DNA of 64,000 nt from assembly GCA_029204225.1 (NCBI GenBank), contig CM055106.1, positions 50,289,325 through 50,353,324 on the forward strand, given 5' to 3'. The position numbers were made by a program, and so were the translations under genes. Shown in pieces: positions 1-64,000 of this stretch; position 1 is the stretch's first letter, and the number at the start of each line of letters is the position of its first letter. The stretch is from Diphasiastrum complanatum (Eukaryota > Streptophyta > Lycopodiopsida > Lycopodiales > Lycopodiaceae). The notes under the pieces are model-generated. The model saw only the letters and a program-made list of their open reading frames with translations, was not told the origin of the DNA and made no database searches.

Positions 1-80
1 TAATTGGATGTGTTGTTTCTTTGTTTTCGTTCTTATTTTATTTTGTGCAGTATCTTTATTCGGTTTATGTTTTCTTGCAG

Positions 81-698
81 TGGTATTCTATGGCAAGGGT
101 GGGCTTGAAGAATATTGCAAGGTGGATGAAAATTATGGTAAAAGATATTCCTGGCTGTGATTTAGGATTGATTTCTAATAAGAGTGCACGAGTAACGGTT
201 GTTAAAAGGCTGAATTCCATGGGCCTGCCACTTGAAATTGGTATGAAGTTGACCGGGCATTTGTCAAGAGACGGTTATATGCATTACAACACTGATGCAG
301 AGGGCATTGAGATGCGAGCTTTGCAAAATGTCATGTCTGCTGTGGTTGGAACATGCGGAGATGTGTCATGGCAAGCGGCATTGGAGTATGAGAAGAAACG
401 CTACAAAGCCGTTCATGGTTATGTTGTTGCGGAACCTCTAAAGACCCTGGATGTTTCTTCTTCTACGATTTCTGATAAAGTTGGTGTTGGCGAGATGTAT
501 CTTTGTAATAATGTTGTTGTTTATGGCTGTTCGATAGGGCCATCTACTTCTATGTCTGTAGATTGTTGGTTTTCTACAGATGATGATTGGTGGCGTTGCC
601 AAGATGTTTTGGATGAAATTGATAATTTGATTTCTAGTCACAAGAAGAACTACAATGGCTTCACAAATGCTAGAAGTAGATTGTTACAGGCAGATTAG
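81..698 (+). CDS. Crypton-like tyrosine recombinase, C-terminal catalytic part (partial, 5' end outside or in upstream exon)
   Basis: The frame is open from before base 21 to the TAG ending at 698. A pyrimidine-rich stretch ending TTCTTGCAG at 80 looks like a splice acceptor, so the coding exon probably starts at the Trp codon at 81. The segment starting WYSMARVGLKNIARWMK, followed by NKSARVT (189-191 is the Arg), a Leu-rich helix, LTGHLS (His at 258-260) and GYMHY (candidate nucleophile Tyr at 285-287), has the order and spacing of the C-terminal catalytic block of tyrosine recombinases of the Crypton/DUF3504 type: (H/K)xxR, GH, Y. The Lys of NKSAR stands where many relatives have His. The box I Arg would lie upstream and is not visible. 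The last 120 residues have no motif I recognise. The enzyme would cut and rejoin DNA through a 3'-phosphotyrosine. A chromosomal domesticated gene is an alternative to a transposon. Confidence 0.6.
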   Translation, partial: WYSMARVGLKNIARWMKIMVKDIPGCDLGLISNKSARVTVVKRLNSMGLPLEIGMKLTGHLSRDGYMHYNTDAEGIEMRALQNVMSAVVGTCGDVSWQAALEYEKKRYKAVHGYVVAEPLKTLDVSSSTISDKVGVGEMYLCNNVVVYGCSIGPSTSMSVDCWFSTDDDWWRCQDVLDEIDNLISSHKKNYNGFTNARSRLLQAD

Positions 699-1045
699 TA
701 ATGTTTAGGCAGATTAGTAATGTTTCTGACATGCAGGTAGTAGTGATTTTGACAGTGTGCTTCATTTTCTTAGTGTACTGGAAAAAAAATCAATAATCAG
801 TTTTTGGAGATACAGTTTACATGTGGAATGGAATTTCTTTCATTTGTATTGTGTAATTTACTTCTTGTTGTTTTTTTACTGTTTGTATAATGCTCAAATT
901 TTAATTTACTGCTCAATATTTTCTTTGTATTGTATAAAGAAGATTTATATGCTTTAATATACTGTCTGTATACGGTTTGGGGGGGTGCTCATTCCGGCTT
1001 ATTACGTGGCCTAATTTTCATACATAAACGGCCGCACCTACCAAT
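699..1045. other. AT-rich non-coding stretch
   Basis: A short near-duplicate (AGGCAGATTAGTAATGTTT) straddles the stop codon of the recombinase frame, then T-rich sequence with no coding signal. It may be the 3' flank of the recombinase element. Confidence 0.4.
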
Positions 1046-1226
1046 AACGCTTGTGATTGGTGTCGGCACAAACACAGAGTGGGGACAGGCGATGGCGACT
1101 TTGAGCCAAGATATTGCCGAAGAGACTCCTCTGCAAGTTGGCTTGAATGGGTTCGCTACGTTCATCTGTAAGATAGGCTTGACAGGTGCATCCATTGTGT
1201 TTATTATTTTTTTTACACTATATTTT
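1046..1226 (+). pseudogene. P2B-type Ca2+-ATPase (ACA-like) exon fragment
   Basis: The frame reads TLVIGVGTNTEWGQAMATL, then SQDIAEETPLQVGLNGFATF, then a hydrophobic helix ending LYF. This matches the conserved stretch of plant autoinhibited Ca2+-ATPases that follows the actuator domain (the (V/I)GxNTEWG...EETPLQV(R)LNGxATFIG block) and leads into transmembrane helix 3. In this family the pump exports Ca2+ from the cytosol. Here only about 60 residues exist. The upstream bases have no convincing acceptor AG and no homologous coding, while GTAAAG after LYF could be the old donor. The usual Arg of QVRLNG is Gly and the Gly of FIG is Cys. The piece is more GC-rich than its flanks. It looks like an isolated exon remnant or a fragment captured by a mobile element. 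A live exon of a widely spaced gene is possible but not supported. Confidence 0.65.
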
Positions 1227-1381
1227 GTAAAGGGGAGAGGGCTTAATCTCTTTTGTAATTTTTATTTTTTTTATCCTAAAGTTTATTCAATGAATTTGTT
1301 ACATTTACTATATGTTTTTTATGATATTTTTGACGACATATGTACACGTTTTTGCTGGGCGTGTACACATTTTTGCTGAGC

Positions 1382-1384
<3 letters not shown>

Positions 1385-1462
<78 letters not shown>
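1385..1462. repeat. (TA)n microsatellite running into (CA)n
   Basis: About 66 bases of alternating TA followed by CACACACACAC. Just upstream GTACACGTTTTTGCTGGGC and GTACACATTTTTGCTGAGC are two near-identical copies. Confidence 0.95.
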
Positions 1463-1463
<1 letters not shown>

Positions 1464-1779
1464 GTAAAGAGTGTCCATCGTTGACGGGCAATGGCGGCCG
1501 ATCTAGGCGACGAACGATGATTTGAAAATTGAGTATCTCATTGACGGGCGATGATTTTCCGATGATTTGGAAATTTAGTATATATCAAAGTGACACTCAC
1601 TTGTTCCAACTTTTGACCTTTGATGATTTCGGATTCATCTAATTTCATTACAATAATAATCTTTCCATTTACTTGATGTTCGTCTAGTTTATAGAATCGA
1701 ATAATGTATTTTAGAATATTTTCAATATAAATTAGATGAAGTGGTTGGCATAGGCTACTTTGAACATTCCGTCATTATA
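1463..1779. repeat. Two diverged copies of a ~60-base unit, then AT-rich sequence
   Basis: TTGACGGGCAATG and TTGACGGGCGATG, each followed by CGATGATTTG(A/G)AAAT(T)GAGTAT-like sequence, occur twice between about 1480 and 1590. The rest is AT-rich with no coding signal. Confidence 0.5.
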
Positions 1780-2430
1780 TTAATTTATTGCTAATCTTAT
1801 TCGATATGGACAAGGAAGATAAGTTTTCTTCACCACCATTTGAGAAAATGCTTCTTCAACTATTCTAAAAAAAGTAGAATAAGCATTTATGCTAATTCCA
1901 AAATCATCACATGCATCTTGTATCACATTTGCATCCAAGCAAGTTTGAACCTTATTCAAAACAGTCTCTACAATTTTCTTTTTCATTTTTTCAAACCGAA
2001 CATTTTTCATCATTACCTTTGTTGACGTTTTTGGTTAAACATGACTTAGAGATTCTCTAATGCATGAACGATCTGTTAAATAGTTCTTTGCCACCAAACA
2101 TGAATACAAATCAAATAAACAGTTTATAAAAAAAACATACTTAGATGTTGGAATCTTTTTTTTCTGATTGCCGCTATGTGTGAATAAGTCATCAGTATTC
2201 TTCATCGGTACTCTCTTTCTTTTCCTTTTCATCATTGTCTGTTTTAAAACTTGTATATGAACAACAGATTTTAAATTATCGGATCGCAACTTCTCCATGG
2301 ATTCTAACATATCTTGGTTTGAGCCTCGAAGACTAATGACTGTAGTATTCAACTCTGATATAATATGCTTGAGTGCATTGTTTTCAACACTAGTGTATTG
2401 AAGCAATTGTTGATTTGCACATTGCAATTG
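1780..2430 (-). CDS. Unidentified basic coiled-coil reading frames
   Basis: Two minus-strand frames follow each other with a gap of about 20 bases. The upstream one (2427-2035) begins with Gln/Asn-rich heptad-like sequence, SLRGSNQDMLESMEKLRS, then a basic run KRKRKRVP. The downstream one (2013-1780) has MKKKIVETVLNKVQTCLDAN and DDFGISINAYSTFFRIVEEA. I do not recognise either. The coiled-coil pattern and the basic patch are the only visible features, and neither frame has clear splice sites tying them together. They could be exons of a small nuclear coiled-coil protein or the accessory ORF of a mobile element. Confidence 0.25.
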
Positions 2431-3250
2431 TTGATTAGCAAACTATAATTGCTGATTAAGACAAGATACACTGTGCATTCCAATATCACGCAACCTTTGA
2501 AATATCCAAGTAATCGCTTTTTCCTTCGCATACAAATCTGAGAAAATGAGTTATGGGCTTGAAATCTAGACACAAATTGGTAGTTGGATCTCTAGGATAA
2601 ATTGATCCATCCACCCACAAATCTATATTCTTTGATTATTCATTCTCAATTCTCTAACTATTTCAGCAACATTCTCTACAACTTTCCAATTTTTCTTAAT
2701 AAATGGAGTGCATTCCATAGGAAGTGCAACATGCAAATGGAACATTGCCATTATTGAAAGCTACAATACGTAAATGCTTCAAACTACAATAAGTCAAAAT
2801 GAATAGATCTAGCGTACCTTACGTTTTGTAATGTCTATGTCGTGTTGAGAAATCGTCATGTCTCATATTTCACTGTAAGCATACAAAGATTTCAAAAGTG
2901 CTCATTGTACTCCCGCTTCAGTTTTTGCAGAGAGCACACCAAGATTTACAGCGATACTCTTAAATCTCTAGCTCCGAATTTAGAAATGTGCATGTAGAGA
3001 AGTTATTACATTTCATGCTTAACTAACTAATGTTTGATATTAACCATAGTAGTTAAATGTCGAGCAAGGCCGAAAACTCAAAAAATGGCAACCAAAAGTT
3101 ACCGGTTTGTATTCTCTCTCTATGTAGCTTCTCTCTAAAGTGAAATTTCTTAAAGGGCCCATTTTGAGCCCATATTTCTCCTAATTATATTGTACTAATC
3201 ACACTGAGAGGATTATTAGTAGTACAAAGTGGAGACAACTAGTGTCACTT
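2431..3250. other. No feature seen
   Basis: AT-rich sequence. Short minus-strand frames have no recognisable content. Confidence 0.3.
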
Positions 3251-3494
3251 TGTGATAATCATAGTTGCCTTCATATAGCTATGAATCTTGTGCATCATGC
3301 TAGAAAAAAACATATTGAAATTCATAATCATTTTGTTACAAAAAAACTTGTAGGAGAAAGTTGTAGATCTAGTGTTTTGTAAATCTAATGACCAAATAGT
3401 AAATATTTTACAAAACTTTCTGGGAGGAATTAAATATGAGAAACTATGCTCGTTGATAAGATTGGTTGAATGTATATTGATCATTGAGGAGTAG
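3251..3494 (+). pseudogene. Ty1/copia RNase H C-terminal remnant
   Basis: The frame reads CDNHSCLHIAMNLVHHARKK, then HIEIHNHFVTKKL, which is the end of copia RNase H (the (W/C)CDNxSxxxLxxNPVFHxRTKHIEI(D/H)xHFIREK block). The frame then stops and decays. TTGAGGAGTAG just before 3495 serves as a plausible polypurine tract. This is the 3' end of a plus-strand copia element whose upstream part is gone. Confidence 0.75.
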
Positions 3495-3700
3495 TGTTAG
3501 AAAGTCAATGATAATTTTACATAGGCTATCTTAGTTTATATTAAGTCAATCTTAAATATTGTACCTTGGACCAAATAACTAGTTAAGTTAATGTAGTGCG
3601 TGAACCTCGCTCTTAATGCTCAATATAAACTAGGGGTTGATTGTATAGTTGTCATTTTTCTCTTTTGGCGTCCATGGTGGCTTGTGCTTCTTATTTTTGT
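3495..3700 (+). repeat. Probable copia 3' LTR, start only defined
   Basis: TGTTAGAAAGTC begins directly after the purine-rich tract that ends the RNase H remnant, as expected for a 3' LTR. The far end cannot be placed because no second LTR copy is present, so the end given is nominal. Confidence 0.4.
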
Positions 3701-4380
3701 ATGTTTTTGTTGACATTGAAATCTTTCTTAAGATTTTACTATTTTTAAGATTCTTTTTATTGGTGGATAAGAAAAAGGCATATCTCAATGTCATTTAAAG
3801 GAAATGAGAGAAGTGAGAAAGGCCTAGTCCACCTATTGTATAAACAAGCAATTAGATCATTGCTTTCAAGCTCTCCAGGATTAACTATTTTCGCTCATGT
3901 TTTACAATTTTTGGATCCTAAAAAAACTTATGCTAGTAGTTTTGAAATTGGCATAGTTGTGTTATGATATGGCAAACATGCAGCTTTTGAGTAGGACCTT
4001 GATCATGAAATCCATTACATAGAGGGTGCTAGTAACTATTTATGCTCTTATTCAAATTGATGAAGTGATTTCTTTAAAAGCTTTCTATTGATTTTTATCT
4101 TTCATTCAGAGGACTCTATCAAATACATTCATGCCTTGGTCATTTATGATAGGAAGTACAAACGAGTGCACAACAAAACAACTAAGTTACAAGATGCTCA
4201 ATCTATTGAAAAGAATAAAAATGTAGTAGATCAATCTTCCATCTAGTATGGACTCTTGTTCATAGATGGGAACATATGTGTGCTAGCATGACTTTGAGAA
4301 ATATAAAATTTCGTATGAGTGCTAGCTAGGACATTGGGAAACATAAAATTTCGTATGAGTGTCATGATACACACTGTGTT

Positions 4381-4500
4381 GGGCACCCGAGCATACATAG
4401 GACTCTTAATTTGGTGGGAATGAACTTTTACTAGCCAAAGATGAAACCTTTTCTAGAATCAAATGTCTTGGATTGTAAACAATGCCACTTACAAAATGTA
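4381..4500 (+). pseudogene. Ty3/gypsy integrase zinc-finger remnant
   Basis: Reading from 4381 gives GHPSIHRTLNLVGMNFY, a stop, PKMKPFLESNV, then CKQCH. This is the HHCC zinc finger at the start of gypsy integrase (compare [20 protein letters not shown] at 54.76 kb in this window). The usual Trp of FYWPK is TAG here. The flanks at 3.7-4.38 and 4.5-5.0 kb are AT-rich and I could not assign them. Confidence 0.65.
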
Positions 4501-5002
4501 TGAAATTAAAATGCTTAGAGGGTAGAGGACTATTATGTCCATTATAGATCTTAGACATGAAGTGGGATTGATTGTCTTACCAAGTTAGCTACATTTATTA
4601 CGAAGGGCATCTATTTTCTTTCATGGTGTCATGACAATCTCGAGCACATCTTTCTTCTATAGTAGTGTGTCCACTTTTTTTTTTTTTTGTCACATATTGA
4701 AATTGGCTTTTGATTTTCCAATACCACAAAAGGCTTGGATGCCATAGCATGAGCCACTATATCGTGTAAAACAAATTACATAGTGTATGTGATAATGCAA
4801 GTACCAAACTATGTAGTCTATGGGGCAATTTAGGTATCAAACCATCAATACCATGAACAATATCCACTTTTAAGGTATTACATTGTATTTTTGTGGATAC
4901 ATTACAAGTTTGATAGGTTGAAAAATTCAAATCATAACATGGAAAAGGTATTTTGACACATTTGAAAACCAAAATTTGAGTAAAAACGCTATTTCAGAAT
5001 AT

Positions 5003-5160
5003 TTTTTGCAGCCTCCAAACATAGAATGCCGTTGTGCTAAGTGAATTAGCTAGAAACAAAAAATGTAGCTTTCAAAGATAGCACGACGTCGGCGTGCTAA
5101 TTGTAATAGGAAAAAAAAATTGCAACCTCCAAAGATGGCACAACGGTGTGCCAAGCAAAA
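5003..5160. repeat. Three diverged ~57-base tandem units
   Basis: GCAGCCTCCAAACATAGAATG, GTAGCTTTCAAAGATAGCACG and GCAACCTCCAAAGATGGCAC start at about 5010, 5067 and 5123, each followed by a (G/C)GTG(T/C)GCTAA/CAAG-like end. Confidence 0.5.
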
Positions 5161-5559
5161 CAGCCCGAATATTTTTTTAAATAAAAATAAATTTAAATTT
5201 AAATTCTCAGTTGTTTCGCTATGCACATCAAAAAAATTTGTGCCATATTTTGAGGCTTAAAAAAATTTAATTTCAAAATTTTCTTAGCTTGGGATACCAT
5301 TAATGGGATTTTTAATAACAAACATTCAAGTAGTGGCATAAAAAAGGTCGCACACCATGTGCTATCTTTTTGTTGCATCATGACAAGAAAGAAACTCATG
5401 AAAATCGCAAAAAAATTGTGAAAATTTGCCTATATTGGCAAATCTAGCCTTGTAGTATAATGTAAATTTTGTACATAAGGGGTTTCCACACATGTGAGGC
5501 CAAGATGCCATGTGGCAAACCACTCCTAAAAGAATTATGGGGTTATGTAAATGGCACAA

Positions 5560-6200
5560 TAGCTAAGCTTGAAGATCTAGAATTGTTGACCGATTGGAAA
5601 GCAGAAAATGCTAGGGCTTGGCCATCATATTCATAAACCATTAAGATTCACAAATTGCCCATGTGGCTTATTGTTTCAATGCCAAAGAAGCATGGGATGT
5701 TGTGACTGGCTTATTTAAAACTACATATATTGTTAGTCGTATGCTTTTGAGAAAAACATTTCTATCCATTGATGAAAGAACTTCAATCTGTGACCATCTA
5801 AATACAATGCTTCTAAATCAATTAGTAGCAGTAGGTGCTCCAATGTCTGATGAACATGCCATCATGGCTTTTTCAACAAGTATGTCTCTTTATGAAAATT
5901 AGTATTGCTTTTAAGCACTGCTCCTTAGATGGCATTCCAAAAGGTAACAACAAGTCTACCGCACGAAGAAAATAAGAAAGAAAAGATTTTGCTCCTTGAA
6001 TGACAAGTCAATTGTCTTGTTTACCAAGAAGCAACGTTCGAAGAAGAAGAAAGAGAAGAGGGACAACAAAACATTACAATAGTGATATGCACCAGAAGGT
6101 GCTCAAATTGCTTTTGTGCCATATTGTTACGAGTAAGTATTTCTACAATCAATTGAAGTTCACACTCTTATTTTTGACTATTAGACATTAATATGTTTAA
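5560..6200 (+). pseudogene. Ty1/copia gag remnant (UBN2-type)
   Basis: The best frame (5663-5902) contains NAKEAWDVVTGLFKTTY, then HLNTMLLNQLVAVGAPMSDE, the standard gag pattern AxxxWdxLxxxYe...hin.f..l...L...G..i.de. The frame is shifted before it resumes towards 6000-6190. No LTR is seen upstream. With the RNase H end at 6.79 kb it may be the two ends of one internally deleted copia element. Confidence 0.65.
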
Positions 6201-6785
6201 TGTTTGTTTGTTTGGTTGTTTTTGCAGTCATCATTGGACTACACAGATGATTTCATTACAAGTGGATGATGAAGGCTTGTGTAGTCTAGTCATATTGGTG
6301 CTGCCAATTTCTTGCGTTCATCTCATGCGCATGTGAATTCGGCTATCTATAAGAATTGATTTCATATTTTTCTATTTTTGAAAACAATTTGCATAATAAA
6401 GGACAGAGAAATTTTTGATGCAAAGGTAAGTTGTAAGTTTTTTCATTTAAGTTTCATACAAAATAAAACTCGCTTCAAATGGTGTGTTGACATTTGCACT
6501 TTCATTTCAGTCTTTGTTAGCTAATTTTTTGACATGCTAAATTGGGCTAAAAATAAAAAAATTCAAATGATTTTTATTAGTTTTTGCAAAAGAATATTGT
6601 GTATTTGATGCAACGGGCAAAAAATTTTGGCCTATATAGCCATTTGTCAAGGAGGTCCCAAGTCCACACCTAAATGGACTACCAAGATATTTGATATATA
6701 AATCAGCCTTAAAGATCTTGGGTGAAAGTGAGGATAACAATATACAGTGACAACCAAGGATGCATAGCATCATGTCAAAACACAG

Positions 6786-6955
6786 CCTTCCACAAAGAGA
6801 ACGAACATATAGATATACAATGCCATTTCATCCAAGAGAAAGTAAAGGATGGTGAAATCAAGCTCTGATATTGTGCAACAACCTCAATGCCAGCTGACTT
6901 TCTTACTAAGGCATTAACAAAAGAAAAATCAAATTTGAGTTTGTGAGAGGAGGTG
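6786..6955 (+). pseudogene. Ty1/copia RNase H end and polypurine tract
   Basis: The frame reads AFHKENEHIDIQCHFIQEKV, KDGEIKL, stop, YCATTSMPADFLTKAL, the expected end of copia RNase H (HIDI..HFIRE...GxI...Y..T..Q.ADilTKal). One in-frame TGA interrupts it. GAGAGGAGG before 6956 is the polypurine tract. Confidence 0.75.
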
Positions 6956-7301
6956 TTGGGTAGACATCAAGCTCACATCTTATGCAGGTTAATTATCATC
7001 TTACTAGCTGGTTAAGGGAAAAGAGTAGGATAGACTAGTAGTTATAATTACTGGACGTGAAAGAGACTCGTGCACAGTAGACATAGTGTGAACAAGAAAG
7101 CTTCCTTGTTGGGCCTTACACAGCCTGCGCAGAATGATAGAGATGTGTATAAAGAGTGTGTTGTGCATCAATACAACCATGCTTTCTGTTTTCTCTCTGT
7201 TAGGTGTGTATTCATTGTTCTGGTTTGAAAATATATGTCCTCTTTTATCAGCTTTTTGTCACAGGTTCGTAGGTAATACAGACATTGTTCTTAGCGCTAC
7301 A
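6956..7301 (+). repeat. Copia 3' LTR (end approximate)
   Basis: TGTTGGGTAGACATCAAGC starts immediately after the polypurine tract. The end is put near GCGCTACA but no partner LTR allows a check. Confidence 0.4.
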
Positions 7302-7339
7302 AACAGCTCAAGAGCAGTAGAAATTTACTGACTAATAGC

Positions 7340-8010
7340 TAGAAGAAATCAGATAACATGGCTGCTTTCCCTGCAGTCATGATTTAATTGCAGCTAGCAC
7401 GAACTGTTCAGTGTTTTCTGGTGTAATCTAATTAGCTCAAATCTCAGTTCTAAGTCAATGGTGGATCAATATCGAGTTAAGTCGATGAATCATCATAAAG
7501 TCACAAGGGAAACTAAATCCATCATCCATATCACTCACTGGAAGAGCTGCAAACAACATAAGACCTGTTATTTTCAGTGAGAATAAATCAGACAACACGG
7601 CTGCCTGTTTTTCATTCATGATTTAATGGCCGTGAACATGAAGAAAGGAATTTTATTCTTTACTGTCTGTTGTTGCAATCTGTAATCAGCTCAATACTCA
7701 GGAGTCAGGTATATGCTAACAGTTAATAACTAATAAATTTGAGAGAAATCGTCGAGCTGCAATGGCTGCACTGAATCAGCTGATCCTTTTCGTAGAGGTT
7801 GGCTTTCCAAAAGCTCTGTGGCTGCCAGTTTTTCCTGCAGTCATGAATTATTTGCTGTGAACATATGAAAAAATTTCTACTCCTTTCGGTTGTAATCTGT
7901 AAGTTGCTAAAATCTCAGGTCTAAGCTAATGGTTGATAAGTATGAACCTGGGATAAATCATAGAGCTACAATGGCTTCACTGATTCTAGTCCTTTTCGTA
8001 GAGGTTGGCT
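7340..8010. repeat. Three diverged ~220-base tandem units
   Basis: Each unit carries a GCTGC(C)...CTGCAGTCATGA(A/T)TTA segment, a TGTAATCTGTAA-like segment, then CAGCTCAAATCTCAGGTCTAA-like sequence. Units start near 7360, 7600 and 7820. The phrase CCTTTTCGTAGAGGTTGGCT occurs at about 7788 and 7990, the second at the 3' end of the LEA_2 remnant, so the units may derive from the region just downstream of that gene. Confidence 0.6.
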
Positions 8011-8777
8011 TTCCAAACACAGCTTTTAGAAAGCAAGCGGGCACCTCCTGGTGCCTTCGGAAGGCTCACTTCGACATCGCATTTGTATGTATACTCTTTC
8101 CACACACAGCCCGTGCCTTTTAGCAGCAATGGTTTGCCAGCTCCCTCCGTTTCCAGACTGCATTTATCACCTGATCTAATGTATTTCTTCCAAGATCCTT
8201 GAACAACGATTCTTGCGTGTATGTGCATGTTTACTTGAAGGGGGATCACATTCTTTGCGATTGCTTGCTCAAGACCAGAAGCGGCATCCCTGCTGAGAGT
8301 AACATCGTCTGCATGGAGCGGAACGTGAATATTTGTAACGTTTTTGTGGCCTTGATAGAGCTGCTGGCCAAAACTGCACTCTCCAAGAATGATATCTTGG
8401 TATGATATGGCCATCCTCATATTCTGGTAGAATATGCTTATCTTCTTATTGGGTTGAAAGTCTCAACTGACAGGATCAGTCCATAGCTAGGTTTTATTTC
8501 GGAAGAAGTGGAATTATCTTCGAAGGATGATACATCTGATATGTTCAGCTTCGTGATTTGTACGTTTCCAAGAATGTATCTAGATTCCTTGGGATTCAAT
8601 CCGAATGCGATAAGGCATAGAACCGTCACCTGACATGGCTACGAGCATCAAAAAGATTGTGCCAAATATGCAGCATCTGTTGTGGAAACAAATTAGCTGA
8701 CTGAAGCGTTTGCCTCGAGCTACAGGCATTGGCAAGCCTTTACTGGGACTATCAACATGTGGCTTGCTGACCCCCAT
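7986..8777 (-). pseudogene. NDR1/HIN1-like (LEA_2 domain) membrane protein, frameshifted
   Basis: Reading right to left: a candidate start at 8777 (MGVSKPHVDSPSKG), a short basic cytosolic part, a hydrophobic anchor FGTIFLMLVA, a change of frame near 8615, then NPKESRYILGNVQITKLNIS and GLILSVETFNP, a second change of frame near 8450, then NKKISIFYQNMRMAISYQ, LYQGHKNVTNIHVPLHAD, AIAKNVIPLQVNMHIHARI. This is the order of plant NHL/LEA_2 proteins: an N-terminal anchor, (R/N)PK..., V...lt.s, NPNKKI.iyY, FYQ...n.T, then V.....vR. The joins NP|NKK and the anchor join each need one base. Near the C-terminus CVWKEYTYKCDVEV and CVWKANLYEKD look like a short internal duplication. The family has membrane-anchored roles in defence and stress. 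Two frame changes suggest a pseudogene, or base-calling errors. Confidence 0.65.
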
Positions 8778-10049
8778 GTTCTGGACGACCACAATACAGA
8801 TTTCGTCAGGTTGTAATCCATATATCTCAAGATCTTTCAATGAAAATCTTGCAGGCATGGACTGCAAGTATGCATATAATCCTGGGAGAGAAATGCAATT
8901 GAATCTGATCAAAAAAGTTCTATGGCTACAAAATGACGTCCCAAGTTTTTCTAGAGTTCTCTTTCCTTAGCTGAAAAAAGCCAAAATCCAATGAATTTCA
9001 GCTTTTCTTGTGGGGTGATAACAGGGACAGCGAGCAAGGTCACCTCATCAAGCTGATTCTAGGGGGTTTTGTAAGTATCAAGGCTACTGGCGGGCGGCTA
9101 CTGCAGCAAATCAGATGAGCACTAGAGCTACTTATATTCAGCCGAAGGCTGCTCTAGTTAGACCCCGTAACTTACATCTGCTGAATTGGTTCTGACTTCA
9201 GCATGATGATCAACGAACCGATCACGGCAACTACTAGGTCAGCCACTCTCTAGTGGAGGTAGAATTGACATAAGCCTTAAACAACTTCCACGAAAGCTTT
9301 TGCACCACGGTACCTGAATTGAATTCTAGCAATCGTGTCAACTTCTGGATGTTCAAAATATCCTAAGCTGAAATCATACTGTCTAACCAGCTTTGACACA
9401 AAGTACCAAAGCTCATACTGACTAGGTCTATGTCATCAATCTCAATGTTTTCTCATTGAGGCTGATTCAGATGCATAGATTCTATTGAAAATAACCTTTT
9501 AGTTATGTGTTTTGAAGTAATCTATTTGCTCCGCTAATTTATCTGAGATACAAGCATCACCGCTTAAGGATGTGGAATGGCAATCTAGTGGAAATCTTTT
9601 GGTGGTGGGTGGGCCATGATTGCTAAACTTCATCATGTCGCCCTTTGATTTATACTAGAAAATGCATTTCTTTCCACTGGCTTCCAACACGGATACAAAT
9701 GGCACCCAGAGACCTTCCACCCATATGTTATTTTACAGAATGTCTTTTGCCTATTTCCAACACGCAACATCTCCAAAAAGTAGCTCAATTTTAAACATCA
9801 ATTTCTAATGGCCTACAGAAAAATCAGATGGATTCTGCTAATTCATATTAATTCATGTGCTATTTTGATCAGGTAAAACACGTCTCATCTTCTTTAGTGA
9901 AAAGCTACGCAAAAAAAGTTGCTGAAAGCTATCAGTGGAAAATTGATGTTCACTTTGTCCAGCATTCCACTAAAACTCAGCATCGATCTCATTGCCATGC
10001 CCATTTTTATACCTAATATAAAAAGGCAGAATGCAGCAACCCGAGTGCA
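8778..10049. other. No convincing gene
   Basis: Mixed-composition sequence. The part to about 9.3 kb may be flank of the LEA_2 gene. No domain, LTR or terminal repeat seen. Confidence 0.3.
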
Positions 10050-10124
10050 CGCTGCCAGCCCAGTACAATCTTCACAAGTCATATATATATATATGACTTG
10101 TCAAGATTATACTGGGGTGGCTGT
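10050..10124. repeat. Near-perfect inverted repeat (about 37-base arms) with TA centre
   Basis: The left arm (GCCAGCCCAGTACAATCTT, CACAAGTCATATATA) pairs with the right arm (TATATATGACTTGT, CAAGATTATACTGGGG, TGGC), with only a few mismatches. There is essentially no loop. It would form a long hairpin in RNA or an extruded cruciform. Confidence 0.85.
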
Positions 10125-10152
10125 GTGTGTGTGTGTGTGTGTATATATATAA
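10121..10152. repeat. (GT)n microsatellite then (TA)n
   Basis: GTGTGTGTGTGTGTGTGTGT followed by ATATATAT, directly at the end of the inverted repeat. A CACACACACA run follows at about 10158. Confidence 0.9.
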
Positions 10153-11872
10153 CTTTTACACACACACAACGTATTAGCTCCAAAATAAAGTTTAAATTCT
10201 TTGCTTTGGTGCATAAGAGATGGGGTTTGATGTGTCTTGAGTCTATGGAGGAAATTTAGAACACACCTTAGACGGGGGGTGGGCCTCGAAGCGAGCTTGC
10301 ACAAGCGAGCTTCTTGTCATTTCTGAGCGAGCTTTTCATCATTTGCATTTATTAAATTTTCTCTAGTATCTATCTTGCTATCTATCATGTTTGTGCACAT
10401 TTTCTCTAATCCATACTCTTATATGTTGATGGAGTGGTTATATTCATACTAAATATTCCAAAAGCTTTTAATTGAGAGTCATCAAAAACAATATCAATAA
10501 GCAACATCTTCCAGTGGCAATATCTTTCAAATCTTACATGAAATATCACATTGAAAAGATTACAGAGACCTTCAAAGAGGCAAGTGACAATCAAAGAATA
10601 GATGCATTTAAATTGATGTTTTTTCTTAGCATTTTAATGTAAAAGCATATTATTGGAGTATGAATATGTGTGGCCAAGTTGCAAATAATACAAAGTGGTA
10701 ACCATAATAAATATGCATGCACTTACAAGAGAAATATGCATCATAATAAATATGCATGTGTAGGGATGTAGATTTAGTCGGTGAGCAGCCCTTCTGCCTG
10801 TCAAAGAGGGTTAGAACACTTGAATAGGAGCCTAACTATGCTAAGATGCTACTTTTAGTTGATCTCTACTTTTTCCCTTAACTCTACTCACCTTTAAGAC
10901 TACTCCCACTAACTCTACTCCTCTAAACTAACATTCAACATGATTTTGGGTGAAATGGGAAGAGAAGAATAGAAAAGATAGAGAGGCAAAGAGAGGGAGA
11001 GAGAGTGTGTGTGTGGAGAGGGAGTAGAGGAAGAGAGAGTAAGAGTGAGAGTGGAGGTTAGCTCACTTGCTCATTTTACTTGCTAAAGGAAAAACATAAC
11101 TACTATGGAAACCAAGAAAGCATGAACTTGGAAGCAAATAGAAAGCAACAATAGCAATGGCAAGCATTGAATAGCAAATGAGGATGTTTCTCTTCCAAAA
11201 ATGGTAGAGTTTCCTCCTTCTCATTAAGCATGGAAATATGGTACAAGATGTGTTTTTTTATCAATGGGAAAGGCCCTTGCCCCAAAATCCTATTGGCCAC
11301 TTCTAAAAATATGTGAACTGATCTTAACCATCCATCTTGGACTCAATTTAATCCAAGGGTCTTAAAAAAGTACATTGGAATTCACATGATACATGTGAGT
11401 CTCAATTTGGACCCAATTTTGAAAGTTTAAGACAGTTTATTAACTTGACATTGTGGTCTCAAGTTTTATTTTATTAGCACTAAGGCCCAAGTTTTTTATT
11501 CTATATACAACTTAGCTTGCGTGCCCATTGGGCCATGGGCTTATACGCGAGGATGTCACGACCCTCGCAACTATTTCTACTTCTGATTTTATTTATTTAC
11601 AGTATGTTGGGAATACCCCCAACAGGACCCATGGCCTGAAGTAGTGCCGGTCCCTCGGCACTCTGCCGGTTTAGTAAAGGGTTCACTTGGTGCACGCGCC
11701 TCTGGTGGATGAGATATCCAGTGACGTCTTCCATGAAGTCCAATCTGGCTAGGTTCTTCTTGTTCTTCTGGGTACGAAAGGATTTATGTACACCTGGAAG
11801 CCAATCCTGGTCGATCTACTGCTGGAATCTGCTTGGCCAGGGATCGCCGAGTAATGCTGCTCTATAATACAC
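10153..11872. other. Mostly unassigned; purine-rich tract
   Basis: 10.97-11.06 kb is a GA-rich, GAGAG-dominated stretch without the LINE 3' module. No coding signal was recognised. 11.56-11.87 kb is GC-richer and is probably internal sequence of the gypsy piece that follows on the minus strand. Confidence 0.3.
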
Positions 11873-12364
11873 TCACGTCACTGGTAGTTGGTCTTCAACT
11901 TTTTCGGAGACCAGGGCGGTATTAAGATCAAAACAGATTGCTAGCAAAAAGTCGTCCCATTTGGTGGGGACCCCCATCAAAAATTCTAAGTCCCGGACGT
12001 ATGTTGCGACCGCACGGACTGTTGGATCTGGGCATGTGAGAAATTGTTGTGAAAACTGAACGAGAGCCCTCCTGGCGTCTACATCCATTTGTTTTAGGTA
12101 ATTTTCAATTTGCTTAGTAATCTCTATCTCTTCCTTTTGAGAGAACCTGTAAGGTTGTCTAGAGATAAGGTGACTACCTGGAATTAACTCGATCTTATGG
12201 TCAACCGATCTGGATGGTGGTATTCCATGAGGTAATTCTTTTAGAAATACATCTTTAAATTCAGACAGTATCTTATTCTTCTCAATTTGCTCCTGATCTA
12301 AGTCTACAAAGTTAAGAATCTTTGACAATTCACAACTACTTAGATGCATTTCAGATAAATCCAA
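11873..12364 (-). pseudogene. Ty3/gypsy pol fragment: protease-RT linker, fused to unknown sequence
   Basis: The N-terminal part reads ILSEFKDVFLKELPHGIPPS, RSVDHKIELIPGSHLISRQP, YRFSQKEEIEITKQIENYL. This is the hallmark entry to gypsy reverse transcriptase (F.DVF...LP.GlPP.R.vdH.I.L.pG..P...rpYR.s..e...i..qi..l). Past KQ it departs from RT at MDVDARRALVQF and continues about 70 residues that I do not recognise, so RT palm and catalytic YxDD are missing. The frame stays open across the junction. Confidence 0.7.
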
Positions 12365-12599
12365 AATTGGCTTAGCAAATACTGTGAATCAAAAATTTCC
12401 ATTACATTAGCAAATGAACTCATCCCAGATGGATGTACAAATTTGTCTTCTCTTGTAATCCAAGCAGCTGCCTACTGTTGAACAACTTTTTAGTTGTTTC
12501 CACTTTCGCAAGGACCGCATCCAATCCAAGCTACTTAGCCAGATTGTGGAATCCTTCATGGAGTTTCCTAGCCCCTCTGTAGTGCCATACAACTGGCAT
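12365..12599. other. Junction sequence between gypsy and copia remnants
   Basis: No clear coding. A copia-type C-terminal integrase could have decayed here. Confidence 0.3.
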
Positions 12600-14043
12600 A
12601 CTTTCCTTTTGCACGAGCTAGTTTATTTGTCCTATGATCTAGCTTCTTCCTAAGTTGTTTAGGAATGTGAACAAAACATACACAACCAAAATTTTTTAAA
12701 TGGCTGACACTAGGCTTGTGTCCATGCATATTTCATAAAGAGTTTTGTTGTTGACGGCTTTACTGCTGGATCTGTTCTATAAGTAACAGGCTGTGGTAGT
12801 AGCTTCTACCCAAAACTTCGCAGGTAGGTGCGCTTGGTGTGACATGGATCTGGTTCAGTTGAGAAGTGTTCGATTCTTCCTTTCTGCAATTCCATTCTGT
12901 TGAGGAGAAGTTGTGAACTATCTTCGAATGCCATGTTTAGCCAAGTAGTCGGACATCTCGTTAGAGAGGTATTCACTGCAACCATCTATTCGGAGAGCTT
13001 TCACTTTTGTAGACGTTTGTGTCTCAGCCATGGCCTTGAATATTTTGAAGCATTCAAAGGCTTCTGATTTGTGCTTAAAGAACATGACTATAGACCATCT
13101 AGAATAATCATCTATAAAAGTGATAAAATAAATTGCAACTCCTAAGGATGGAGTTGACGTTGGACCACAAAGATTGCTATGTACAAGATCTAATACATGC
13201 TTTGTTTGGACAGAATGTGATTTGGGAAACTTGCTTCTAGAGTGTTTGCCATAGATGCAAGATTCATAGAAGAAAGATTTCCTATCCAATGAAGAAGAAA
13301 AATACAATCCATCAACTAGATTATTACAACGCATATAAGACTTGTATTAACGTGTCCGAATCGACTATGCCACAAAATAACATTATCGTGTACATTTTCT
13401 TGAGAGATACTAGCTAATGTAACTGAGCTAAAAAGTAGATATAGATTTCCAAGTACAGGGCCACAGACTTGTCTTTGATGGACAACAGTCTTTCTCCGCA
13501 TTTCTTCTTGAAGAAGATGACCGATTACCTTTTGAAGAGTGAGGTTGGGTTGTGTGGAGATCATCCAAATGTTCATACGACTTTGGAAGAGAAGAAAGCG
13601 AGGCCATAACGGCATCATCATCTTGAATAGCACATCCTACAACTACTAACTGATCCATTAAAGACTTAAAGCTGTTGATGTGATAATTGATGGCAGTAGA
13701 ATCAGTCATGCTAAGTGTGAAGGACTTCCTTCTAAGGTGTAATCTAGTGGTTACATCCAATGCTTGCTTAGAGTTTTGCATGTGGTAACATGGGATATTT
13801 GGGAGTCGGCCAGATTGAGTGTGATACATGCTAAGGCCTTCTGATCTTGATCTTCCATGCCTTTGCTTGATCACCATCTTCTAGTTTCAGGTCAAAACCT
13901 TCTACTACATCCCAAAGATCTCTATCTATCAACATCATCCGGAGATTTAACTTCCAGATGTAGAAGTTAGAACCATTGAACTTGCCAATGATTCTAGCCT
14001 CGTTGGATGATGTCTAAGATGAAGAGTTACCAATACGAGACAT
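12600..14043 (-). pseudogene. Ty1/copia gag to integrase (multiple frame breaks)
   Basis: Starting near 14043 the minus strand gives a gag start (GKFNGSNFYIWKLNLRMMLI, DRDLWDVVEG), then HINSFKSLMDQLVVVGCAI and MASLSSLPKSYEHLD of gag (13877-13428). Integrase follows: LWHSRFGHVNTS, CIYGKHSRSKFPKS, VHSNLCGPTSTPSLG, YFITFIDDYSRWSIVMFFKH (catalytic Asp in the TFIDDYSR context), then LRIDGCSEYLSNE where the family has LRxDxGxEyxs. The tail HIPKQLRKKLDHRTNK continues to about 12.6 kb. There are stops and frame changes between gag and integrase and no protease DSGA motif, so an internal deletion is likely. Both LTRs are missing and RT is missing. Confidence 0.8.
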
Positions 14044-14254
14044 GTTAATAGTAGTACAAATAGAACAAACTTAATCTCTCAGTTTATTTGAGCAAAGCTT
14101 TGTTAGCTGATATTTTTGCACGAAAAAATGGGCTATGTTTAAAGCAATTTTCACAATTTTGTAAAAAATCGCCAAGTAAAACCCGACTATTAATGGTAAA
14201 ATCGGCACAAAGTTGCCTATAGATAGATGTCCCAACCCGTCCAAAATGTGGCTA

Positions 14255-15493
14255 GTGTTGGATTTATTTCCTCTATTCTCCTAAATCCTATTTTAATCTG
14301 GCTCCATTCATGCTACATTTTTTTTACTCATGTTGTCACACAGTCTGCATATTTATATGTAAATTAAGACAGGCGAAAAACTCGACTGTCTGCATAAATA
14401 GAAGTAAATTTTCATAGGCGAAAAAGGCGAAAAACACGACACTGTGTTTTTACACGTGATTCGTAACAGGTGAAAAAGACGACACTGCCTTACAAAATGC
14501 CGAAGGTGCCCTAGGAAAAGCGAAGGCACCTTGTAAATCAAATCCTAAGGCATTTCGTCAGAGTGTCGCATTTTTCATCTTCACCAACGTTCATTTCAGC
14601 AAAGGCTGACGTCGTGGCCTTTTCACGCTCATCCCATGCAACGGCGCTAACAGATTTGACAACGACAACAGCCACCCACGATCTCCTACAGACAGCACAT
14701 CCACTTTGTACTGTCTTCATCTGCACACCTGTAAAATTGTGTATATATTGAATACCACTTGCGTATTCAGTGTGTGTGTAAAAATAATTGCATCAGAAGC
14801 TTATCAGAGATAGACGAAGTACATGCCTTGCGCATTGATTCTTTTGGACTGTCAGTAATAGGTTCATCCCCTTTTATAGATCGAATTAGCTTTGTAGAGC
14901 ATGCGGTTTCGTCTGCTATTGTGCTCCACAACATTATTGACATGTATATTTTGCCATACTTAATCTGATAACAGCTCTGTTGATCTGCGTTCTGATTTGT
15001 GTCAATATTGCTATGCTTTTTCCCTTTTTTGTCTGACTCTCTTGTTGCTCAATCTGGTAATCTGTTCTTAGCGAATTGTTATCAGTCTAGCTGTTGACGA
15101 CTAATATTTAGTCTTGCCTTTCGTGACTAATTTGCAACTGATTATCAGTCGAGCTCTATCTAGCTCTTCGTGAATCATTCACGACTAATAATTTTTCTAG
15201 CTGTTTGCGACTAATAATTTGTCTAGCTGTTCACGACAAATTATTCTTCTGATGTTTTGTTAATGTTTGGCTACGTAATCAGATCGACCTTGATTTCTAT
15301 CACTAATGTTCTGTTCGTTTCTAATAGGCGTAGTCATGCATAGGGAAAGAGTAATATAGCTCATTCCACTGCGCACGAACACTTTCTATTCAAGTTCGTT
15401 TCTTGTTCGATTTTCGAGTTCGCTTCTCTTCGTGTTCATTTTCTTTTCGAGCTATTTTTGTTTCTCGCCCTCACACACCCTCTTTCTCCAACA
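14255..15493 (+). repeat. Ty1/copia 5' LTR, 1.24 kb
   Basis: The stretch begins TGTTGGA and ends TCCAACA, a perfect 7-base terminal inversion, and is followed immediately by TGGTATCAGAGC at 15494-15505, the standard plant copia primer site complementary to initiator tRNA-Met. This fixes the right end exactly. Inside are scattered short repeats of the type CGACTAATAATTT and CTAGCTGTTCACGAC (15.09-15.24 kb). No 3' partner is present. Confidence 0.75.
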
Positions 15494-15505
15494 TGGTATC
15501 AGAGC
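15494..15505 (+). other. Primer binding site (initiator tRNA-Met)
   Basis: TGGTATCAGAGC directly after the LTR end. Confidence 0.85.
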
Positions 15506-15681
15506 TACTTTCGTAGCCTGATAAGCTTCCGCAGTACAAGACTCTACTAGCCGATAGAGTAATTGTGTTCTTGTTTTGTAATTCAGTGCCAGATTTTCAT
15601 ACTTAAGTCACTGATAGTTTTTTTTTCCTATCACTTAGACTAATCTTCCACATGGATTCCTAAGGGAAAGCCAGTCCTATC

Positions 15682-16251
15682 ATGGACAAGCTTGATGGAG
15701 CCAATTACCATCTGTGAAAATTTAAGATGAAAACTGTACTAATGGCTAAAGAATTGTATGACGTTGTTACAAGTGCAGAAGGGCAACCCGAAGCAGATGA
15801 CGCAGCAATCGCCAAATGGAAGTTGAAGGATGGAAAGGCTTTCGCGCTTACGGATACCCAGATCGGCCATGTATCCGAGGCCCAGAAATCGAAAGAAGTC
15901 TGGGACATCTTGAGCACACTATACAAAGTGTGAGATATAGCTTCCAAGCTACATCTCAAGAAGAAATTTTACTCCCTCAAGATGGCGAATGGTGATTCAC
16001 TGCAGAATCACATCAATCAATTCAAGAACCTGCTAAGGCAAATGGTCGTTGTCGGATCTGTTATAGATGATCAAGACGCAGTGATGCAACTACTTACAAG
16101 CTTGCCAAGCTCATTCGACAGCTGGGTGATGATCATCACGACACATCTAGAACTGTCTCTTTCGAGAGTCATTACTATGTTGTTGCAGGAAGACACACGG
16201 AGGAACAAAGCCTCAAGTTCCTCAGCTGATTCATGGCATTGGCATAATTAG
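15682..16251 (+). pseudogene. Ty1/copia gag with two in-frame stops
   Basis: The frame reads MDKLDGANYHL, stop, KFKMKTVLMAKELYDVV, GKAFALTDTQIGHVSEAQKS, KEVWDILSTLYKV, stop, LHLKKKFYSLKMANGDSLQN, HINQFKNLLRQMVVVGSVID, LTSLPSSFDSWVMIITT. This is UBN2-type copia gag beginning 177 bases after the primer site. The first stop (TGA) replaces the conserved Trp of NYxxWkfkm. The second (TGA) could be a CGA-to-TGA change. The element is lost after about 16.25 kb: no zinc knuckle, protease or pol follows. Confidence 0.8.
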
Positions 16252-17170
16252 CAATCCATGAAACTTAGCCATTCTCTTACTCCATTAAATGGTTATCATC
16301 ATCAAAAGTAGCGATAGTCAAAATGCCTTCCAATTTCTCATTTTTGTTGCTTTCCATGACTGCTCATAATTGAGGCTCAACCCCATGCATGTAGCACACC
16401 ACATTAGTCTTCTCAATCGGGAATTGAATACATTCAACTATTTTAGCAAACAACATATTATATTTCTCCGTTGTAGACATCTATTGAATGGAATATCATA
16501 ATTAACATTTTCCATGAAAAGAGTTCAATGGATTTTCTTGTCGACTAACAATTTATTTAACATGTTGTATTCCATCCAAAATTGCCAATACATAAGAGCA
16601 GGACCACGAAGGTACTTTTTCAATAAATCTAGATCATTATGCTAATATATGGAGAAATAAAGCTAATAACTCTCCACTATTGTTCAATCATAATAGGACT
16701 TGACTATCCATCAAACATAAATAGTGGAAAATCATAGTGGTTATAAGAAGCGCCATAGTGACTAGTATGTTGATGTCCAAAAGAGTTACTGATATTGCTA
16801 TTGTGATCAATATGTTGCACACAAGGTGGTGATTGTTTGTGTTGCCAATAGATTTCATGTAGTACAAACAGAGCTCACTTAATGAGTTGCAATGATGTTT
16901 TGATTAATGTAGATTTGGCTTGTCATTACTATTACTACTATAAAAACCACCACTTGTGTTAGCTTGAATAGATTGGCACAACTCATGATCCCTATATTTA
17001 TCAAAATCACTTTCATAACATTCCAAATAGTCACCCATATGAATCATGCTGCTCATATTGATCTGATTTACTATGATTGCTCCTCATACTGATCTGCATA
17101 GTCACAATATCATTGATTCTATTTGGATTGACAATAAATCTGCTTAACTTGTGAATCACCTCAAAAAAAA
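16252..17170 (-). other. Possible decayed minus-strand gag-like sequence
   Basis: The minus strand gives fragments such as EKTNVVCYMHGVEPQL and NEKLEGILTIATF, with many stops. The phrase resembles retroelement gag (a long 'fl.GL.p.i...v' motif) but the similarity is weak. A poly(A) run is at 17164-17178. Confidence 0.2.
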
Positions 17171-17449
17171 AAAAAAAATCCCATGATACCACAAAAACAA
17201 CAAACATTAGTAATGTCTATTTTTTATTGTGTCCTAAAAATATCCGAGTCATTAAGTAAAAGTTTGATCCAAATTGCCTCCTTAGTGGAATGGGTGGCAT
17301 CAACTTACTCAACTTCAGGTAAAGAGAGAATGATGGCCTTTTCCAATTGTTCTAAGATGTTGATCAAAATTTTATCCTAAGGATAAAATAAAGAAATAGT
17401 CAAAAGTTGATCAACATCACCTACCTCCTCAATATAAATTGATAAATCT

Positions 17450-18390
17450 CTAAAAAATTGTTGTTCCATGATTACCACTATAACATAGAGTTTTATGCTT
17501 GGTAGCTTGAACATATTTAAAAACTCTTTCAAACTCTTCCAATGAATTAATCCTAGATTTGATATATAATAGGCTAAGAGTGCTAATGGTGTAAGCTAGA
17601 TCTGGTCTAGTAAAAACCATAAAATACATAAGAGAACCAATTAATGAATGATAAGGGATATACATCATCTTATCAATCTCTTCAAATGTTTGAAGACACA
17701 TGTTTTGAAAGCTTTATACCAAGGTCCAATGGAGAATCAATGGGCTTACAATCGTGCATAGAAACTTTATCCTAAAATACTTTCCAAGTACATTTCTTGA
17801 CTTAGATAAATAAATTTCTTGGATCTATGAATTCCAAAAAAGTAGTGAGCAAGCCCAAAATGTAACATGTCAAATTCTTTTCACAATTGAAATTTGATTA
17901 AACATAGAAACTTTAAATCACTGTTTATAAGTAGTGCATCATTTACATATAAAACAATAATAACGTAAAAAGGGTCTTCAAACTTCTTGTAGACACTTCT
18001 ATTTGCTACATTTGCTAAAAATCGTAGATGTAAAAAATAAAAAATTAATTCTATGGAACCAAGCCCTACATGCCTATTTGAGCCCATATATGGCCTAATT
18101 TTGCAAACTTTGTGCTCTGAATTTGATTAAATAAAAAGTTTCAACTACTTTATATAAAAATTTTCATGAATAAAACCATTAAAAAATGCAATTTGAATAT
18201 CCATTTGATTCAATTCTAGATTTTCTATTACAACAATGGCAATAAGTGCTTTGATTGAGGTGACTTTAACTACTAGACTAGATGCCTCAAAGTTGTATTT
18301 TTTGAATTTGAGAAAACTCTATGGCCATCAATCCTTTTAGGAAGGTTAGTAAGAGTCCAAGTCTCATTTTTGGTTAGCTAATGTACTAGG
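17450..18390 (-). pseudogene. Ty1/copia reverse transcriptase remnant
   Basis: From right to left: KNETWTLTNLPKR, TSIKALIAIVVIENLELNQM, DIQIAFFNGFIHENFY, PYMGSNRHVGLGS (from sLyGLKqaPR.W), YVIIVLYVNDALLINSD where the family has YVDD, then MYIPYHSLIGSLMYFMVFTR, PDLAYTISTLSL. The order matches copia RT. The catalytic YVDD has become YVND, and several stops and shifts occur. It ends before RNase H. Confidence 0.8.
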
Positions 18391-20380
18391 CCTTTTCCAT
18401 TAATGTAAAGATTCAAGTATAAATCTTTAGAGAATATTTAATGGTGCATTTTATGATAATATGGATAAGCCTCATTCCAAAGTGTAAATATGACAAATTA
18501 AGTGAAGCCAAAAATTGATTGAAAGGCAAATTCAAGAGTCAAATTGCCACACTAAGAGAGTGAAAAGTAATATAGCTCTATGTTTGTTTTTGTTTTTATT
18601 CTTATGAGGAATAATTTTTTTATTAAAATATATCACATTGTTATGATCACCCAAAACTAGCACCGTTCGTAGGTTAATATGGTGTCAAAGTCTTATGTGC
18701 AATATTGAACATATAAATTAAGCACTCAATTTCATGCTTAAAAGTGCCTCAATTGGATCTAATTGCAATAGACAACCAAGCATGGTAATATGTAATTCCA
18801 TAAATTATAGCACAATACTCTCATTGATATTATCATGCAATAACAATATAACTTCATCTTTGTTATTAGAGTGAATATCTTTTTGATTTAGATCCAATCC
18901 CAATGATGGAAAGGTCCTAAAAGGGTTAATAACTTGCTATTTTTTGTTTTTCCCTTGAGGAAGCATGTTTTAGCTAGCCACTAGCAAACATTACCCTATC
19001 TTACAAAATTCAAGGTCTTCCCATAGTGTTGTAAAAAAGATGTCCCCCTTGAATTTGAATGTGGTTTGTTGAGAGCTTCATCTCATTAATTAGGCATCAT
19101 TCTTGAAACTCTAACTAATCTTACTTTGTAAAAGTCATCAATAACATACATATGTGGCAAACCTTTGATAAGCCTTTTGCTTCTTTTATTAGCTTAACAA
19201 TGAAAGGGAACTCTCCTAAAGCCATATAATGAGATATTTCTCCATACATTCATAGTTTTGTCGCATTTGGAACAACCTCGTTCCATATCCGATATGAAAC
19301 ACTTTTTGTATGGAATGTGGAGCAAGGTCCTACATTCCAGATGAAATACATGTTAGTTTTAAAATTGTAATTTTAAAAATATCCTTAAAAAAGATGGCAA
19401 ACAGTAAGCAATGGGATGGCACATAGTATTACAGCATTGTCCTTTGAACCATCTCCTTTTTGGTGCAGCATGAGGACTCGTGGGAGAGGTTTCAAATCAA
19501 TTGTCGATTGGCTTGTACAAATGCATTGCTAGTTGGCTAAGTCAGAGGCACTCACTATTTTGATTCATTCATTTCCAGTTTTTAATGTAACTGATGATTT
19601 CCTGAAGTCTTTAGCAATTAGGCATTGTGAAGTGCACTTGGACGCCGGGATAACATTCGTCTCCATTACCTTCCATAGTAGCCTGTACTGCAGCTTCAGG
19701 GTGAAGTTCATCTTTCAATTCTCAAGCACCCATTTTTGCAGAGCTTTGCTGTTGTCTAATTTTTCTCTCTTAAAAGGAAATTTATGTTCTTGGATTGCTG
19801 CCCTGCTGAGGACTTGAATATCTTCAGACAAGTATATTTAGAAAAGAACTTTTTTGAAACCGCAACGAGATGGCGTACATCTTATACCGTTCATAAGAGA
19901 CAACATCAACATGTTTCTTGGAATGATGCACCCAGGGCATGTCTGGATCCATTCATTTGAAATTTGAATCTGTACATTCTGAATCGACTTTGAGCACGTT
20001 TCAGAGATCATACTTACATTAGTTCAAGTTGCATCGATGCAGATCACATGACACATGAGTTGTATGTTGGCACGCCTGGAATGCATGACTTTAGCACCTA
20101 ATATTCACGTTGGTGTTTGTAAGTGATAAATGTTATGTTTCGAACATGCCTGAACGAAATTTAGAGGTAGGTTTGTTTTCTAATTTGGGCTCTATTGGTT
20201 AGGCCTGTTATTATTGCAAAGCTTTTTGAGATGTCTTTTCCTAGTGATGACAAATATTGCCAACGCTCTATTGGAAATTATGATGATAAGAGACATCCAA
20301 TATACAAATTATTAAAAAATTATGTGAATTTGACAAGCTACATTCCATTCTTTGATAGAGCATATTGCAAATGAAGAGAT
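18391..20380. other. Unassigned sequence
   Basis: AT-rich to 19.4 kb. A 94-codon plus-strand frame at 19533-19817 has no recognisable motif. No LTR ends seen. Confidence 0.25.
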
Positions 20381-20680
20381 TTTTGCTCCACTGGATTGGG
20401 GGGTATGTCATATCATGTTCATACATGTGCATCTAAATTCATAGTAGGATATGTGTTTGTGTAACAAGGTGAACAAAAGGTTGATCATCATATCTACTAT
20501 AGTGAAGTTTTGATTGATGTTGAGTTGAATTGTTCAACTATCGAATAGGAAGCTTTGGCAATGATTTTTGCTTTAACAAGAATTTCAAACATAATCTTTT
20601 GGTGATTAAGTTTTGCTTTTATGTAGTTTATTTGCTATTTATTGGTTGAATAGCTCAATGACTAGTGTTATTCTTGGAAT
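20381..20680 (+). pseudogene. Ty3/gypsy RNase H remnant
   Basis: The plus strand reads VGYVFV, stop, QGEQKVDHHIYYSEVLIDVE, LNCSTIE, stop, EALAMIFALTRISNIIF, that is the gypsy RNase H core (vLgQ......hpIyYaSr.L..aE.nYst.E.E.LAivfal.k.r.yl). Two stops and a damaged Asp-containing start make it inactive. Confidence 0.7.
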
Positions 20681-22518
20681 GTAACTTCAGATAAGGATAT
20701 AGCCCACCCAAGAGCAGACATTAGCAGATCCAATTTTATAATTACATAGAGAAGAAATTGGATAAGTACACGAATGATCGGAAGCTAAACGAATTATGCA
20801 CACATTTCAGTAGAAACATAGTTTTTAGGCATTGTTGAGATTATATTCAGCAGATATGAGCTGGAAGTTAACAGTTTTACCTTTGGTTTCCAATCCGCAC
20901 ATCCTACAATCCGCCAAGATTCTAATTTTGAGTTGGCCTCTTGATAGCACCCAGTTTGAAGTGTCAGCTTGTTGTAGCTTATTGGCATGGGGACAAGCCC
21001 ATTTTGCCAGTTCAACCTGATCTGACCAGAGGGCAACATGTCCCAATAGCACGACAGAAAATTTATGCATTTCTTGCTCATGAAAGTCTTTGGACTCGAA
21101 GCTCCCACATGTGCCAGCTTGGGGCCCCAAACCTCTCATACATTAAAAGGATCTTGTAGTTCTCCCACACATGCGAGCCGGTGGAACCAAATCTCTTGTA
21201 CCAGCACAAAAATCACTGTGGTCATTTCGTGCAAGCATGAATACGCCCAACCTGAGCCTTGTGGTGTCTATACATTGCAAGGGCATCTACTGAGCTGAGG
21301 CTTATATTGAGCTAGTCTGCTGGTCTAGCTGTTCTCAAGGAAAAGTTTGGCTAAATGGCAACTTACCTGGCTTCTCCTTTTCAAGGTAGTGATCAGTTAT
21401 TGGATGGATAAGATAGGATTTGAAGTGAGATTCCATCATGGCAGTTGAGCATTACTACCTTGATGTCCTGATAGCGTGTGCCAGGTCTCTGCTGATTGAC
21501 AGATACATCACATAGTAATTTGCGTTACGAAGATTCAAATCAACCCATTTTTTCTTGAGGTTTGAATCGTTGCATTGCAAAATGATTAGAGCAAACCCTA
21601 TTTTCTTCGAAAGATCTGAAAACCTGGGAAAATCAGATTTAAAAAACGAAAAAATTGAAAAGAATATTTGGATCCCGAATCAATTCAGATATTCGAATCG
21701 CGATTCACTGTTACTGCAAACATGTAGTTAAGAGAAGTAAACATAAGTTCTAGCAGACAACCCAGGCTTTCCAGTTTGAAGTTTATGAAATGAGAACAGG
21801 TGTACAGACATGGGCTTCAGTAAAATCGTAATATCAATTCTAGCTAGCTGCATTTAGGAATATGCCCTAAATTGCAAAATTCAAAGATACATATCGGATG
21901 ATGACTTCAAAATGCCAAATTCAAAGCAATGGTATAGGGACAAGGGTATAGGAACGTAAGCAGATGGATGAAAATCGAGTCCAATCATCGCATGTTTGAG
22001 TAAAAGCAGAATAAAGCATATTGAGAGACAGTCGAAGGTGACTACAACATAGTTGCTGCTATTACTACTTGACACATGCTACTGTAACTGCAACTCTTCA
22101 GCATTAAACCAGGATTCATGTCATAGCCACTCTGCTGACAGACTTCATAGATGCTTTGTAGCTCCAAAAACTGCTAGGGCAAGTGAGTCTGCATAAATCA
22201 TATCAACAAGTGGTCAGATCAACCATTTATTAATACAAATGAATGGTCTCTTAACTCACATATTTGATTACCTCAGTAGATTATAGACATACCTACATAT
22301 TCATAGAGCTCTCTTTGAAGCTTTAACGAAGAAGTCATTCACGTGACTTGTTTCCATCGCCGGGTTTCGACTTCCAAGCTGAACCTGAATTTTTAGGTAT
22401 GGCTCTTTTTTATATTCGATCAAGGCTGTCGATTTTGCTGCCATGAGAGTCCTGCAAAAAAGTTAACATCACTCTAGTCTGTTCAGGCAAAAGTGTAGAG
22501 ACTAAAAACGCTTAGTAC
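20681..22518. other. 3' flank of the FGT1/SBNO gene; unidentified GC-richer frames at 20.8-21.3 kb
   Basis: Overlapping open frames on both strands at 20794-21298 reflect a GC-richer patch rather than a gene I recognise. One minus frame contains RILADCRMCGLETKGKTVNF. The rest shows no coding signal. Downstream, non-coding transcript sequence of the FGT1/SBNO gene would lie in the right part. Confidence 0.3.
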
Positions 22519-22707
22519 CTATACATTTCCCTTCATGAGATTTTTCCTCTTGGGTGCGACAGCTTCATGGAAAAAGCCTGGGTGCCAGAAGAAACCTGCT
22601 AGGACTGCATCAATTGCTGAATTAGGAATGTGAAGCCCAACAATCCTTTGACATTCGGATGTTGTCTCCAATCGTACAACTCGTAGTCTCCTCTGACTAG
22701 TGCGACT
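22519..22707 (-). CDS. FGT1: FGT1/SBNO last exon N
   Basis: 189 bases including the stop. Encodes [20 protein letters not shown] and [18 protein letters not shown], then [18 protein letters not shown] to the stop. Family members end about 12 residues after the AVETVL/AIDAVL position, so the longer tail here is either lineage-specific or read through an unused donor at GCAG|GTTTCT. Acceptor GATTGCAG. Confidence 0.85.
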   Translation of the reverse strand, partial: SRTSQRRLRVVRLETTSECQRIVGLHIPNSAIDAVLAGFFWHPGFFHEAVAPKRKNLMKGNV

Positions 22708-25700
22708 CTGCAATCCATTTTGCACAGCATGTTCAGCGTGTGACGTCTTGAATTTAGAAATTTTTGTGAAAGTTTGAGAACACCAACCCTGCTGCACTAC
22801 ATGGGCTGATTGCCTACGAGGATTAGCGCTACACATTTTGTCAATGAAGGTGAATTGATTCTGGGTGCGGTTACAAACCTTCATAGACTTTCTTAGTGGA
22901 AAACAACTTGATTATGTAGGGTATAAATAACTCATTAGGAACATCACCCTTCAAATCTTTGTCTATAGGCAGTAATGACAGCGGTGAAAGTTGAAACTAG
23001 GTTGACCTCAAACCAGAAAACTCAAGTATTTTGGGGTACACAGCATGTGAACCGATTGTCTTAAACATAGCTAAAACTAGAAAGAAACCAGCATTCTACT
23101 GGGGTGGGTGGGTAGCTCAATTTCAGTGAAGTTGGCTCTATTTCTACGTGGTTGAGTCAGAAAGGTAAGAGTGGCAAGAGTGAAATGATAACGTTATTCA
23201 AACAAGTTGGCTCTACTTTTACGTGGTTGAGCCAGAAATTTAAAAGTCTTGTAGTTATGGACATGTAATTAGGACATTGTTGATAAAATTTGGGCCAGAT
23301 AAGTCATCCCAAGTAAACGTCATTACCAGTACATTCCCATCATTGTGACACTTGGGACCTTTTGAAATCTTTGGTCACTACTAGAGTTCGTAGGGCCTAC
23401 TGGTAGGGGTCAAATAATCTAGATACCCATGCTGTACCATCATGCCCTAATCATAAGTAAAACATTTTAGAGGAAATTCTAGAAACCCTAAGAGAACTCT
23501 TTGTATCAAAAGTAGGGTCATTCTCTAGATGATTGCTTAAAGAGTTGAGAGTAGAAAAAATTTGTAGAACCACTTGCTATTCAGTTTATTGTTGATTGCA
23601 TTGAGAATGTTGTTGAAAATTGATCTATACTTTACAATTTGTTGTTGCTTTTGCTGTCTTACAAATGATGTTCTGTAAATAAATTCTCAACAAAAAAATC
23701 CACAACTTGATCTTCAGATTTACAAAAGACAAGATCAATGGCACCTTCAAGTAACTTTTCTCGAATAAAATGGTAATGATGTCTATGTGCTTTTTCTGAG
23801 CATGTAGAATTGGACTTCTAGCAAAATACAACTTTGGTTATCAAAAGACACAGCAGTTGCGACCCATCTATCATTCACCTAAGTCATCAAGCAATCTACT
23901 AACCAAACAACTTCCTATGTAGCACTGCTAAGAGCACAATACTCAACTTTTGTCGAAGATAGAGCTACAGTTGGTCACTTTTGTTGCTCCAAGAGACCAC
24001 AACTGTACCAATGCTGAAAGTGACTAACAACATGGACAAAATATGCAATATGTGTGCCAAATATATCAAGCTACCCAATGGTTGCTTGTAGAAGTAGGAA
24101 TCCACTTTCTCATAGTCATCATATGCAGTTAACTCAGTACTTACATCCATTGGCATGCTTTTAATGGAACTTACAGAGCAAACGTCATGCATATTTGCTC
24201 TCAATAAGAAAAATAGTATTTTCCTCATGTCATACTTCAATGTTAAGATAATAATGCGTCAATCCTAAATCGATCGTGTCAAAAGCTCTAGAAAATTCGG
24301 ATTTGATTTCATCTATCAAAATCTAATTATTTCCAATAATGATCAAATCATCAACGTGTAAAACAATGAGCACATAATCTAAATCATTATGTAGATTGTA
24401 CAAGTTAGGATCCACCATACTCTCTACCATAATCCATTCCCCTTTGTTTAAGTGTTTGTGGATACATGAGTACCACACACATGGTGCATGCTTCAGGCCA
24501 TAAATAGCTTTGTTGAGCTTGTAAATGAGATGTTCCCTCTCTCTCCGGCTTGGCAAACTCTTGAGGTTAAATCTTATACAGCTCTTCATCCCACACTCCA
24601 TTTAGAAAAGTAGATTTCACATTCATTTGCTGGATTTTCCAACCATAGAAAGCAAAAATGGGAACGTATCGTAACCATTTTAGCTACATGTGCACGAAAC
24701 CAATACCTTCTTGTTGCTTGAATCCCTTGCAACTAAAACTGCCGTCTATGCCCACTTGCTCCATACTTAGCTCAACCAAGCCCCAAGTCTTGATTTTTTA
24801 TTATTACGTCTATTTTTGTTTCCATAGTTAGTTGCCATCTTTATGATCCTTTGCCTTTTCAAAAGACTTTGCTTCTTGCATTTTGAGTACTGAAGTAACT
24901 GAAACCATCAAGGCTAGGTTCATTTCTAACCTTTGAGGGGGTTTTCGATTCCTCATTTAACTTTTGAGCTATCCTTGTTCACTAGCTTCGGGATTCTCTT
25001 CCTTCTTCACATCGCTTGTTACCTTCAAGTACCACTTGGGTAACCGCTTTGGAGTTTTATCTTTGGACATGCCTTTGTCAAACGAATCTTCTAAATTAAA
25101 TTCTTTCCTAATCTCCCCACTCACATTATCCTGAATTTGTGAGTTACATTGTTATTTCTCCAAACTGACTAGGAGATGGCCCAAATTTTTTTTGGGTTGG
25201 TCAAATATGTTGCTACAATGAAACAATTTCTGTTAGATCTTTTTGTTCGTTGTGAAGGAGACAACTCAGTGCCCTAAATTTTTTTCATTATTCTTACTTT
25301 CTCAACCTCTGGTTTCACTACCATTCTTCATACAGTGAAGGACTCCAATCTCCAGACTTTAGGGTTAAAGCCTAAAAGTTTCACAAGGTTTGTGGAAACA
25401 TTGGTGTCTTTGTACAAGATGCTTAGCAATGTTCGTAGAGAGACTTACACACACTGCCATGTTGGTTGTATGGTCTTCTTTATTGGAAAATTCTAGCAAA
25501 TCAAAATGTTACTCTTATTGTTATGTTCTTCATGTGATGCCTTCATATTGTAAGTCCATTAGTTCATAGCTACACCAAAAGACATATGATCAAATCAAGA
25601 GCTTTTATACATTGAGAAATCCTCTAAAACATAAAGACTTAGAGCTCAATAAGTTTAAGACTTGCATTTTCAATGCAAGAAGCCAAAGTGTTTCTTATGA

Positions 25701-28700
25701 AATTTAACGGTTTCTTTAATAGTTGCAAGTTATCGTCATACTCCAACCATTATAAAATAGTGGCCAAGCATAGAGATAATTCATACTTGCTTTGCAAGAG
25801 CTTTTTCCACTGTACCCCAAATAGGAAGAATGAGTCCACCAAGGATATGAACTTCTTGTATCCGTTTCCCTACAGTACAAACTGCTCGAACCTTGCACCT
25901 AGGCCCATGCATGCACTGCAGACACACAACAAGTTGTGAGAAATATGAAAATGAGACATTTGCACTGAATGTCCAAGATACCAAATTCTTGTAGTACATA
26001 AATGAAATCAAAGCAACATTCAGAGAATTCAGCCACTCAAAGGAAAAATTGAAGCCAGTCAAATGGTTTATGAGATGAAAGATGCGAGACAACTACTGCT
26101 GTAAAGAAGAGATGGAAGATGCACATGGAAGATGTTTTGCTATGAAACTTCCTAATACGTCAAATGCACATAAACCTATACTAACTAAAGTATATATCAC
26201 TAACAAACACAAACTTGATTGTTTGGGCCTTTATGTGGAATGAAAAACACACCAAATACACCAAGCTTTGGTATAAACGGAATCCATTCTAAACTTCCAT
26301 GTTGAGTAGTTGGCGAAGTAGCTTCCATGATTTGAGAACTTATTGAAGCCATTTGGAAGCAAACAAGTACACAAAGGACAAGATAGATTTAGATAGAAGT
26401 TCAGACATGCTATCCCACTTAACTTGGGACTTCAATAAGAGTATCCGCATAGGGGTAAATAAGTTACACTGTGTCAAACAATAGGGACATTAGGAGAAGC
26501 TTAATGTTTCAACTTTCAAAGGTCGATGTTTGATACATTCGATTTCAACACTTGTTGCATGGCTTCTAAAACTTTCATAAGCCTCATAAACAGTTTTGAT
26601 GAGAATTGTGTGGAGATCATAGTATCAGTTGTAAAAACGTTCTGGAACATCAGTGAGTGCAATTTTTTATCTTTTTCGGGAAAAAGGACTAATGACTGAA
26701 ACTTTTTTTTTTTTAATACTTTAGTTAGTGTTAAATGAACTCAAAAATCATCAATCAACACATCAGAAGAACTTACTGATAAACTGGAAAGAGGCAAAAA
26801 TAACATCGCATAGAGGCTAGAGCTATACTGATCCAGTCAATTACTGTTAGAGATACATTGCATACCAAAAAGTGAAAATAGTTCCAGAGTTCCAACGAAA
26901 AGAATCCACTCAATTATCCATGTCATGGTTTCTAAATTATTGACAGTTTATCCGTAAAGTAGGCCATTTCATCCTTATCCTCACTCGTCATCCATGAGTT
27001 TGGGACCCAACCAGCAATAAAGTGATAATTACTTGCAATCGCTCCCGATTCCAAAAGGGCTTCACTCAGCATGAAGTTGTTTAACGACCTACTGCTGATA
27101 AACCGGCATACCTTCACTCGCTTTTTAGTTCTCCTATTTCACGGAGAAGCAAAATGATTTAAGGTAAAGTGAAAACAAGCGAAAAAAAAGGAAAAACTTT
27201 GTATTTCGAAAAACCCTAACCCTAATCTCCGGAGTGTGATCCAGATCATTGATCCGAACATGTTCCAGAATCCAGAACATGGCTTGCAACTATGATGGAG
27301 ATATATAATGCCAATCAAAGTTTACTCTGTGGAGTGCTGAAAAATATTGTTTCAATAGATTGTGGCTTTTTTATTACTATTGTATCTCAATAACTGCAAA
27401 CAATCTAATCAAACGTTTTATATGCATGATCGTATGTAAAGTCCTCAATAATAGTTTCCCAATTCTCTGATTCATTGCAAATCAAACCATGATTCTGATT
27501 CGAAATGGTTTATCTAATTTAATTGCCTACACTATTTGGAAAACTGGATAAAGTCAAAAGATATCTGCTAGTTTTATCTATGCAATGATTAGATTCATTT
27601 TGAAGTACTTATGCAACCTTGACATGTAGTTTGTGGGGTGCAATAATGAAATAAGTACATACATGAGGTTGTCCACCACGTGGCTACTATGAGTTCTACT
27701 TATATGCATGACGGTAATAACCCAATATGAAGCCTTCTACGATATGGCCCCCTTTGCTATCATAGTAGCATTAGGGATCTAACTTAGAATGATTAGCATT
27801 GTGCAAATGATAGCAACAATACCACTTGGTGGTTGTCCATAGTCTTGAGCCCGATGATAAAGATGTAGAGTTTAGGCTGATTCATGAATCAGTACCTTTA
27901 TCATCCAAAGTCACATTCTCTCTGTTTACAAATGACTCAACTTGACTTCAAATTAGAGAGTGATTGCAACCTATACAGTGCCTGATCTATCTAAAATCAA
28001 TTTTTTTTTGCATACATATTACTATTATGCTTGTTTGAAGCTAAACTGATTCTCTGATTCTGTCAAGGCAGTCCAGATTCTAACGACCTGAAAAGCCAAT
28101 TTTTCTGATTCAGAAAAGGCCGATTCTAAAAAGGTTGGAAACTATGTCCTCAATACTGTCAACCATTCACATCAAGTTGATGATTGACAAGCTATGTGCC
28201 AGAAATGCACAGTAACAAGTAAAGTAGGATATCTTAAAATAATAGTTGCCCACAGTTTTGAAACGCTTGTTCCCTCCAACAGGTCTGTTTATCCAAAGAA
28301 TTTTGGATTGGAACAATCTACAAAAAAATGTTTTTTCTTTCAAAAAATTCTTAATCTAGTGGGACGGCTTGCAAAAGAATTGCTTGGGGTCAAGTAAGCT
28401 GTAAAACAATAAGTCTATGGCGATGCACAGACAATTTCAAGTTCATTTACTTTGCAACCATAAGCAGCTTATAGTTGTGTTATTCTTTAGGGCTCAGATG
28501 TGTTATGCACAACTTCATATGTGATTGTGACAAGGACAAAAAGAGAACAATTCTTGTACAATACAGGTTGCAGACTTTAGTGTGAACTTCACCAAATAGC
28601 CACAGCACATGTTTGCCAATACAAATACCAAATCTGTCAACATACATACACTAAAACATCTGATGCCATTTCAAGTAGCTACACCCTACTCGACAATGCA

Positions 28701-31700
28701 ACTAGAAGGCTAAAAGTTAGTACATGCCGATAACAGCAATGTATATAAAAAATCCAAATGCCTACACATTGTGATTCTTGTCCTTCAATGAGCTCTCCTC
28801 ATAGTCACTGGTATATGATGAGAAGGATGAGAGTAAGAAAACATCAACACTCTATTCCTGGCAAACCTGCAAGAATCTTAGCAACATATATAATAAAAAT
28901 GATGCACTACAACTTTCAAACAAATAAAAGGGGAAGAGCTTAACATTTGCTTTGTTGACTTTTCTCCACACGCTAATCTAAAACCCTAATAGTATGTCAT
29001 AGCTCAATTTATTTTATTTATTTTTATTTAAAAAAACAAGATTCTTACTCTAGGCGGGGGGCTTGCAAAATAATTGCTTAGGGTCAAGTAAGCTGTTAAA
29101 CAATAAGTCTACAGTGATGAATGGACACTTTCAGGTCCATTTACTTTGCAACCATAAGCAGCTTGTAGACTGTCTGGTTTTAGAAACCAATAATCTGATG
29201 TTCAATGTTTTAGAAATATAGGTTACTGAATGTATTGTGTTATTATTTAGGGCGCAGATGTGTTATGTGCAACTTCATATGCGATTGTTACGAGGACAAG
29301 AAGAGAATAATCCTTGTACAATACAAACATCTGATGCCATTTCAAGTAGCTACACCCTACTTGACAATGCAACTAGAAGCTAAGGTTGAGAAGTCTAAAC
29401 ATGAAATAGGCCAAAATTCGAAATCGAAAAGCAAAATTGAGTGAAAAACATCATGAAAGTATGTCATCTAGAGTGTGGCCCCTCTCCCAGTACATAGAAG
29501 TGTCAAGTCATGGGCTTATGTGCAGTACATCCGATAACAGCAATGTATGTAAAATACCCTAATGCCTAAAAATTGTAATTCTTTTCCTTTGACAAGCTCT
29601 GCTGGTGTATCATGAGAAGGATGAGAGTAGGAAAACATTCTATTCTTGGCAAACCTGCAACAAATCTCAGGAACATGAATACTAAAAATGGTGCAAAAAA
29701 AAAGGGGATTAAGAAAGTGCTAAACATTTGCTTTGTTGACTTTTCTCCACATGCTATTCTAAAACCCTAATAGTATGTCATAATCACCCTCGCTAATTTT
29801 GGCCTCCTGTAGCTCCTCCCCTGTTCCAGAAAAAGTGTGGAACAAAAAAACCCTAAGATCAAGTTTTGGCTTGATTCCTTTCAAAAAGATGTCAACAAAT
29901 CTTTGAAGGTTCCAGGGTGTTGAAACAGTCATTTTAGAATGTTGAGGTCTTGAAACATTGTTTTGGTGCAACTTATCTTCAAATGTGCCTTTGTCGTAAT
30001 ATCAAGATTACTACATTCTCCATAGTTTCCTGTTTTCAAATATCCTATATGACCATAGTAACATGTTCATTAAAGAAAACATCAGTTTTGGAGTTGTGTA
30101 GAGATAAATATACGAACATTCATGGTTGCTTATGTCAAGCGTTGCTAATTACTATTTGGACCATATTGGCAAATTGCTGATTTGCTCTATCCATCAATAT
30201 AATGAAATTTTTTGAAAACACTCTTAGCAGCAACTGCAAATATGTGTTAGCTTCTATGTTGGATTTAAAAGTAGCCAGATTGAACATGCTTTGGCTTAAG
30301 TATGGTAAAACAACTAAACGGGATATAATGCACAATGTGGTGGTGCACATATGCACGAAAGTAATTCTCTTGTAGCACTCCAATGTCAAGCGACTATTAG
30401 TGTCAAAAACATGGACTAGGTTTTGAGATACCTTGGAAGGCAACAAAATCATTGAGTATGAAAAATGCCATATATTCAAGTACAACGATTTCATCCTTTA
30501 ACTTTGACGTTTCCCTAATTATCTATAACTTCTTGTATCCAAGTTTTGCTTAATGGCTAATAAGTTCATCATATGCCAGTTTCTAGTAGATTCAAAATAA
30601 TCAAGACTATTGCCAATCCATTCTTAGTCAAGGAATTTACAGCATGTCATATTTGTTGCATGTCCACTAATATCATATTGTGAAATTTTTTATTAGCCTG
30701 GTTCTTTGCTTATATAAGAAATTAAGAAACACTAGGCCCTAGGGTTTAAAAGATTTTGGAGTTCCTTAATCAATTTCCTTGTGAGCTGATTTTGGAACGA
30801 TACAATATGAATATCATTTTAACAAAATAAATGATTTGATCGCACGTCCTTTGCAATCTGAAATTTCAGCTAGTGTAGATAGCCTTGAGAAATAGCAAAT
30901 TAAAATGCTTGAGTGGCTTAGTTTTAATGTATAGCCCTACTGCATTGAAGATGCTTGACCTTCCAAAATTCAAAATAGTTAACAACGTTACCATGGGATG
31001 TTAATATTAAAACCTTGGCGTTTGCTACTTCTACTACACTGAAGTGGACATGCATCGATCACCTGATCTGCAGACAAGGTGTGGTCGTGTAGCCAACCTT
31101 CCTTCGCCTCACCAACTGACGAAAGTTTACTGTATTTGCTACAAAGTTCTGCTAGAGGCATTTCCCTACAATAGTTCAAAGATACAAAACATAAGCTTAC
31201 AGATGAATCAAGTTGTCATGGACAAAATTTGTATTTAAAAGTACGGGAAAACAAGTACAAAACGATAAGCTCCAAATCAGAGGCTTATAATTAATTTGAG
31301 AGAAGAACCTTAGAGCTTCTCCACTAGGTGGACGGAAGATTCGAAATACACGTGGTAATACACCGAGTCTGAAAATAGCAGATAAACAAGACTTATCACA
31401 AATTTATCCTGAACTCTAATGAGGAGAATAAGTTAGATGAACTATTCTTATATAACTCTAACTTCAAGCAAAGACTTAGGCCCATTGCACTATAATGACC
31501 TCATGATCAGTAAATGAAGTACAATATTTTTGTGTGCATAAAATACATAAAAGATGCTATGTATAAACTATTTCTTGCTATTTCAAACAAGGCAAAAAGT
31601 CAACAACTTATTAATCATGAGAGAGAGAGACAGAGAGAGAGAGAGAGAAAGAGAGAGAAAGAAAGCTTATTAATGTCTTTTTCATGCCAAAAGGCATATA

Positions 31701-34072
31701 AGACAGATAAGTACATATCAAGTATGTGAACCATCTGGGAGCGTATGAAAAACGTCTCCAAAACGAAAAGAAAAGCATATATAATAAATCTCAACAATTA
31801 CCAGTGTTAACTAAACCAAAAGGTATAAAGCAAGAAATGGCTATGTATGATGGAAGCAAGCCGCAGATCATGTCCTCGAGGTGATACTGCTACTGTTGCT
31901 GAAAAAAGATGTACCTGTCGCTTTAGCTTCTTGGAAGGCTTTACGCCTTTTTTCAACCTGTATGTACGTAAGATCATCATCCATATATATGGAGGCCAAA
32001 TCCAAATATGAGAGAGTGTATTCTTGTTGTGGATTTCCGGAAAGCGTTCAACTCTTATCCACGTCATATGCTCATCCAAAGGCTGAGTGACCTTGGCTTT
32101 TCCATTGATACCATATTGGCTATCATGGCACTATATGAGCAAGTTTGGGGATGCTTCAAATTAGATGGGGGTCTCTCTGAGAGAGTTACGAGTACTATTC
32201 GGGTGAAGCAGGGTTGTTCCCTCTCCCCCACACTCTTTGGCTTGTATATGTGATATACTCATTTCCATTCAAGCCTAATAGAAGTTGCCTATCTCATAAT
32301 AAATATAGGACCAATAAGAGTATGTGCAAGTAACTGTAAGATGAAACAATCTCCAATGACCGACTGTCAAAAAGGAGTTCTTGTCTCAACATAAAGCTCT
32401 TAGTTGAAAAACTGAGAGAAGAAGAAGAAGTTTTATTAACGTCTTTTCCATGCCAAAAGGCGTATAAGACGAACAAGTACATCAAAATTGATGGCACCAA
32501 GATGGAGCAATGCTGTCAAAACAACATAACTAAAACCAAAACTAACTAAGAAGAGAAAAAATATCTCTTCATTGCTCTAACTCTCAACCTAAAGCGTCAA
32601 TGAAAGGCTCTCACGCAGGAGGTGGCGCTGTGTGATCAGTTCTGGATGAAGTGACAAAAAAATGTTGTCCATCACGGAATATAACCTTTTTCCCTTTTGA
32701 ATTCGCTTCCTCGATGAGTTGCTTACGATCTTTCCACTGTAGGGCGGTCAGGTCTTCATGGACGAAAATGTTGCAACCTTTAAGACGTCCACGACGCTTA
32801 AGAACTTCGTCTCGATAATCAGTGTATTTGAAACGAATGAATATTACCGAAGTATCGAACTTACTACGCCATGCTGCTTCCACAACATCTTCCTGTTCCT
32901 CGTAAGAGAGTGAAGCTAACATTTCCTTGGCTGCAAGAAGGGGGTCGGTTTCAAGAGAAAAACCTCGGACGCAAACATTTTGGGTTTTATATTCCCTCTT
33001 GCTTTGTTCTTGCATTGCCTGTGAAACCACCATCGTATTCTTTCCTTCCGAGTTCTTGAGCAAGTCTGCCCAAGTTTTGGTCGAAGTTTGGATTTTGTCT
33101 TCCAGGGCTTTGACATGACTAGGATCGATTTGAGAGGTCTTGGCTGTCAACTGTTCTTTGAGGTTTGCATTTTCATCTTCAAGCATCTTCACCTTTTCTT
33201 GTAGAGCGATAATACTGTACGAGTGCTTTTGAAGTTGGATTTCCATTCTGCTTATGATCGCCCACACATCAAAATCCGTCGAGAGACCAAGCAAAAACAT
33301 CTTGATACTCCTTCAATAAATTTGTGAATTTTGCTAACTACAATTGAAACTACGACTTATGCTTCCAAAAATGTCGCTTATTGTCTTCATTCTGCAAAAA
33401 TTGAAATTCTTTGATTCGCATATATTCAAGAGCATACATAGCCAAAGAGCCTATGTATAACTCTGCTGATCCGAAAGGCACGACCTGGAATTTACCCTGC
33501 ATTATGCCCCATCAGAGACATCCTTTCTGCTCGATAGAGAGCTGGGCCCATAACCAAAGAAAGTTGTCCTTGTCCCAAGGTTGCTTCCACTCGTCGAAGG
33601 CGATGCCTACTACGCCTGATAGCATCATGTAATCCACACGCCATGGGAGGGGTTGGTACGGCAGTAGCTGGAGCAATGGTGGGAGTTGGCGGGGTAGGAA
33701 CTTCACTGGAAGTTTTATTGTGTTTCCGACGGGTGGTTACCCACTCAGAATCCATGGTGGCAAAGCCCCGCTGCCCAAATCGCTGTTCAAATTCGCACTC
33801 AGGGAGATTCGTTGCTCAGATCCGCTGGACCATTGCTGTTCAGATCCACTACTCAGATCTGCTGGACCATCACTGTTCGGATCCGCTGCTCAGAGGAGAG
33901 AGTGCAGCACAAGTGCAGCGCAGCTAAGTGCGCATCTCCAGAACAGATGAGCGTGCCCAGCTCGGACCCTGCCCAGATCAGGCCTCGCTGCCAGAGAAAG
34001 CACTAATCGCTGGAGGGGGAGCGCACCAGACTGCCATCGCTGGAGGGGGAGCGCCCTAGGCTGCCATCGCTG

Positions 34073-34143
<71 letters not shown>

Positions 34144-37100
34144 GAGAGAGCACGCTTTATTAATGTCTTTCAAATGCCAAGAAGGCATATAAGACAAAGT
34201 ACATATTAAGTGTGTATAAGGACAACTGCGGGAGCGTAAAAATGTCTCCGAAATTATAAATGCATCTATAAATCTAGAACTAAGGGGAAAAAACCTAGAA
34301 CAAAAGCCTAGATATAAATGTGTCAAAATAGTGATGGCATCATCAAAGCCAAAAGAAAAACTAAAAAGGGTAATAAGAAGAAAGCCGGAAGGCATTCGAA
34401 AATCAGTCCACCCGTTATTTGGACCGATGAACTTAATCAAAGTTTTGAGGCTTTGAAGATGTTAGTGTCTACAGCCCCTATCTTACACATAGTGGACCCT
34501 AGCAGACCTTTCCTGGTGGAAACGGATGCTAGTGACTATGCGGTGGGTGCAGTCCTTTACCAGGAAGGTAGACCTGTGGCTTTCAAAAGCAAGAAGATGG
34601 ACCCAGCTCAAAGGAGATATTCTACTTATGAAACAGAACTTTTTGCTGCCATCCACGCGTTAAAGATTTGGAGACATTATTTGTACGGATCTAAATTCGT
34701 GGTTATGACAAATCACAAGTCTCTTAAGTTTATCTGTGATGCCTCGGACCTTAGGGGTCATAAGGCCCGTTGGTCGTAACTCATTTAGGAGTTCGAATTC
34801 GACAATAAGTATCGTCGTGGTATGTCGAATTGTGTCGATGATGCTTTGAGCCGGATTGGAGAGGTTAATCAGTTATGCTTTGTTGAGTTCAAATATGAGT
34901 TGTATCTTTCTCTGCGAGACATTTGTCGGACCGATGAGTTTTTCGGTCGTATTTGGCAAGGGGTCCTCGCAGGAAGCTCTATTGTGAGAAATAATCTTGG
35001 AAAGCAGGAGCCTACGAAGTCTGCGAAGAGAAGATACTTGTTGATTATTGCATTAGAAATGGTTTACTTTTCTGTAGAGGAAAAGTTTGTGTGCCAGATA
35101 TCGTGGACATTAGGGCCCAAATCCTACATGAGTGCCACGATAGCCCTAGTGCGGGACACCCTGGTATATAGAGGACACTCGACCTTGTTAAAAGAGAGTT
35201 TTATTGGCCAAAAATGAAAGGTCATGTCGAGGCTTAGGTTCAAAGGTGTGAACAATGCCAAGTTAATAAAGCGAAAAGACTCAAAGCAGTTGGTCTATTA
35301 CATCCGTTGGAAAATCCAAGCAAAAAGTGGGAAAGTATTTCCATGGATTTTGTGGTCGGACTTCCCAAGACCGGGAAGGGTCACGATGCCATTTGGGTAG
35401 TAGTTGAAAGGCTTACCAAAATGGCGCAATTTATTCCAACAAAAATCATTGTCAAAACTTCGAAACTTGCTCAACGCTTCGTTGAAAAGTTGTTCAGGTT
35501 GTATGGTTTGCCAAACGATATTGTTAGTGATCGTGATTCCAAGTTCACTGGCAAGTTCTGGCAGGAAGTCTTTGAGAGACAGGAAACTACCTTAAGTCTT
35601 TCGTCTATGGATCACCCAAAAACCGATGGTAGGACCGAACGTGTTGACCAGTCGATGGAAGATATGCTTCGCGCATATGTTTCCACACGACAATCTAATT
35701 GGGAAAAGTACCTCCCAATGGTTGAGTTCGCATACAATAGTATGAAGCATTTTGCCACTGGTTTTAGTCCTTTTATGCTCTTGTAAGTTGTACAGCTTTT
35801 AGCCTCGTTCCCCTATCTCCGTTGGACTCAAAGGTCTCAAGGTACAAGCTGCAGCGAATTTCTTGCATGATATGCAGGAAATGTTGCAAGTGGCTAGGGA
35901 AAGCGTTAGATCGGCTCAGGATCGAGCCCAATTCTATGCTAACCGACCTCCTCAAGAATTTGAGATCGGTGATTAGGTGTATCTTAGAATCCCAAAGGAC
36001 TAAGACACTTCGAACGGGAAAATGTCCGAAGTTATCTCCACGATATAGCGGTCCTTTCAAGGTTGTTAACAAGATTGGTAGGACTGCGTATCGACTAGAA
36101 CTTCATGTTGGAACTAAGGTCCACCATCCTGTATTCCATGTTAGTCGTTTAAAGGAACAACTTGGTGGAAAGGATAACCTGATTCCCACACATAATCTAG
36201 TGCTATTGGAGGATTTGACTGCTTTTACCCCATGAACCAGACAGGATCATGGATACCCAATGTCATCAGCTGAGAAATCGTTTGATTTCTGAACATCTGA
36301 TTCGTTGGAAAGGTAAGTCAAATGATGAGGACACCTAGGAGAAGGAAGATGATTTGCGACTTAGATTCCCTAGTTTTCTCCCATAGAAGGAAATTTTTAT
36401 GGGAGAGGGAATGTTATGTACCATAACGGTACGCCCTTCGTGATGGCTTTGCAAGGGGCATGACGCAGGTTTGATGCCACGCGTCACCATCCTAGGTGGT
36501 CACTTGTCGCCGACAGGACCGTGCTTGATGAAACCCACTATGCTATGCCTATATAGTGGTGGGGCTTCCCTTTTGCCATTCACTCAGTCTACCCGGGAGT
36601 TGGTGGATGGAGAGCACGTGCAATAGCCAGGATGTATCTCCAGGCCATGAAATGTGTGCTAGGGAGAGCCAAGGGCGATGGCTGGTGGTATGGGATGCCA
36701 GTTATCGTAGGAGGCTTGACTAAGAATGAGGATGTTCATAGCTCCAATGCATGGGGATGGGTCGGTAGTGACCCTATGGATGGGCGGATACGGTGTGTCG
36801 TCACCGGTATGGGGTATGCGTCAACCTTCAAGGCAATCGGAGATCTAAGGGAGTTGTAACAATCCTACTGAAAGTTGTGATATGAGTAGTCCCAAAAGAT
36901 GTGTCCAGAGTGAATCGTTGTCGTTGTCGTTGTCGTCGTGGCCTAGACTGCTCAGAAGTAGTAGCATCTTGCGAATCATGAGCGCAACACAACGTGCATC
37001 CACAGAATGTAGTGTGACTTAGTACTTAAATCTATATGTATTTTCTTTATTCTTTTGTTCCATACTTAGTACTTAAATCTATATGTATTTTCTTTATTCT

Positions 37101-37188
37101 TTTGTTCCATACACTCCCATTGATACCACATATATGACATGTACCTTTTTGTCTTATATGCCTTTTGGCATGGAAAAGATCTGAATAA

Positions 37189-37259
<71 letters not shown>

Positions 37260-38208
37260 GATTGGGAAGACCCAAAGTGATGGTCTTCAACACTTCCAAG
37301 AGCTTTATGTTGAGACAGAAACTCCTTGTTGACAGTTGGTCGTTGGAGATTGTTCCATCCTACACTTACTTAGGCATACTCTTTATTGGTCCTTTATTTA
37401 GTATGAGATAGTCAGCTTCTAGTAGGCTTTGGAAGGGTCATGCTTCCCTTGCCCAATTGGAGAGATTTTGTTTCCGTAAGTCTATTGGAGATGCATCGAG
37501 TAAGCATCAGCTTTTTGACACCATTGTTTCCCCTATAGCTCTATATGCAGCAGCTGCATGGTGCATTGGTCTTTATCTCATCTTACTGGGCCAGTATCTC
37601 GCGACTCCAGATCGCTATGCTCACGTATGATTCGGGCTAAGCCTTCAGTTCCACACCAAATCATCCTTCCTGAGCTTGCAGTCCCACCCATGTACCTTGA
37701 TCCCCTACTCCAGCTCATCACTTATATACAGCAAGTCAGTGTGTTCCAAGCTTCTAAGCAGAGATATACGCAGGCTGCTCTCATTTCATCTCAGCATGGC
37801 ATGCAAGTGTTGTGGCAGCACAATGAGATATGAGTCCACGGAAGATCCTAAGTTGACAAGAGCAAACATGGGACCCAAGGCAGGTTCTAGGCACAATGGC
37901 AAAGCTGCGGGCAAGGATGCAAATGGCCAAATTTAAAGGTTCAGCCCTCAAATAATAGACATATACTAACGCTGACCAAGCACTTGATCAACATACATTG
38001 AGTCAACACTTGATCTCCAACAACAGTTTTTGGAATAATCTTTATGGTGGTGTGATCATAGTGAAATAATAATCAGTGACATGATCAAGAACAATTCTCC
38101 CTCTGTGTGTTCAACCAGAAGAATTGTATGATGATCAGGAGAGTAATCACGTATCAACAAGGTCTGCCGCACTAACGCTCGACGATCAACCTAGCACTTT
38201 AGAAGAAT

Positions 38209-38262
<54 letters not shown>

Positions 38263-38558
38263 GAGAGAATGTCTATTATGTCCACAATGGGGTTTCCAAG
38301 TTATAAAATAAAAAGCTACTTTTTTTTTGTAGGTTGAAACAAAAGTTCATGCAGGTTTAGATGTTTATTGTGGAGAAGAAAGAATTCGGTTCTGATATGC
38401 TCATTCTGATCATATGTAGGGTGCTGCAGCAGCATTTACTTCATCTTCAATCTCTTTCGAATTAGGCATTTTTGTTTAGACCTGCTGATTCTACCACTTA
38501 AAACTCTGATTCTGCAGATAACATGATGCTTGACAACTGGCACGGGCTCTTACAGGTG

Positions 38559-38614
<56 letters not shown>

Positions 38615-41600
38615 CTCAATGGCCAATACATAATGTAATCTACCAAGCCATTCTCGTTTTGATTTGTAAAACCCGTTGTCAACAAGCCGCTCCTTGTCCA
38701 TTGTATTCAGCTCCAAAGTGTTACATGCTTCCTGCATTGTGAAATCATGAATCCTTACGTACATCTGCAAAACCATACTTCTATACAAGCTTCAACATGA
38801 AACCAGGAATGTGAGCATTTTCCATAGTTCTAAAAGAATGTGGCACAACAAAAGATTTTGAATTGTGTCACATAGAGTGCTAGAAAGCTGACTCACTTGC
38901 AATTGATCAACATTTATGCTAAAAGAAAGCAACAATTGATTTTTCCATGTCATTCGGCCTACTTGAGCTACTCCGAAACTTTTGCATATAGGCAGTAAGG
39001 GTTCATTGACAAGACCTGCTGTGATCTTTATCCATAAATAAATTCGGTAGACATGTCGTGACAAAGAACGCAAGTACAATTTTTTGGCTTAATTCTCTTA
39101 ACTAAAAGTGTCTTAAAATTGTTTCATAGTCCTAAAAGAATGTGACACAACAAACAACAAAAGATCTTGATGTTTTGATACGCCTTAGCTACTTGATGTT
39201 GATCTTCTGTGTCCTAGTGTGTACATTTAGCATAGTTGGGCTTATGACTGGGCTTATGACAAGAGTCCGCTCTATGAAGTATTTGTCTAAGTGTACATAC
39301 TTTTCACTGTTAGCACTGAAGAATCATCATGTCTAGATCTTTAAGCAATTTTGAGGAGCAATTACCGCGTATCCTTGATTTTGATTGTCTTAAGTAGCAG
39401 TTGGTAGATCAACAGTGGCAAAAGCTCACTGATGATTTGATATCGAACCTAGTGCACGTTCTTTTGCCATATGTGCATTAGCTAAAAGATGGAGATGATT
39501 TTTTAGTTCATGATCTAGATCCTGCATATGTTTCAGTTCCGATATAGGTTCTAGTTGGCACACCTAATATTCTAGTTGTAGCAAAGGTTACATCCACATA
39601 TGGGGCCAAGGATAAGGACAGCTTGGATTAATCATTCCATTAGTCTTTAGCTAGCATGCCTACTATTGTTGCAAACATTTTTGATGGGCCTCAAGACCAA
39701 TATCTTGAGGCATATGTACAATCAGCCATATCTTGTACATGGTACAATGTCATGAATCAAATAGTTGTTGTAAATCCACTAGTTTATACTTTTCCTATGC
39801 TTACTATTGACTTGTAGAGGATATGCCAATCTTCTAGTTTCTAAGGTTATACCAAAGATACATGTTCCTATGGTGGCTAGCATACATGTCATCCTCCTCT
39901 CACAATTTTAGCAATGCACTTTATGCAAGCTTATGCGACTTCCTATCCAAGTAGTGCAATTTCATATGATATGGGTTGTCATGATGCTTTATGTGGTGCT
40001 AGTACCTTTTCTATGATTGCATGGCCACTTTACATAGCTTCAATCATTTACATATGTGTTGCCGGGCATGATTGTGCCTATACCTTGACAAATTCTTTCA
40101 ACTCATGTGGATTGTTTCACATTGAGGGATCTCCTTTTGTAGTCGTTCTCTATTTCAAATTTGCAACTGGATTGGATGCTTTAGCTGTGGCATTCAAAGT
40201 CAATGGTTAAGGTTTTTTTTCCTTTGGCTAGTAGCTATGTTCAACCATTCATGGTCTTTCTAGCCAGCCTGGCATATTTATTAAGATATCCTTATTTTGC
40301 TTTGGTACCCCTATTCCTTTAGGATGATGCGGGGGATGTGTTGTTGGTTGTTTATTACTAATGTACTCTTCGGGCGGTCTGTCAAGATGGTTTAGAGAAT
40401 TGCTATTTTTCAGCATTTATATTTGTTTACTAGCAGTAGCCATCTTCTTGTTATGACAAATGTGCTTTAATGTTCATCCTTTCATGTGGTATTTGGGCTA
40501 TCCACATTGTTTGAGGATATTTCTTTCTGAGCTCGCAGATCACCCGACCTATACAGTAGACAGTACATGCACCCAACCTATCTACCTCAAGTATGTTTTG
40601 AGGTATCACATATTCTTTCATAAGAGGATCGGGTATCTTCCTACTATTATTGATGTGTCTGATGTCGATCTGTTTTCTACATGTGCATGGTCTTGGGACG
40701 ACCACTGGTTTCCTTTATTCTAGAGGCAAAGAATTGTAGGGTTATACTCCATGATGGTATTCTAGTGATAATGGCTCACATGTTTATCCAGCTTGGCAAA
40801 TCCGACAAGTTTTCTCCTTCTCTATACATTCTGGGATACTTCAACTCCTTATACATTCATGAGTCTTCTTCTATAATATTACAAAACGCAGGGTTTTGTT
40901 TGGGTGTATCTAGCATATGGTTAACATGCTTGGCAAGGATGCTTTTCCTGGCTTCCCTTTCTTGAGTTCCTCATTGTTGCTTTATGGCATTTGTAAGTTA
41001 AAAGCTTGTAACCATTGTCCAATCATCAATGTCGATCCTAAATCCTGATTCCTTGTGTGCACTATGCAGGACCTACCACTCGAGCTGTTGTATCACATAG
41101 GACCACGAGGGAAGATCCGAGCCATGCATGTCGTTGGGGACTCGGACACCTCTGAGAGTCCCTCTAACTCAGATGAGGAATCTACCGCTGAGGGTGAGGA
41201 TGAGGATGAGGATGACGGTGAGGATGAGGGTGAGCCTCATGATGGGGAGGATGACCTGGAGGCCATGCTAGTGCCTCCACGACGACAGAATATGAGGCAG
41301 GAAGTTAGAGGCTAGAGCACTCAGCCCTCAACATAGTAGCATAGTACGCTCTAGCATAATAGTAATACACATGGGGCCTCAGGCTTGAGCCTAGACGCTA
41401 TGGTTGAAACTCTTATTATTTATGCTTTAGTTAATTTTAAACTTTTGACTCTTCAATTGTAATTTGTGATTTGTCAGTGGTTAGTACACTGTAGAGTTTA
41501 TAACTTTACTATTTATAATTCTTGGAAGTTCTTGGATGTCTGAGACTATGATGTGTTGCGTGCATTGTGCCTGTGTCATGAGTCATGACTTAACTCTAAA

Positions 41601-43418
41601 GTATTCAAGTATGTACGATGGACTATCTTTCATGTACTATAGCTTATAAGTTATGATCAATCATGATTCATGTAAATTGTTTATCCCCCGGGCTCCACCT
41701 CCATTGTTGAGAGATTTACGTTGTTGGACTGAATGTGCCAAATTACTCTACACCTTTCCCACTGATCCGATTGTTATATCTCCTCGTCCCTCCACCTTCT
41801 CCTTTTTCACCCCTGCTATGGTCTCTCTTGCCACTAAGAAAATGAATACCCATCGAGCTCAAGACATCGAGGACCTAGCCAAACTCCTGAATCATGCCAC
41901 TGATATACTTGTGCCCGTATTGGCCTCACTCCTTAATTAGGCATCATTTCTGGCTTTCCCCTTCCATGGTGAACTAATATCATCTATCCCATTCACAAGA
42001 GTGGCGACGCATGAGACCTGATAACTGTCTCACCATTATGATCGGTCACATTGTGGCTAAACTCTATGGCACTATCCTTCAAACTGATCATGTGTTCACA
42101 CTTCATGCTATCATTGAGGAAGCCAAGTCTAAACATGAGAGGGTCTATTGTTGTTTTGTGGACTCTGGAAAGCATTCAACTCTATCCCGTGTGATATTCT
42201 CATCCAGAGGTTGAGAGATCTTAGTTTTCCACTAACAGCAGGCTTGGGGATGTTTCAGATCAGAGGAGGGTCTCTCTGAGAGAGTTAGGCGTACTATATG
42301 ACCCCCACAATCTTTGGCTTGTATATTGATGAGCTTGAGAAAGCTATCAACCAAGATGGTGGTGTTGGCTACAAGCTTGGTGATATACTCATTTTCATTT
42401 TACTTTACGCTAATGATGTGGCATTACTTTCCTCTTCTGGTGAGGGGTTCCAGAGGCATTTATTTTTGGAGATGTATTTGGTTTGATTGTGCATACCAGG
42501 AAAACCCAGATCATGATTTTTAAAATCTCCTTTATGAACTGGCAAGTGTTCACTCTAGGGGGACAACCACTTGAGGTCCTTATACTTATTTGGGGACTTC
42601 CTTCACTGGTCCTACTTTCAATATGAGACACATCGACACAGCCACACTATGTAAAGGTCATGCTTCGTTGGTTAGTCTTAGCAATTTTGCTTCAAGAAGC
42701 ACATTCGAGATGCCTCGAGTAAGTGTAACCTGTTTGACACTAATGTTACACCCACATCTATGTATGTAGTGGAGGCTTGGTGCACTGGGATTTCCGAGTC
42801 AGAGTGGACTAGTATCTCTCATCTACAGATTAGTATGCTTGCACTCCGGGCCAAGCCATCCGTTCCTCACCAAATTATACTTGCTGAGTTTGTTGTCATA
42901 CCACTTTGGGTTGATGCTATTTTCAGGTTGATTACATATATCCACAGAGTGATGGGTCTTCTAGTTTCACAATATCCACGTATGGACACCATGACTCCTA
43001 GACCCAAATTACCTCCTTTTTTTCTACGCTCCAAAGTAGACATTGAGGCTGATATTTTGTCAAAGGATGAGTCAGACATCCCTTGTCAGGATCTTCATCA
43101 TAATTGTCGATAGTGTATTGCATCGTAATTGCCGATGGTGTATCAGTACCGTCATCTTCATCTATCCTTGCTTTCTTCGAAGAAGGTCCTTCTATGACAT
43201 GATCTATCATATAGTTTTTTACATGACATCCCATTGTATCATGTCTCAAACTTTCATGTCTTGAGAGCAAAGTAGAGATTTTATCTAATCTTGATAGGCT
43301 AATCATTTTATCTAGTAGTTGTTTGTTATGCAAATATTTATATCCTCCTTTTCGTATTTATCATACTTGAGATGTACTTACTTGGTCGTATATGCCTTTT
43401 GGCATTAAAAGACATTAA

Positions 43419-43506
<88 letters not shown>

Positions 43507-46500
43507 ACCTCCACCATCATTTATCTCAGCTACGTTCACCGAGAGCCGTTTGCGAGAGAGAAAGGCTCTCAATGTCCGAGTCAAAGGTATTACGAACTCC
43601 CATGATGCTGTTGGTGAAGCTAAAAAGTTTCTTGAAGAGAGTTTCTTGAAGAGAGTCTTCAACACCACCACAAAGATATGGATACTGCATGGCGGCCTAA
43701 GAAAGATCCAGGTACTCTTCTCATACGTTTTTCATCTACAACTGGTCGTCATGAAGTGTTAGGGAAGGATCTACACGGCGGGGCACCACGATATACCTGG
43801 ATGAAGACCTTACGTTCATTCAGGTTCAAGAACGGAAAAAAGCAAAACAGGAGGCTCTAACGAATGGAAAGAGATTGATCTACAGAGATGGTATCATTCG
43901 CTTTGTAGATATTAAACCTGTTGCTATTAATGAGATATCCGAGATTGTTCAGAGTTAGTGAGAGAGTTAGAGCACTGAAGAGATGCCAGTTGAATCTGTA
44001 AATGGTCTTTGTACCATATAATCCTAGATATTATCCTCTTCTTAGTTAGTTTGGTTTTTAGTTATGTTGTTTGACGGCATTGCTCCGTGTAAGTGTCACC
44101 TGTTTGATACCATGGTGTAATAGATCCTAACACCACAGTAAGGCCAACACTAACTGATCCACCCAACCTTGCCTACTCCCTGATATAGAGTAAGCCCCTC
44201 CTAGCCCAGTGTGAGTGTTGAAGAGTAATGCCTATTTTACCCCTTTGGCTAAGCATTAGTTAAGTTGTACATAACTCATGGGGCATGTTTTAATTAAATG
44301 CATGAGACCCCCTTTTGTAAGTTATGTAAATTAGTGCAAGTGGCCCACTTGGCCAAGTAGCTCACTCCTATGGTTGACACCTAGACTTTCCATGCATGTA
44401 AAGGAGGTGCTTGCCTCACAAGGGATTTGGAGGACCCACGCCCTCCTCTCTCTCTCTAGCAATTCATTTCTTCTTGAGACTTTTGAGTTTGTGAGGTGCT
44501 CATGCAATTCTCCTTGTGTGTGATATTTTCCATAGCCAAGTTTCTCAAGCTTTCATAGTTGATCTAGCATTTGAGTTAAGATACTCCATAGCTAGGTCTC
44601 ATAAATTTTCATGGTATCAGAGCAGGTTGTCTAGCCTGTGAGTCCGTGAGTGAGAGAAACTTCAGTGCTTAGATTCTTGAGAAGATTCTCATCTTCTACA
44701 AGCACCTCAATCTTGAAAGAGGGAGCATTTGATCTACAGGTGTCAGATCAGGTGGAGTCTTGCACTGTTGGAGAGCTATTGGCAAGGGGAGTGGGATGAT
44801 CCAAAAACTTTCTAAATTTGGCTAAGTTTTGGGGAGTCTTTCTGGAGGAGCTTACACAAAAGTAGGGCGCACTTTCTATAGGGGCTTCTGGTTTCTGTTC
44901 CAGTGGGGCCTAGTGCTTGTGCTAGTGAGGCCACACCAAGTGGCAAAGACAAAAGCAGGAGCTGAAGGGTTGCCTTGAAGTGGCTACATACCCTAGTTTG
45001 GGGTTAAACCCTTGTTGCTGGAAGTTGGTCTTTTCTGATCTTTTTCAGGTTGAGCTTCTGTTTAAGCACAGATTTTAGCATGGCTAGTCTTGGGGAGAGT
45101 TTGCTGGGTGAATCTAGCAAACTAGATGGCACAAACTACAGAGTGTGGAAGTTCAAGATAGCTAATATCTTGATGGATAAGAATTGCTGGGAGGTCATGA
45201 TAGGTACAGAACCTGTACCAACATCTGATCCTGAATTGAAGGACTACATGAACAGGAGACAAAAAGCTCATAGGATAATCAATCTTTCTGTCAAGGACAA
45301 TATTATTCCTCACATTTGCAATGCAAGGGATGCAGCTGATGCTTGGACAATTCTGAAGTCTATGTTTGAAACAGTGGATTCAGCCAAGCTGGTGTATTTG
45401 CAAAACAGGTTACATACTCTCAAGATGGAAGTAGGTGCAACATTGGTGATCATATTACAAAGGTCAAGGACCTAATGGATCAGCTTGCTTCAGTTGGAGA
45501 GAAAGTAAGTGACAGGAGTATTGTTCCCATAGTCTTGAACAACTTGTCATTCAACTATCAAGACTATGTGATGTCCCTTTCTGCTAGGGAGAAACTCCCA
45601 ACCTTTGGGGAGTTATGTGGTCTTCTTTTACAGGAGGAGATGAGAAGAAAGAATCTTTCTGAAAGGGAAGATAATCCAGAGCTTGCATTTGCTTCTAAGA
45701 AGAAGCAAAACTTTCAGAAGAAAGGCAAAGGCAAAAAGAAGAACTCAAAGCAAAGCTTGGAGCAACAGGTGTCCAAGTTACAGGTTGGAGAGGAGTCAAG
45801 CACCAATTCCTCATCTACACCCAAGAGGAAGGGCAACTGCAACTATTGTGGTAAGTATGGGCATTTTGCCTTTGAATGCAGGAAGAAGCAAAGTGATCAG
45901 AAGAAGGGAAAGAACCAGTAGGGTCACTTTGTTGACAAAGTTGCAGAGGAGGAGCAATCTGGTGTGCTTGAGCTATTCACCGCAGCCCTATCATCTGAAT
46001 CCACATTTGGTGGATGGTACATTGATTCTGGAGCCTCAAAGCACATGACACCTCATAGAGATTGGTTCAGCACCTATGAGGAGACAGAAGATGGTCAGGA
46101 TGTTTGCCTTGGAGATAAATCTACACGTATGGTGAGGGGCAAAGGCACAGTTGCAATACAGCTGTCATCAGGTGAGGTGAAGGAAATTAAAAGTGTGTTG
46201 CATGTACCAAGGTTGGCTAAGAACTTGCTATCTGTTGGTGCCATTACCAAACATAACATGGTGATAGAGTTTAATGATTCTAAATGTTTGGTAAAAGACA
46301 AAGATCAGAACTTCAAGGTGGTAGCCAAGGGAATACAAGAAGGAGGTCTTTACAAGCTTTTCACAACCATTCCTAGCCAAGAGGCCTTGTCTGTAGGAAA
46401 TCAAAGTGCCAAGATCCTTCTAACATTCAATCTCCATATACAAGAAGAAGAAAAAGAGGAAGAAGAAGAAGAGGGAGAGGGTTAGGCGCCCTCAAGGAGA

Positions 46501-49500
46501 GAGAAAGTAGTAGCAATGCTTGAAAGGGAATGAATAACAAATGAACAAAGAGTACATATAAATAGGCCTTCCAAGGGCCTAGACTCTTCCAAACTCTAAG
46601 TTCTAGAACCTTCCAAGACCCACTACTAATTATAGGGCACCCCCAAAAGTCAAGATAGGGTCCCTTAACATAATTAGACTTTACTTGGACCCACGAATTA
46701 CTACTGGACCAAAATTGGGTCCAACTCAACTAAAACTGACTTAACATGGTCTAAATAATAAACCTAACCCATGGTTACACAAGTCTCGACCTTTTGGGTC
46801 AAAGTAACCTATGGGAAACTATCATTATCATTTATTACTTCTAACACCCTCCTTAAATGATAATGTAAAAAACATAACATGACATGAAGTATGAAAAATT
46901 GCAACAAAAATGCAAAGTGTTGCATGCTGCCCAAAACTCCATGTAGCCGAAAAAGAAAAGATGTAGCTTGCTGTCCAAGCTTAATGCCGCCAAAAAAAAA
47001 CTTCAGCTTGAAGTAGTCGAAGTAGCCGAAATCTCAGCCCCAATCATGCCCGATGTAAAAGAGATGTAGAATACGAAGTGCGGTAGCATCAAGTCGAAGA
47101 GTGAAGACAAGCATGCTCCATCCAAAGTAGGTAACCAAAAAACCAGCCACAAGCCGAAATATGGATTTGCAATCCATCAATGGTTCCCACATGATTCCAT
47201 AAGTCTTCTTACCACAAGAAACATAAAGAAGAGTATGATACTCTTTTACCATCACATCCTCCCGAATCTTACTATCAATGATCTGCTCACCAACACTAGG
47301 TAAGACAACACCGTCATCATAAGAATTAAGCATCAAAACATGAAAATCAGAATACGGTACTGATTTTGGTGAGGCATGTGTGTTTCCTCCAAGGTAAAAA
47401 GATGCTTTGCTATCCCGCAAAGACTCGGACAACCAACAAGAGGCTGTAGTAGGCTGTCCAACAGCCACAAAATCACCAACACTTTGCTGTCCAAAGTGTT
47501 CCAAATGTGGACCTTGCTGTCCAAAAACCTTCTGCAGGCCGTTCCCAATGCATAATAGGATGCTCACGATGTAACATAGGCTGAAAATGATCAATAAACC
47601 ATGGCTAAATCTGGTGTCCACCATCTTCAAGAAAAAAACCAATAGCTTGCCACTTTGAACACCCAAAAAATCCAGCAACACGCCACTTTGAACCAATGTA
47701 CTAATTGACATGATTTTTTCCCCTCCTCCATTAGTACAAAATGGCTTCAAAGAATGCTTGATTTCAGCCTTTTCCAAAACATTATCTTGAGAAGCTTGCT
47801 CATAAAGTTCTTCACTAATGCATCCATCATTTGCAACAAATGGCTCAAGAGAAGAAGAATGCTTTACCATACCAACATTCTGATGCAAACTTGTACTTGT
47901 AAAAAGACAATGATCAAACTTTGCATGACTTTGCTCTTCTACCTTCAAAGAGGATGAAGTAGAGAGGAAAAAGCATGATGATGAATCCTTTATTCGGTAC
48001 ATCTTTAAAAGTGTTTCCCAAGCACTTTTAGAGGTCTTGCAAAATCTCAAATGATATAAGATAGATCTTGTTACCGATAAAATCTGGATTATCACGTCGA
48101 TGCAAAATCTCAACTTGCAACTCCATGAAGAATAGTTGGTGCCATCCAACATATCTTCACCTGAACAAGTACGAATTGCTCCCAAATCTCTTGCCATAAG
48201 AACCAGCCAAGAAGATAAACTTTTTCAAACCCTAAATGTGCCCTAAAAGACACAAAAACCAGCAAGTATCAAATCTGACAAATCAGCACCGGAATGTGTC
48301 GAAACCACACATTAGATGGATGTAGGAACTCGCCCTCCTACAAGCCTTGTGTGCTGAAAATTTCAGCCTGAAATTGCATTACAAACTCAAAAACCACCAA
48401 GCAAAGAATCAGGTTAGCCTCCAACAAAGCTTTTTTCGGAACCCTTCTTTCTTGCCAAAAAGTGTGAACAATACACACGGATAGGGCTGTTGCAACACCC
48501 TACAAATGGTAATATGCTATCCAATTTTCAGCCTCGGAATGTGATCGGATCATCACAAAAAAATTAGCGACTTCTTCCACACCTGGAAACAAGCAAAAAG
48601 AAGCGGATCTTCACTTTGTAAAATCAACAAGAGTGCTGATTTTTCAGCCAAATCAGAAGAATAGAAATTGCTTGTAGATGGGCGCCCTCCTACAAAAGAG
48701 CAAATCTGAAAAATAGGGCAGCAGCGGACCAACGGAAGTAGGATAAACCTACACGGATGTGGGCGACCTAAAAGAAGCCCCGAAGAAGATAATTAATGGC
48801 GCCTTCCTGCAACCTGAAAAATCAGCAAACAACAACCTGATTTTTTAGCGCCCAAAATCCTACGAATTTCCTCCTCTAACTCTTTCTGAGAAACTAAGAG
48901 AATTTTCCTATCCTCTGATAGCTTTCTCTACTGCTGCTACTAAGCTCCCTAGGATGGAGATGGCTCTGATACCAGTGTAATAGATCCTAACACCACAGTA
49001 GGGCAAACACTAACTGATCCACCCAACCTTGCCTACTCCCTGATATAGAGTAAGCCCCTCCTTGCCCAGTGTGAGGACTGGTAGCATGCAACTGCCAAGT
49101 GTCAGCCACGTGTCACTGACGTGGCCGACTGCACGTCGGGGCCCAACTGGGGGCCCTGTCTTGCTGACAAGGTCCCTAAACTGTGTTAGGCCCGCCATGG
49201 CTATGGACCGTGCTGGGGCACACTACTCACACTGTCTTGCCCTGTTGGTCGTGTACGCAGGACCCGACCCTGACCGTGGTATTTGACCTATCTGTGTTCT
49301 CTAGGGTTCGGCACTGGTCACAAGCTCATAACACATGGTCACACTGACAGTCATGTATGTTGCAGAGACTTGGTGTCGGATCTCACTTTCTCTAAGTGGG
49401 CCGATATATCTCCTCTGCAGATTACTATGCTTTCACACATGATTCGAGCAAAACCTTCTGTCCCTCACCAGATTATACTTGCAAAGTTTGCAATTCTTCC

Positions 49501-50267
49501 ATTACAGGTTGAGGCTATTTTTCAGATCGTTACTTTCCTCCAGAGACTGAAGCAGATGGATAGTTCCAAATATTCCTATGTTGCACTTACCTCATCACAA
49601 TCACTCCACAGCCAGGGTTTGCACCTCTCATGGTTTTCTTAGGCAGGAAGGCTGCTTGACTACATCGGAATTTCACACATCACTATATTCAGCAGTTTCA
49701 ATACAAATCATATACACATAGAGGTTGGGAGGGACAGCTTGGAATTAAGCCCCTCTACTACAGATCCATCTTTATGGAGACCGACTGTACAAGTTGATAT
49801 CTACACGTAGAACTATCTTCCATAGCAAATTGCTGGAGAACTCTTGGCCTGCTCCTGTGCTCCTGGCCTGCGCCAGCCATGGATACGGAATGGGTCACCA
49901 CACGCCGAAAAGGCAACAAACAACCATTGTCTTCACCATCACCGTCATCGCCATCTTCTACTCCCTTCAAGGATCTTTGCGACATTTTCTAGTCACCCCA
50001 TCCGGAACTCATCACTCAGTGACGCCTCCTACGTGAGAGCCATATAGTCAATGTAATATTTTTAAATTGTATTTAAAGTTGCCTCCTGCGTGAGAGCCTT
50101 AGGTTGAGAGTTAGAGCACTGAAGAGATATTTTTCTCTTCTTAGTTAGTTTGGCTTTAGTTTTGTTGTTTTGACGGCATTGCTCCATCTTGGTGCCATCC
50201 ATTTTGATGTACTTGTTTCGTCTTATATGCCTTTGGGCATGGAAAAAGACGTTAATAAAGCTTTCTT

Positions 50268-50337
<70 letters not shown>

Positions 50338-52219
50338 GCCACTCTCCTCAATTCCGCCGTTGTCTCTGATTTCCCCTCATCCTGGTGCACCAACATCATC
50401 CACCCTATTTATAAAAATGGTGATCCCATGATTCCTGGTAATTACCGCACCATCATGATCGGACATGTTCTCACGAAGCTCTATGGTACCATACTACTAG
50501 TCTGCAGTGAGTTCAAAGGTGGAAGCTAGGAGATTACATGCATTGGGGTAGGCAGGTTTCTGATCTCATTATTCTACCACTGACCATATTTTTACACTTC
50601 GAGGTTTGATTGAGGAAGCTAAGTACAGGAAAGAGAGGGTCTACTACTGTTTTGTGGACTTTAGGACAGCCTTCGATTCTATACCACGCTCCCTGCTCAT
50701 TCAGAGACTTCGTGACCTTGATTTCTCCACATATATTGTTCTAGCAGTGATGGCTCTTTATGAGAAGGTCTTGGGATGTTTCCGACATGGCAGTGGCCTA
50801 TCTGATCACATTTGGAGCACCATTGGGGTGAAACAGGGATGTTCTCTTTCAACAGTTCTCTTTGGATTGTACGTTGATGAGTTAGAGCGAGTCATCTCAC
50901 AGTGTGGCGGGGGTGGCTGTAGACTTGGCACCATTCTGATTGCTATTTTCCTTTTTTGCAGATGATGTAGTACTAGTATCCCTGACCATAGAAGGTTTAC
51001 AGAGACAGCTGGACTGTTTCCATGAATTTTGTACCAGATGGGGATTGGGGGTGAACACTGCGAAGACCAAGGTTATGGTCTTCAACACTTCTCGAGCCTT
51101 CATGCAGCGCCAGCTCCCCCTCCTGCTTTTGCCTCTTCCTCGTCTTCATCGATCTGGCCATCCCTACCAGCCTCCTTCCTACCCCTATTTCCCAAGAATC
51201 CACGACCCCCCCATCTACAGCACCTGTCATGCCCATGACTGGTCTCGGATAGCGTGTCCACGCTAGGGACCGGTAGACCAACAACCCGTAAGTTAATTGT
51301 GACTATAAGGGAATTGGGGCCCTTATGTGTACATGGCCATAATTAATGGTTGTAGGCCTAAACACATGGTGGTGGAGTTGGTATGGGTCTATCAGGTTCA
51401 CAATCGGTTCGTTATTATGCTTTTCGAATTAGTTTCTTGGAAGGAATTCCGTGTCAATTCTGTTGTTGTCGATTACTCTGTGGTTAGCATCTTTGTAAAG
51501 CAACGGTTACTTTATTGGTTGCTGGTTTTTTCCCTACAGTCTCTTATTCTTATTATGAATGGTTATTGTATTTTTACATGCTATCTATTGCCTATTTGGA
51601 AGCCGGTTTGGTTTAAATCGGTGGGAATAGGTTGGAATAGAAGCAAAAATACTCTAACCGGTTGGCCGTTGAGTATTGGTGATGTTTGACAGGATTGCAA
51701 GGTTGCTTACTGTGGAATCTCAGGTTTATGCTTCATTTTCCAGCAACCTAACAGTTTGTTTGCAGGGTTAGGAGCCTGTAAAGCCATTCTGGAGGATGGT
51801 TGGGTTCAGATCTGATGACAATTTGTTAAGTCATTGATTATTGTAATAGCCTGCAAAACTAGGTTTTCTGGAAATTTTGGCAACATAACATCTGTTTTTC
51901 AAGTATAGTAAAAGAACAAACCCTGCAAAACTGGTTTTGAAACATTACTTGTGCTTAAGAGTAATCAGAGTAAAGCAAAGGAACTGTAAAACGTTGTGAA
52001 AGCAATTGAATCTGCAAAAAACAGCAGACTCTTTTGCCTTCTTGCTTCCCGCATGTAAAAGTTGAAAAACTTGAGGAAAAACTCAGAAAACATGTTGTTG
52101 AATCCGTTTGTTGCTCTCCTCCTGGGCGCCCTGATACCTATAGCTAAAACCTTTGTCATAAGGGTGCAAAAGGGGCGCCTCTCCTCATTTTCTCCTCCCA
52201 CCCGATTGCGCCCACAGGT

Positions 52220-52279
<60 letters not shown>

Positions 52280-55200
52280 GTGGATCCGAACGCTTTCTGG
52301 CATCGGGTGTTGAAGCCCGAGAAAGGCGCGTGAGGGGTCCGGGTAGCCTGTGTGCAGGTAGCCCGAGGTGAGGAGAAGGAAGGGGGGGGGGGGGGGGGGG
52401 GGGGGGTTTGATAATTGGTTACTTTATGAGTTTTTTACAAACTTGTAGATTTTTTCACAGTTTGGGAGTTTCCCAGATTTTATGAAACTCTTGATTTATT
52501 TTGCAGTCATTATATAAGCTAACAGTTGTTAAGTGATTTACGCTACATTCACGGTTAATTCCGGTTTTTTATTGCTTAGCACCCATTTGCCGATTCATTG
52601 GTATAATTTGTAAATGAAAGCACATATGGTCTGTAAATTGGTTTTTTGTAGACATTGCTTGGTTCAGTAACTATTATACCCGTAATGAATGTGTTAACTG
52701 AACGAAATTATTTTTTGATTTTCAGTTGGCAAGCAAATGGATACTGATGGAATTTTGGAGCGGGGGTGCTACCGAGATTCACCCGGCATCACCAAGAAGT
52801 GATGGGGGAAATACGGAAATTCAGTCGGCCTCACCCGGCAGTGATGACACCCTAGACTCAGAAAAACTGTTGCAAACTTTAGGCAAGGCAGTTTTAGAAC
52901 TTCATCAGAGCAATAAACAACGGGATAAACAAATGCAAAATCTATTTAATCAACTGCAAGCTATTAACTCTAACAACTTGGGCTACCAACCGGAAATATT
53001 TTCTGGCGATAAAAAGTTTAAACGCTCGGAAGTTGTTGAAGATTGGATAAACCGTTGGACAAGCTATTTTAGCTTGCATAACGTCCCAGAAGATAAACGA
53101 ATATCATCGATTCTATTTTTTCTGGAAGGTAAAGCCTCTTCTTGGTGGAGGGAACTTTCCACGAAACCGGTGACTTGGGCTGGATTCCTGACGGAATTCC
53201 GGAGAGCTTTTGTCACGATAGACGATTCCGAGCTGTATATTTGGTTTATCAACTGCAAAATGGGCAGTCGAGAACTGGACGGTTATGTCCAAGAGTTCTT
53301 GGACTCTTTGGCCAAGGTACCGTTGTTTGATCGTAAGTTGGCACAATGGCAATTTATTGCCAGACTGCCTGCCGACTGTCAAAATGAATGCAAATGAAAT
53401 ATCCTTAACTCACTAGAGGATATGCTATCCGTGTGGCGAAAGCCTATGATAGTACAGTTGTTGCATCACGGCCAAACGGCCCCGAAACAAGAAAAATCTT
53501 ACAAGTGTAAAAAGCAGTTTTTTGACGAGCTGGAAGCAGAAGCGTACCAACACCCAAAGAAGAAGAAGAATAAGAAAAAACTGGTGGTCAAAGACAAAGC
53601 ACAGTTGGCGGCGCTTAAACAGAATCTGTGTTTCCTCTACAATAAACCCGGGCACCGTGCCAAACAGTGCCCCGAACGGAAAGCAAAGTCGTCAAGTTTC
53701 ATGACTGTGGATTTACCGGCAGGTAAATTGGAAGTCAATTTGTTGAATAAGTGTGACTGTACTTGTAACTTTAGTGCACTTTCTTTTAAGCCTAATGAAT
53801 TGTTTCGTGTAAGAGGCAATATTTTAGGGGAAGACGTGAATGTGCTATTTGATTCAGGTAGTACTCACAATTTTTTGAATTCTCGACTTGTGCAGAAGCT
53901 CCGAGTGCCCACCATGGCCAATGATCACCGTTACGTGGTCTGTCTTGCCTCAGGGTCGGACACTGAGATTTGGGATGTCAAAGTCTCCAATTTAGAGCTT
54001 TGGATGCAAGACTATGTTGAGCCGTTGGATTTCCATGTCATGAATTTGGACCGAACTGATGTGATTTTGGGCTATGAATGGTTTTTTAGCAAATCAAACT
54101 CTTTAGAGATAGATTTTAAAAATCATTCTATGGTATTTAAAGATAAGTTTGATCATATTGTCTCTATTTCTGGAGAGACCGATGTACTTCCATCACCGAT
54201 GACTTCCTCGGCTGAATTAAGACAAGAGAAGCTTTATGCGAAAGAATCAAAGTGCGAATTCTTTAAGAAGGAACTTCTTTACCTTGGTCATAAGATTACC
54301 TCCTTTGGAATCAAGATTGACGAAGAAAAGGTGAAGACGGTAGTGGAATGGCCAATCCCTAAAACAGTGCGTGAACTTAAGTCGTTCTTAGGTTTCACTG
54401 TGTTTTTCCGTAGATTTGTAGAGGAGTCGGTATATCAAAGGCTCATCTAATCAGTTGGCTGATGCACTTAGTCGAATTGGTGAAGTGAACGAACTTTCCT
54501 TCACTGAGATCAATACAAACTTTTATCTCTCCCTGAGAGGTCTTTATGAGAAAGACCCACATTTTGGACCAATCTGGAATAGGGTTCTAGTAGTTTCATC
54601 AAGCGGGACTGATAATCATGGTGGTCAATTTGGGGGGAAGGATATAAAGGGTACTGATGACTTCACTATCGGTAATGGACTTTTGTTCAGGAAAGGGAAG
54701 GTTTGTGCCTGATGTGGATGTTGTTGAGAATAAAATTCTTTATGAATGACTCACCATGCGCAGGACATCCCGGCATACGTCGTACATTGGATTTGGTACG
54801 AAGGGGTTTTTATTGGCCAAAACTCAAGCCCTTTGTAGAATCTTATGTGGTCAAGTGTGACCAATGCCAGTTGGTTTTGTTGATGCTGACTGGGCAGGAA
54901 ATGCAGAAGATAGAAGATCGACTACAGGATATGCATTTAATCTTGGAACAGGAACTATATCTTGGAGTAGTAAAAAGCAACCAACAATTGCTTTATCTTC
55001 TACAGAGGCAGAGTACAGGGCTACTACATCAGCAACTTTGTGAAGCAATTTGGTTACGAAGGATTCTAAAAGATCTTCATATAGAACAAGTTGAACCTAC
55101 AATTCTATGGTGTGACAATCAGAGTTGTATACAGCTTGCAAAGAATCCAGTGTTTCATAGCAGGTCAAAGCATATTGAAGTTCAGCAGCATTTTATACGA

Positions 55201-56863
55201 GAAAAGTTACAAAGTGGTGAAGTAGAGTTGATCTACTGTGACACCAATGATCAAGTTGCAGATATCTTCACAAAAGGACTTGGTTGTGAAAAATTAGGGA
55301 AGTTCAGGACTCTCCTAGGTGTTATTGATAATCAATTATCCATTAAGGGGGAGTGTTAGAATTAATGGTTAATTGTAGAGGCCAGCCTGCGTGCTAGAAG
55401 GCCTATTTCTATTTTTAGTATAGGTACTATCTATTTTTAGTATAGGTACCTAAGTTAGTACCAATTTTGATAGAATAGTATAGAAATCTATTTTAACCAA
55501 GTTAGCATAGATTTCTATTGTTAAGACTTCATAACTAGCATTTCAATTGCTATTGTAGTAGAATAGCTTTTGCTTTTCATTGTGGACAGCCTCTATAAGA
55601 GTAGATGGGCGCCCACCTCCATTGTTATCTCAGTTTCCAGCTTATGAAGCATAGCTTCTTGCAGTCTCTTTTCTTCTTCAGCTTGTGGTTGATGTTTTGT
55701 GTGAGTACTAATAAGATTAGTCTACTCCGATTAGAGAATCTCTTCGATTCTAACAGATTAGCGGATCTGAAACTGGCAGCGAGAACCTGGGTGGGACTAA
55801 GCATGGATCTGAGCAGGAGACTGGCGCAGATCTGAGCAGGACCTATCTGAGTGGGCTGTCATGGATTCCGAGTGGGTAACCACCAGCCGGAAAGGCAAGA
55901 AAACTTCTAGTGAAGTTCCTGCCTTGCCAACTCCCACCATTGCTCCAGCTACTGCCGCACTAACCCCACCTACTGCCACGTCCATGGATTTTGATGTGTG
56001 GTCGATCATAAGCAGAATGGAAATCCAACTTCAAAAGCACTCATACAGTATTATCGCTCTACAAGAAAAGGTGAAGATGCTTGAAGATGAAAATGCAAAC
56101 CTCAAAGAACAGTTGACAGCCAAGAACTCTCAAATCGATCCTAGTCATGTCAAAGCCTTGGAAGACAAGATCCAAACTTCGACCAAAACTTGGGTAGACT
56201 TGCTCAAGAACTCGGAAGGAAAGAATACGATGGTGGTTTCACAGGCAATGCAAGAACAAAGCAAGAGGGAATATAAAACCGAAAGCGTTCGCGTCCGAGG
56301 TTTTTCTCTTGAAACCGACCCCCTTCTTGCAGTCAAGGAACCGTTAGCTTCACTCTCTTATGAGGAACAGGAAGATGTTGTGGAAGCAGCATGGCGTTGT
56401 AAGTTTGACAGTTCGGTAATTTTCATTCGTTTCAAATACACTGATTATCGAGACGAAGTTCTTGAGCACCATGGACATCTTAAAGGCAGCAACATTTTTG
56501 TTCATGAAGACCTGACCGCCCTACAATGGAAGGAACGTAAGCAACTCATCGAGGAAGCGAATTCAAAAGGGAAAAAGGTTATATTCCGTGATGGACGACA
56601 TTTTTTTGTCACTCCATCCAGAACTGATCACTCACCGCCACCTCTTGCATGAGAGCCTTCCATTGACGATTGTTAGAGATTGTTCAGAGTTAGGTTGAGA
56701 GTTAGAGCACTGAAGAGATATTTTTCTCTTCTTAGTTAGTTTGGTTTTAGTTATGTTATTTTGAAGGCATTGCTCCGTCTTGGTGCCATCCATTTTGATG
56801 TACTTGTTCGTCTTATACGCCTTTTGGCATGGAAAAGACGTTAATAAAGCTTCTTCTTCTTCT

Positions 56864-56930
<67 letters not shown>

Positions 56931-58198
56931 ACATACCTAGGTGTGGTATTTTTTGGTCCCACTTTCAGCATGCAACAGGCGGCATTTTCCTGGCTACGGA
57001 AGGGTTATGCATCGTTGGTAGATTTGGAGAGATTATGTTTCAGCTCACATGTTAGAGATGCGACTAGTAAGTGCCGACTCTTTGACACTATGGTCGTTCC
57101 CTCAGCTCTATACGCATCAGAGACATGGAGTACTGGCTTGACGGCCACCGAGTGGGCGGGCATCTCACGACTTCAGATTCATATGCTCTCTCAGATGATA
57201 CGAGCTAAGCCCTCTATCCCACATCATATTATATTGGCAGAGTTTGTCGTCCCCACTATTCAGATAGAGGCACTGTTCCATATTGTCACATTCATACAGC
57301 GCTTGGAGGATCTCCAGGGTAGAGGCACACACTATGCTGTAAGACTTTGTCGTCCTCCGAGCACCTACACTCTGAGGGACATTCCTTTTCGTGGTATTCC
57401 CAGGCCTGTCGTCTCCTCTCCACATTGAGTATTCACATTACGGATCTACTAGCTGGTACTCATCAGTATATTAGAGGATACCTATACAGAGCATATCTTC
57501 AGAGCACTTGGCATGATTCATCTGGGGTGAAGACGGAGTTTTATCGGGCACATTTTCTATCCCAGGATCCTGCTGGATATCCCATTGTACCCAGATACCT
57601 AGTGGACAGTATCTCACACAGACTGCAGATAGTGATGGGTCAGTTCCGGGTTTCCTCTCACCAATTAGCCGTTGAGACTGGCAGATACAAGGGCATCCCG
57701 AGAGATGCGCGGATTTGTAGTATGTGTGACCTACATGATATAGAGGATGAGTTCCATTTTCTCTTCAGATGCCTAGCTTACTATGAGATTCGAGGGAGAT
57801 AATACCTGCTTGTTTTGAGATCATCCACTTGCACTCTCTACCTTGGTATCATATGAGGACTCCAGATGTGTTGCGTTGATGATACGGGAGATGATAGACT
57901 TGCGTATGGCGAGTCTTGACGTTGACACCTCCCCCTTGATACAGCTGAGCATATAGGAGTGTCTATCCCGCCGGAGACAGAGGCAGGAGAGTAGTGATTC
58001 TGATGGAGAGGCTGAGATTCCAGATGCCACCATACATAGACGGCAGGGACAGTGTCGTCGACCAGAGAGACAGCCAGCCCATAGGCTAGCTTCACGACAG
58101 CATAGACACCACTGATCATCCACTCGACGACAGAGAGATATACCTTTTTTTCAGTCCTATGTACCTTAGGGTATTCCATGGACATTAATAAAGATCTT

Positions 58199-58259
<61 letters not shown>

Positions 58260-60986
58260 GACACATAGACAAACACATTGATGCATTGCTTAGAGTAACA
58301 AGAGAGACGCTTGGAGATAGATGTGATGAAGAACAAGGTGAGGGTCTTCAGCATGTTCTTGGTACAGGTCTCCACCACTTTTTGTGAATGGATTGTTTGA
58401 ATTTTGTTAAAGCTGGTTACAAAATGTAGGACTACAAAAATAGAAGGTATCCCAATAGATCGGTTTGGAGAAAATAAGTGAAGAATTATATATACCTCAA
58501 ATGTAAAACCACGATCAATCCGAAGGGTTGATAATATAGTTGGAGCTCCAGATGTGGGGTCAACATGCACAGTCTGTCGCAACAGCCAAGTCAATCAGGA
58601 AAAAACTATAAAGCACTACTGCCCATAAAACATAGAATCAGTATGCACTCAATCAAGCTTTAAGCACAATAATTAGGAGCAGCGAAAGAGCTTATCCCTA
58701 AGATAACTGCTAGACAAAGTAAAGGCGTCCAAAAATAGCTGTGAAGGAGTTTTCTCGAGCTAGAAATATACACACCTTAGGAAGCCCTTGAAGCTCAATA
58801 AGGCTGGCCTTTATATCTACTATCCCCGAGTCAAATTGGCCCTCCTTGCGAGCATCATTTACAAGTTCATCAAAAATGTTGACAAAATATTCGAACATCC
58901 TGTTGAATCAGACGTTTGTCAAAAGGATGTTCCTCTAAGTTGGAAGAATGAAAAGAATTTGAACAGTACAGATTTTTGCTCACCAATTTTGTTGATCAGG
59001 GGGTACGCCAAGAAGACGATTGAGGAATCGACCAACATCATGCATGTCTACTTCTGCAATTCTCCCTGTTGGTTTGCTAGGATACTTCTCCTCACCCTCA
59101 GTTTCTGGAGCTGTAAGATTTAAGTATTGATCAAAATAAACCAATTCATCCCACTTTTGACCAAATGTGTAGCTTGCAATAACTAAGTCAATCTGAGATT
59201 CCCATAATATGATAGCTACGTCCTAAGTCTGAAAGCACTACTAGGAAAAATAAAAAGTTTATTTGATATCATTAACTTCTTCAAAAAATGCAAGAAAAAT
59301 ATTTTCTTTTGCAATTGGAGGGCGAGGAGAAAGCTCTGCTCTACATTAGGAGAGTGGGACACTCAATCCATGATTTATAGGTTCGTGTATCTGAGATCTG
59401 GTTTAGATGGTGTACACCATAATAGTCATCATACGTGAATCAAAGTAGAAGGTGATTGATCAGAACGAGAAAGAACAGAACCTACCAGGGAGGGCATCTC
59501 TTATAATGCCAACAGAAAGTAACACAGCTCTTGCTTCAACGAGGAGCTTCCGAATTTTATCTTTATCACCCGCACTACAACCTGGTGGCAAGACTGGTAT
59601 ATCAATCTGTAGAATTCACATGAAAATACGTGTCAAATATGCTGGTCCAATCTTAAGCAGTCTGCATAAAACATTCCATCCAAATTAATCTTTTGTAGCA
59701 GCAGCGAGATGTCAATCAGATATGCTACATTGTACAGGACTATACTTCCCAGCTTTCGATCATTTTCAATCAAATGACCCTGACGCTATCCTAAAATAAA
59801 GTATAACTTAAAACCATTGTTACTAGACAGGACCTGCTCCATGACTGATTTGTACATCATTGCAAGTGCTTTTTTCCCATAAATGCTGTCATAGTTATAG
59901 GCACTTAGTGATGGACCAGCTCTGTTAGCAAACAAAAACCCAATGAGAAATGAAAATCAATCATCACATATATGAATGCTTCTTGGAAGGCCATAAACAA
60001 TGATATTGTATACTCTTAACTTCATGATTTCGCTTCTATACCCATTCAGCAATGATTAGGCTAACAGTTTCTAGCAACAATGAGTACCAGATTATAGGTT
60101 GTAGTCATAACTTCAAGAGCTTATAAAATGCATTTTACTACGATCCTTTAATAAGGCTCAATATGACAAAGTTACAGACCTGCGATCACCCTGAGTCAAA
60201 GCACCAAGAGTTTCAAGTCGCTTTGCAACTATAGAAGCAAACCGTCGTTCTCCACCCAAATTTGTAAATAGGAGTCTGCTAGGAATTCAATTTAACACAA
60301 TCTTCCATAAATGTAAATATCAAACAATCATCCTTATTTCTTACGGCCTCAAACTTTTCAATGTAAGAGTCTAACAACTGCAAAGTTCTGAGTGAATTTG
60401 TACCGATACTGAGGAGCGGATGCTTGGTTGGAGCGGTGAGTTCTACCAAACTGTTGGATAGCCCGGTCTGCACTCCAAGGAAGTTCTAAGGTAATATGCA
60501 CTCGCCTTCTCTGTATTGTTCCTTGACACAATCAAAATTCTGTGAATAAACCAAAACTCTAGGTGTATATCTTAGTAGATATCAATGAGTCTTTTTTTTC
60601 CATATGTTATCTTATAAAAACACAACAACGAGAGTAGTTGGATAATGCCTGGTTGATAGCACGCCTGTCCGCTTGGAGCGATACTCCAGCAGAAGCGGCC
60701 TCAGAAATCACAGCAACAAGTTTCTTTTCATCCATAAATTGCTGCTTCTCATGCATATTTATCATCTCAAGAGTGACATCCTTTCTGCATACTCCAAATT
60801 TGTCAACATAAGAATTCAAAAACATTTACTGATGGTTCTAATGATGATGCCATGCTTTCCAGATTCATGAAAAGCAGCAAGAACTCACGTATTGCGAGCC
60901 TGATAAATGACACCTTTTCCATTGGCAGCACGAATTAGCATTCCACGTCTACCAGTCATCTCGGCAACACAATCAGGACCTCCTAG
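22519..60986 (-). CDS. FGT1: FORGETTER1 / strawberry notch (SBNO) homologue, 3' half (14 exons)
   Basis: Fourteen exons on the minus strand, running from 60986 to 22519, join in continuous phase into about 524 residues that match the C-terminal half of plant FORGETTER1 and animal strawberry notch. Landmarks in order are [143 protein letters not shown]-like [21 protein letters not shown] and [15 protein letters not shown]. The first block includes helicase motif VI (QQFGRTHRS). Arabidopsis FGT1 is a nuclear protein that works with chromatin remodellers to keep heat-stress memory genes open. The 5' half (helicase N-lobe) lies beyond 64 kb. Exons are intact and splice sites canonical except one GC donor, so the gene is probably functional. 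Introns are 84 bp to 19.8 kb. Confidence 0.9.
22885..23719. other. FGT1 intron M/N sequence, no feature
   Basis: Intronic on the minus strand. A short direct repeat (GTTGGCTCTA and ...ACGTGGTTGAG) occurs at about 23130 and 23205. Confidence 0.4.
23720..25130 (-). pseudogene. Ty1/copia RT and RNase H remnant in FGT1 intron M/N
   Basis: Right to left: [14 protein letters not shown] of the integrase-RT linker (about 25.05 kb), then [18 protein letters not shown] and [17 protein letters not shown] of RT (24601-24323, VDD catalytic pair intact as HVDD), [18 protein letters not shown] of the RT end, then STEAEYCALSS-like and FDNQS-like RNase H fragments to about 23.72 kb. Frames shift several times. 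It lies in the sense orientation of the FGT1 transcript. No LTR was recognised. Confidence 0.8.
25131..25786. other. FGT1 intron M/N, no feature
   Basis: No coding or repeat signal seen. Confidence 0.3.
25787..25915 (-). CDS. FGT1: FGT1/SBNO exon M
   Basis: 129 bases. Encodes [18 protein letters not shown] and [25 protein letters not shown]. Acceptor GTCTGCAG, donor AAGCAA|GTATGA. The Cys pattern CMHGPxC...C is conserved in the family. Confidence 0.93.
25916..28335. other. FGT1 intron L/M, left part
   Basis: AT-rich. Short frames (for example 26932-27117) lack recognisable content. A run of 12 T at 26706 and a run of 9 T near 28003. Confidence 0.3.
28336..29775. repeat. ~700-base tandem duplication in FGT1 intron L/M
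   Basis: Copy 1 (about 28350-28995) and copy 2 (about 29050-29775) share AATTGCTT(G/A)GGGTCAAGTAAG, ATTTACTTTGCAACCATAAG, CATCTGATGCCATTTCAAGT, AGCTACACCCTACT and AACATTTGCTTTGTTGACTT, CTAAAACCCTAATAGTATG in the same order. Copy 2 has an extra ~65 bases around 29185. Divergence looks around 10 percent by eye. Confidence 0.8.
29776..31062. other. FGT1 intron L/M, right part
   Basis: No recognisable feature. Short frames on both strands only. Confidence 0.3.
31063..31165 (-). CDS. FGT1: FGT1/SBNO exon L
   Basis: 103 bases. Encodes [20 protein letters not shown] and [14 protein letters not shown]. Acceptor ATTGTAG, donor ATCAG|GTGATC. Confidence 0.9.
31309..31368 (-). CDS. FGT1: FGT1/SBNO exon K
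   Basis: 60 bases, too short to be found as an ORF. Encodes [19 protein letters not shown] between acceptor TATTTTCAG and donor CTAAG|GTTCTT, matching the 'FKIvRPavGE' block of the family in phase with exons J and L. Confidence 0.85.
31618..31860 (-). mobile_element. LINE 3' end 1 with (TC)n tail (5'-truncated)
   Basis: On the minus strand: TCTTATATGCCTTTTGGCAT (hairpin ATGCC-TTTT-GGCAT at 31684-31697), AAAAGACATTAATAAGC, then an impure (TC)n tract 31665-31618. The upstream part includes GGAGACG...CGCTCCCAG, shared with LINE 3' end 3. Only about 200 bases of the element exist here. It is sense to FGT1, 250 bases upstream of exon K in transcript order. Confidence 0.7.
31985..32280 (+). pseudogene. 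LINE reverse-transcriptase fragment
   Basis: Frames read [69 protein letters not shown], that is the A-to-B RT motifs (first catalytic Asp in [21 protein letters not shown] block). A deletion after GLYM removes the segment before the FADD motif, and the sequence rejoins at TGATATACTCATTT (cf. 42385). Confidence 0.8.
32281..32411 (-). pseudogene. LINE RT C-terminal fragment joined to a half-LINE tail
   Basis: The minus strand from 32411 reads [24 protein letters not shown], the thumb part of the LINE RT protein found also at 37.27 kb. It begins right where the GAA/TTC tail of the half-LINE to its right ends, in the same orientation. Confidence 0.75.
32611..33300 (-). CDS. LINE-type ORF1 protein (coiled coil + RRM-like RNA-binding domain), copy 1
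   Basis: After [16 protein letters not shown] comes a heptad-patterned coiled coil ([20 protein letters not shown]), a short linker, [20 protein letters not shown] (first strand and helix of an RRM-like fold), [20 protein letters not shown], then a CTD-like end ([32 protein letters not shown]). This is the architecture of L1 ORF1 proteins (trimeric coiled coil, RRM, C-terminal domain), which coat the element RNA and act as chaperones. The first few residues of this frame come from the insert; the native start is at 33755. Compared with the copy at 55861 it is about 90 percent identical by eye and has no internal stop, so it is young. Confidence 0.8.
   Translation of the reverse strand: MFLLGLSTDFDVWAIISRMEIQLQKHSYSIIALQEKVKMLEDENANLKEQLTAKTSQIDPSHVKALEDKIQTSTKTWADLLKNSEGKNTMVVSQAMQEQSKREYKTQNVCVRGFSLETDPLLAAKEMLASLSYEEQEDVVEAAWRSKFDTSVIFIRFKYTDYRDEVLKRRGRLKGCNIFVHEDLTALQWKDRKQLIEEANSKGKKVIFRDGQHFFVTSSRTDHTAPPPA
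33300..33645 (-). mobile_element. Foreign insert within half-LINE ORF1
   Basis: The copy at 55.86 kb reads straight through this position, so ~350 bases were inserted. On the minus strand one frame contains [14 protein letters not shown] and [12 protein letters not shown], the latter resembling the gypsy RT entry 'DVFAWS'. It is probably a fragment of an LTR element. Confidence 0.45.
34074..34395 (-). mobile_element. LINE 3' end 3 with (TC)n tail (5'-truncated)
   Basis: Minus strand: GGAGACATTTTTACGCTCCC, then CTTATATGCCTTCTTGGCAT (hairpin ATGCC-TTCTT-GGCAT at 34174-34188), GAAAGACATTAATAAAGC, then a (TC)n tract with two TG interruptions from 34150 to 34074. The next element (half-LINE copy 1) begins at the far end of the tract in the same orientation. 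The plus-strand chromovirus cuts off its upstream part near 34396. Confidence 0.75.
34396..36390 (+). pseudogene. Ty3/gypsy chromovirus pol: RT end, RNase H, integrase, chromodomain
   Basis: The plus strand reads [40 protein letters not shown] (RNase H first Asp), [31 protein letters not shown], damaged HHCC finger, [20 protein letters not shown] (integrase Asp 1), [20 protein letters not shown] (Asp 2), [18 protein letters not shown], then [14 protein letters not shown] and a chromodomain, [28 protein letters not shown], stop, EKEDDL. The chromodomain after the integrase puts it in the chromoviruses, whose chromodomain guides insertion to heterochromatin. RT proper is absent. Stops and frame changes break RNase H and the tail. 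It is antisense to FGT1. Confidence 0.85.
36412..37016 (+). repeat. Chromovirus 3' LTR (right end approximate)
   Basis: TTATGGGAGAGGGAA is the polypurine tract, and TGTTATGTACCATAACGGTA starts the LTR. The right end is not fixed because no 5' LTR is present. An open frame of 75 codons at 36632 lies within it and is not thought to be a gene. Confidence 0.6.
37017..37112 (+). repeat. 47-base perfect tandem duplication
   Basis: AGTACTTAAATCTATATG to TTGTTCCATAC occurs twice head to tail at the junction between the chromovirus LTR and the LINE 3' end. Confidence 0.9.
37113..37258 (+). mobile_element. LINE 3' end 4 with (CT)n tail
   Basis: TGTCTTATATGCCTTTTGGC with hairpin ATGCC-TTTT-GGCAT at 37158-37171, GAAAAGATCTGAATAACG (a decayed GACATTAATAAAG), then a pure (CT)n tract 37191-37258. 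Confidence 0.8.
37259..37845 (+). pseudogene. LINE RT C-terminal fragment directly after a (CT)n tract
   Basis: Begins exactly at the end of the tract with [38 protein letters not shown], then [18 protein letters not shown] in other frames, and [20 protein letters not shown]. This is RT from the KTKVMVFN motif onward, so the copy is 5'-truncated. It has no own 3' module. Confidence 0.8.
37846..38612. other. FGT1 intron J/K, with two (GA)n tracts
   Basis: (GA)n at about 38212-38268 has no hairpin module next to it. (GA)n at 38563-38610 ends at the exon J donor. A T run is at 38321. Confidence 0.6.
38613..38731 (-). CDS. FGT1: FGT1/SBNO exon J (donor abuts a (CT)n tract)
   Basis: 119 bases. 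Encodes [18 protein letters not shown] and [20 protein letters not shown]. Acceptor AATGCAG. The donor is GAGAG|GTCTCTCT, whose intron starts directly in a (CT)n microsatellite and so lacks the usual purines at +3 to +5. Confidence 0.9.
38732..41690. other. Start of the 19.8-kb FGT1 intron (left part): unassigned
   Basis: A 86-codon plus-strand frame at 41055-41315 carries an acidic run ([16 protein letters not shown]) and ends with basic [11 protein letters not shown]. Upstream frames (39914-40210, 40681-40965) are hydrophobic and interrupted. The stretch 39.4-41.4 kb looks like decayed coding DNA of a mobile element but I cannot name the family. Confidence 0.3.
41690..43422 (+). mobile_element. 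LINE RT-bearing copy (3' half of pol plus 3' end 5)
   Basis: Starts around [18 protein letters not shown], continues [59 protein letters not shown] (RT motif A region, damaged), [38 protein letters not shown] (catalytic FADD changed to YAND), then [39 protein letters not shown]. Then a 3' UTR, hairpin ATGCC-TTTT-GGCAT at 43392-43405 and GACATTAATAAA. Many frame changes show this copy is dead. The RT has the block GVKQGC(P/S)[14 protein letters not shown] and is not typical plant L1; the clade needs a phylogeny. Confidence 0.8.
43423..43504 (+). repeat. (TC)n tail of LINE 3' end 5
   Basis: 82 bases of pure TC, following AATAAA and directly preceding the ORF1 region of the next element. Confidence 0.95.
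43505..44090 (+). mobile_element. Half-LINE copy 2, diverged ORF1 family, 5'-truncated
   Basis: Begins at the end of the (TC)n tract. Frames give [38 protein letters not shown], then [39 protein letters not shown] and a stop after EISEIVQS. This is the RRM-CTD half of ORF1, clearly related to but much diverged from the copies at 32.6 and 55.9 kb. The 3' UTR starts GAGAGTTAGAGCACTGAAGA and is cut off at GGCATTGCTCCGT (44090), where LINE RT sequence begins without hairpin or tail. Confidence 0.75.
44091..44115 (+). pseudogene. LINE RT fragment, left piece (continues at 49334)
   Basis: Reads [10 protein letters not shown] (first residues distorted at the junction). The next part of the same [13 protein letters not shown], is found at 49339, beyond the inserted LTR element. 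CATGG at 44111-44115 is the left target duplication. Confidence 0.8.
44226..44611 (+). repeat. Copia 5' LTR nested in the left LTR of the composite element
   Basis: TGTTGAAGAGTAATGCC starts after GTGAG, and the stretch ends TTTTCA right before the primer site TGGTATCAGAGC (44612-44623). Confidence 0.75.
45080..45921 (+). CDS. Ty1/copia gag with one frameshift
   Basis: Starts [59 protein letters not shown], then near 45435 one base is out of frame and the gag continues as [33 protein letters not shown], a Lys-rich linker, and the zinc knuckle [14 protein letters not shown] (CX2CX4HX4C, 45838-45880). It is the capsid/nucleocapsid protein of the nested copia. The frame stops at TAG 45919 where gag would normally run into protease. 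Confidence 0.85.
45922..46410 (+). CDS. Ty1/copia protease and start of integrase, truncated
   Basis: Contains [20 protein letters not shown], the aspartic protease active site DSGA with the usual SxHM context, then [52 protein letters not shown]. The element stops just before the GAG-pre-integrase HxRxGH motif, where a minus-strand LTR begins. Integrase and RT are missing. Confidence 0.85.
46411..46846 (-). repeat. LTR of a third type, minus orientation (left end approximate)
   Basis: On the minus strand AAGGAGGG is a polypurine tract at 46847-46854 and TGTTAGAAGTAATAAATG begins the LTR at 46846. It differs from the LTR at 48976-49333. A purine-rich run GAAGAAGAAAAAGAGGAAGA sits at about 46441-46480. 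Confidence 0.55.
47034..48197 (-). CDS. Non-autonomous copia gag-like frame
   Basis: The N-terminal part has [38 protein letters not shown], the copia gag start (LdGtNYssW...) and UBN2 helix. A 387-codon frame stays open beyond it but lacks zinc knuckle, protease, integrase and RT. The rest ([39 protein letters not shown]) is unfamiliar. It lies between a minus-strand primer site at 48963-48974 and a polypurine tract at 46847, so it is the whole internal region of a non-autonomous element. Confidence 0.55.
   Translation of the reverse strand: MARDLGAIRTCSGEDMLDGTNYSSWSCKLRFCIDVIIQILSVTRSILYHLRFCKTSKSAWETLLKMYRIKDSSSCFFLSTSSSLKVEEQSHAKFDHCLFTSTSLHQNVGMVKHSSSLEPFVANDGCISEELYEQASQDNVLEKAEIKHSLKPFCTNGGGEKIMSISTLVQSGVLLDFLGVQSGKLLVFFLKMVDTRFSHGLLIIFSLCYIVSILLCIGNGLQKVFGQQGPHLEHFGQQSVGDFVAVGQPTTASCWLSESLRDSKASFYLGGNTHASPKSVPYSDFHVLMLNSYDDGVVLPSVGEQIIDSKIREDVMVKEYHTLLYVSCGKKTYGIMWEPLMDCKSIFRLVAGFLVTYFGWSMLVFTLRLDATALRILHLFYIGHDWG
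48963..48974 (-). other. Primer binding site of the composite element
   Basis: TGGTATCAGAGC on the minus strand, one base from the LTR at 48976. Confidence 0.85.
48976..49333 (-). repeat. 5' LTR of the composite element, 358 bases
   Basis: Plus-orientation start TGTAATAG, end CATAACA, followed by the target duplication CATGG at 49334-49338. Confidence 0.8.
49334..49865 (+). pseudogene. LINE RT fragment, right piece
   Basis: Continues the LINE cut at 44115: [11 protein letters not shown], then in other frames [52 protein letters not shown]. It decays near 49.65 kb before the next half-LINE. Confidence 0.8.
49866..50271 (+). mobile_element. Half-LINE copy 3, deletion derivative
   Basis: ORF1 starts at 49879 ([20 protein letters not shown]) and stops at 49990-49992. 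The next bases correspond to the C-terminal end of ORF1 ([13 protein letters not shown]), so the coiled coil and RRM were deleted. The 3' UTR, hairpin ATGCC-TTTG-GGCAT at 50227-50240 and GACGTTAATAAAGC are kept. Confidence 0.75.
50272..50336 (+). repeat. (TC)n tail of half-LINE copy 3
   Basis: TTTCTTTCTTTC grading into pure (TC)n, ending where LINE RT sequence begins. Confidence 0.95.
50337..51113 (+). pseudogene. LINE RT fragment with most RT motifs, directly after (TC)n
   Basis: Begins [53 protein letters not shown], then after a small indel [31 protein letters not shown] (motif A Asp), [40 protein letters not shown] (motif C Asp pair intact), [20 protein letters not shown]. It is the best-preserved RT core in the window but has three frame changes and ends at RQLP where unrelated sequence starts. 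5'-truncated: no endonuclease. Confidence 0.85.
51114..52746. other. Unassigned, includes (CT)n and a 25-base poly(G)
   Basis: No coding. (CT)n at 52221-52277 has no hairpin module. A run of 25 G at 52382-52406. The right part is likely the leader of the gypsy element that follows. Confidence 0.4.
52747..53397 (+). CDS. Ty3/gypsy gag
   Basis: From the first in-frame ATG at 52747: Ser/Pro-rich start, a helix [20 protein letters not shown], then [73 protein letters not shown], the gypsy gag 'retrotrans_gag' pattern (W...L......W......W..f...f...F). It ends at a TGA at 53395. The next frame starts 25 bases later. Confidence 0.8.
   Translation: MEFWSGGATEIHPASPRSDGGNTEIQSASPGSDDTLDSEKLLQTLGKAVLELHQSNKQRDKQMQNLFNQLQAINSNNLGYQPEIFSGDKKFKRSEVVEDWINRWTSYFSLHNVPEDKRISSILFFLEGKASSWWRELSTKPVTWAGFLTEFRRAFVTIDDSELYIWFINCKMGSRELDGYVQEFLDSLAKVPLFDRKLAQWQFIARLPADCQNECK
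53422..54450 (+). CDS. Ty3/gypsy nucleocapsid, protease and RT tail, with internal RT deletion
   Basis: Contains a zinc-knuckle [14 protein letters not shown] whose second Cys is Tyr, then an aspartic protease [20 protein letters not shown] (DSGS), [15 protein letters not shown], then an abrupt change at [20 protein letters not shown] to the end of [38 protein letters not shown]. The catalytic RT palm (about 150 residues) is missing but the frame stays open across the junction, so this is a deletion derivative that keeps a long frame. Confidence 0.8.
   Translation: MLSVWRKPMIVQLLHHGQTAPKQEKSYKCKKQFFDELEAEAYQHPKKKKNKKKLVVKDKAQLAALKQNLCFLYNKPGHRAKQCPERKAKSSSFMTVDLPAGKLEVNLLNKCDCTCNFSALSFKPNELFRVRGNILGEDVNVLFDSGSTHNFLNSRLVQKLRVPTMANDHRYVVCLASGSDTEIWDVKVSNLELWMQDYVEPLDFHVMNLDRTDVILGYEWFFSKSNSLEIDFKNHSMVFKDKFDHIVSISGETDVLPSPMTSSAELRQEKLYAKESKCEFFKKELLYLGHKITSFGIKIDEEKVKTVVEWPIPKTVRELKSFLGFTVFFRRFVEESVYQRLI
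54455..54870 (+). pseudogene. Ty3/gypsy RNase H end and integrase zinc finger
   Basis: [20 protein letters not shown], then [36 protein letters not shown], the HHCC finger of integrase. RNase H proper is gone: the preceding frame jumps from RRFVEES to [10 protein letters not shown]. The integrase core is replaced by copia sequence from 54871. Confidence 0.8.
54871..55353 (+). pseudogene. Ty1/copia RNase H joined in frame to the gypsy integrase finger
   Basis: In the frames available: [40 protein letters not shown], then [75 protein letters not shown]. The frame that carries the gypsy finger runs through the junction into the copia tail as one 218-codon ORF (54703-55359). The polypurine tract AAGGGGGAG precedes the LTR. 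Confidence 0.85.
55354..55755 (+). repeat. Copia 3' LTR, 402 bases
   Basis: Starts TGTTAGAATT after the polypurine tract and ends ATTCTAACA, a terminal inversion. The half-LINE leader starts within a few bases of its end. Confidence 0.75.
55756..56850 (+). mobile_element. Half-LINE (ORF1-only) copy 4, intact
   Basis: Leader with GATCTGAGCAG motifs (55.80-55.84 kb), ORF1 55861-56652, 3' UTR with TTAGAGCACTGAAGAGATAT and CCATCCATTTTGATGTACTT, hairpin ACGCC-TTTT-GGCAT at 56817-56830, GACGTTAATAAAGC. About 1.1 kb long, with no RT. It is the cleanest copy and defines the unit. Confidence 0.8.
55861..56652 (+). CDS. LINE-type ORF1 protein, intact, 263 aa
   Basis: [20 protein letters not shown], a Pro/Thr/Ala-rich linker of about 25 residues, [16 protein letters not shown], a coiled coil (residues about 55-85), an RRM-like domain ([20 protein letters not shown] to [20 protein letters not shown]) and a CTD-like end ([33 protein letters not shown]). 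No zinc knuckle is present. By analogy with L1 ORF1p it would bind element RNA as a trimer. It starts at the same Met as the 33755 and 49879 copies (MD(S/T)EWVTT), which supports this start. In the family the partner RT is encoded in the same RNA. Here none follows, so it must act on other copies or be a passenger. Confidence 0.85.
   Translation: MDSEWVTTSRKGKKTSSEVPALPTPTIAPATAALTPPTATSMDFDVWSIISRMEIQLQKHSYSIIALQEKVKMLEDENANLKEQLTAKNSQIDPSHVKALEDKIQTSTKTWVDLLKNSEGKNTMVVSQAMQEQSKREYKTESVRVRGFSLETDPLLAVKEPLASLSYEEQEDVVEAAWRCKFDSSVIFIRFKYTDYRDEVLEHHGHLKGSNIFVHEDLTALQWKERKQLIEEANSKGKKVIFRDGRHFFVTPSRTDHSPPPLA
56851..56925 (+). repeat. (TTC)n then (TC)n tail of half-LINE copy 4
   Basis: TTC units turn into pure TC to 56925, where LINE RT sequence begins at once. 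Confidence 0.95.
56926..58202 (+). mobile_element. LINE copy, 5'-truncated: RT thumb to C-terminal zinc finger, with 3' end 8
   Basis: Begins [20 protein letters not shown] at the end of the TC tract. Continues [40 protein letters not shown], and in another frame [40 protein letters not shown] and the C-terminal finger [20 protein letters not shown] (CX2C...HX4C). About 350 bases of 3' UTR include Arg-rich decayed coding, then hairpin GTACC-TTAG-GGTAT at 58161-58174, GACATTAATAAAGATC. This is the most complete C-terminus in the window. Confidence 0.85.
58203..58254 (+). repeat. (TC)n tail of LINE 3' end 8
   Basis: Pure TC, followed by ACACAGACACATAGACAAAC and then FGT1 intron sequence up to exon I. 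Confidence 0.95.
58496..58573 (-). CDS. FGT1: FGT1/SBNO exon I (before the 19.8-kb intron)
   Basis: 78 bases. Encodes [20 protein letters not shown] and RGFTFE. Acceptor GCGACAG, donor TTTGAG|GTATAT. Its partner exon J is 19,764 bases away, and RGFTFE|EACNTLE agrees with the family in sequence and phase. Confidence 0.9.
58776..58899 (-). CDS. FGT1: FGT1/SBNO exon H
   Basis: 124 bases. Encodes [20 protein letters not shown] and [16 protein letters not shown]. Acceptor TCAACAG, donor CTAAG|GTGTGT. Confidence 0.92.
58984..59110 (-). CDS. FGT1: FGT1/SBNO exon G
   Basis: 127 bases. Encodes [20 protein letters not shown] and [20 protein letters not shown]. Acceptor CTTACAG, donor AATTG|GTGAGC. 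Confidence 0.92.
59486..59606 (-). CDS. FGT1: FGT1/SBNO exon F
   Basis: 121 bases. Encodes [20 protein letters not shown] and [20 protein letters not shown]. Acceptor TCTACAG, donor CCCTG|GTAGGT chosen because it keeps phase with exon G. Confidence 0.9.
59834..59921 (-). CDS. FGT1: FGT1/SBNO exon E
   Basis: 88 bases. Encodes [20 protein letters not shown] and MMYKSVMEQ. Acceptor CTAACAG, donor AGCAG|GTCCTG. Confidence 0.92.
60180..60275 (-). CDS. FGT1: FGT1/SBNO exon D
   Basis: 96 bases. Encodes [31 protein letters not shown]. Acceptor TAGCAG, donor CGCAG|GTCTGT. Confidence 0.93.
60404..60510 (-). CDS. FGT1: FGT1/SBNO exon C (helicase motif VI)
   Basis: 107 bases. Encodes [16 protein letters not shown] and [20 protein letters not shown]. 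The GRTHRS sequence is helicase motif VI, with the arginine finger. Acceptor AATACAG, donor TATCG|GTACAA. Confidence 0.93.
60649..60784 (-). CDS. FGT1: FGT1/SBNO exon B (GC donor)
   Basis: 136 bases. Encodes [18 protein letters not shown] to [11 protein letters not shown]. The acceptor is GTATGCAG. The boundary INQ|RRRVH needed by family alignment puts the donor at CAG|GCATTA, a GC rather than GT donor. Confidence 0.9.
60889..60986 (-). CDS. FGT1: FGT1/SBNO exon A
   Basis: 98 bases, acceptor TATGCAG, donor AATAC|GTGAGT. Encodes [16 protein letters not shown] to YQARNT. No upstream exon was found between 60987 and 64000, so the preceding intron is longer than 3 kb. Confidence 0.9.
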
Positions 60987-63900
60987 CTGCATAACATAAA
61001 CAGATAGAAGTTTGACTATTTTATGACATGTACAACTAAACGTGAGGACTTTAATTACTTCATAGATTAGAAAACAAGATCACAGATATCCGATGGTAAG
61101 AGTAATACCTAGACTTTGAAAAATAGATCATGCTATTAAATAGAAGAGATAGATGTACATCGGTCACAAGCTATTTTTAACTTTTATATTGCGGATTTCT
61201 ATGATGTTTCAACACGAGGTTATGCAGAGGAAAACACACAAGAAATTAAGTTAAGCAGCACCAGATGAGTATAGTGGAATAGGACCCTGAGATATGGTTC
61301 TACCAGTTCAGACTCATTCAGCCTTCTTAAACAGGAAGTGAAGGCCAAACTTGTTATTCCTTTCCTAGTAAGCATGCACAGAAATAGCCAACTTTGTTGC
61401 TTAGAGGTCCCCACCTAAAAAAAATTATTTCTTCAAGACTCCGTTATATTCTGGTATGATAAAATGAATTTTATCACCAAATGTTCTCAAGAAATTTTGA
61501 ACAGATGAGCTTGATGTGCATAGGTATAGCGCACAGGGTCACAAATTTGCAAATTTGAACACAAAAATGAATCATAATGCAACCAGTCTGGAAAAAAATA
61601 TCTACAAGGATGAACTTTCAAATGAAACGAAAAGGTGCCCAGGTTTTGCACAAAGACAAGGCTCCCATTATTTCAACTTCATTCATATGGGGCTAACGTA
61701 CAGATACAGAAAGCTATTCAATATTTTCTCAGTCCCTTCAGCTGGTGCTCTAGAGACGCCTCCTAAAACTATTCTTCTAAATCTTCCCTCAACTATTCTT
61801 TTCATGATACTTTGTTGATGTTCTACTCAAGCAACAGCTTCCCCAAAAATGAATAGCCCAAGTATGATGGGAAAATTAGCCTTGAATGCTTTCTCCATGT
61901 AAATATTGAGGCCTGCAGCGCCTATCGTGACAACAGACCCGCGAGACCGATCTGGACTTCAATTTTGCCTTATTTGATATCTCAAAAGATTACAGTTTCA
62001 ATCTATGGAGCCATGAAAGGCACCAATAGGAACTTCTACAAGCTAAATTCATAGCATGTTCCAAGTTCCAACATCTCGTTTCTCAAAAACCTCTAGACAT
62101 CTCATTTATTGGATAACTGTCTTTATAATAGAGTCAAAATAATCATGTGAACTTTGAATTAGAAATTTTCAAATATACACAGGGTACCCCAATAGGTGGT
62201 CCACTTGACCAGTGGGTCATTTTGGCATGCTATCAAAGCCAAAATCCTTCACATAAAGGTGGCGTTCGCAGTATTTTTTGGTGCTTGCTAAGGGAGAGTG
62301 TTGGAGGAATTGTCAGTTGAAAGGATCACATCCTAGTACCAGATTGTGTGTGGCTAGGTGATTGGGGATGGGATCCCAATATGCGGCCTAGTGTTTCCAC
62401 CCGGTTCAGAATCGACCTTTTCAGAATTGAAAGAATCGTGGTTCCGAACCAAGCCCCTCCAGAAAGAATCAGAAAGAATCGGCAAACCTTGCATTTTAAT
62501 TTTATGTAATGCTTAAAAACATGTCAGGTAATATCTACGATGTCTACAATGTCTCCGAAATCTTATAAACACTAGATTGCTATTGACTACATGCATTTGA
62601 AAGTCCGTTGTTGCTTGTTAAAAGCTGAAGCCTGAAAGCTGAAACTTAATTACAGAAATTAGAATGGGCAATGGACAATGTTGAATGGGCAATGGAGACA
62701 ATCCAAACTTGTTTGTTGCATTGCATGTTCCAACTTCCACTTAACAATGAATATTGTAATTTATGATTTATTCATGTGGCATGATACATCATCATCGATT
62801 GAAGAGTCAAGACTGAAGTGAGTAAATATGATACATTCATCAACGATCACACATCTATAGGTAGTAACTACTAGCTTGTAAATAGTGAGCAGTAAGCTAA
62901 GTACATTGGAAAAACATTTGAATCAAAATTTAAAGTTACAACTTACATTGAAAAGCCAAATCGAATAGCATTCAAGTGAACAATGAATTATATAGTGAGC
63001 ACCAAACAATGTTTGATAGAATCGCAGTTTGCACCCCGAACCATGATTCAAACCGGCCCCCGGTTCGAACCACGGTTCAGTTCAAACCGCTGCTAATGAA
63101 AATCCTTTTTTTTTCCTCAAGAGTAAGACCATCATTCATGCATGTAGGCAATGGAAAAACAAATCTTCTCAAAACCATCACTAATGTGCGTCACTGCGTC
63201 GTGATCTAAAAGTCAAGTACAAACCGTAGAAGTAACATGTTGACAAATCACAGTTGTACGAGTTTATGTGCTTGTCTGAGGTAGATCACGATTCACATGT
63301 GTCTTCGTATCTCATTTACCTACCCTTGGCTCTCATCTATACTAAGTATAAGAAACTAAAGTTGTAAAGCCTCCATGAGGACTAACCAGACATGTTCCCT
63401 ACTACCTACTACCTACTGAATAGGATACAGTTTGCCACAGTCTAGAAATCAGACTCAATAACCATTGCCCAAGTTCCAAGTTCCAACCATATGGGAGATT
63501 CGAAATCCATGCTTGTTCAGCCAGTGTATCAATCCACCCATGGTCAATTACACGCTAATTGTGGCATTCTTTACCAATGACCATTAAGATCCCATAATCC
63601 ATTCCATCTAGTACGACCCTCTAGAGGTATTCAAACCACCCATCCTCAAGCACATGGTCATGGAACTGCTCTGGACCAGATTTCTTCCATAAAGGATGCA
63701 ACACATGGTCAATTGTATGTATAGGCCTATGAAACCAATTCCATCTGCTCTCCAACTTGGCCTTTATCTCTTGAATCCTACAAATTAACAAATTAATGTC
63801 ATCGATTCAATTCGAGAAGGTTCCAATTTCACACTTGAGACTAGATTTGTAAAATGGAAATGAAAGAAATTAGAAGGGCTGAGGGGTCATAGTATATACT

Positions 63901-64000
63901 TGGCAAAACTCATTTCAGTGCATTGATCAAGCTACTCACCCAACCTTTCCATAAACTCATAGAGAAAGACCATGGTGGACCCCTTTCTATTTGTGAGTCG
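60987..64000. other. FGT1 intron or upstream region, nothing recognised
   Basis: No FGT1 exon, LTR or LINE module was seen. A region of CCGGTTCGAACC-like repeats is at 63.0-63.1 kb. Confidence 0.4.

Follow-up and report, generated by a model that had tools for sequence, protein, structure and literature searches.

The window, a stretch of 64,000 nucleotides from Diphasiastrum complanatum, contains copies of a large APE-type non-LTR retrotransposon family, composed of full LINEs and half-LINEs, that quite probably inserts with a strong preference into (TC)n microsatellites. This targeting looks like a preference and not a strict rule.

Composition of the LINE family

The family is abundant, with 5,408 close copies of the LINE 3′ end and 7,620 copies of its 3′ hairpin frame in the whole genome. 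Comparison of all 52 distinct hairpin-frame sequences listed revealed compensatory stem changes between subfamilies. The LINE copies examined encode an APE endonuclease, a reverse transcriptase (RT) and ORF1. The endonuclease of copy L066 matched PF03372 (1e-10), the RT of L065 matched RVT_1 (7.7e-30), and a single frame of L062 contained an endonuclease match just below the cut-off followed by RVT_1 (1.7e-27). The RT also matched PDB chains of R2 and LINE-1 ORF2. A sequence search of solved structures found no relative of the L066 endonuclease, and RT matches in NCBIfam were below the cut-off only. The order of APE endonuclease and RT in ORF2 places the element among APE-type LINEs, and its 5′-truncated copies with one common 3′ end are those of a LINE. 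C-terminal ORF2 pieces showed a weak zf-RVT match (zinc knuckle) below the cut-off. The three C-terminal pieces tested, none of which is an intact full-length ORF2, gave no RNase H match, and inspection by eye showed no RLE motif. An RLE element of the R2/NeSL/HERO kind was rejected, because APE is present and the C-terminal pieces give the weak zf-RVT match only. The L066 copy retains leader, ORF1, endonuclease and 3′ end and lacks most of the RT; (TC)32 lies directly before its leader and a short TC follows its tail.

The half-LINE is an ORF1-only element that has the 3′ terminal hairpin in common with the full LINE. Its ORF1 (263 aa) contains a coiled coil, and the C-terminal part aligns with the full-LINE ORF1. 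Pfam returned nothing above the cut-off for ORF1, a three-sequence ORF1 profile gave nothing significant against PDB, where the best E was 0.3 and most matches were coiled coils, and an AlphaFold model of the window ORF1 alone was poor (mean pLDDT 47), being confident only in a long helix. Any likeness to the L1 ORF1 would be a reading of the ORF1 alignment.

Head-to-tail copies in the window

All eight LINE 3′ ends with pyrimidine tracts described in the first-pass annotation are present, ending near 31667, 32430 and 34154 on the minus strand and near 37190, 43422, 50263, 56852 and 58194 on the plus strand. Seven of them were recovered by blastn; the eighth (58194) has a variant hairpin. The pyrimidine tract at 32.4 kb is weaker than claimed, with about (TTC)4 plus 4 bases of TC. 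After the tract, six of the eight tails adjoin a LINE piece on the same strand, as had been proposed: RT at 32405, 37259, 50337 and 56926, leader and ORF1 at 34075, and ORF1 at 43505.

On the minus strand, a 5′-truncated LINE 3′ end with hairpin (34154-34294) is followed by a (TC)n tract (34076-34150) and, directly after it, by a half-LINE leader and ORF1 start (33646-34075; blastn to 55860-55970). A half-LINE at 32430-33312, comprising ORF1 (32614-33312), 3′ UTR and tail, ends in (TTC)4 plus a short TC. An RT fragment (32271-32405; blastn to 37298-37429) stands directly after this TTC/TC tail. The last 3′ end with hairpin on this strand (31667-31728; blastn) runs into a (TC)n tract that is 85% perfect (31619-31662), beyond which there is no LINE match. 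The piece between 32.4 and 31.7 kb also contains an RT stretch (31991-32198, plus strand; self blastn and tblastn) inverted relative to the surrounding copy.

On the plus strand, a 3′ end with hairpin (37139-37190) leads through 34 TC units (37191-37258) to a 5′-truncated RT copy that begins at the tract (37259-37685; tblastn and self blastn). Downstream of RT remains at about 42083-43000, another such 3′ end (43371-43422) is followed by 41 units (43423-43504) and by a 5′-truncated ORF1 copy with half-LINE 3′ UTR, again beginning at the tract (43505-44108). A half-LINE remnant of 3′ UTR and hairpin tail (49980-50263) is separated by TTTC and a (TC)n tract (50264-50336) from a 5′-truncated RT copy (50337-51105, 3′ limit approximate; tblastn) with RVT_1 in 50564-50959. 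The 263-aa half-LINE ORF1 (55861-56652) precedes its 3′ UTR and hairpin tail (56653-56852), a (TTC)n then (TC)n tract (56853-56925, the TC part being 56867-56925), and a 5′-truncated C-terminal part of ORF2 with a CCHC knuckle and the variant 3′ hairpin (56926-58194). The (TC)n tract after this variant tail (58195-58254) gives way to sequence that looks non-LINE by eye. By eye, no tail was recognised 5′ of three TC tracts of at least 50 bases, at 38209, 38562 and 52221.

Each RT piece begins at a residue of its own, and the pieces are best read as separate truncated insertions, in agreement with the first-pass annotation. A single long element with an internal repeat was set aside in view of these differing starts, and also of the piece at 56926, which has its own, different tail.

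Tails running into TC

Among 85 tails, 52 reached TC of at least 20 bases, while none reached GA, AT or GT and two reached AC. TC of at least 10 bases lay 3′ of the tail in 62 cases and less than 10 bases in 23. Most of these tails were chosen by similarity (L001-L060 for their resemblance either to a copy in the window or to the exact 3′ end). Contig C1 supplied an unselected stretch, its first 10.46 Mb, with 49 hairpin tails; 16 of them lay directly on a TC motif, a lower bound obtained with a stricter motif than in the 85-tail set. Across the whole genome, AATAAAGC was followed by (TC)6 within 15 bases at 2,697 forward-strand places, against 9 for the reversed control. Seen from the tracts, a strict hairpin tail was found at 3 of the 100 unselected long TC tracts listed, and the 400 b upstream of the first ten TC tracts listed on C1 held a tail in two cases.

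Two types of tail, (TTTC)n (16/85) and (TTC)n (7/85), lead into (TC)n. Therefore, (TC)n appears to be the target rather than the tail. Alternatively, the (TC)n might be no more than a 3′ tail that belongs to the element and has grown by slippage; targeting would then be nothing special, and the neighbours would have become nested by chance where repeats are dense. LINEs often carry simple-repeat tails, TC follows 24 of the 85 tails at once with neither TTTC nor TTC in between, and the loci are rich in LINE pieces, a same-strand LINE start being present in 110 of 1,406 control windows. However, 18 of the 85 tails consist of (TTTC)n or (TTC)n in a pyrimidine run that contains no (TC)5, and TC is also found at the 5′ ends of copies, six times without a recognised upstream tail. 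The own-tail explanation is thus weakened by the 5′ junctions described below, and we regard it as unlikely.

5′ junctions and direction of stacking

Fifteen of 69 copies started directly after (TC)6 or longer, compared with 26 of 3,450 upstream control positions (0.75%). Junctions with (TC)n, which had been predicted to exceed chance, are thus about 29 times commoner than at control positions; the remaining 54 copies did not start exactly at (TC)6. In this test, the self-comparison masks TC, GA, AC, GT and AT runs, so that alignments end at every kind, and chains stop at tracts of four kinds alike. The starts after other tracts (GA, 0; AC, GT or AT, 2 among the 69 copies) therefore serve as controls for alignments that end at masked runs. 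When chains were allowed to cross tracts, 9 of 67 starts lay at TC and the stacked copies were lost. Chance nesting is rejected by the two comparisons of 2,697 with 9 junctions and of 15/69 with 26/3,450 starts. Six of the 15 copies (L031, L043, L051, L052, L053 and L070) have a 5′ TC tract with no recognised LINE tail upstream of it; therefore, insertion into (TC)n that was already present is the preferred explanation. The expectation that most copies carry (TC)n on both sides did not hold, since the 3′ fraction was 16/49 among unselected tails (62/85 among mostly selected ones) and the exact 5′ fraction 15/69.

Stacking runs in one direction. Of 59 cases, the next LINE piece lay within 60 b of the TC tract on the same strand in 18 and on the opposite strand in one; two of the 18 are a reference matching its own locus. 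Tails without (TC)5 ran into LINE pieces in 7 of 26 cases.

Recombination between (TC)n tracts, or segmental duplication, could also produce stacks, and L009/L010, L017/L018 and L033/L036 do look like mutual duplicates. However, this explanation requires copies beginning at TC to exist beforehand, and leaves both the TC-flanked copies between unrelated flanks and the starts at many different residues unexplained, so that we consider it very improbable. Least probable of all is template switching, in which the RT jumps between RNAs and a stack is a single event: it too would give same-strand chains (18 to 1) and an ORF1 tail followed by RT, an arrangement that the window shows at 32.4, 50.3 and 56.9 kb, but it predicts neither the long (TC)n between pieces, nor two-sided copies without an upstream tail, nor stacked pieces with different 3′ hairpins (56852 and 58194).

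Proposed model of insertion

Insertion into (TC)n, proposed in the first-pass annotation, is supported by the excess of 5′ junctions, the absence of starts after GA and the 18 to 1 strand ratio; the individual steps we infer as follows. The endonuclease would nick a TC/GA tract on its purine (GA) strand, and the RNA would pair with the opened strand through its pyrimidine tail of (UUUC)n, (UUC)n or (UC)n. The hairpin just before this tail is presumably recognised by the RT, and reverse transcription would begin at the paired tail. Many copies are 5′-truncated, and their far end would be joined within the tract or next to it. Since both the tail and the tract are strand-specific, further insertions into the same tract would share orientation and give head-to-tail stacks.

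Element and target might also multiply together, the LINE building its own landing sites as TC tracts regrow, a suggestion that we offer tentatively. Each insertion would leave TC after the tail and sometimes before it, slippage would regrow the tracts, and the next copy could land there. The genome contains 73,535 T-starting (TC)12 tracts versus 8,815 A-starting (AC)12 tracts; the reversed patterns, which count tracts that end in T or A, give 39,876 versus 18,204. This surplus of long TC tracts relative to long AC tracts would fit such a co-multiplication.

If the targeting is real, LINE microsatellite targeting extends into plants. The thousands of copies would provide material for studying target choice by APE LINEs, including the division of work between a conserved 3′ hairpin and a pyrimidine tail, and ORF1-only partners riding on a common 3′ end. 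They also suggest a possible route by which a retrotransposon spreads a microsatellite, and vice versa.

Comparison with known systems

The open-access literature listings, to which our search extended, contained no microsatellite-targeting LINE from land plants. In fish, the Tx1-clade LINEs Kibi and Koshi of Kojima and Fujiwara (2004) are reportedly specific for (TC)n and (TTC)n. To our knowledge, nearly all copies of (TC)n-specific Tx1 LINEs lie in (TC)n, whereas in the present family the proportion was 16/49 among unselected tails (a lower bound) and 62/85 among mostly selected ones. Kibi and Koshi reportedly share with the present LINE an APE endonuclease and a TC or TTC microsatellite target. 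The present LINE differs in its plant host, its non-strict preference and its ORF1-only partners.

The (TG)n-specific Togen of fish and some HERO families are RLE-type LINEs with a microsatellite target (PMC4640811). They resemble the present LINE in this target, but encode a restriction-like endonuclease, whereas the present LINE has an APE-type domain and no RLE motif by eye. The same source describes plant L1 elements with RNase H (PMC4640811). Plant L1 and the present LINE have APE, RT and a C-terminal zinc knuckle in common (here the weak zf-RVT match below the cut-off); the present LINE differs from those with RNase H in its TC preference, its 3′ hairpin and the lack of an RNase H match in the three C-terminal pieces tested. 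Finally, SaTar elements are MULEs of guayule and rice that are associated with microsatellites and lie in multimeric arrays (PMC5907723). Like the present LINE, they are plant elements in microsatellite-associated linear arrays. However, SaTar elements are non-autonomous MULE DNA transposons that move without reverse transcription, whereas the present element encodes an RT.

LINE 3' ends in the window

All eight LINE 3' ends reported by the first-pass annotation were found by blastn. Long (TC)n or (GA)n tracts (44 to 82 bases) adjoin seven of them, whereas the tail at 32.4 kb carries about (TTC)4 plus 4 bases of TC. Behind six of the eight tails comes a further piece of this LINE system in the same orientation. 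The four RT pieces begin at differing residues, as had been proposed: residue 521 of the protein reference 2EN at 50337, residues 351 and 383 of the reference 4RTC at 37259 and 56926, and, at 32405, a start that matches 37298 onward by blastn. Self blastn of the window revealed an inverted RT piece at 31991-32198, and this piece with its neighbour (31991-32405) could be a trace of twin priming.

Other features of the window include a 25-G run at 52382-52406, near a (CT)28 tract (52221-52277) without a recognised LINE tail. A direct repeat of about 110 bases, 95% identical (44105-44215 and 48967-49075), lies around ORFs at 45008-45921 that, by eye, we take to be copia-like gag; the repeats are perhaps the LTR ends of an inserted element. 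The ORF at 891-1379 has a motif that suggests a fragment of a P-type calcium ATPase from plants.

Element structure and the 3' hairpin

The genome comprises 1.745 Gb. Read by eye, a long copy in L066 has a leader behind (TC)32, then a 473 aa ORF1 and an ORF2 opening with an APE endonuclease; most of the RT is missing, and the copy closes with the C-terminal region of ORF2 and a 3' UTR whose tail is followed by short TC. The endonuclease domain PF03372 was matched in L066 (1e-10) and RVT_1 in L065 (7.7e-30), and L062 holds a single 731 aa frame with an endonuclease match just below the cut-off and RVT_1 (1.7e-27). By sequence, the RT matched solved chains of R2 (3.5e-22) and LINE-1 ORF2 (3.1e-13), matches that do not place its clade; the same kind of search found no relative of the endonuclease among solved structures. 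The ORF2 C-terminal pieces examined contain a CCHC knuckle (by eye) and gave a weak zf-RVT match below the cut-off and no RNase H match.

The window also contains ORF1-only half-LINEs (55861-56852 and 32430-33312), with an ORF1 30% identical to that of the full LINE. The two kinds have the 3'-terminal 55 bases or so in common; upstream of these their UTRs differ by eye, and other tails match the half-LINE 3' region, used as a blastn query, at positions 147-202 only. Such a common 3' end would be expected of a non-autonomous partner.

This 3' end has the form GTCTTAT-stem-loop-stem-AAAGAC, a frame with 7,620 occurrences genome-wide against 1 for the reversed control. RNA folding of four subfamilies gave z of -4.4, -3.6, -2.9 and -1.5, the last with an equally good fold in 15 of 200 shuffles. 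Among 100 of the occurrences as listed, examined in one fixed frame, 74 had fully paired stems; the versions were ATGCC/GGCAT (47), GCACC/GGTGC (10), GTGCC/GGCAC (6) and GTACC/GGTAC (5), with G-U variants in a few. The 52 distinct sequences, which are related and hence not independent, paired in 215 of 260 cells, a value equalled in 0 of 2,000 shuffles (mean 196.5, maximum 207). Despite the kinship of the sequences, the existence of four fully paired stem versions, altered on both sides, favours a real RNA structure, which the RT presumably recognises. The subfamilies with compensatory stems are a genome-wide feature; in the window, 3' hairpins lie at 37139-37190 and 58155-58194, and the one at 58.2 kb has an altered outer stem, GTCC/GGAC.

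Association with (TC)n tracts

Loci were collected from the same genome, the first sixty by selection (L001-L030 by similarity, L031-L060 by exact 3' end). After removal of 6 tails in duplicated loci from 91 non-identical ones, 85 were used. TC of 20 bases or more followed 52 of these, and 10-19 bases followed another 10; runs of at least 20 bases were absent for GA, AT and GT and numbered 2 for AC. Of random positions in the same locus pool, 1.7% gave TC and 1.9% GA. When (TC)5 or longer was required within the same pyrimidine run, (TTTC)n passed into TC in 16 tails and (TTC)n in 7, 18 tails of these two types lacked such TC, and 24 were straight TC; 20 were of other kinds, 2 with and 18 without (TC)5. 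TTCTAA-like units precede the TC tract at some tails (in L071, at the 122+ tail of L003 and at the 626+ tail of L044).

On the 5' side, 69 copies with a visible 5' end were examined, 16 at locus edges being excluded. Fifteen of the 69 begin at an offset of -2 to 10 bases from a preceding tract of at least (TC)6, against 0 for GA, 2 for AC/GT/AT and 26 of 3,450 for the same test further upstream. Another copy's tail precedes five of the 15 tracts by script and four more by reading (L029_1582, L030, L044_804, L050). The remaining six (L031, L043, L051, L052, L053, with a tract of just 16 bases, and L070) have upstream flanks with no evident likeness to the LINE when read by eye. At L031 an older LINE tail beyond the flank is possible, because the flank is short (110 bases, ending at the locus edge) and opens with a TTTC run. 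In four long copies (L064, L065, L066, L068) the distance from the tail back to the nearest upstream TC tract is 4.3 to 4.8 kb, which a start at TC would predict; they have variable leaders and were kept out of the 5' count.

A LINE piece at most 60 bases beyond a tail with (TC)5 or longer lay on the same strand in 18 of 59 cases (in two, the L064 and L066 leaders, the reference matched its own locus) and on the opposite strand in one, compared with 110 and 8 of 1,406 control windows. Tails without (TC)5 often met a LINE piece too (7 of 26 same-strand, 0 opposite), so stacking is not confined to TC. The one-way strand bias reaches across the neighbourhood.

In an unselected stretch, the first 10.46 Mb of one contig, 16 of 49 hairpin tails run directly into AATAAAGC, then at most 15 bases and then (TC)6, a lower bound since longer TTTC or TTC tails and altered AATAAAGC escape the motif. 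Conversely, the strict hairpin occurred within 60 bases of 3 of the first 100 T-starting (TC)12-or-longer tracts on this contig, and 2 of the first ten, read directly, come after a LINE tail. The LINE favours TC, yet most TC tracts have no adjoining copy recognisable by the strict hairpin. Genome-wide, T-starting (TC)12 or longer numbered 73,535 against 8,815 A-starting (AC)12, and tracts counted by their end in T or A numbered 39,876 and 18,204, so that long TC is 2 to 8 times commoner than long AC, by a factor that varies with how ends are counted. That element and target multiply together, the LINE building its own landing sites, seems rather unlikely, the more so because this ratio shifts with the counting. 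A LINE family with a preference for inserting into (TC)n is quite probable; the target preference is well supported, and its mechanism is what we infer. Two points lower our confidence slightly: most of the RT is missing from the L066 copy, and L031 offers little flanking sequence.

Comparison with known systems

Tx1-clade LINEs of fish, with (TC)n and (TTC)n targets, appear to be the closest known analogue. A narrow literature search found no plant (TC)n LINE. Published work describes an APE-derived endonuclease in target-specific Tx1 elements, (TG)n specificity in Togen families and microsatellite targets in some HERO families (PMC4640811). A review describes microsatellites as landing pads that often surround plant and human elements (PMC12477314). 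The closest plant parallel found in print is the SaTar MULE arrays (PMC5907723).
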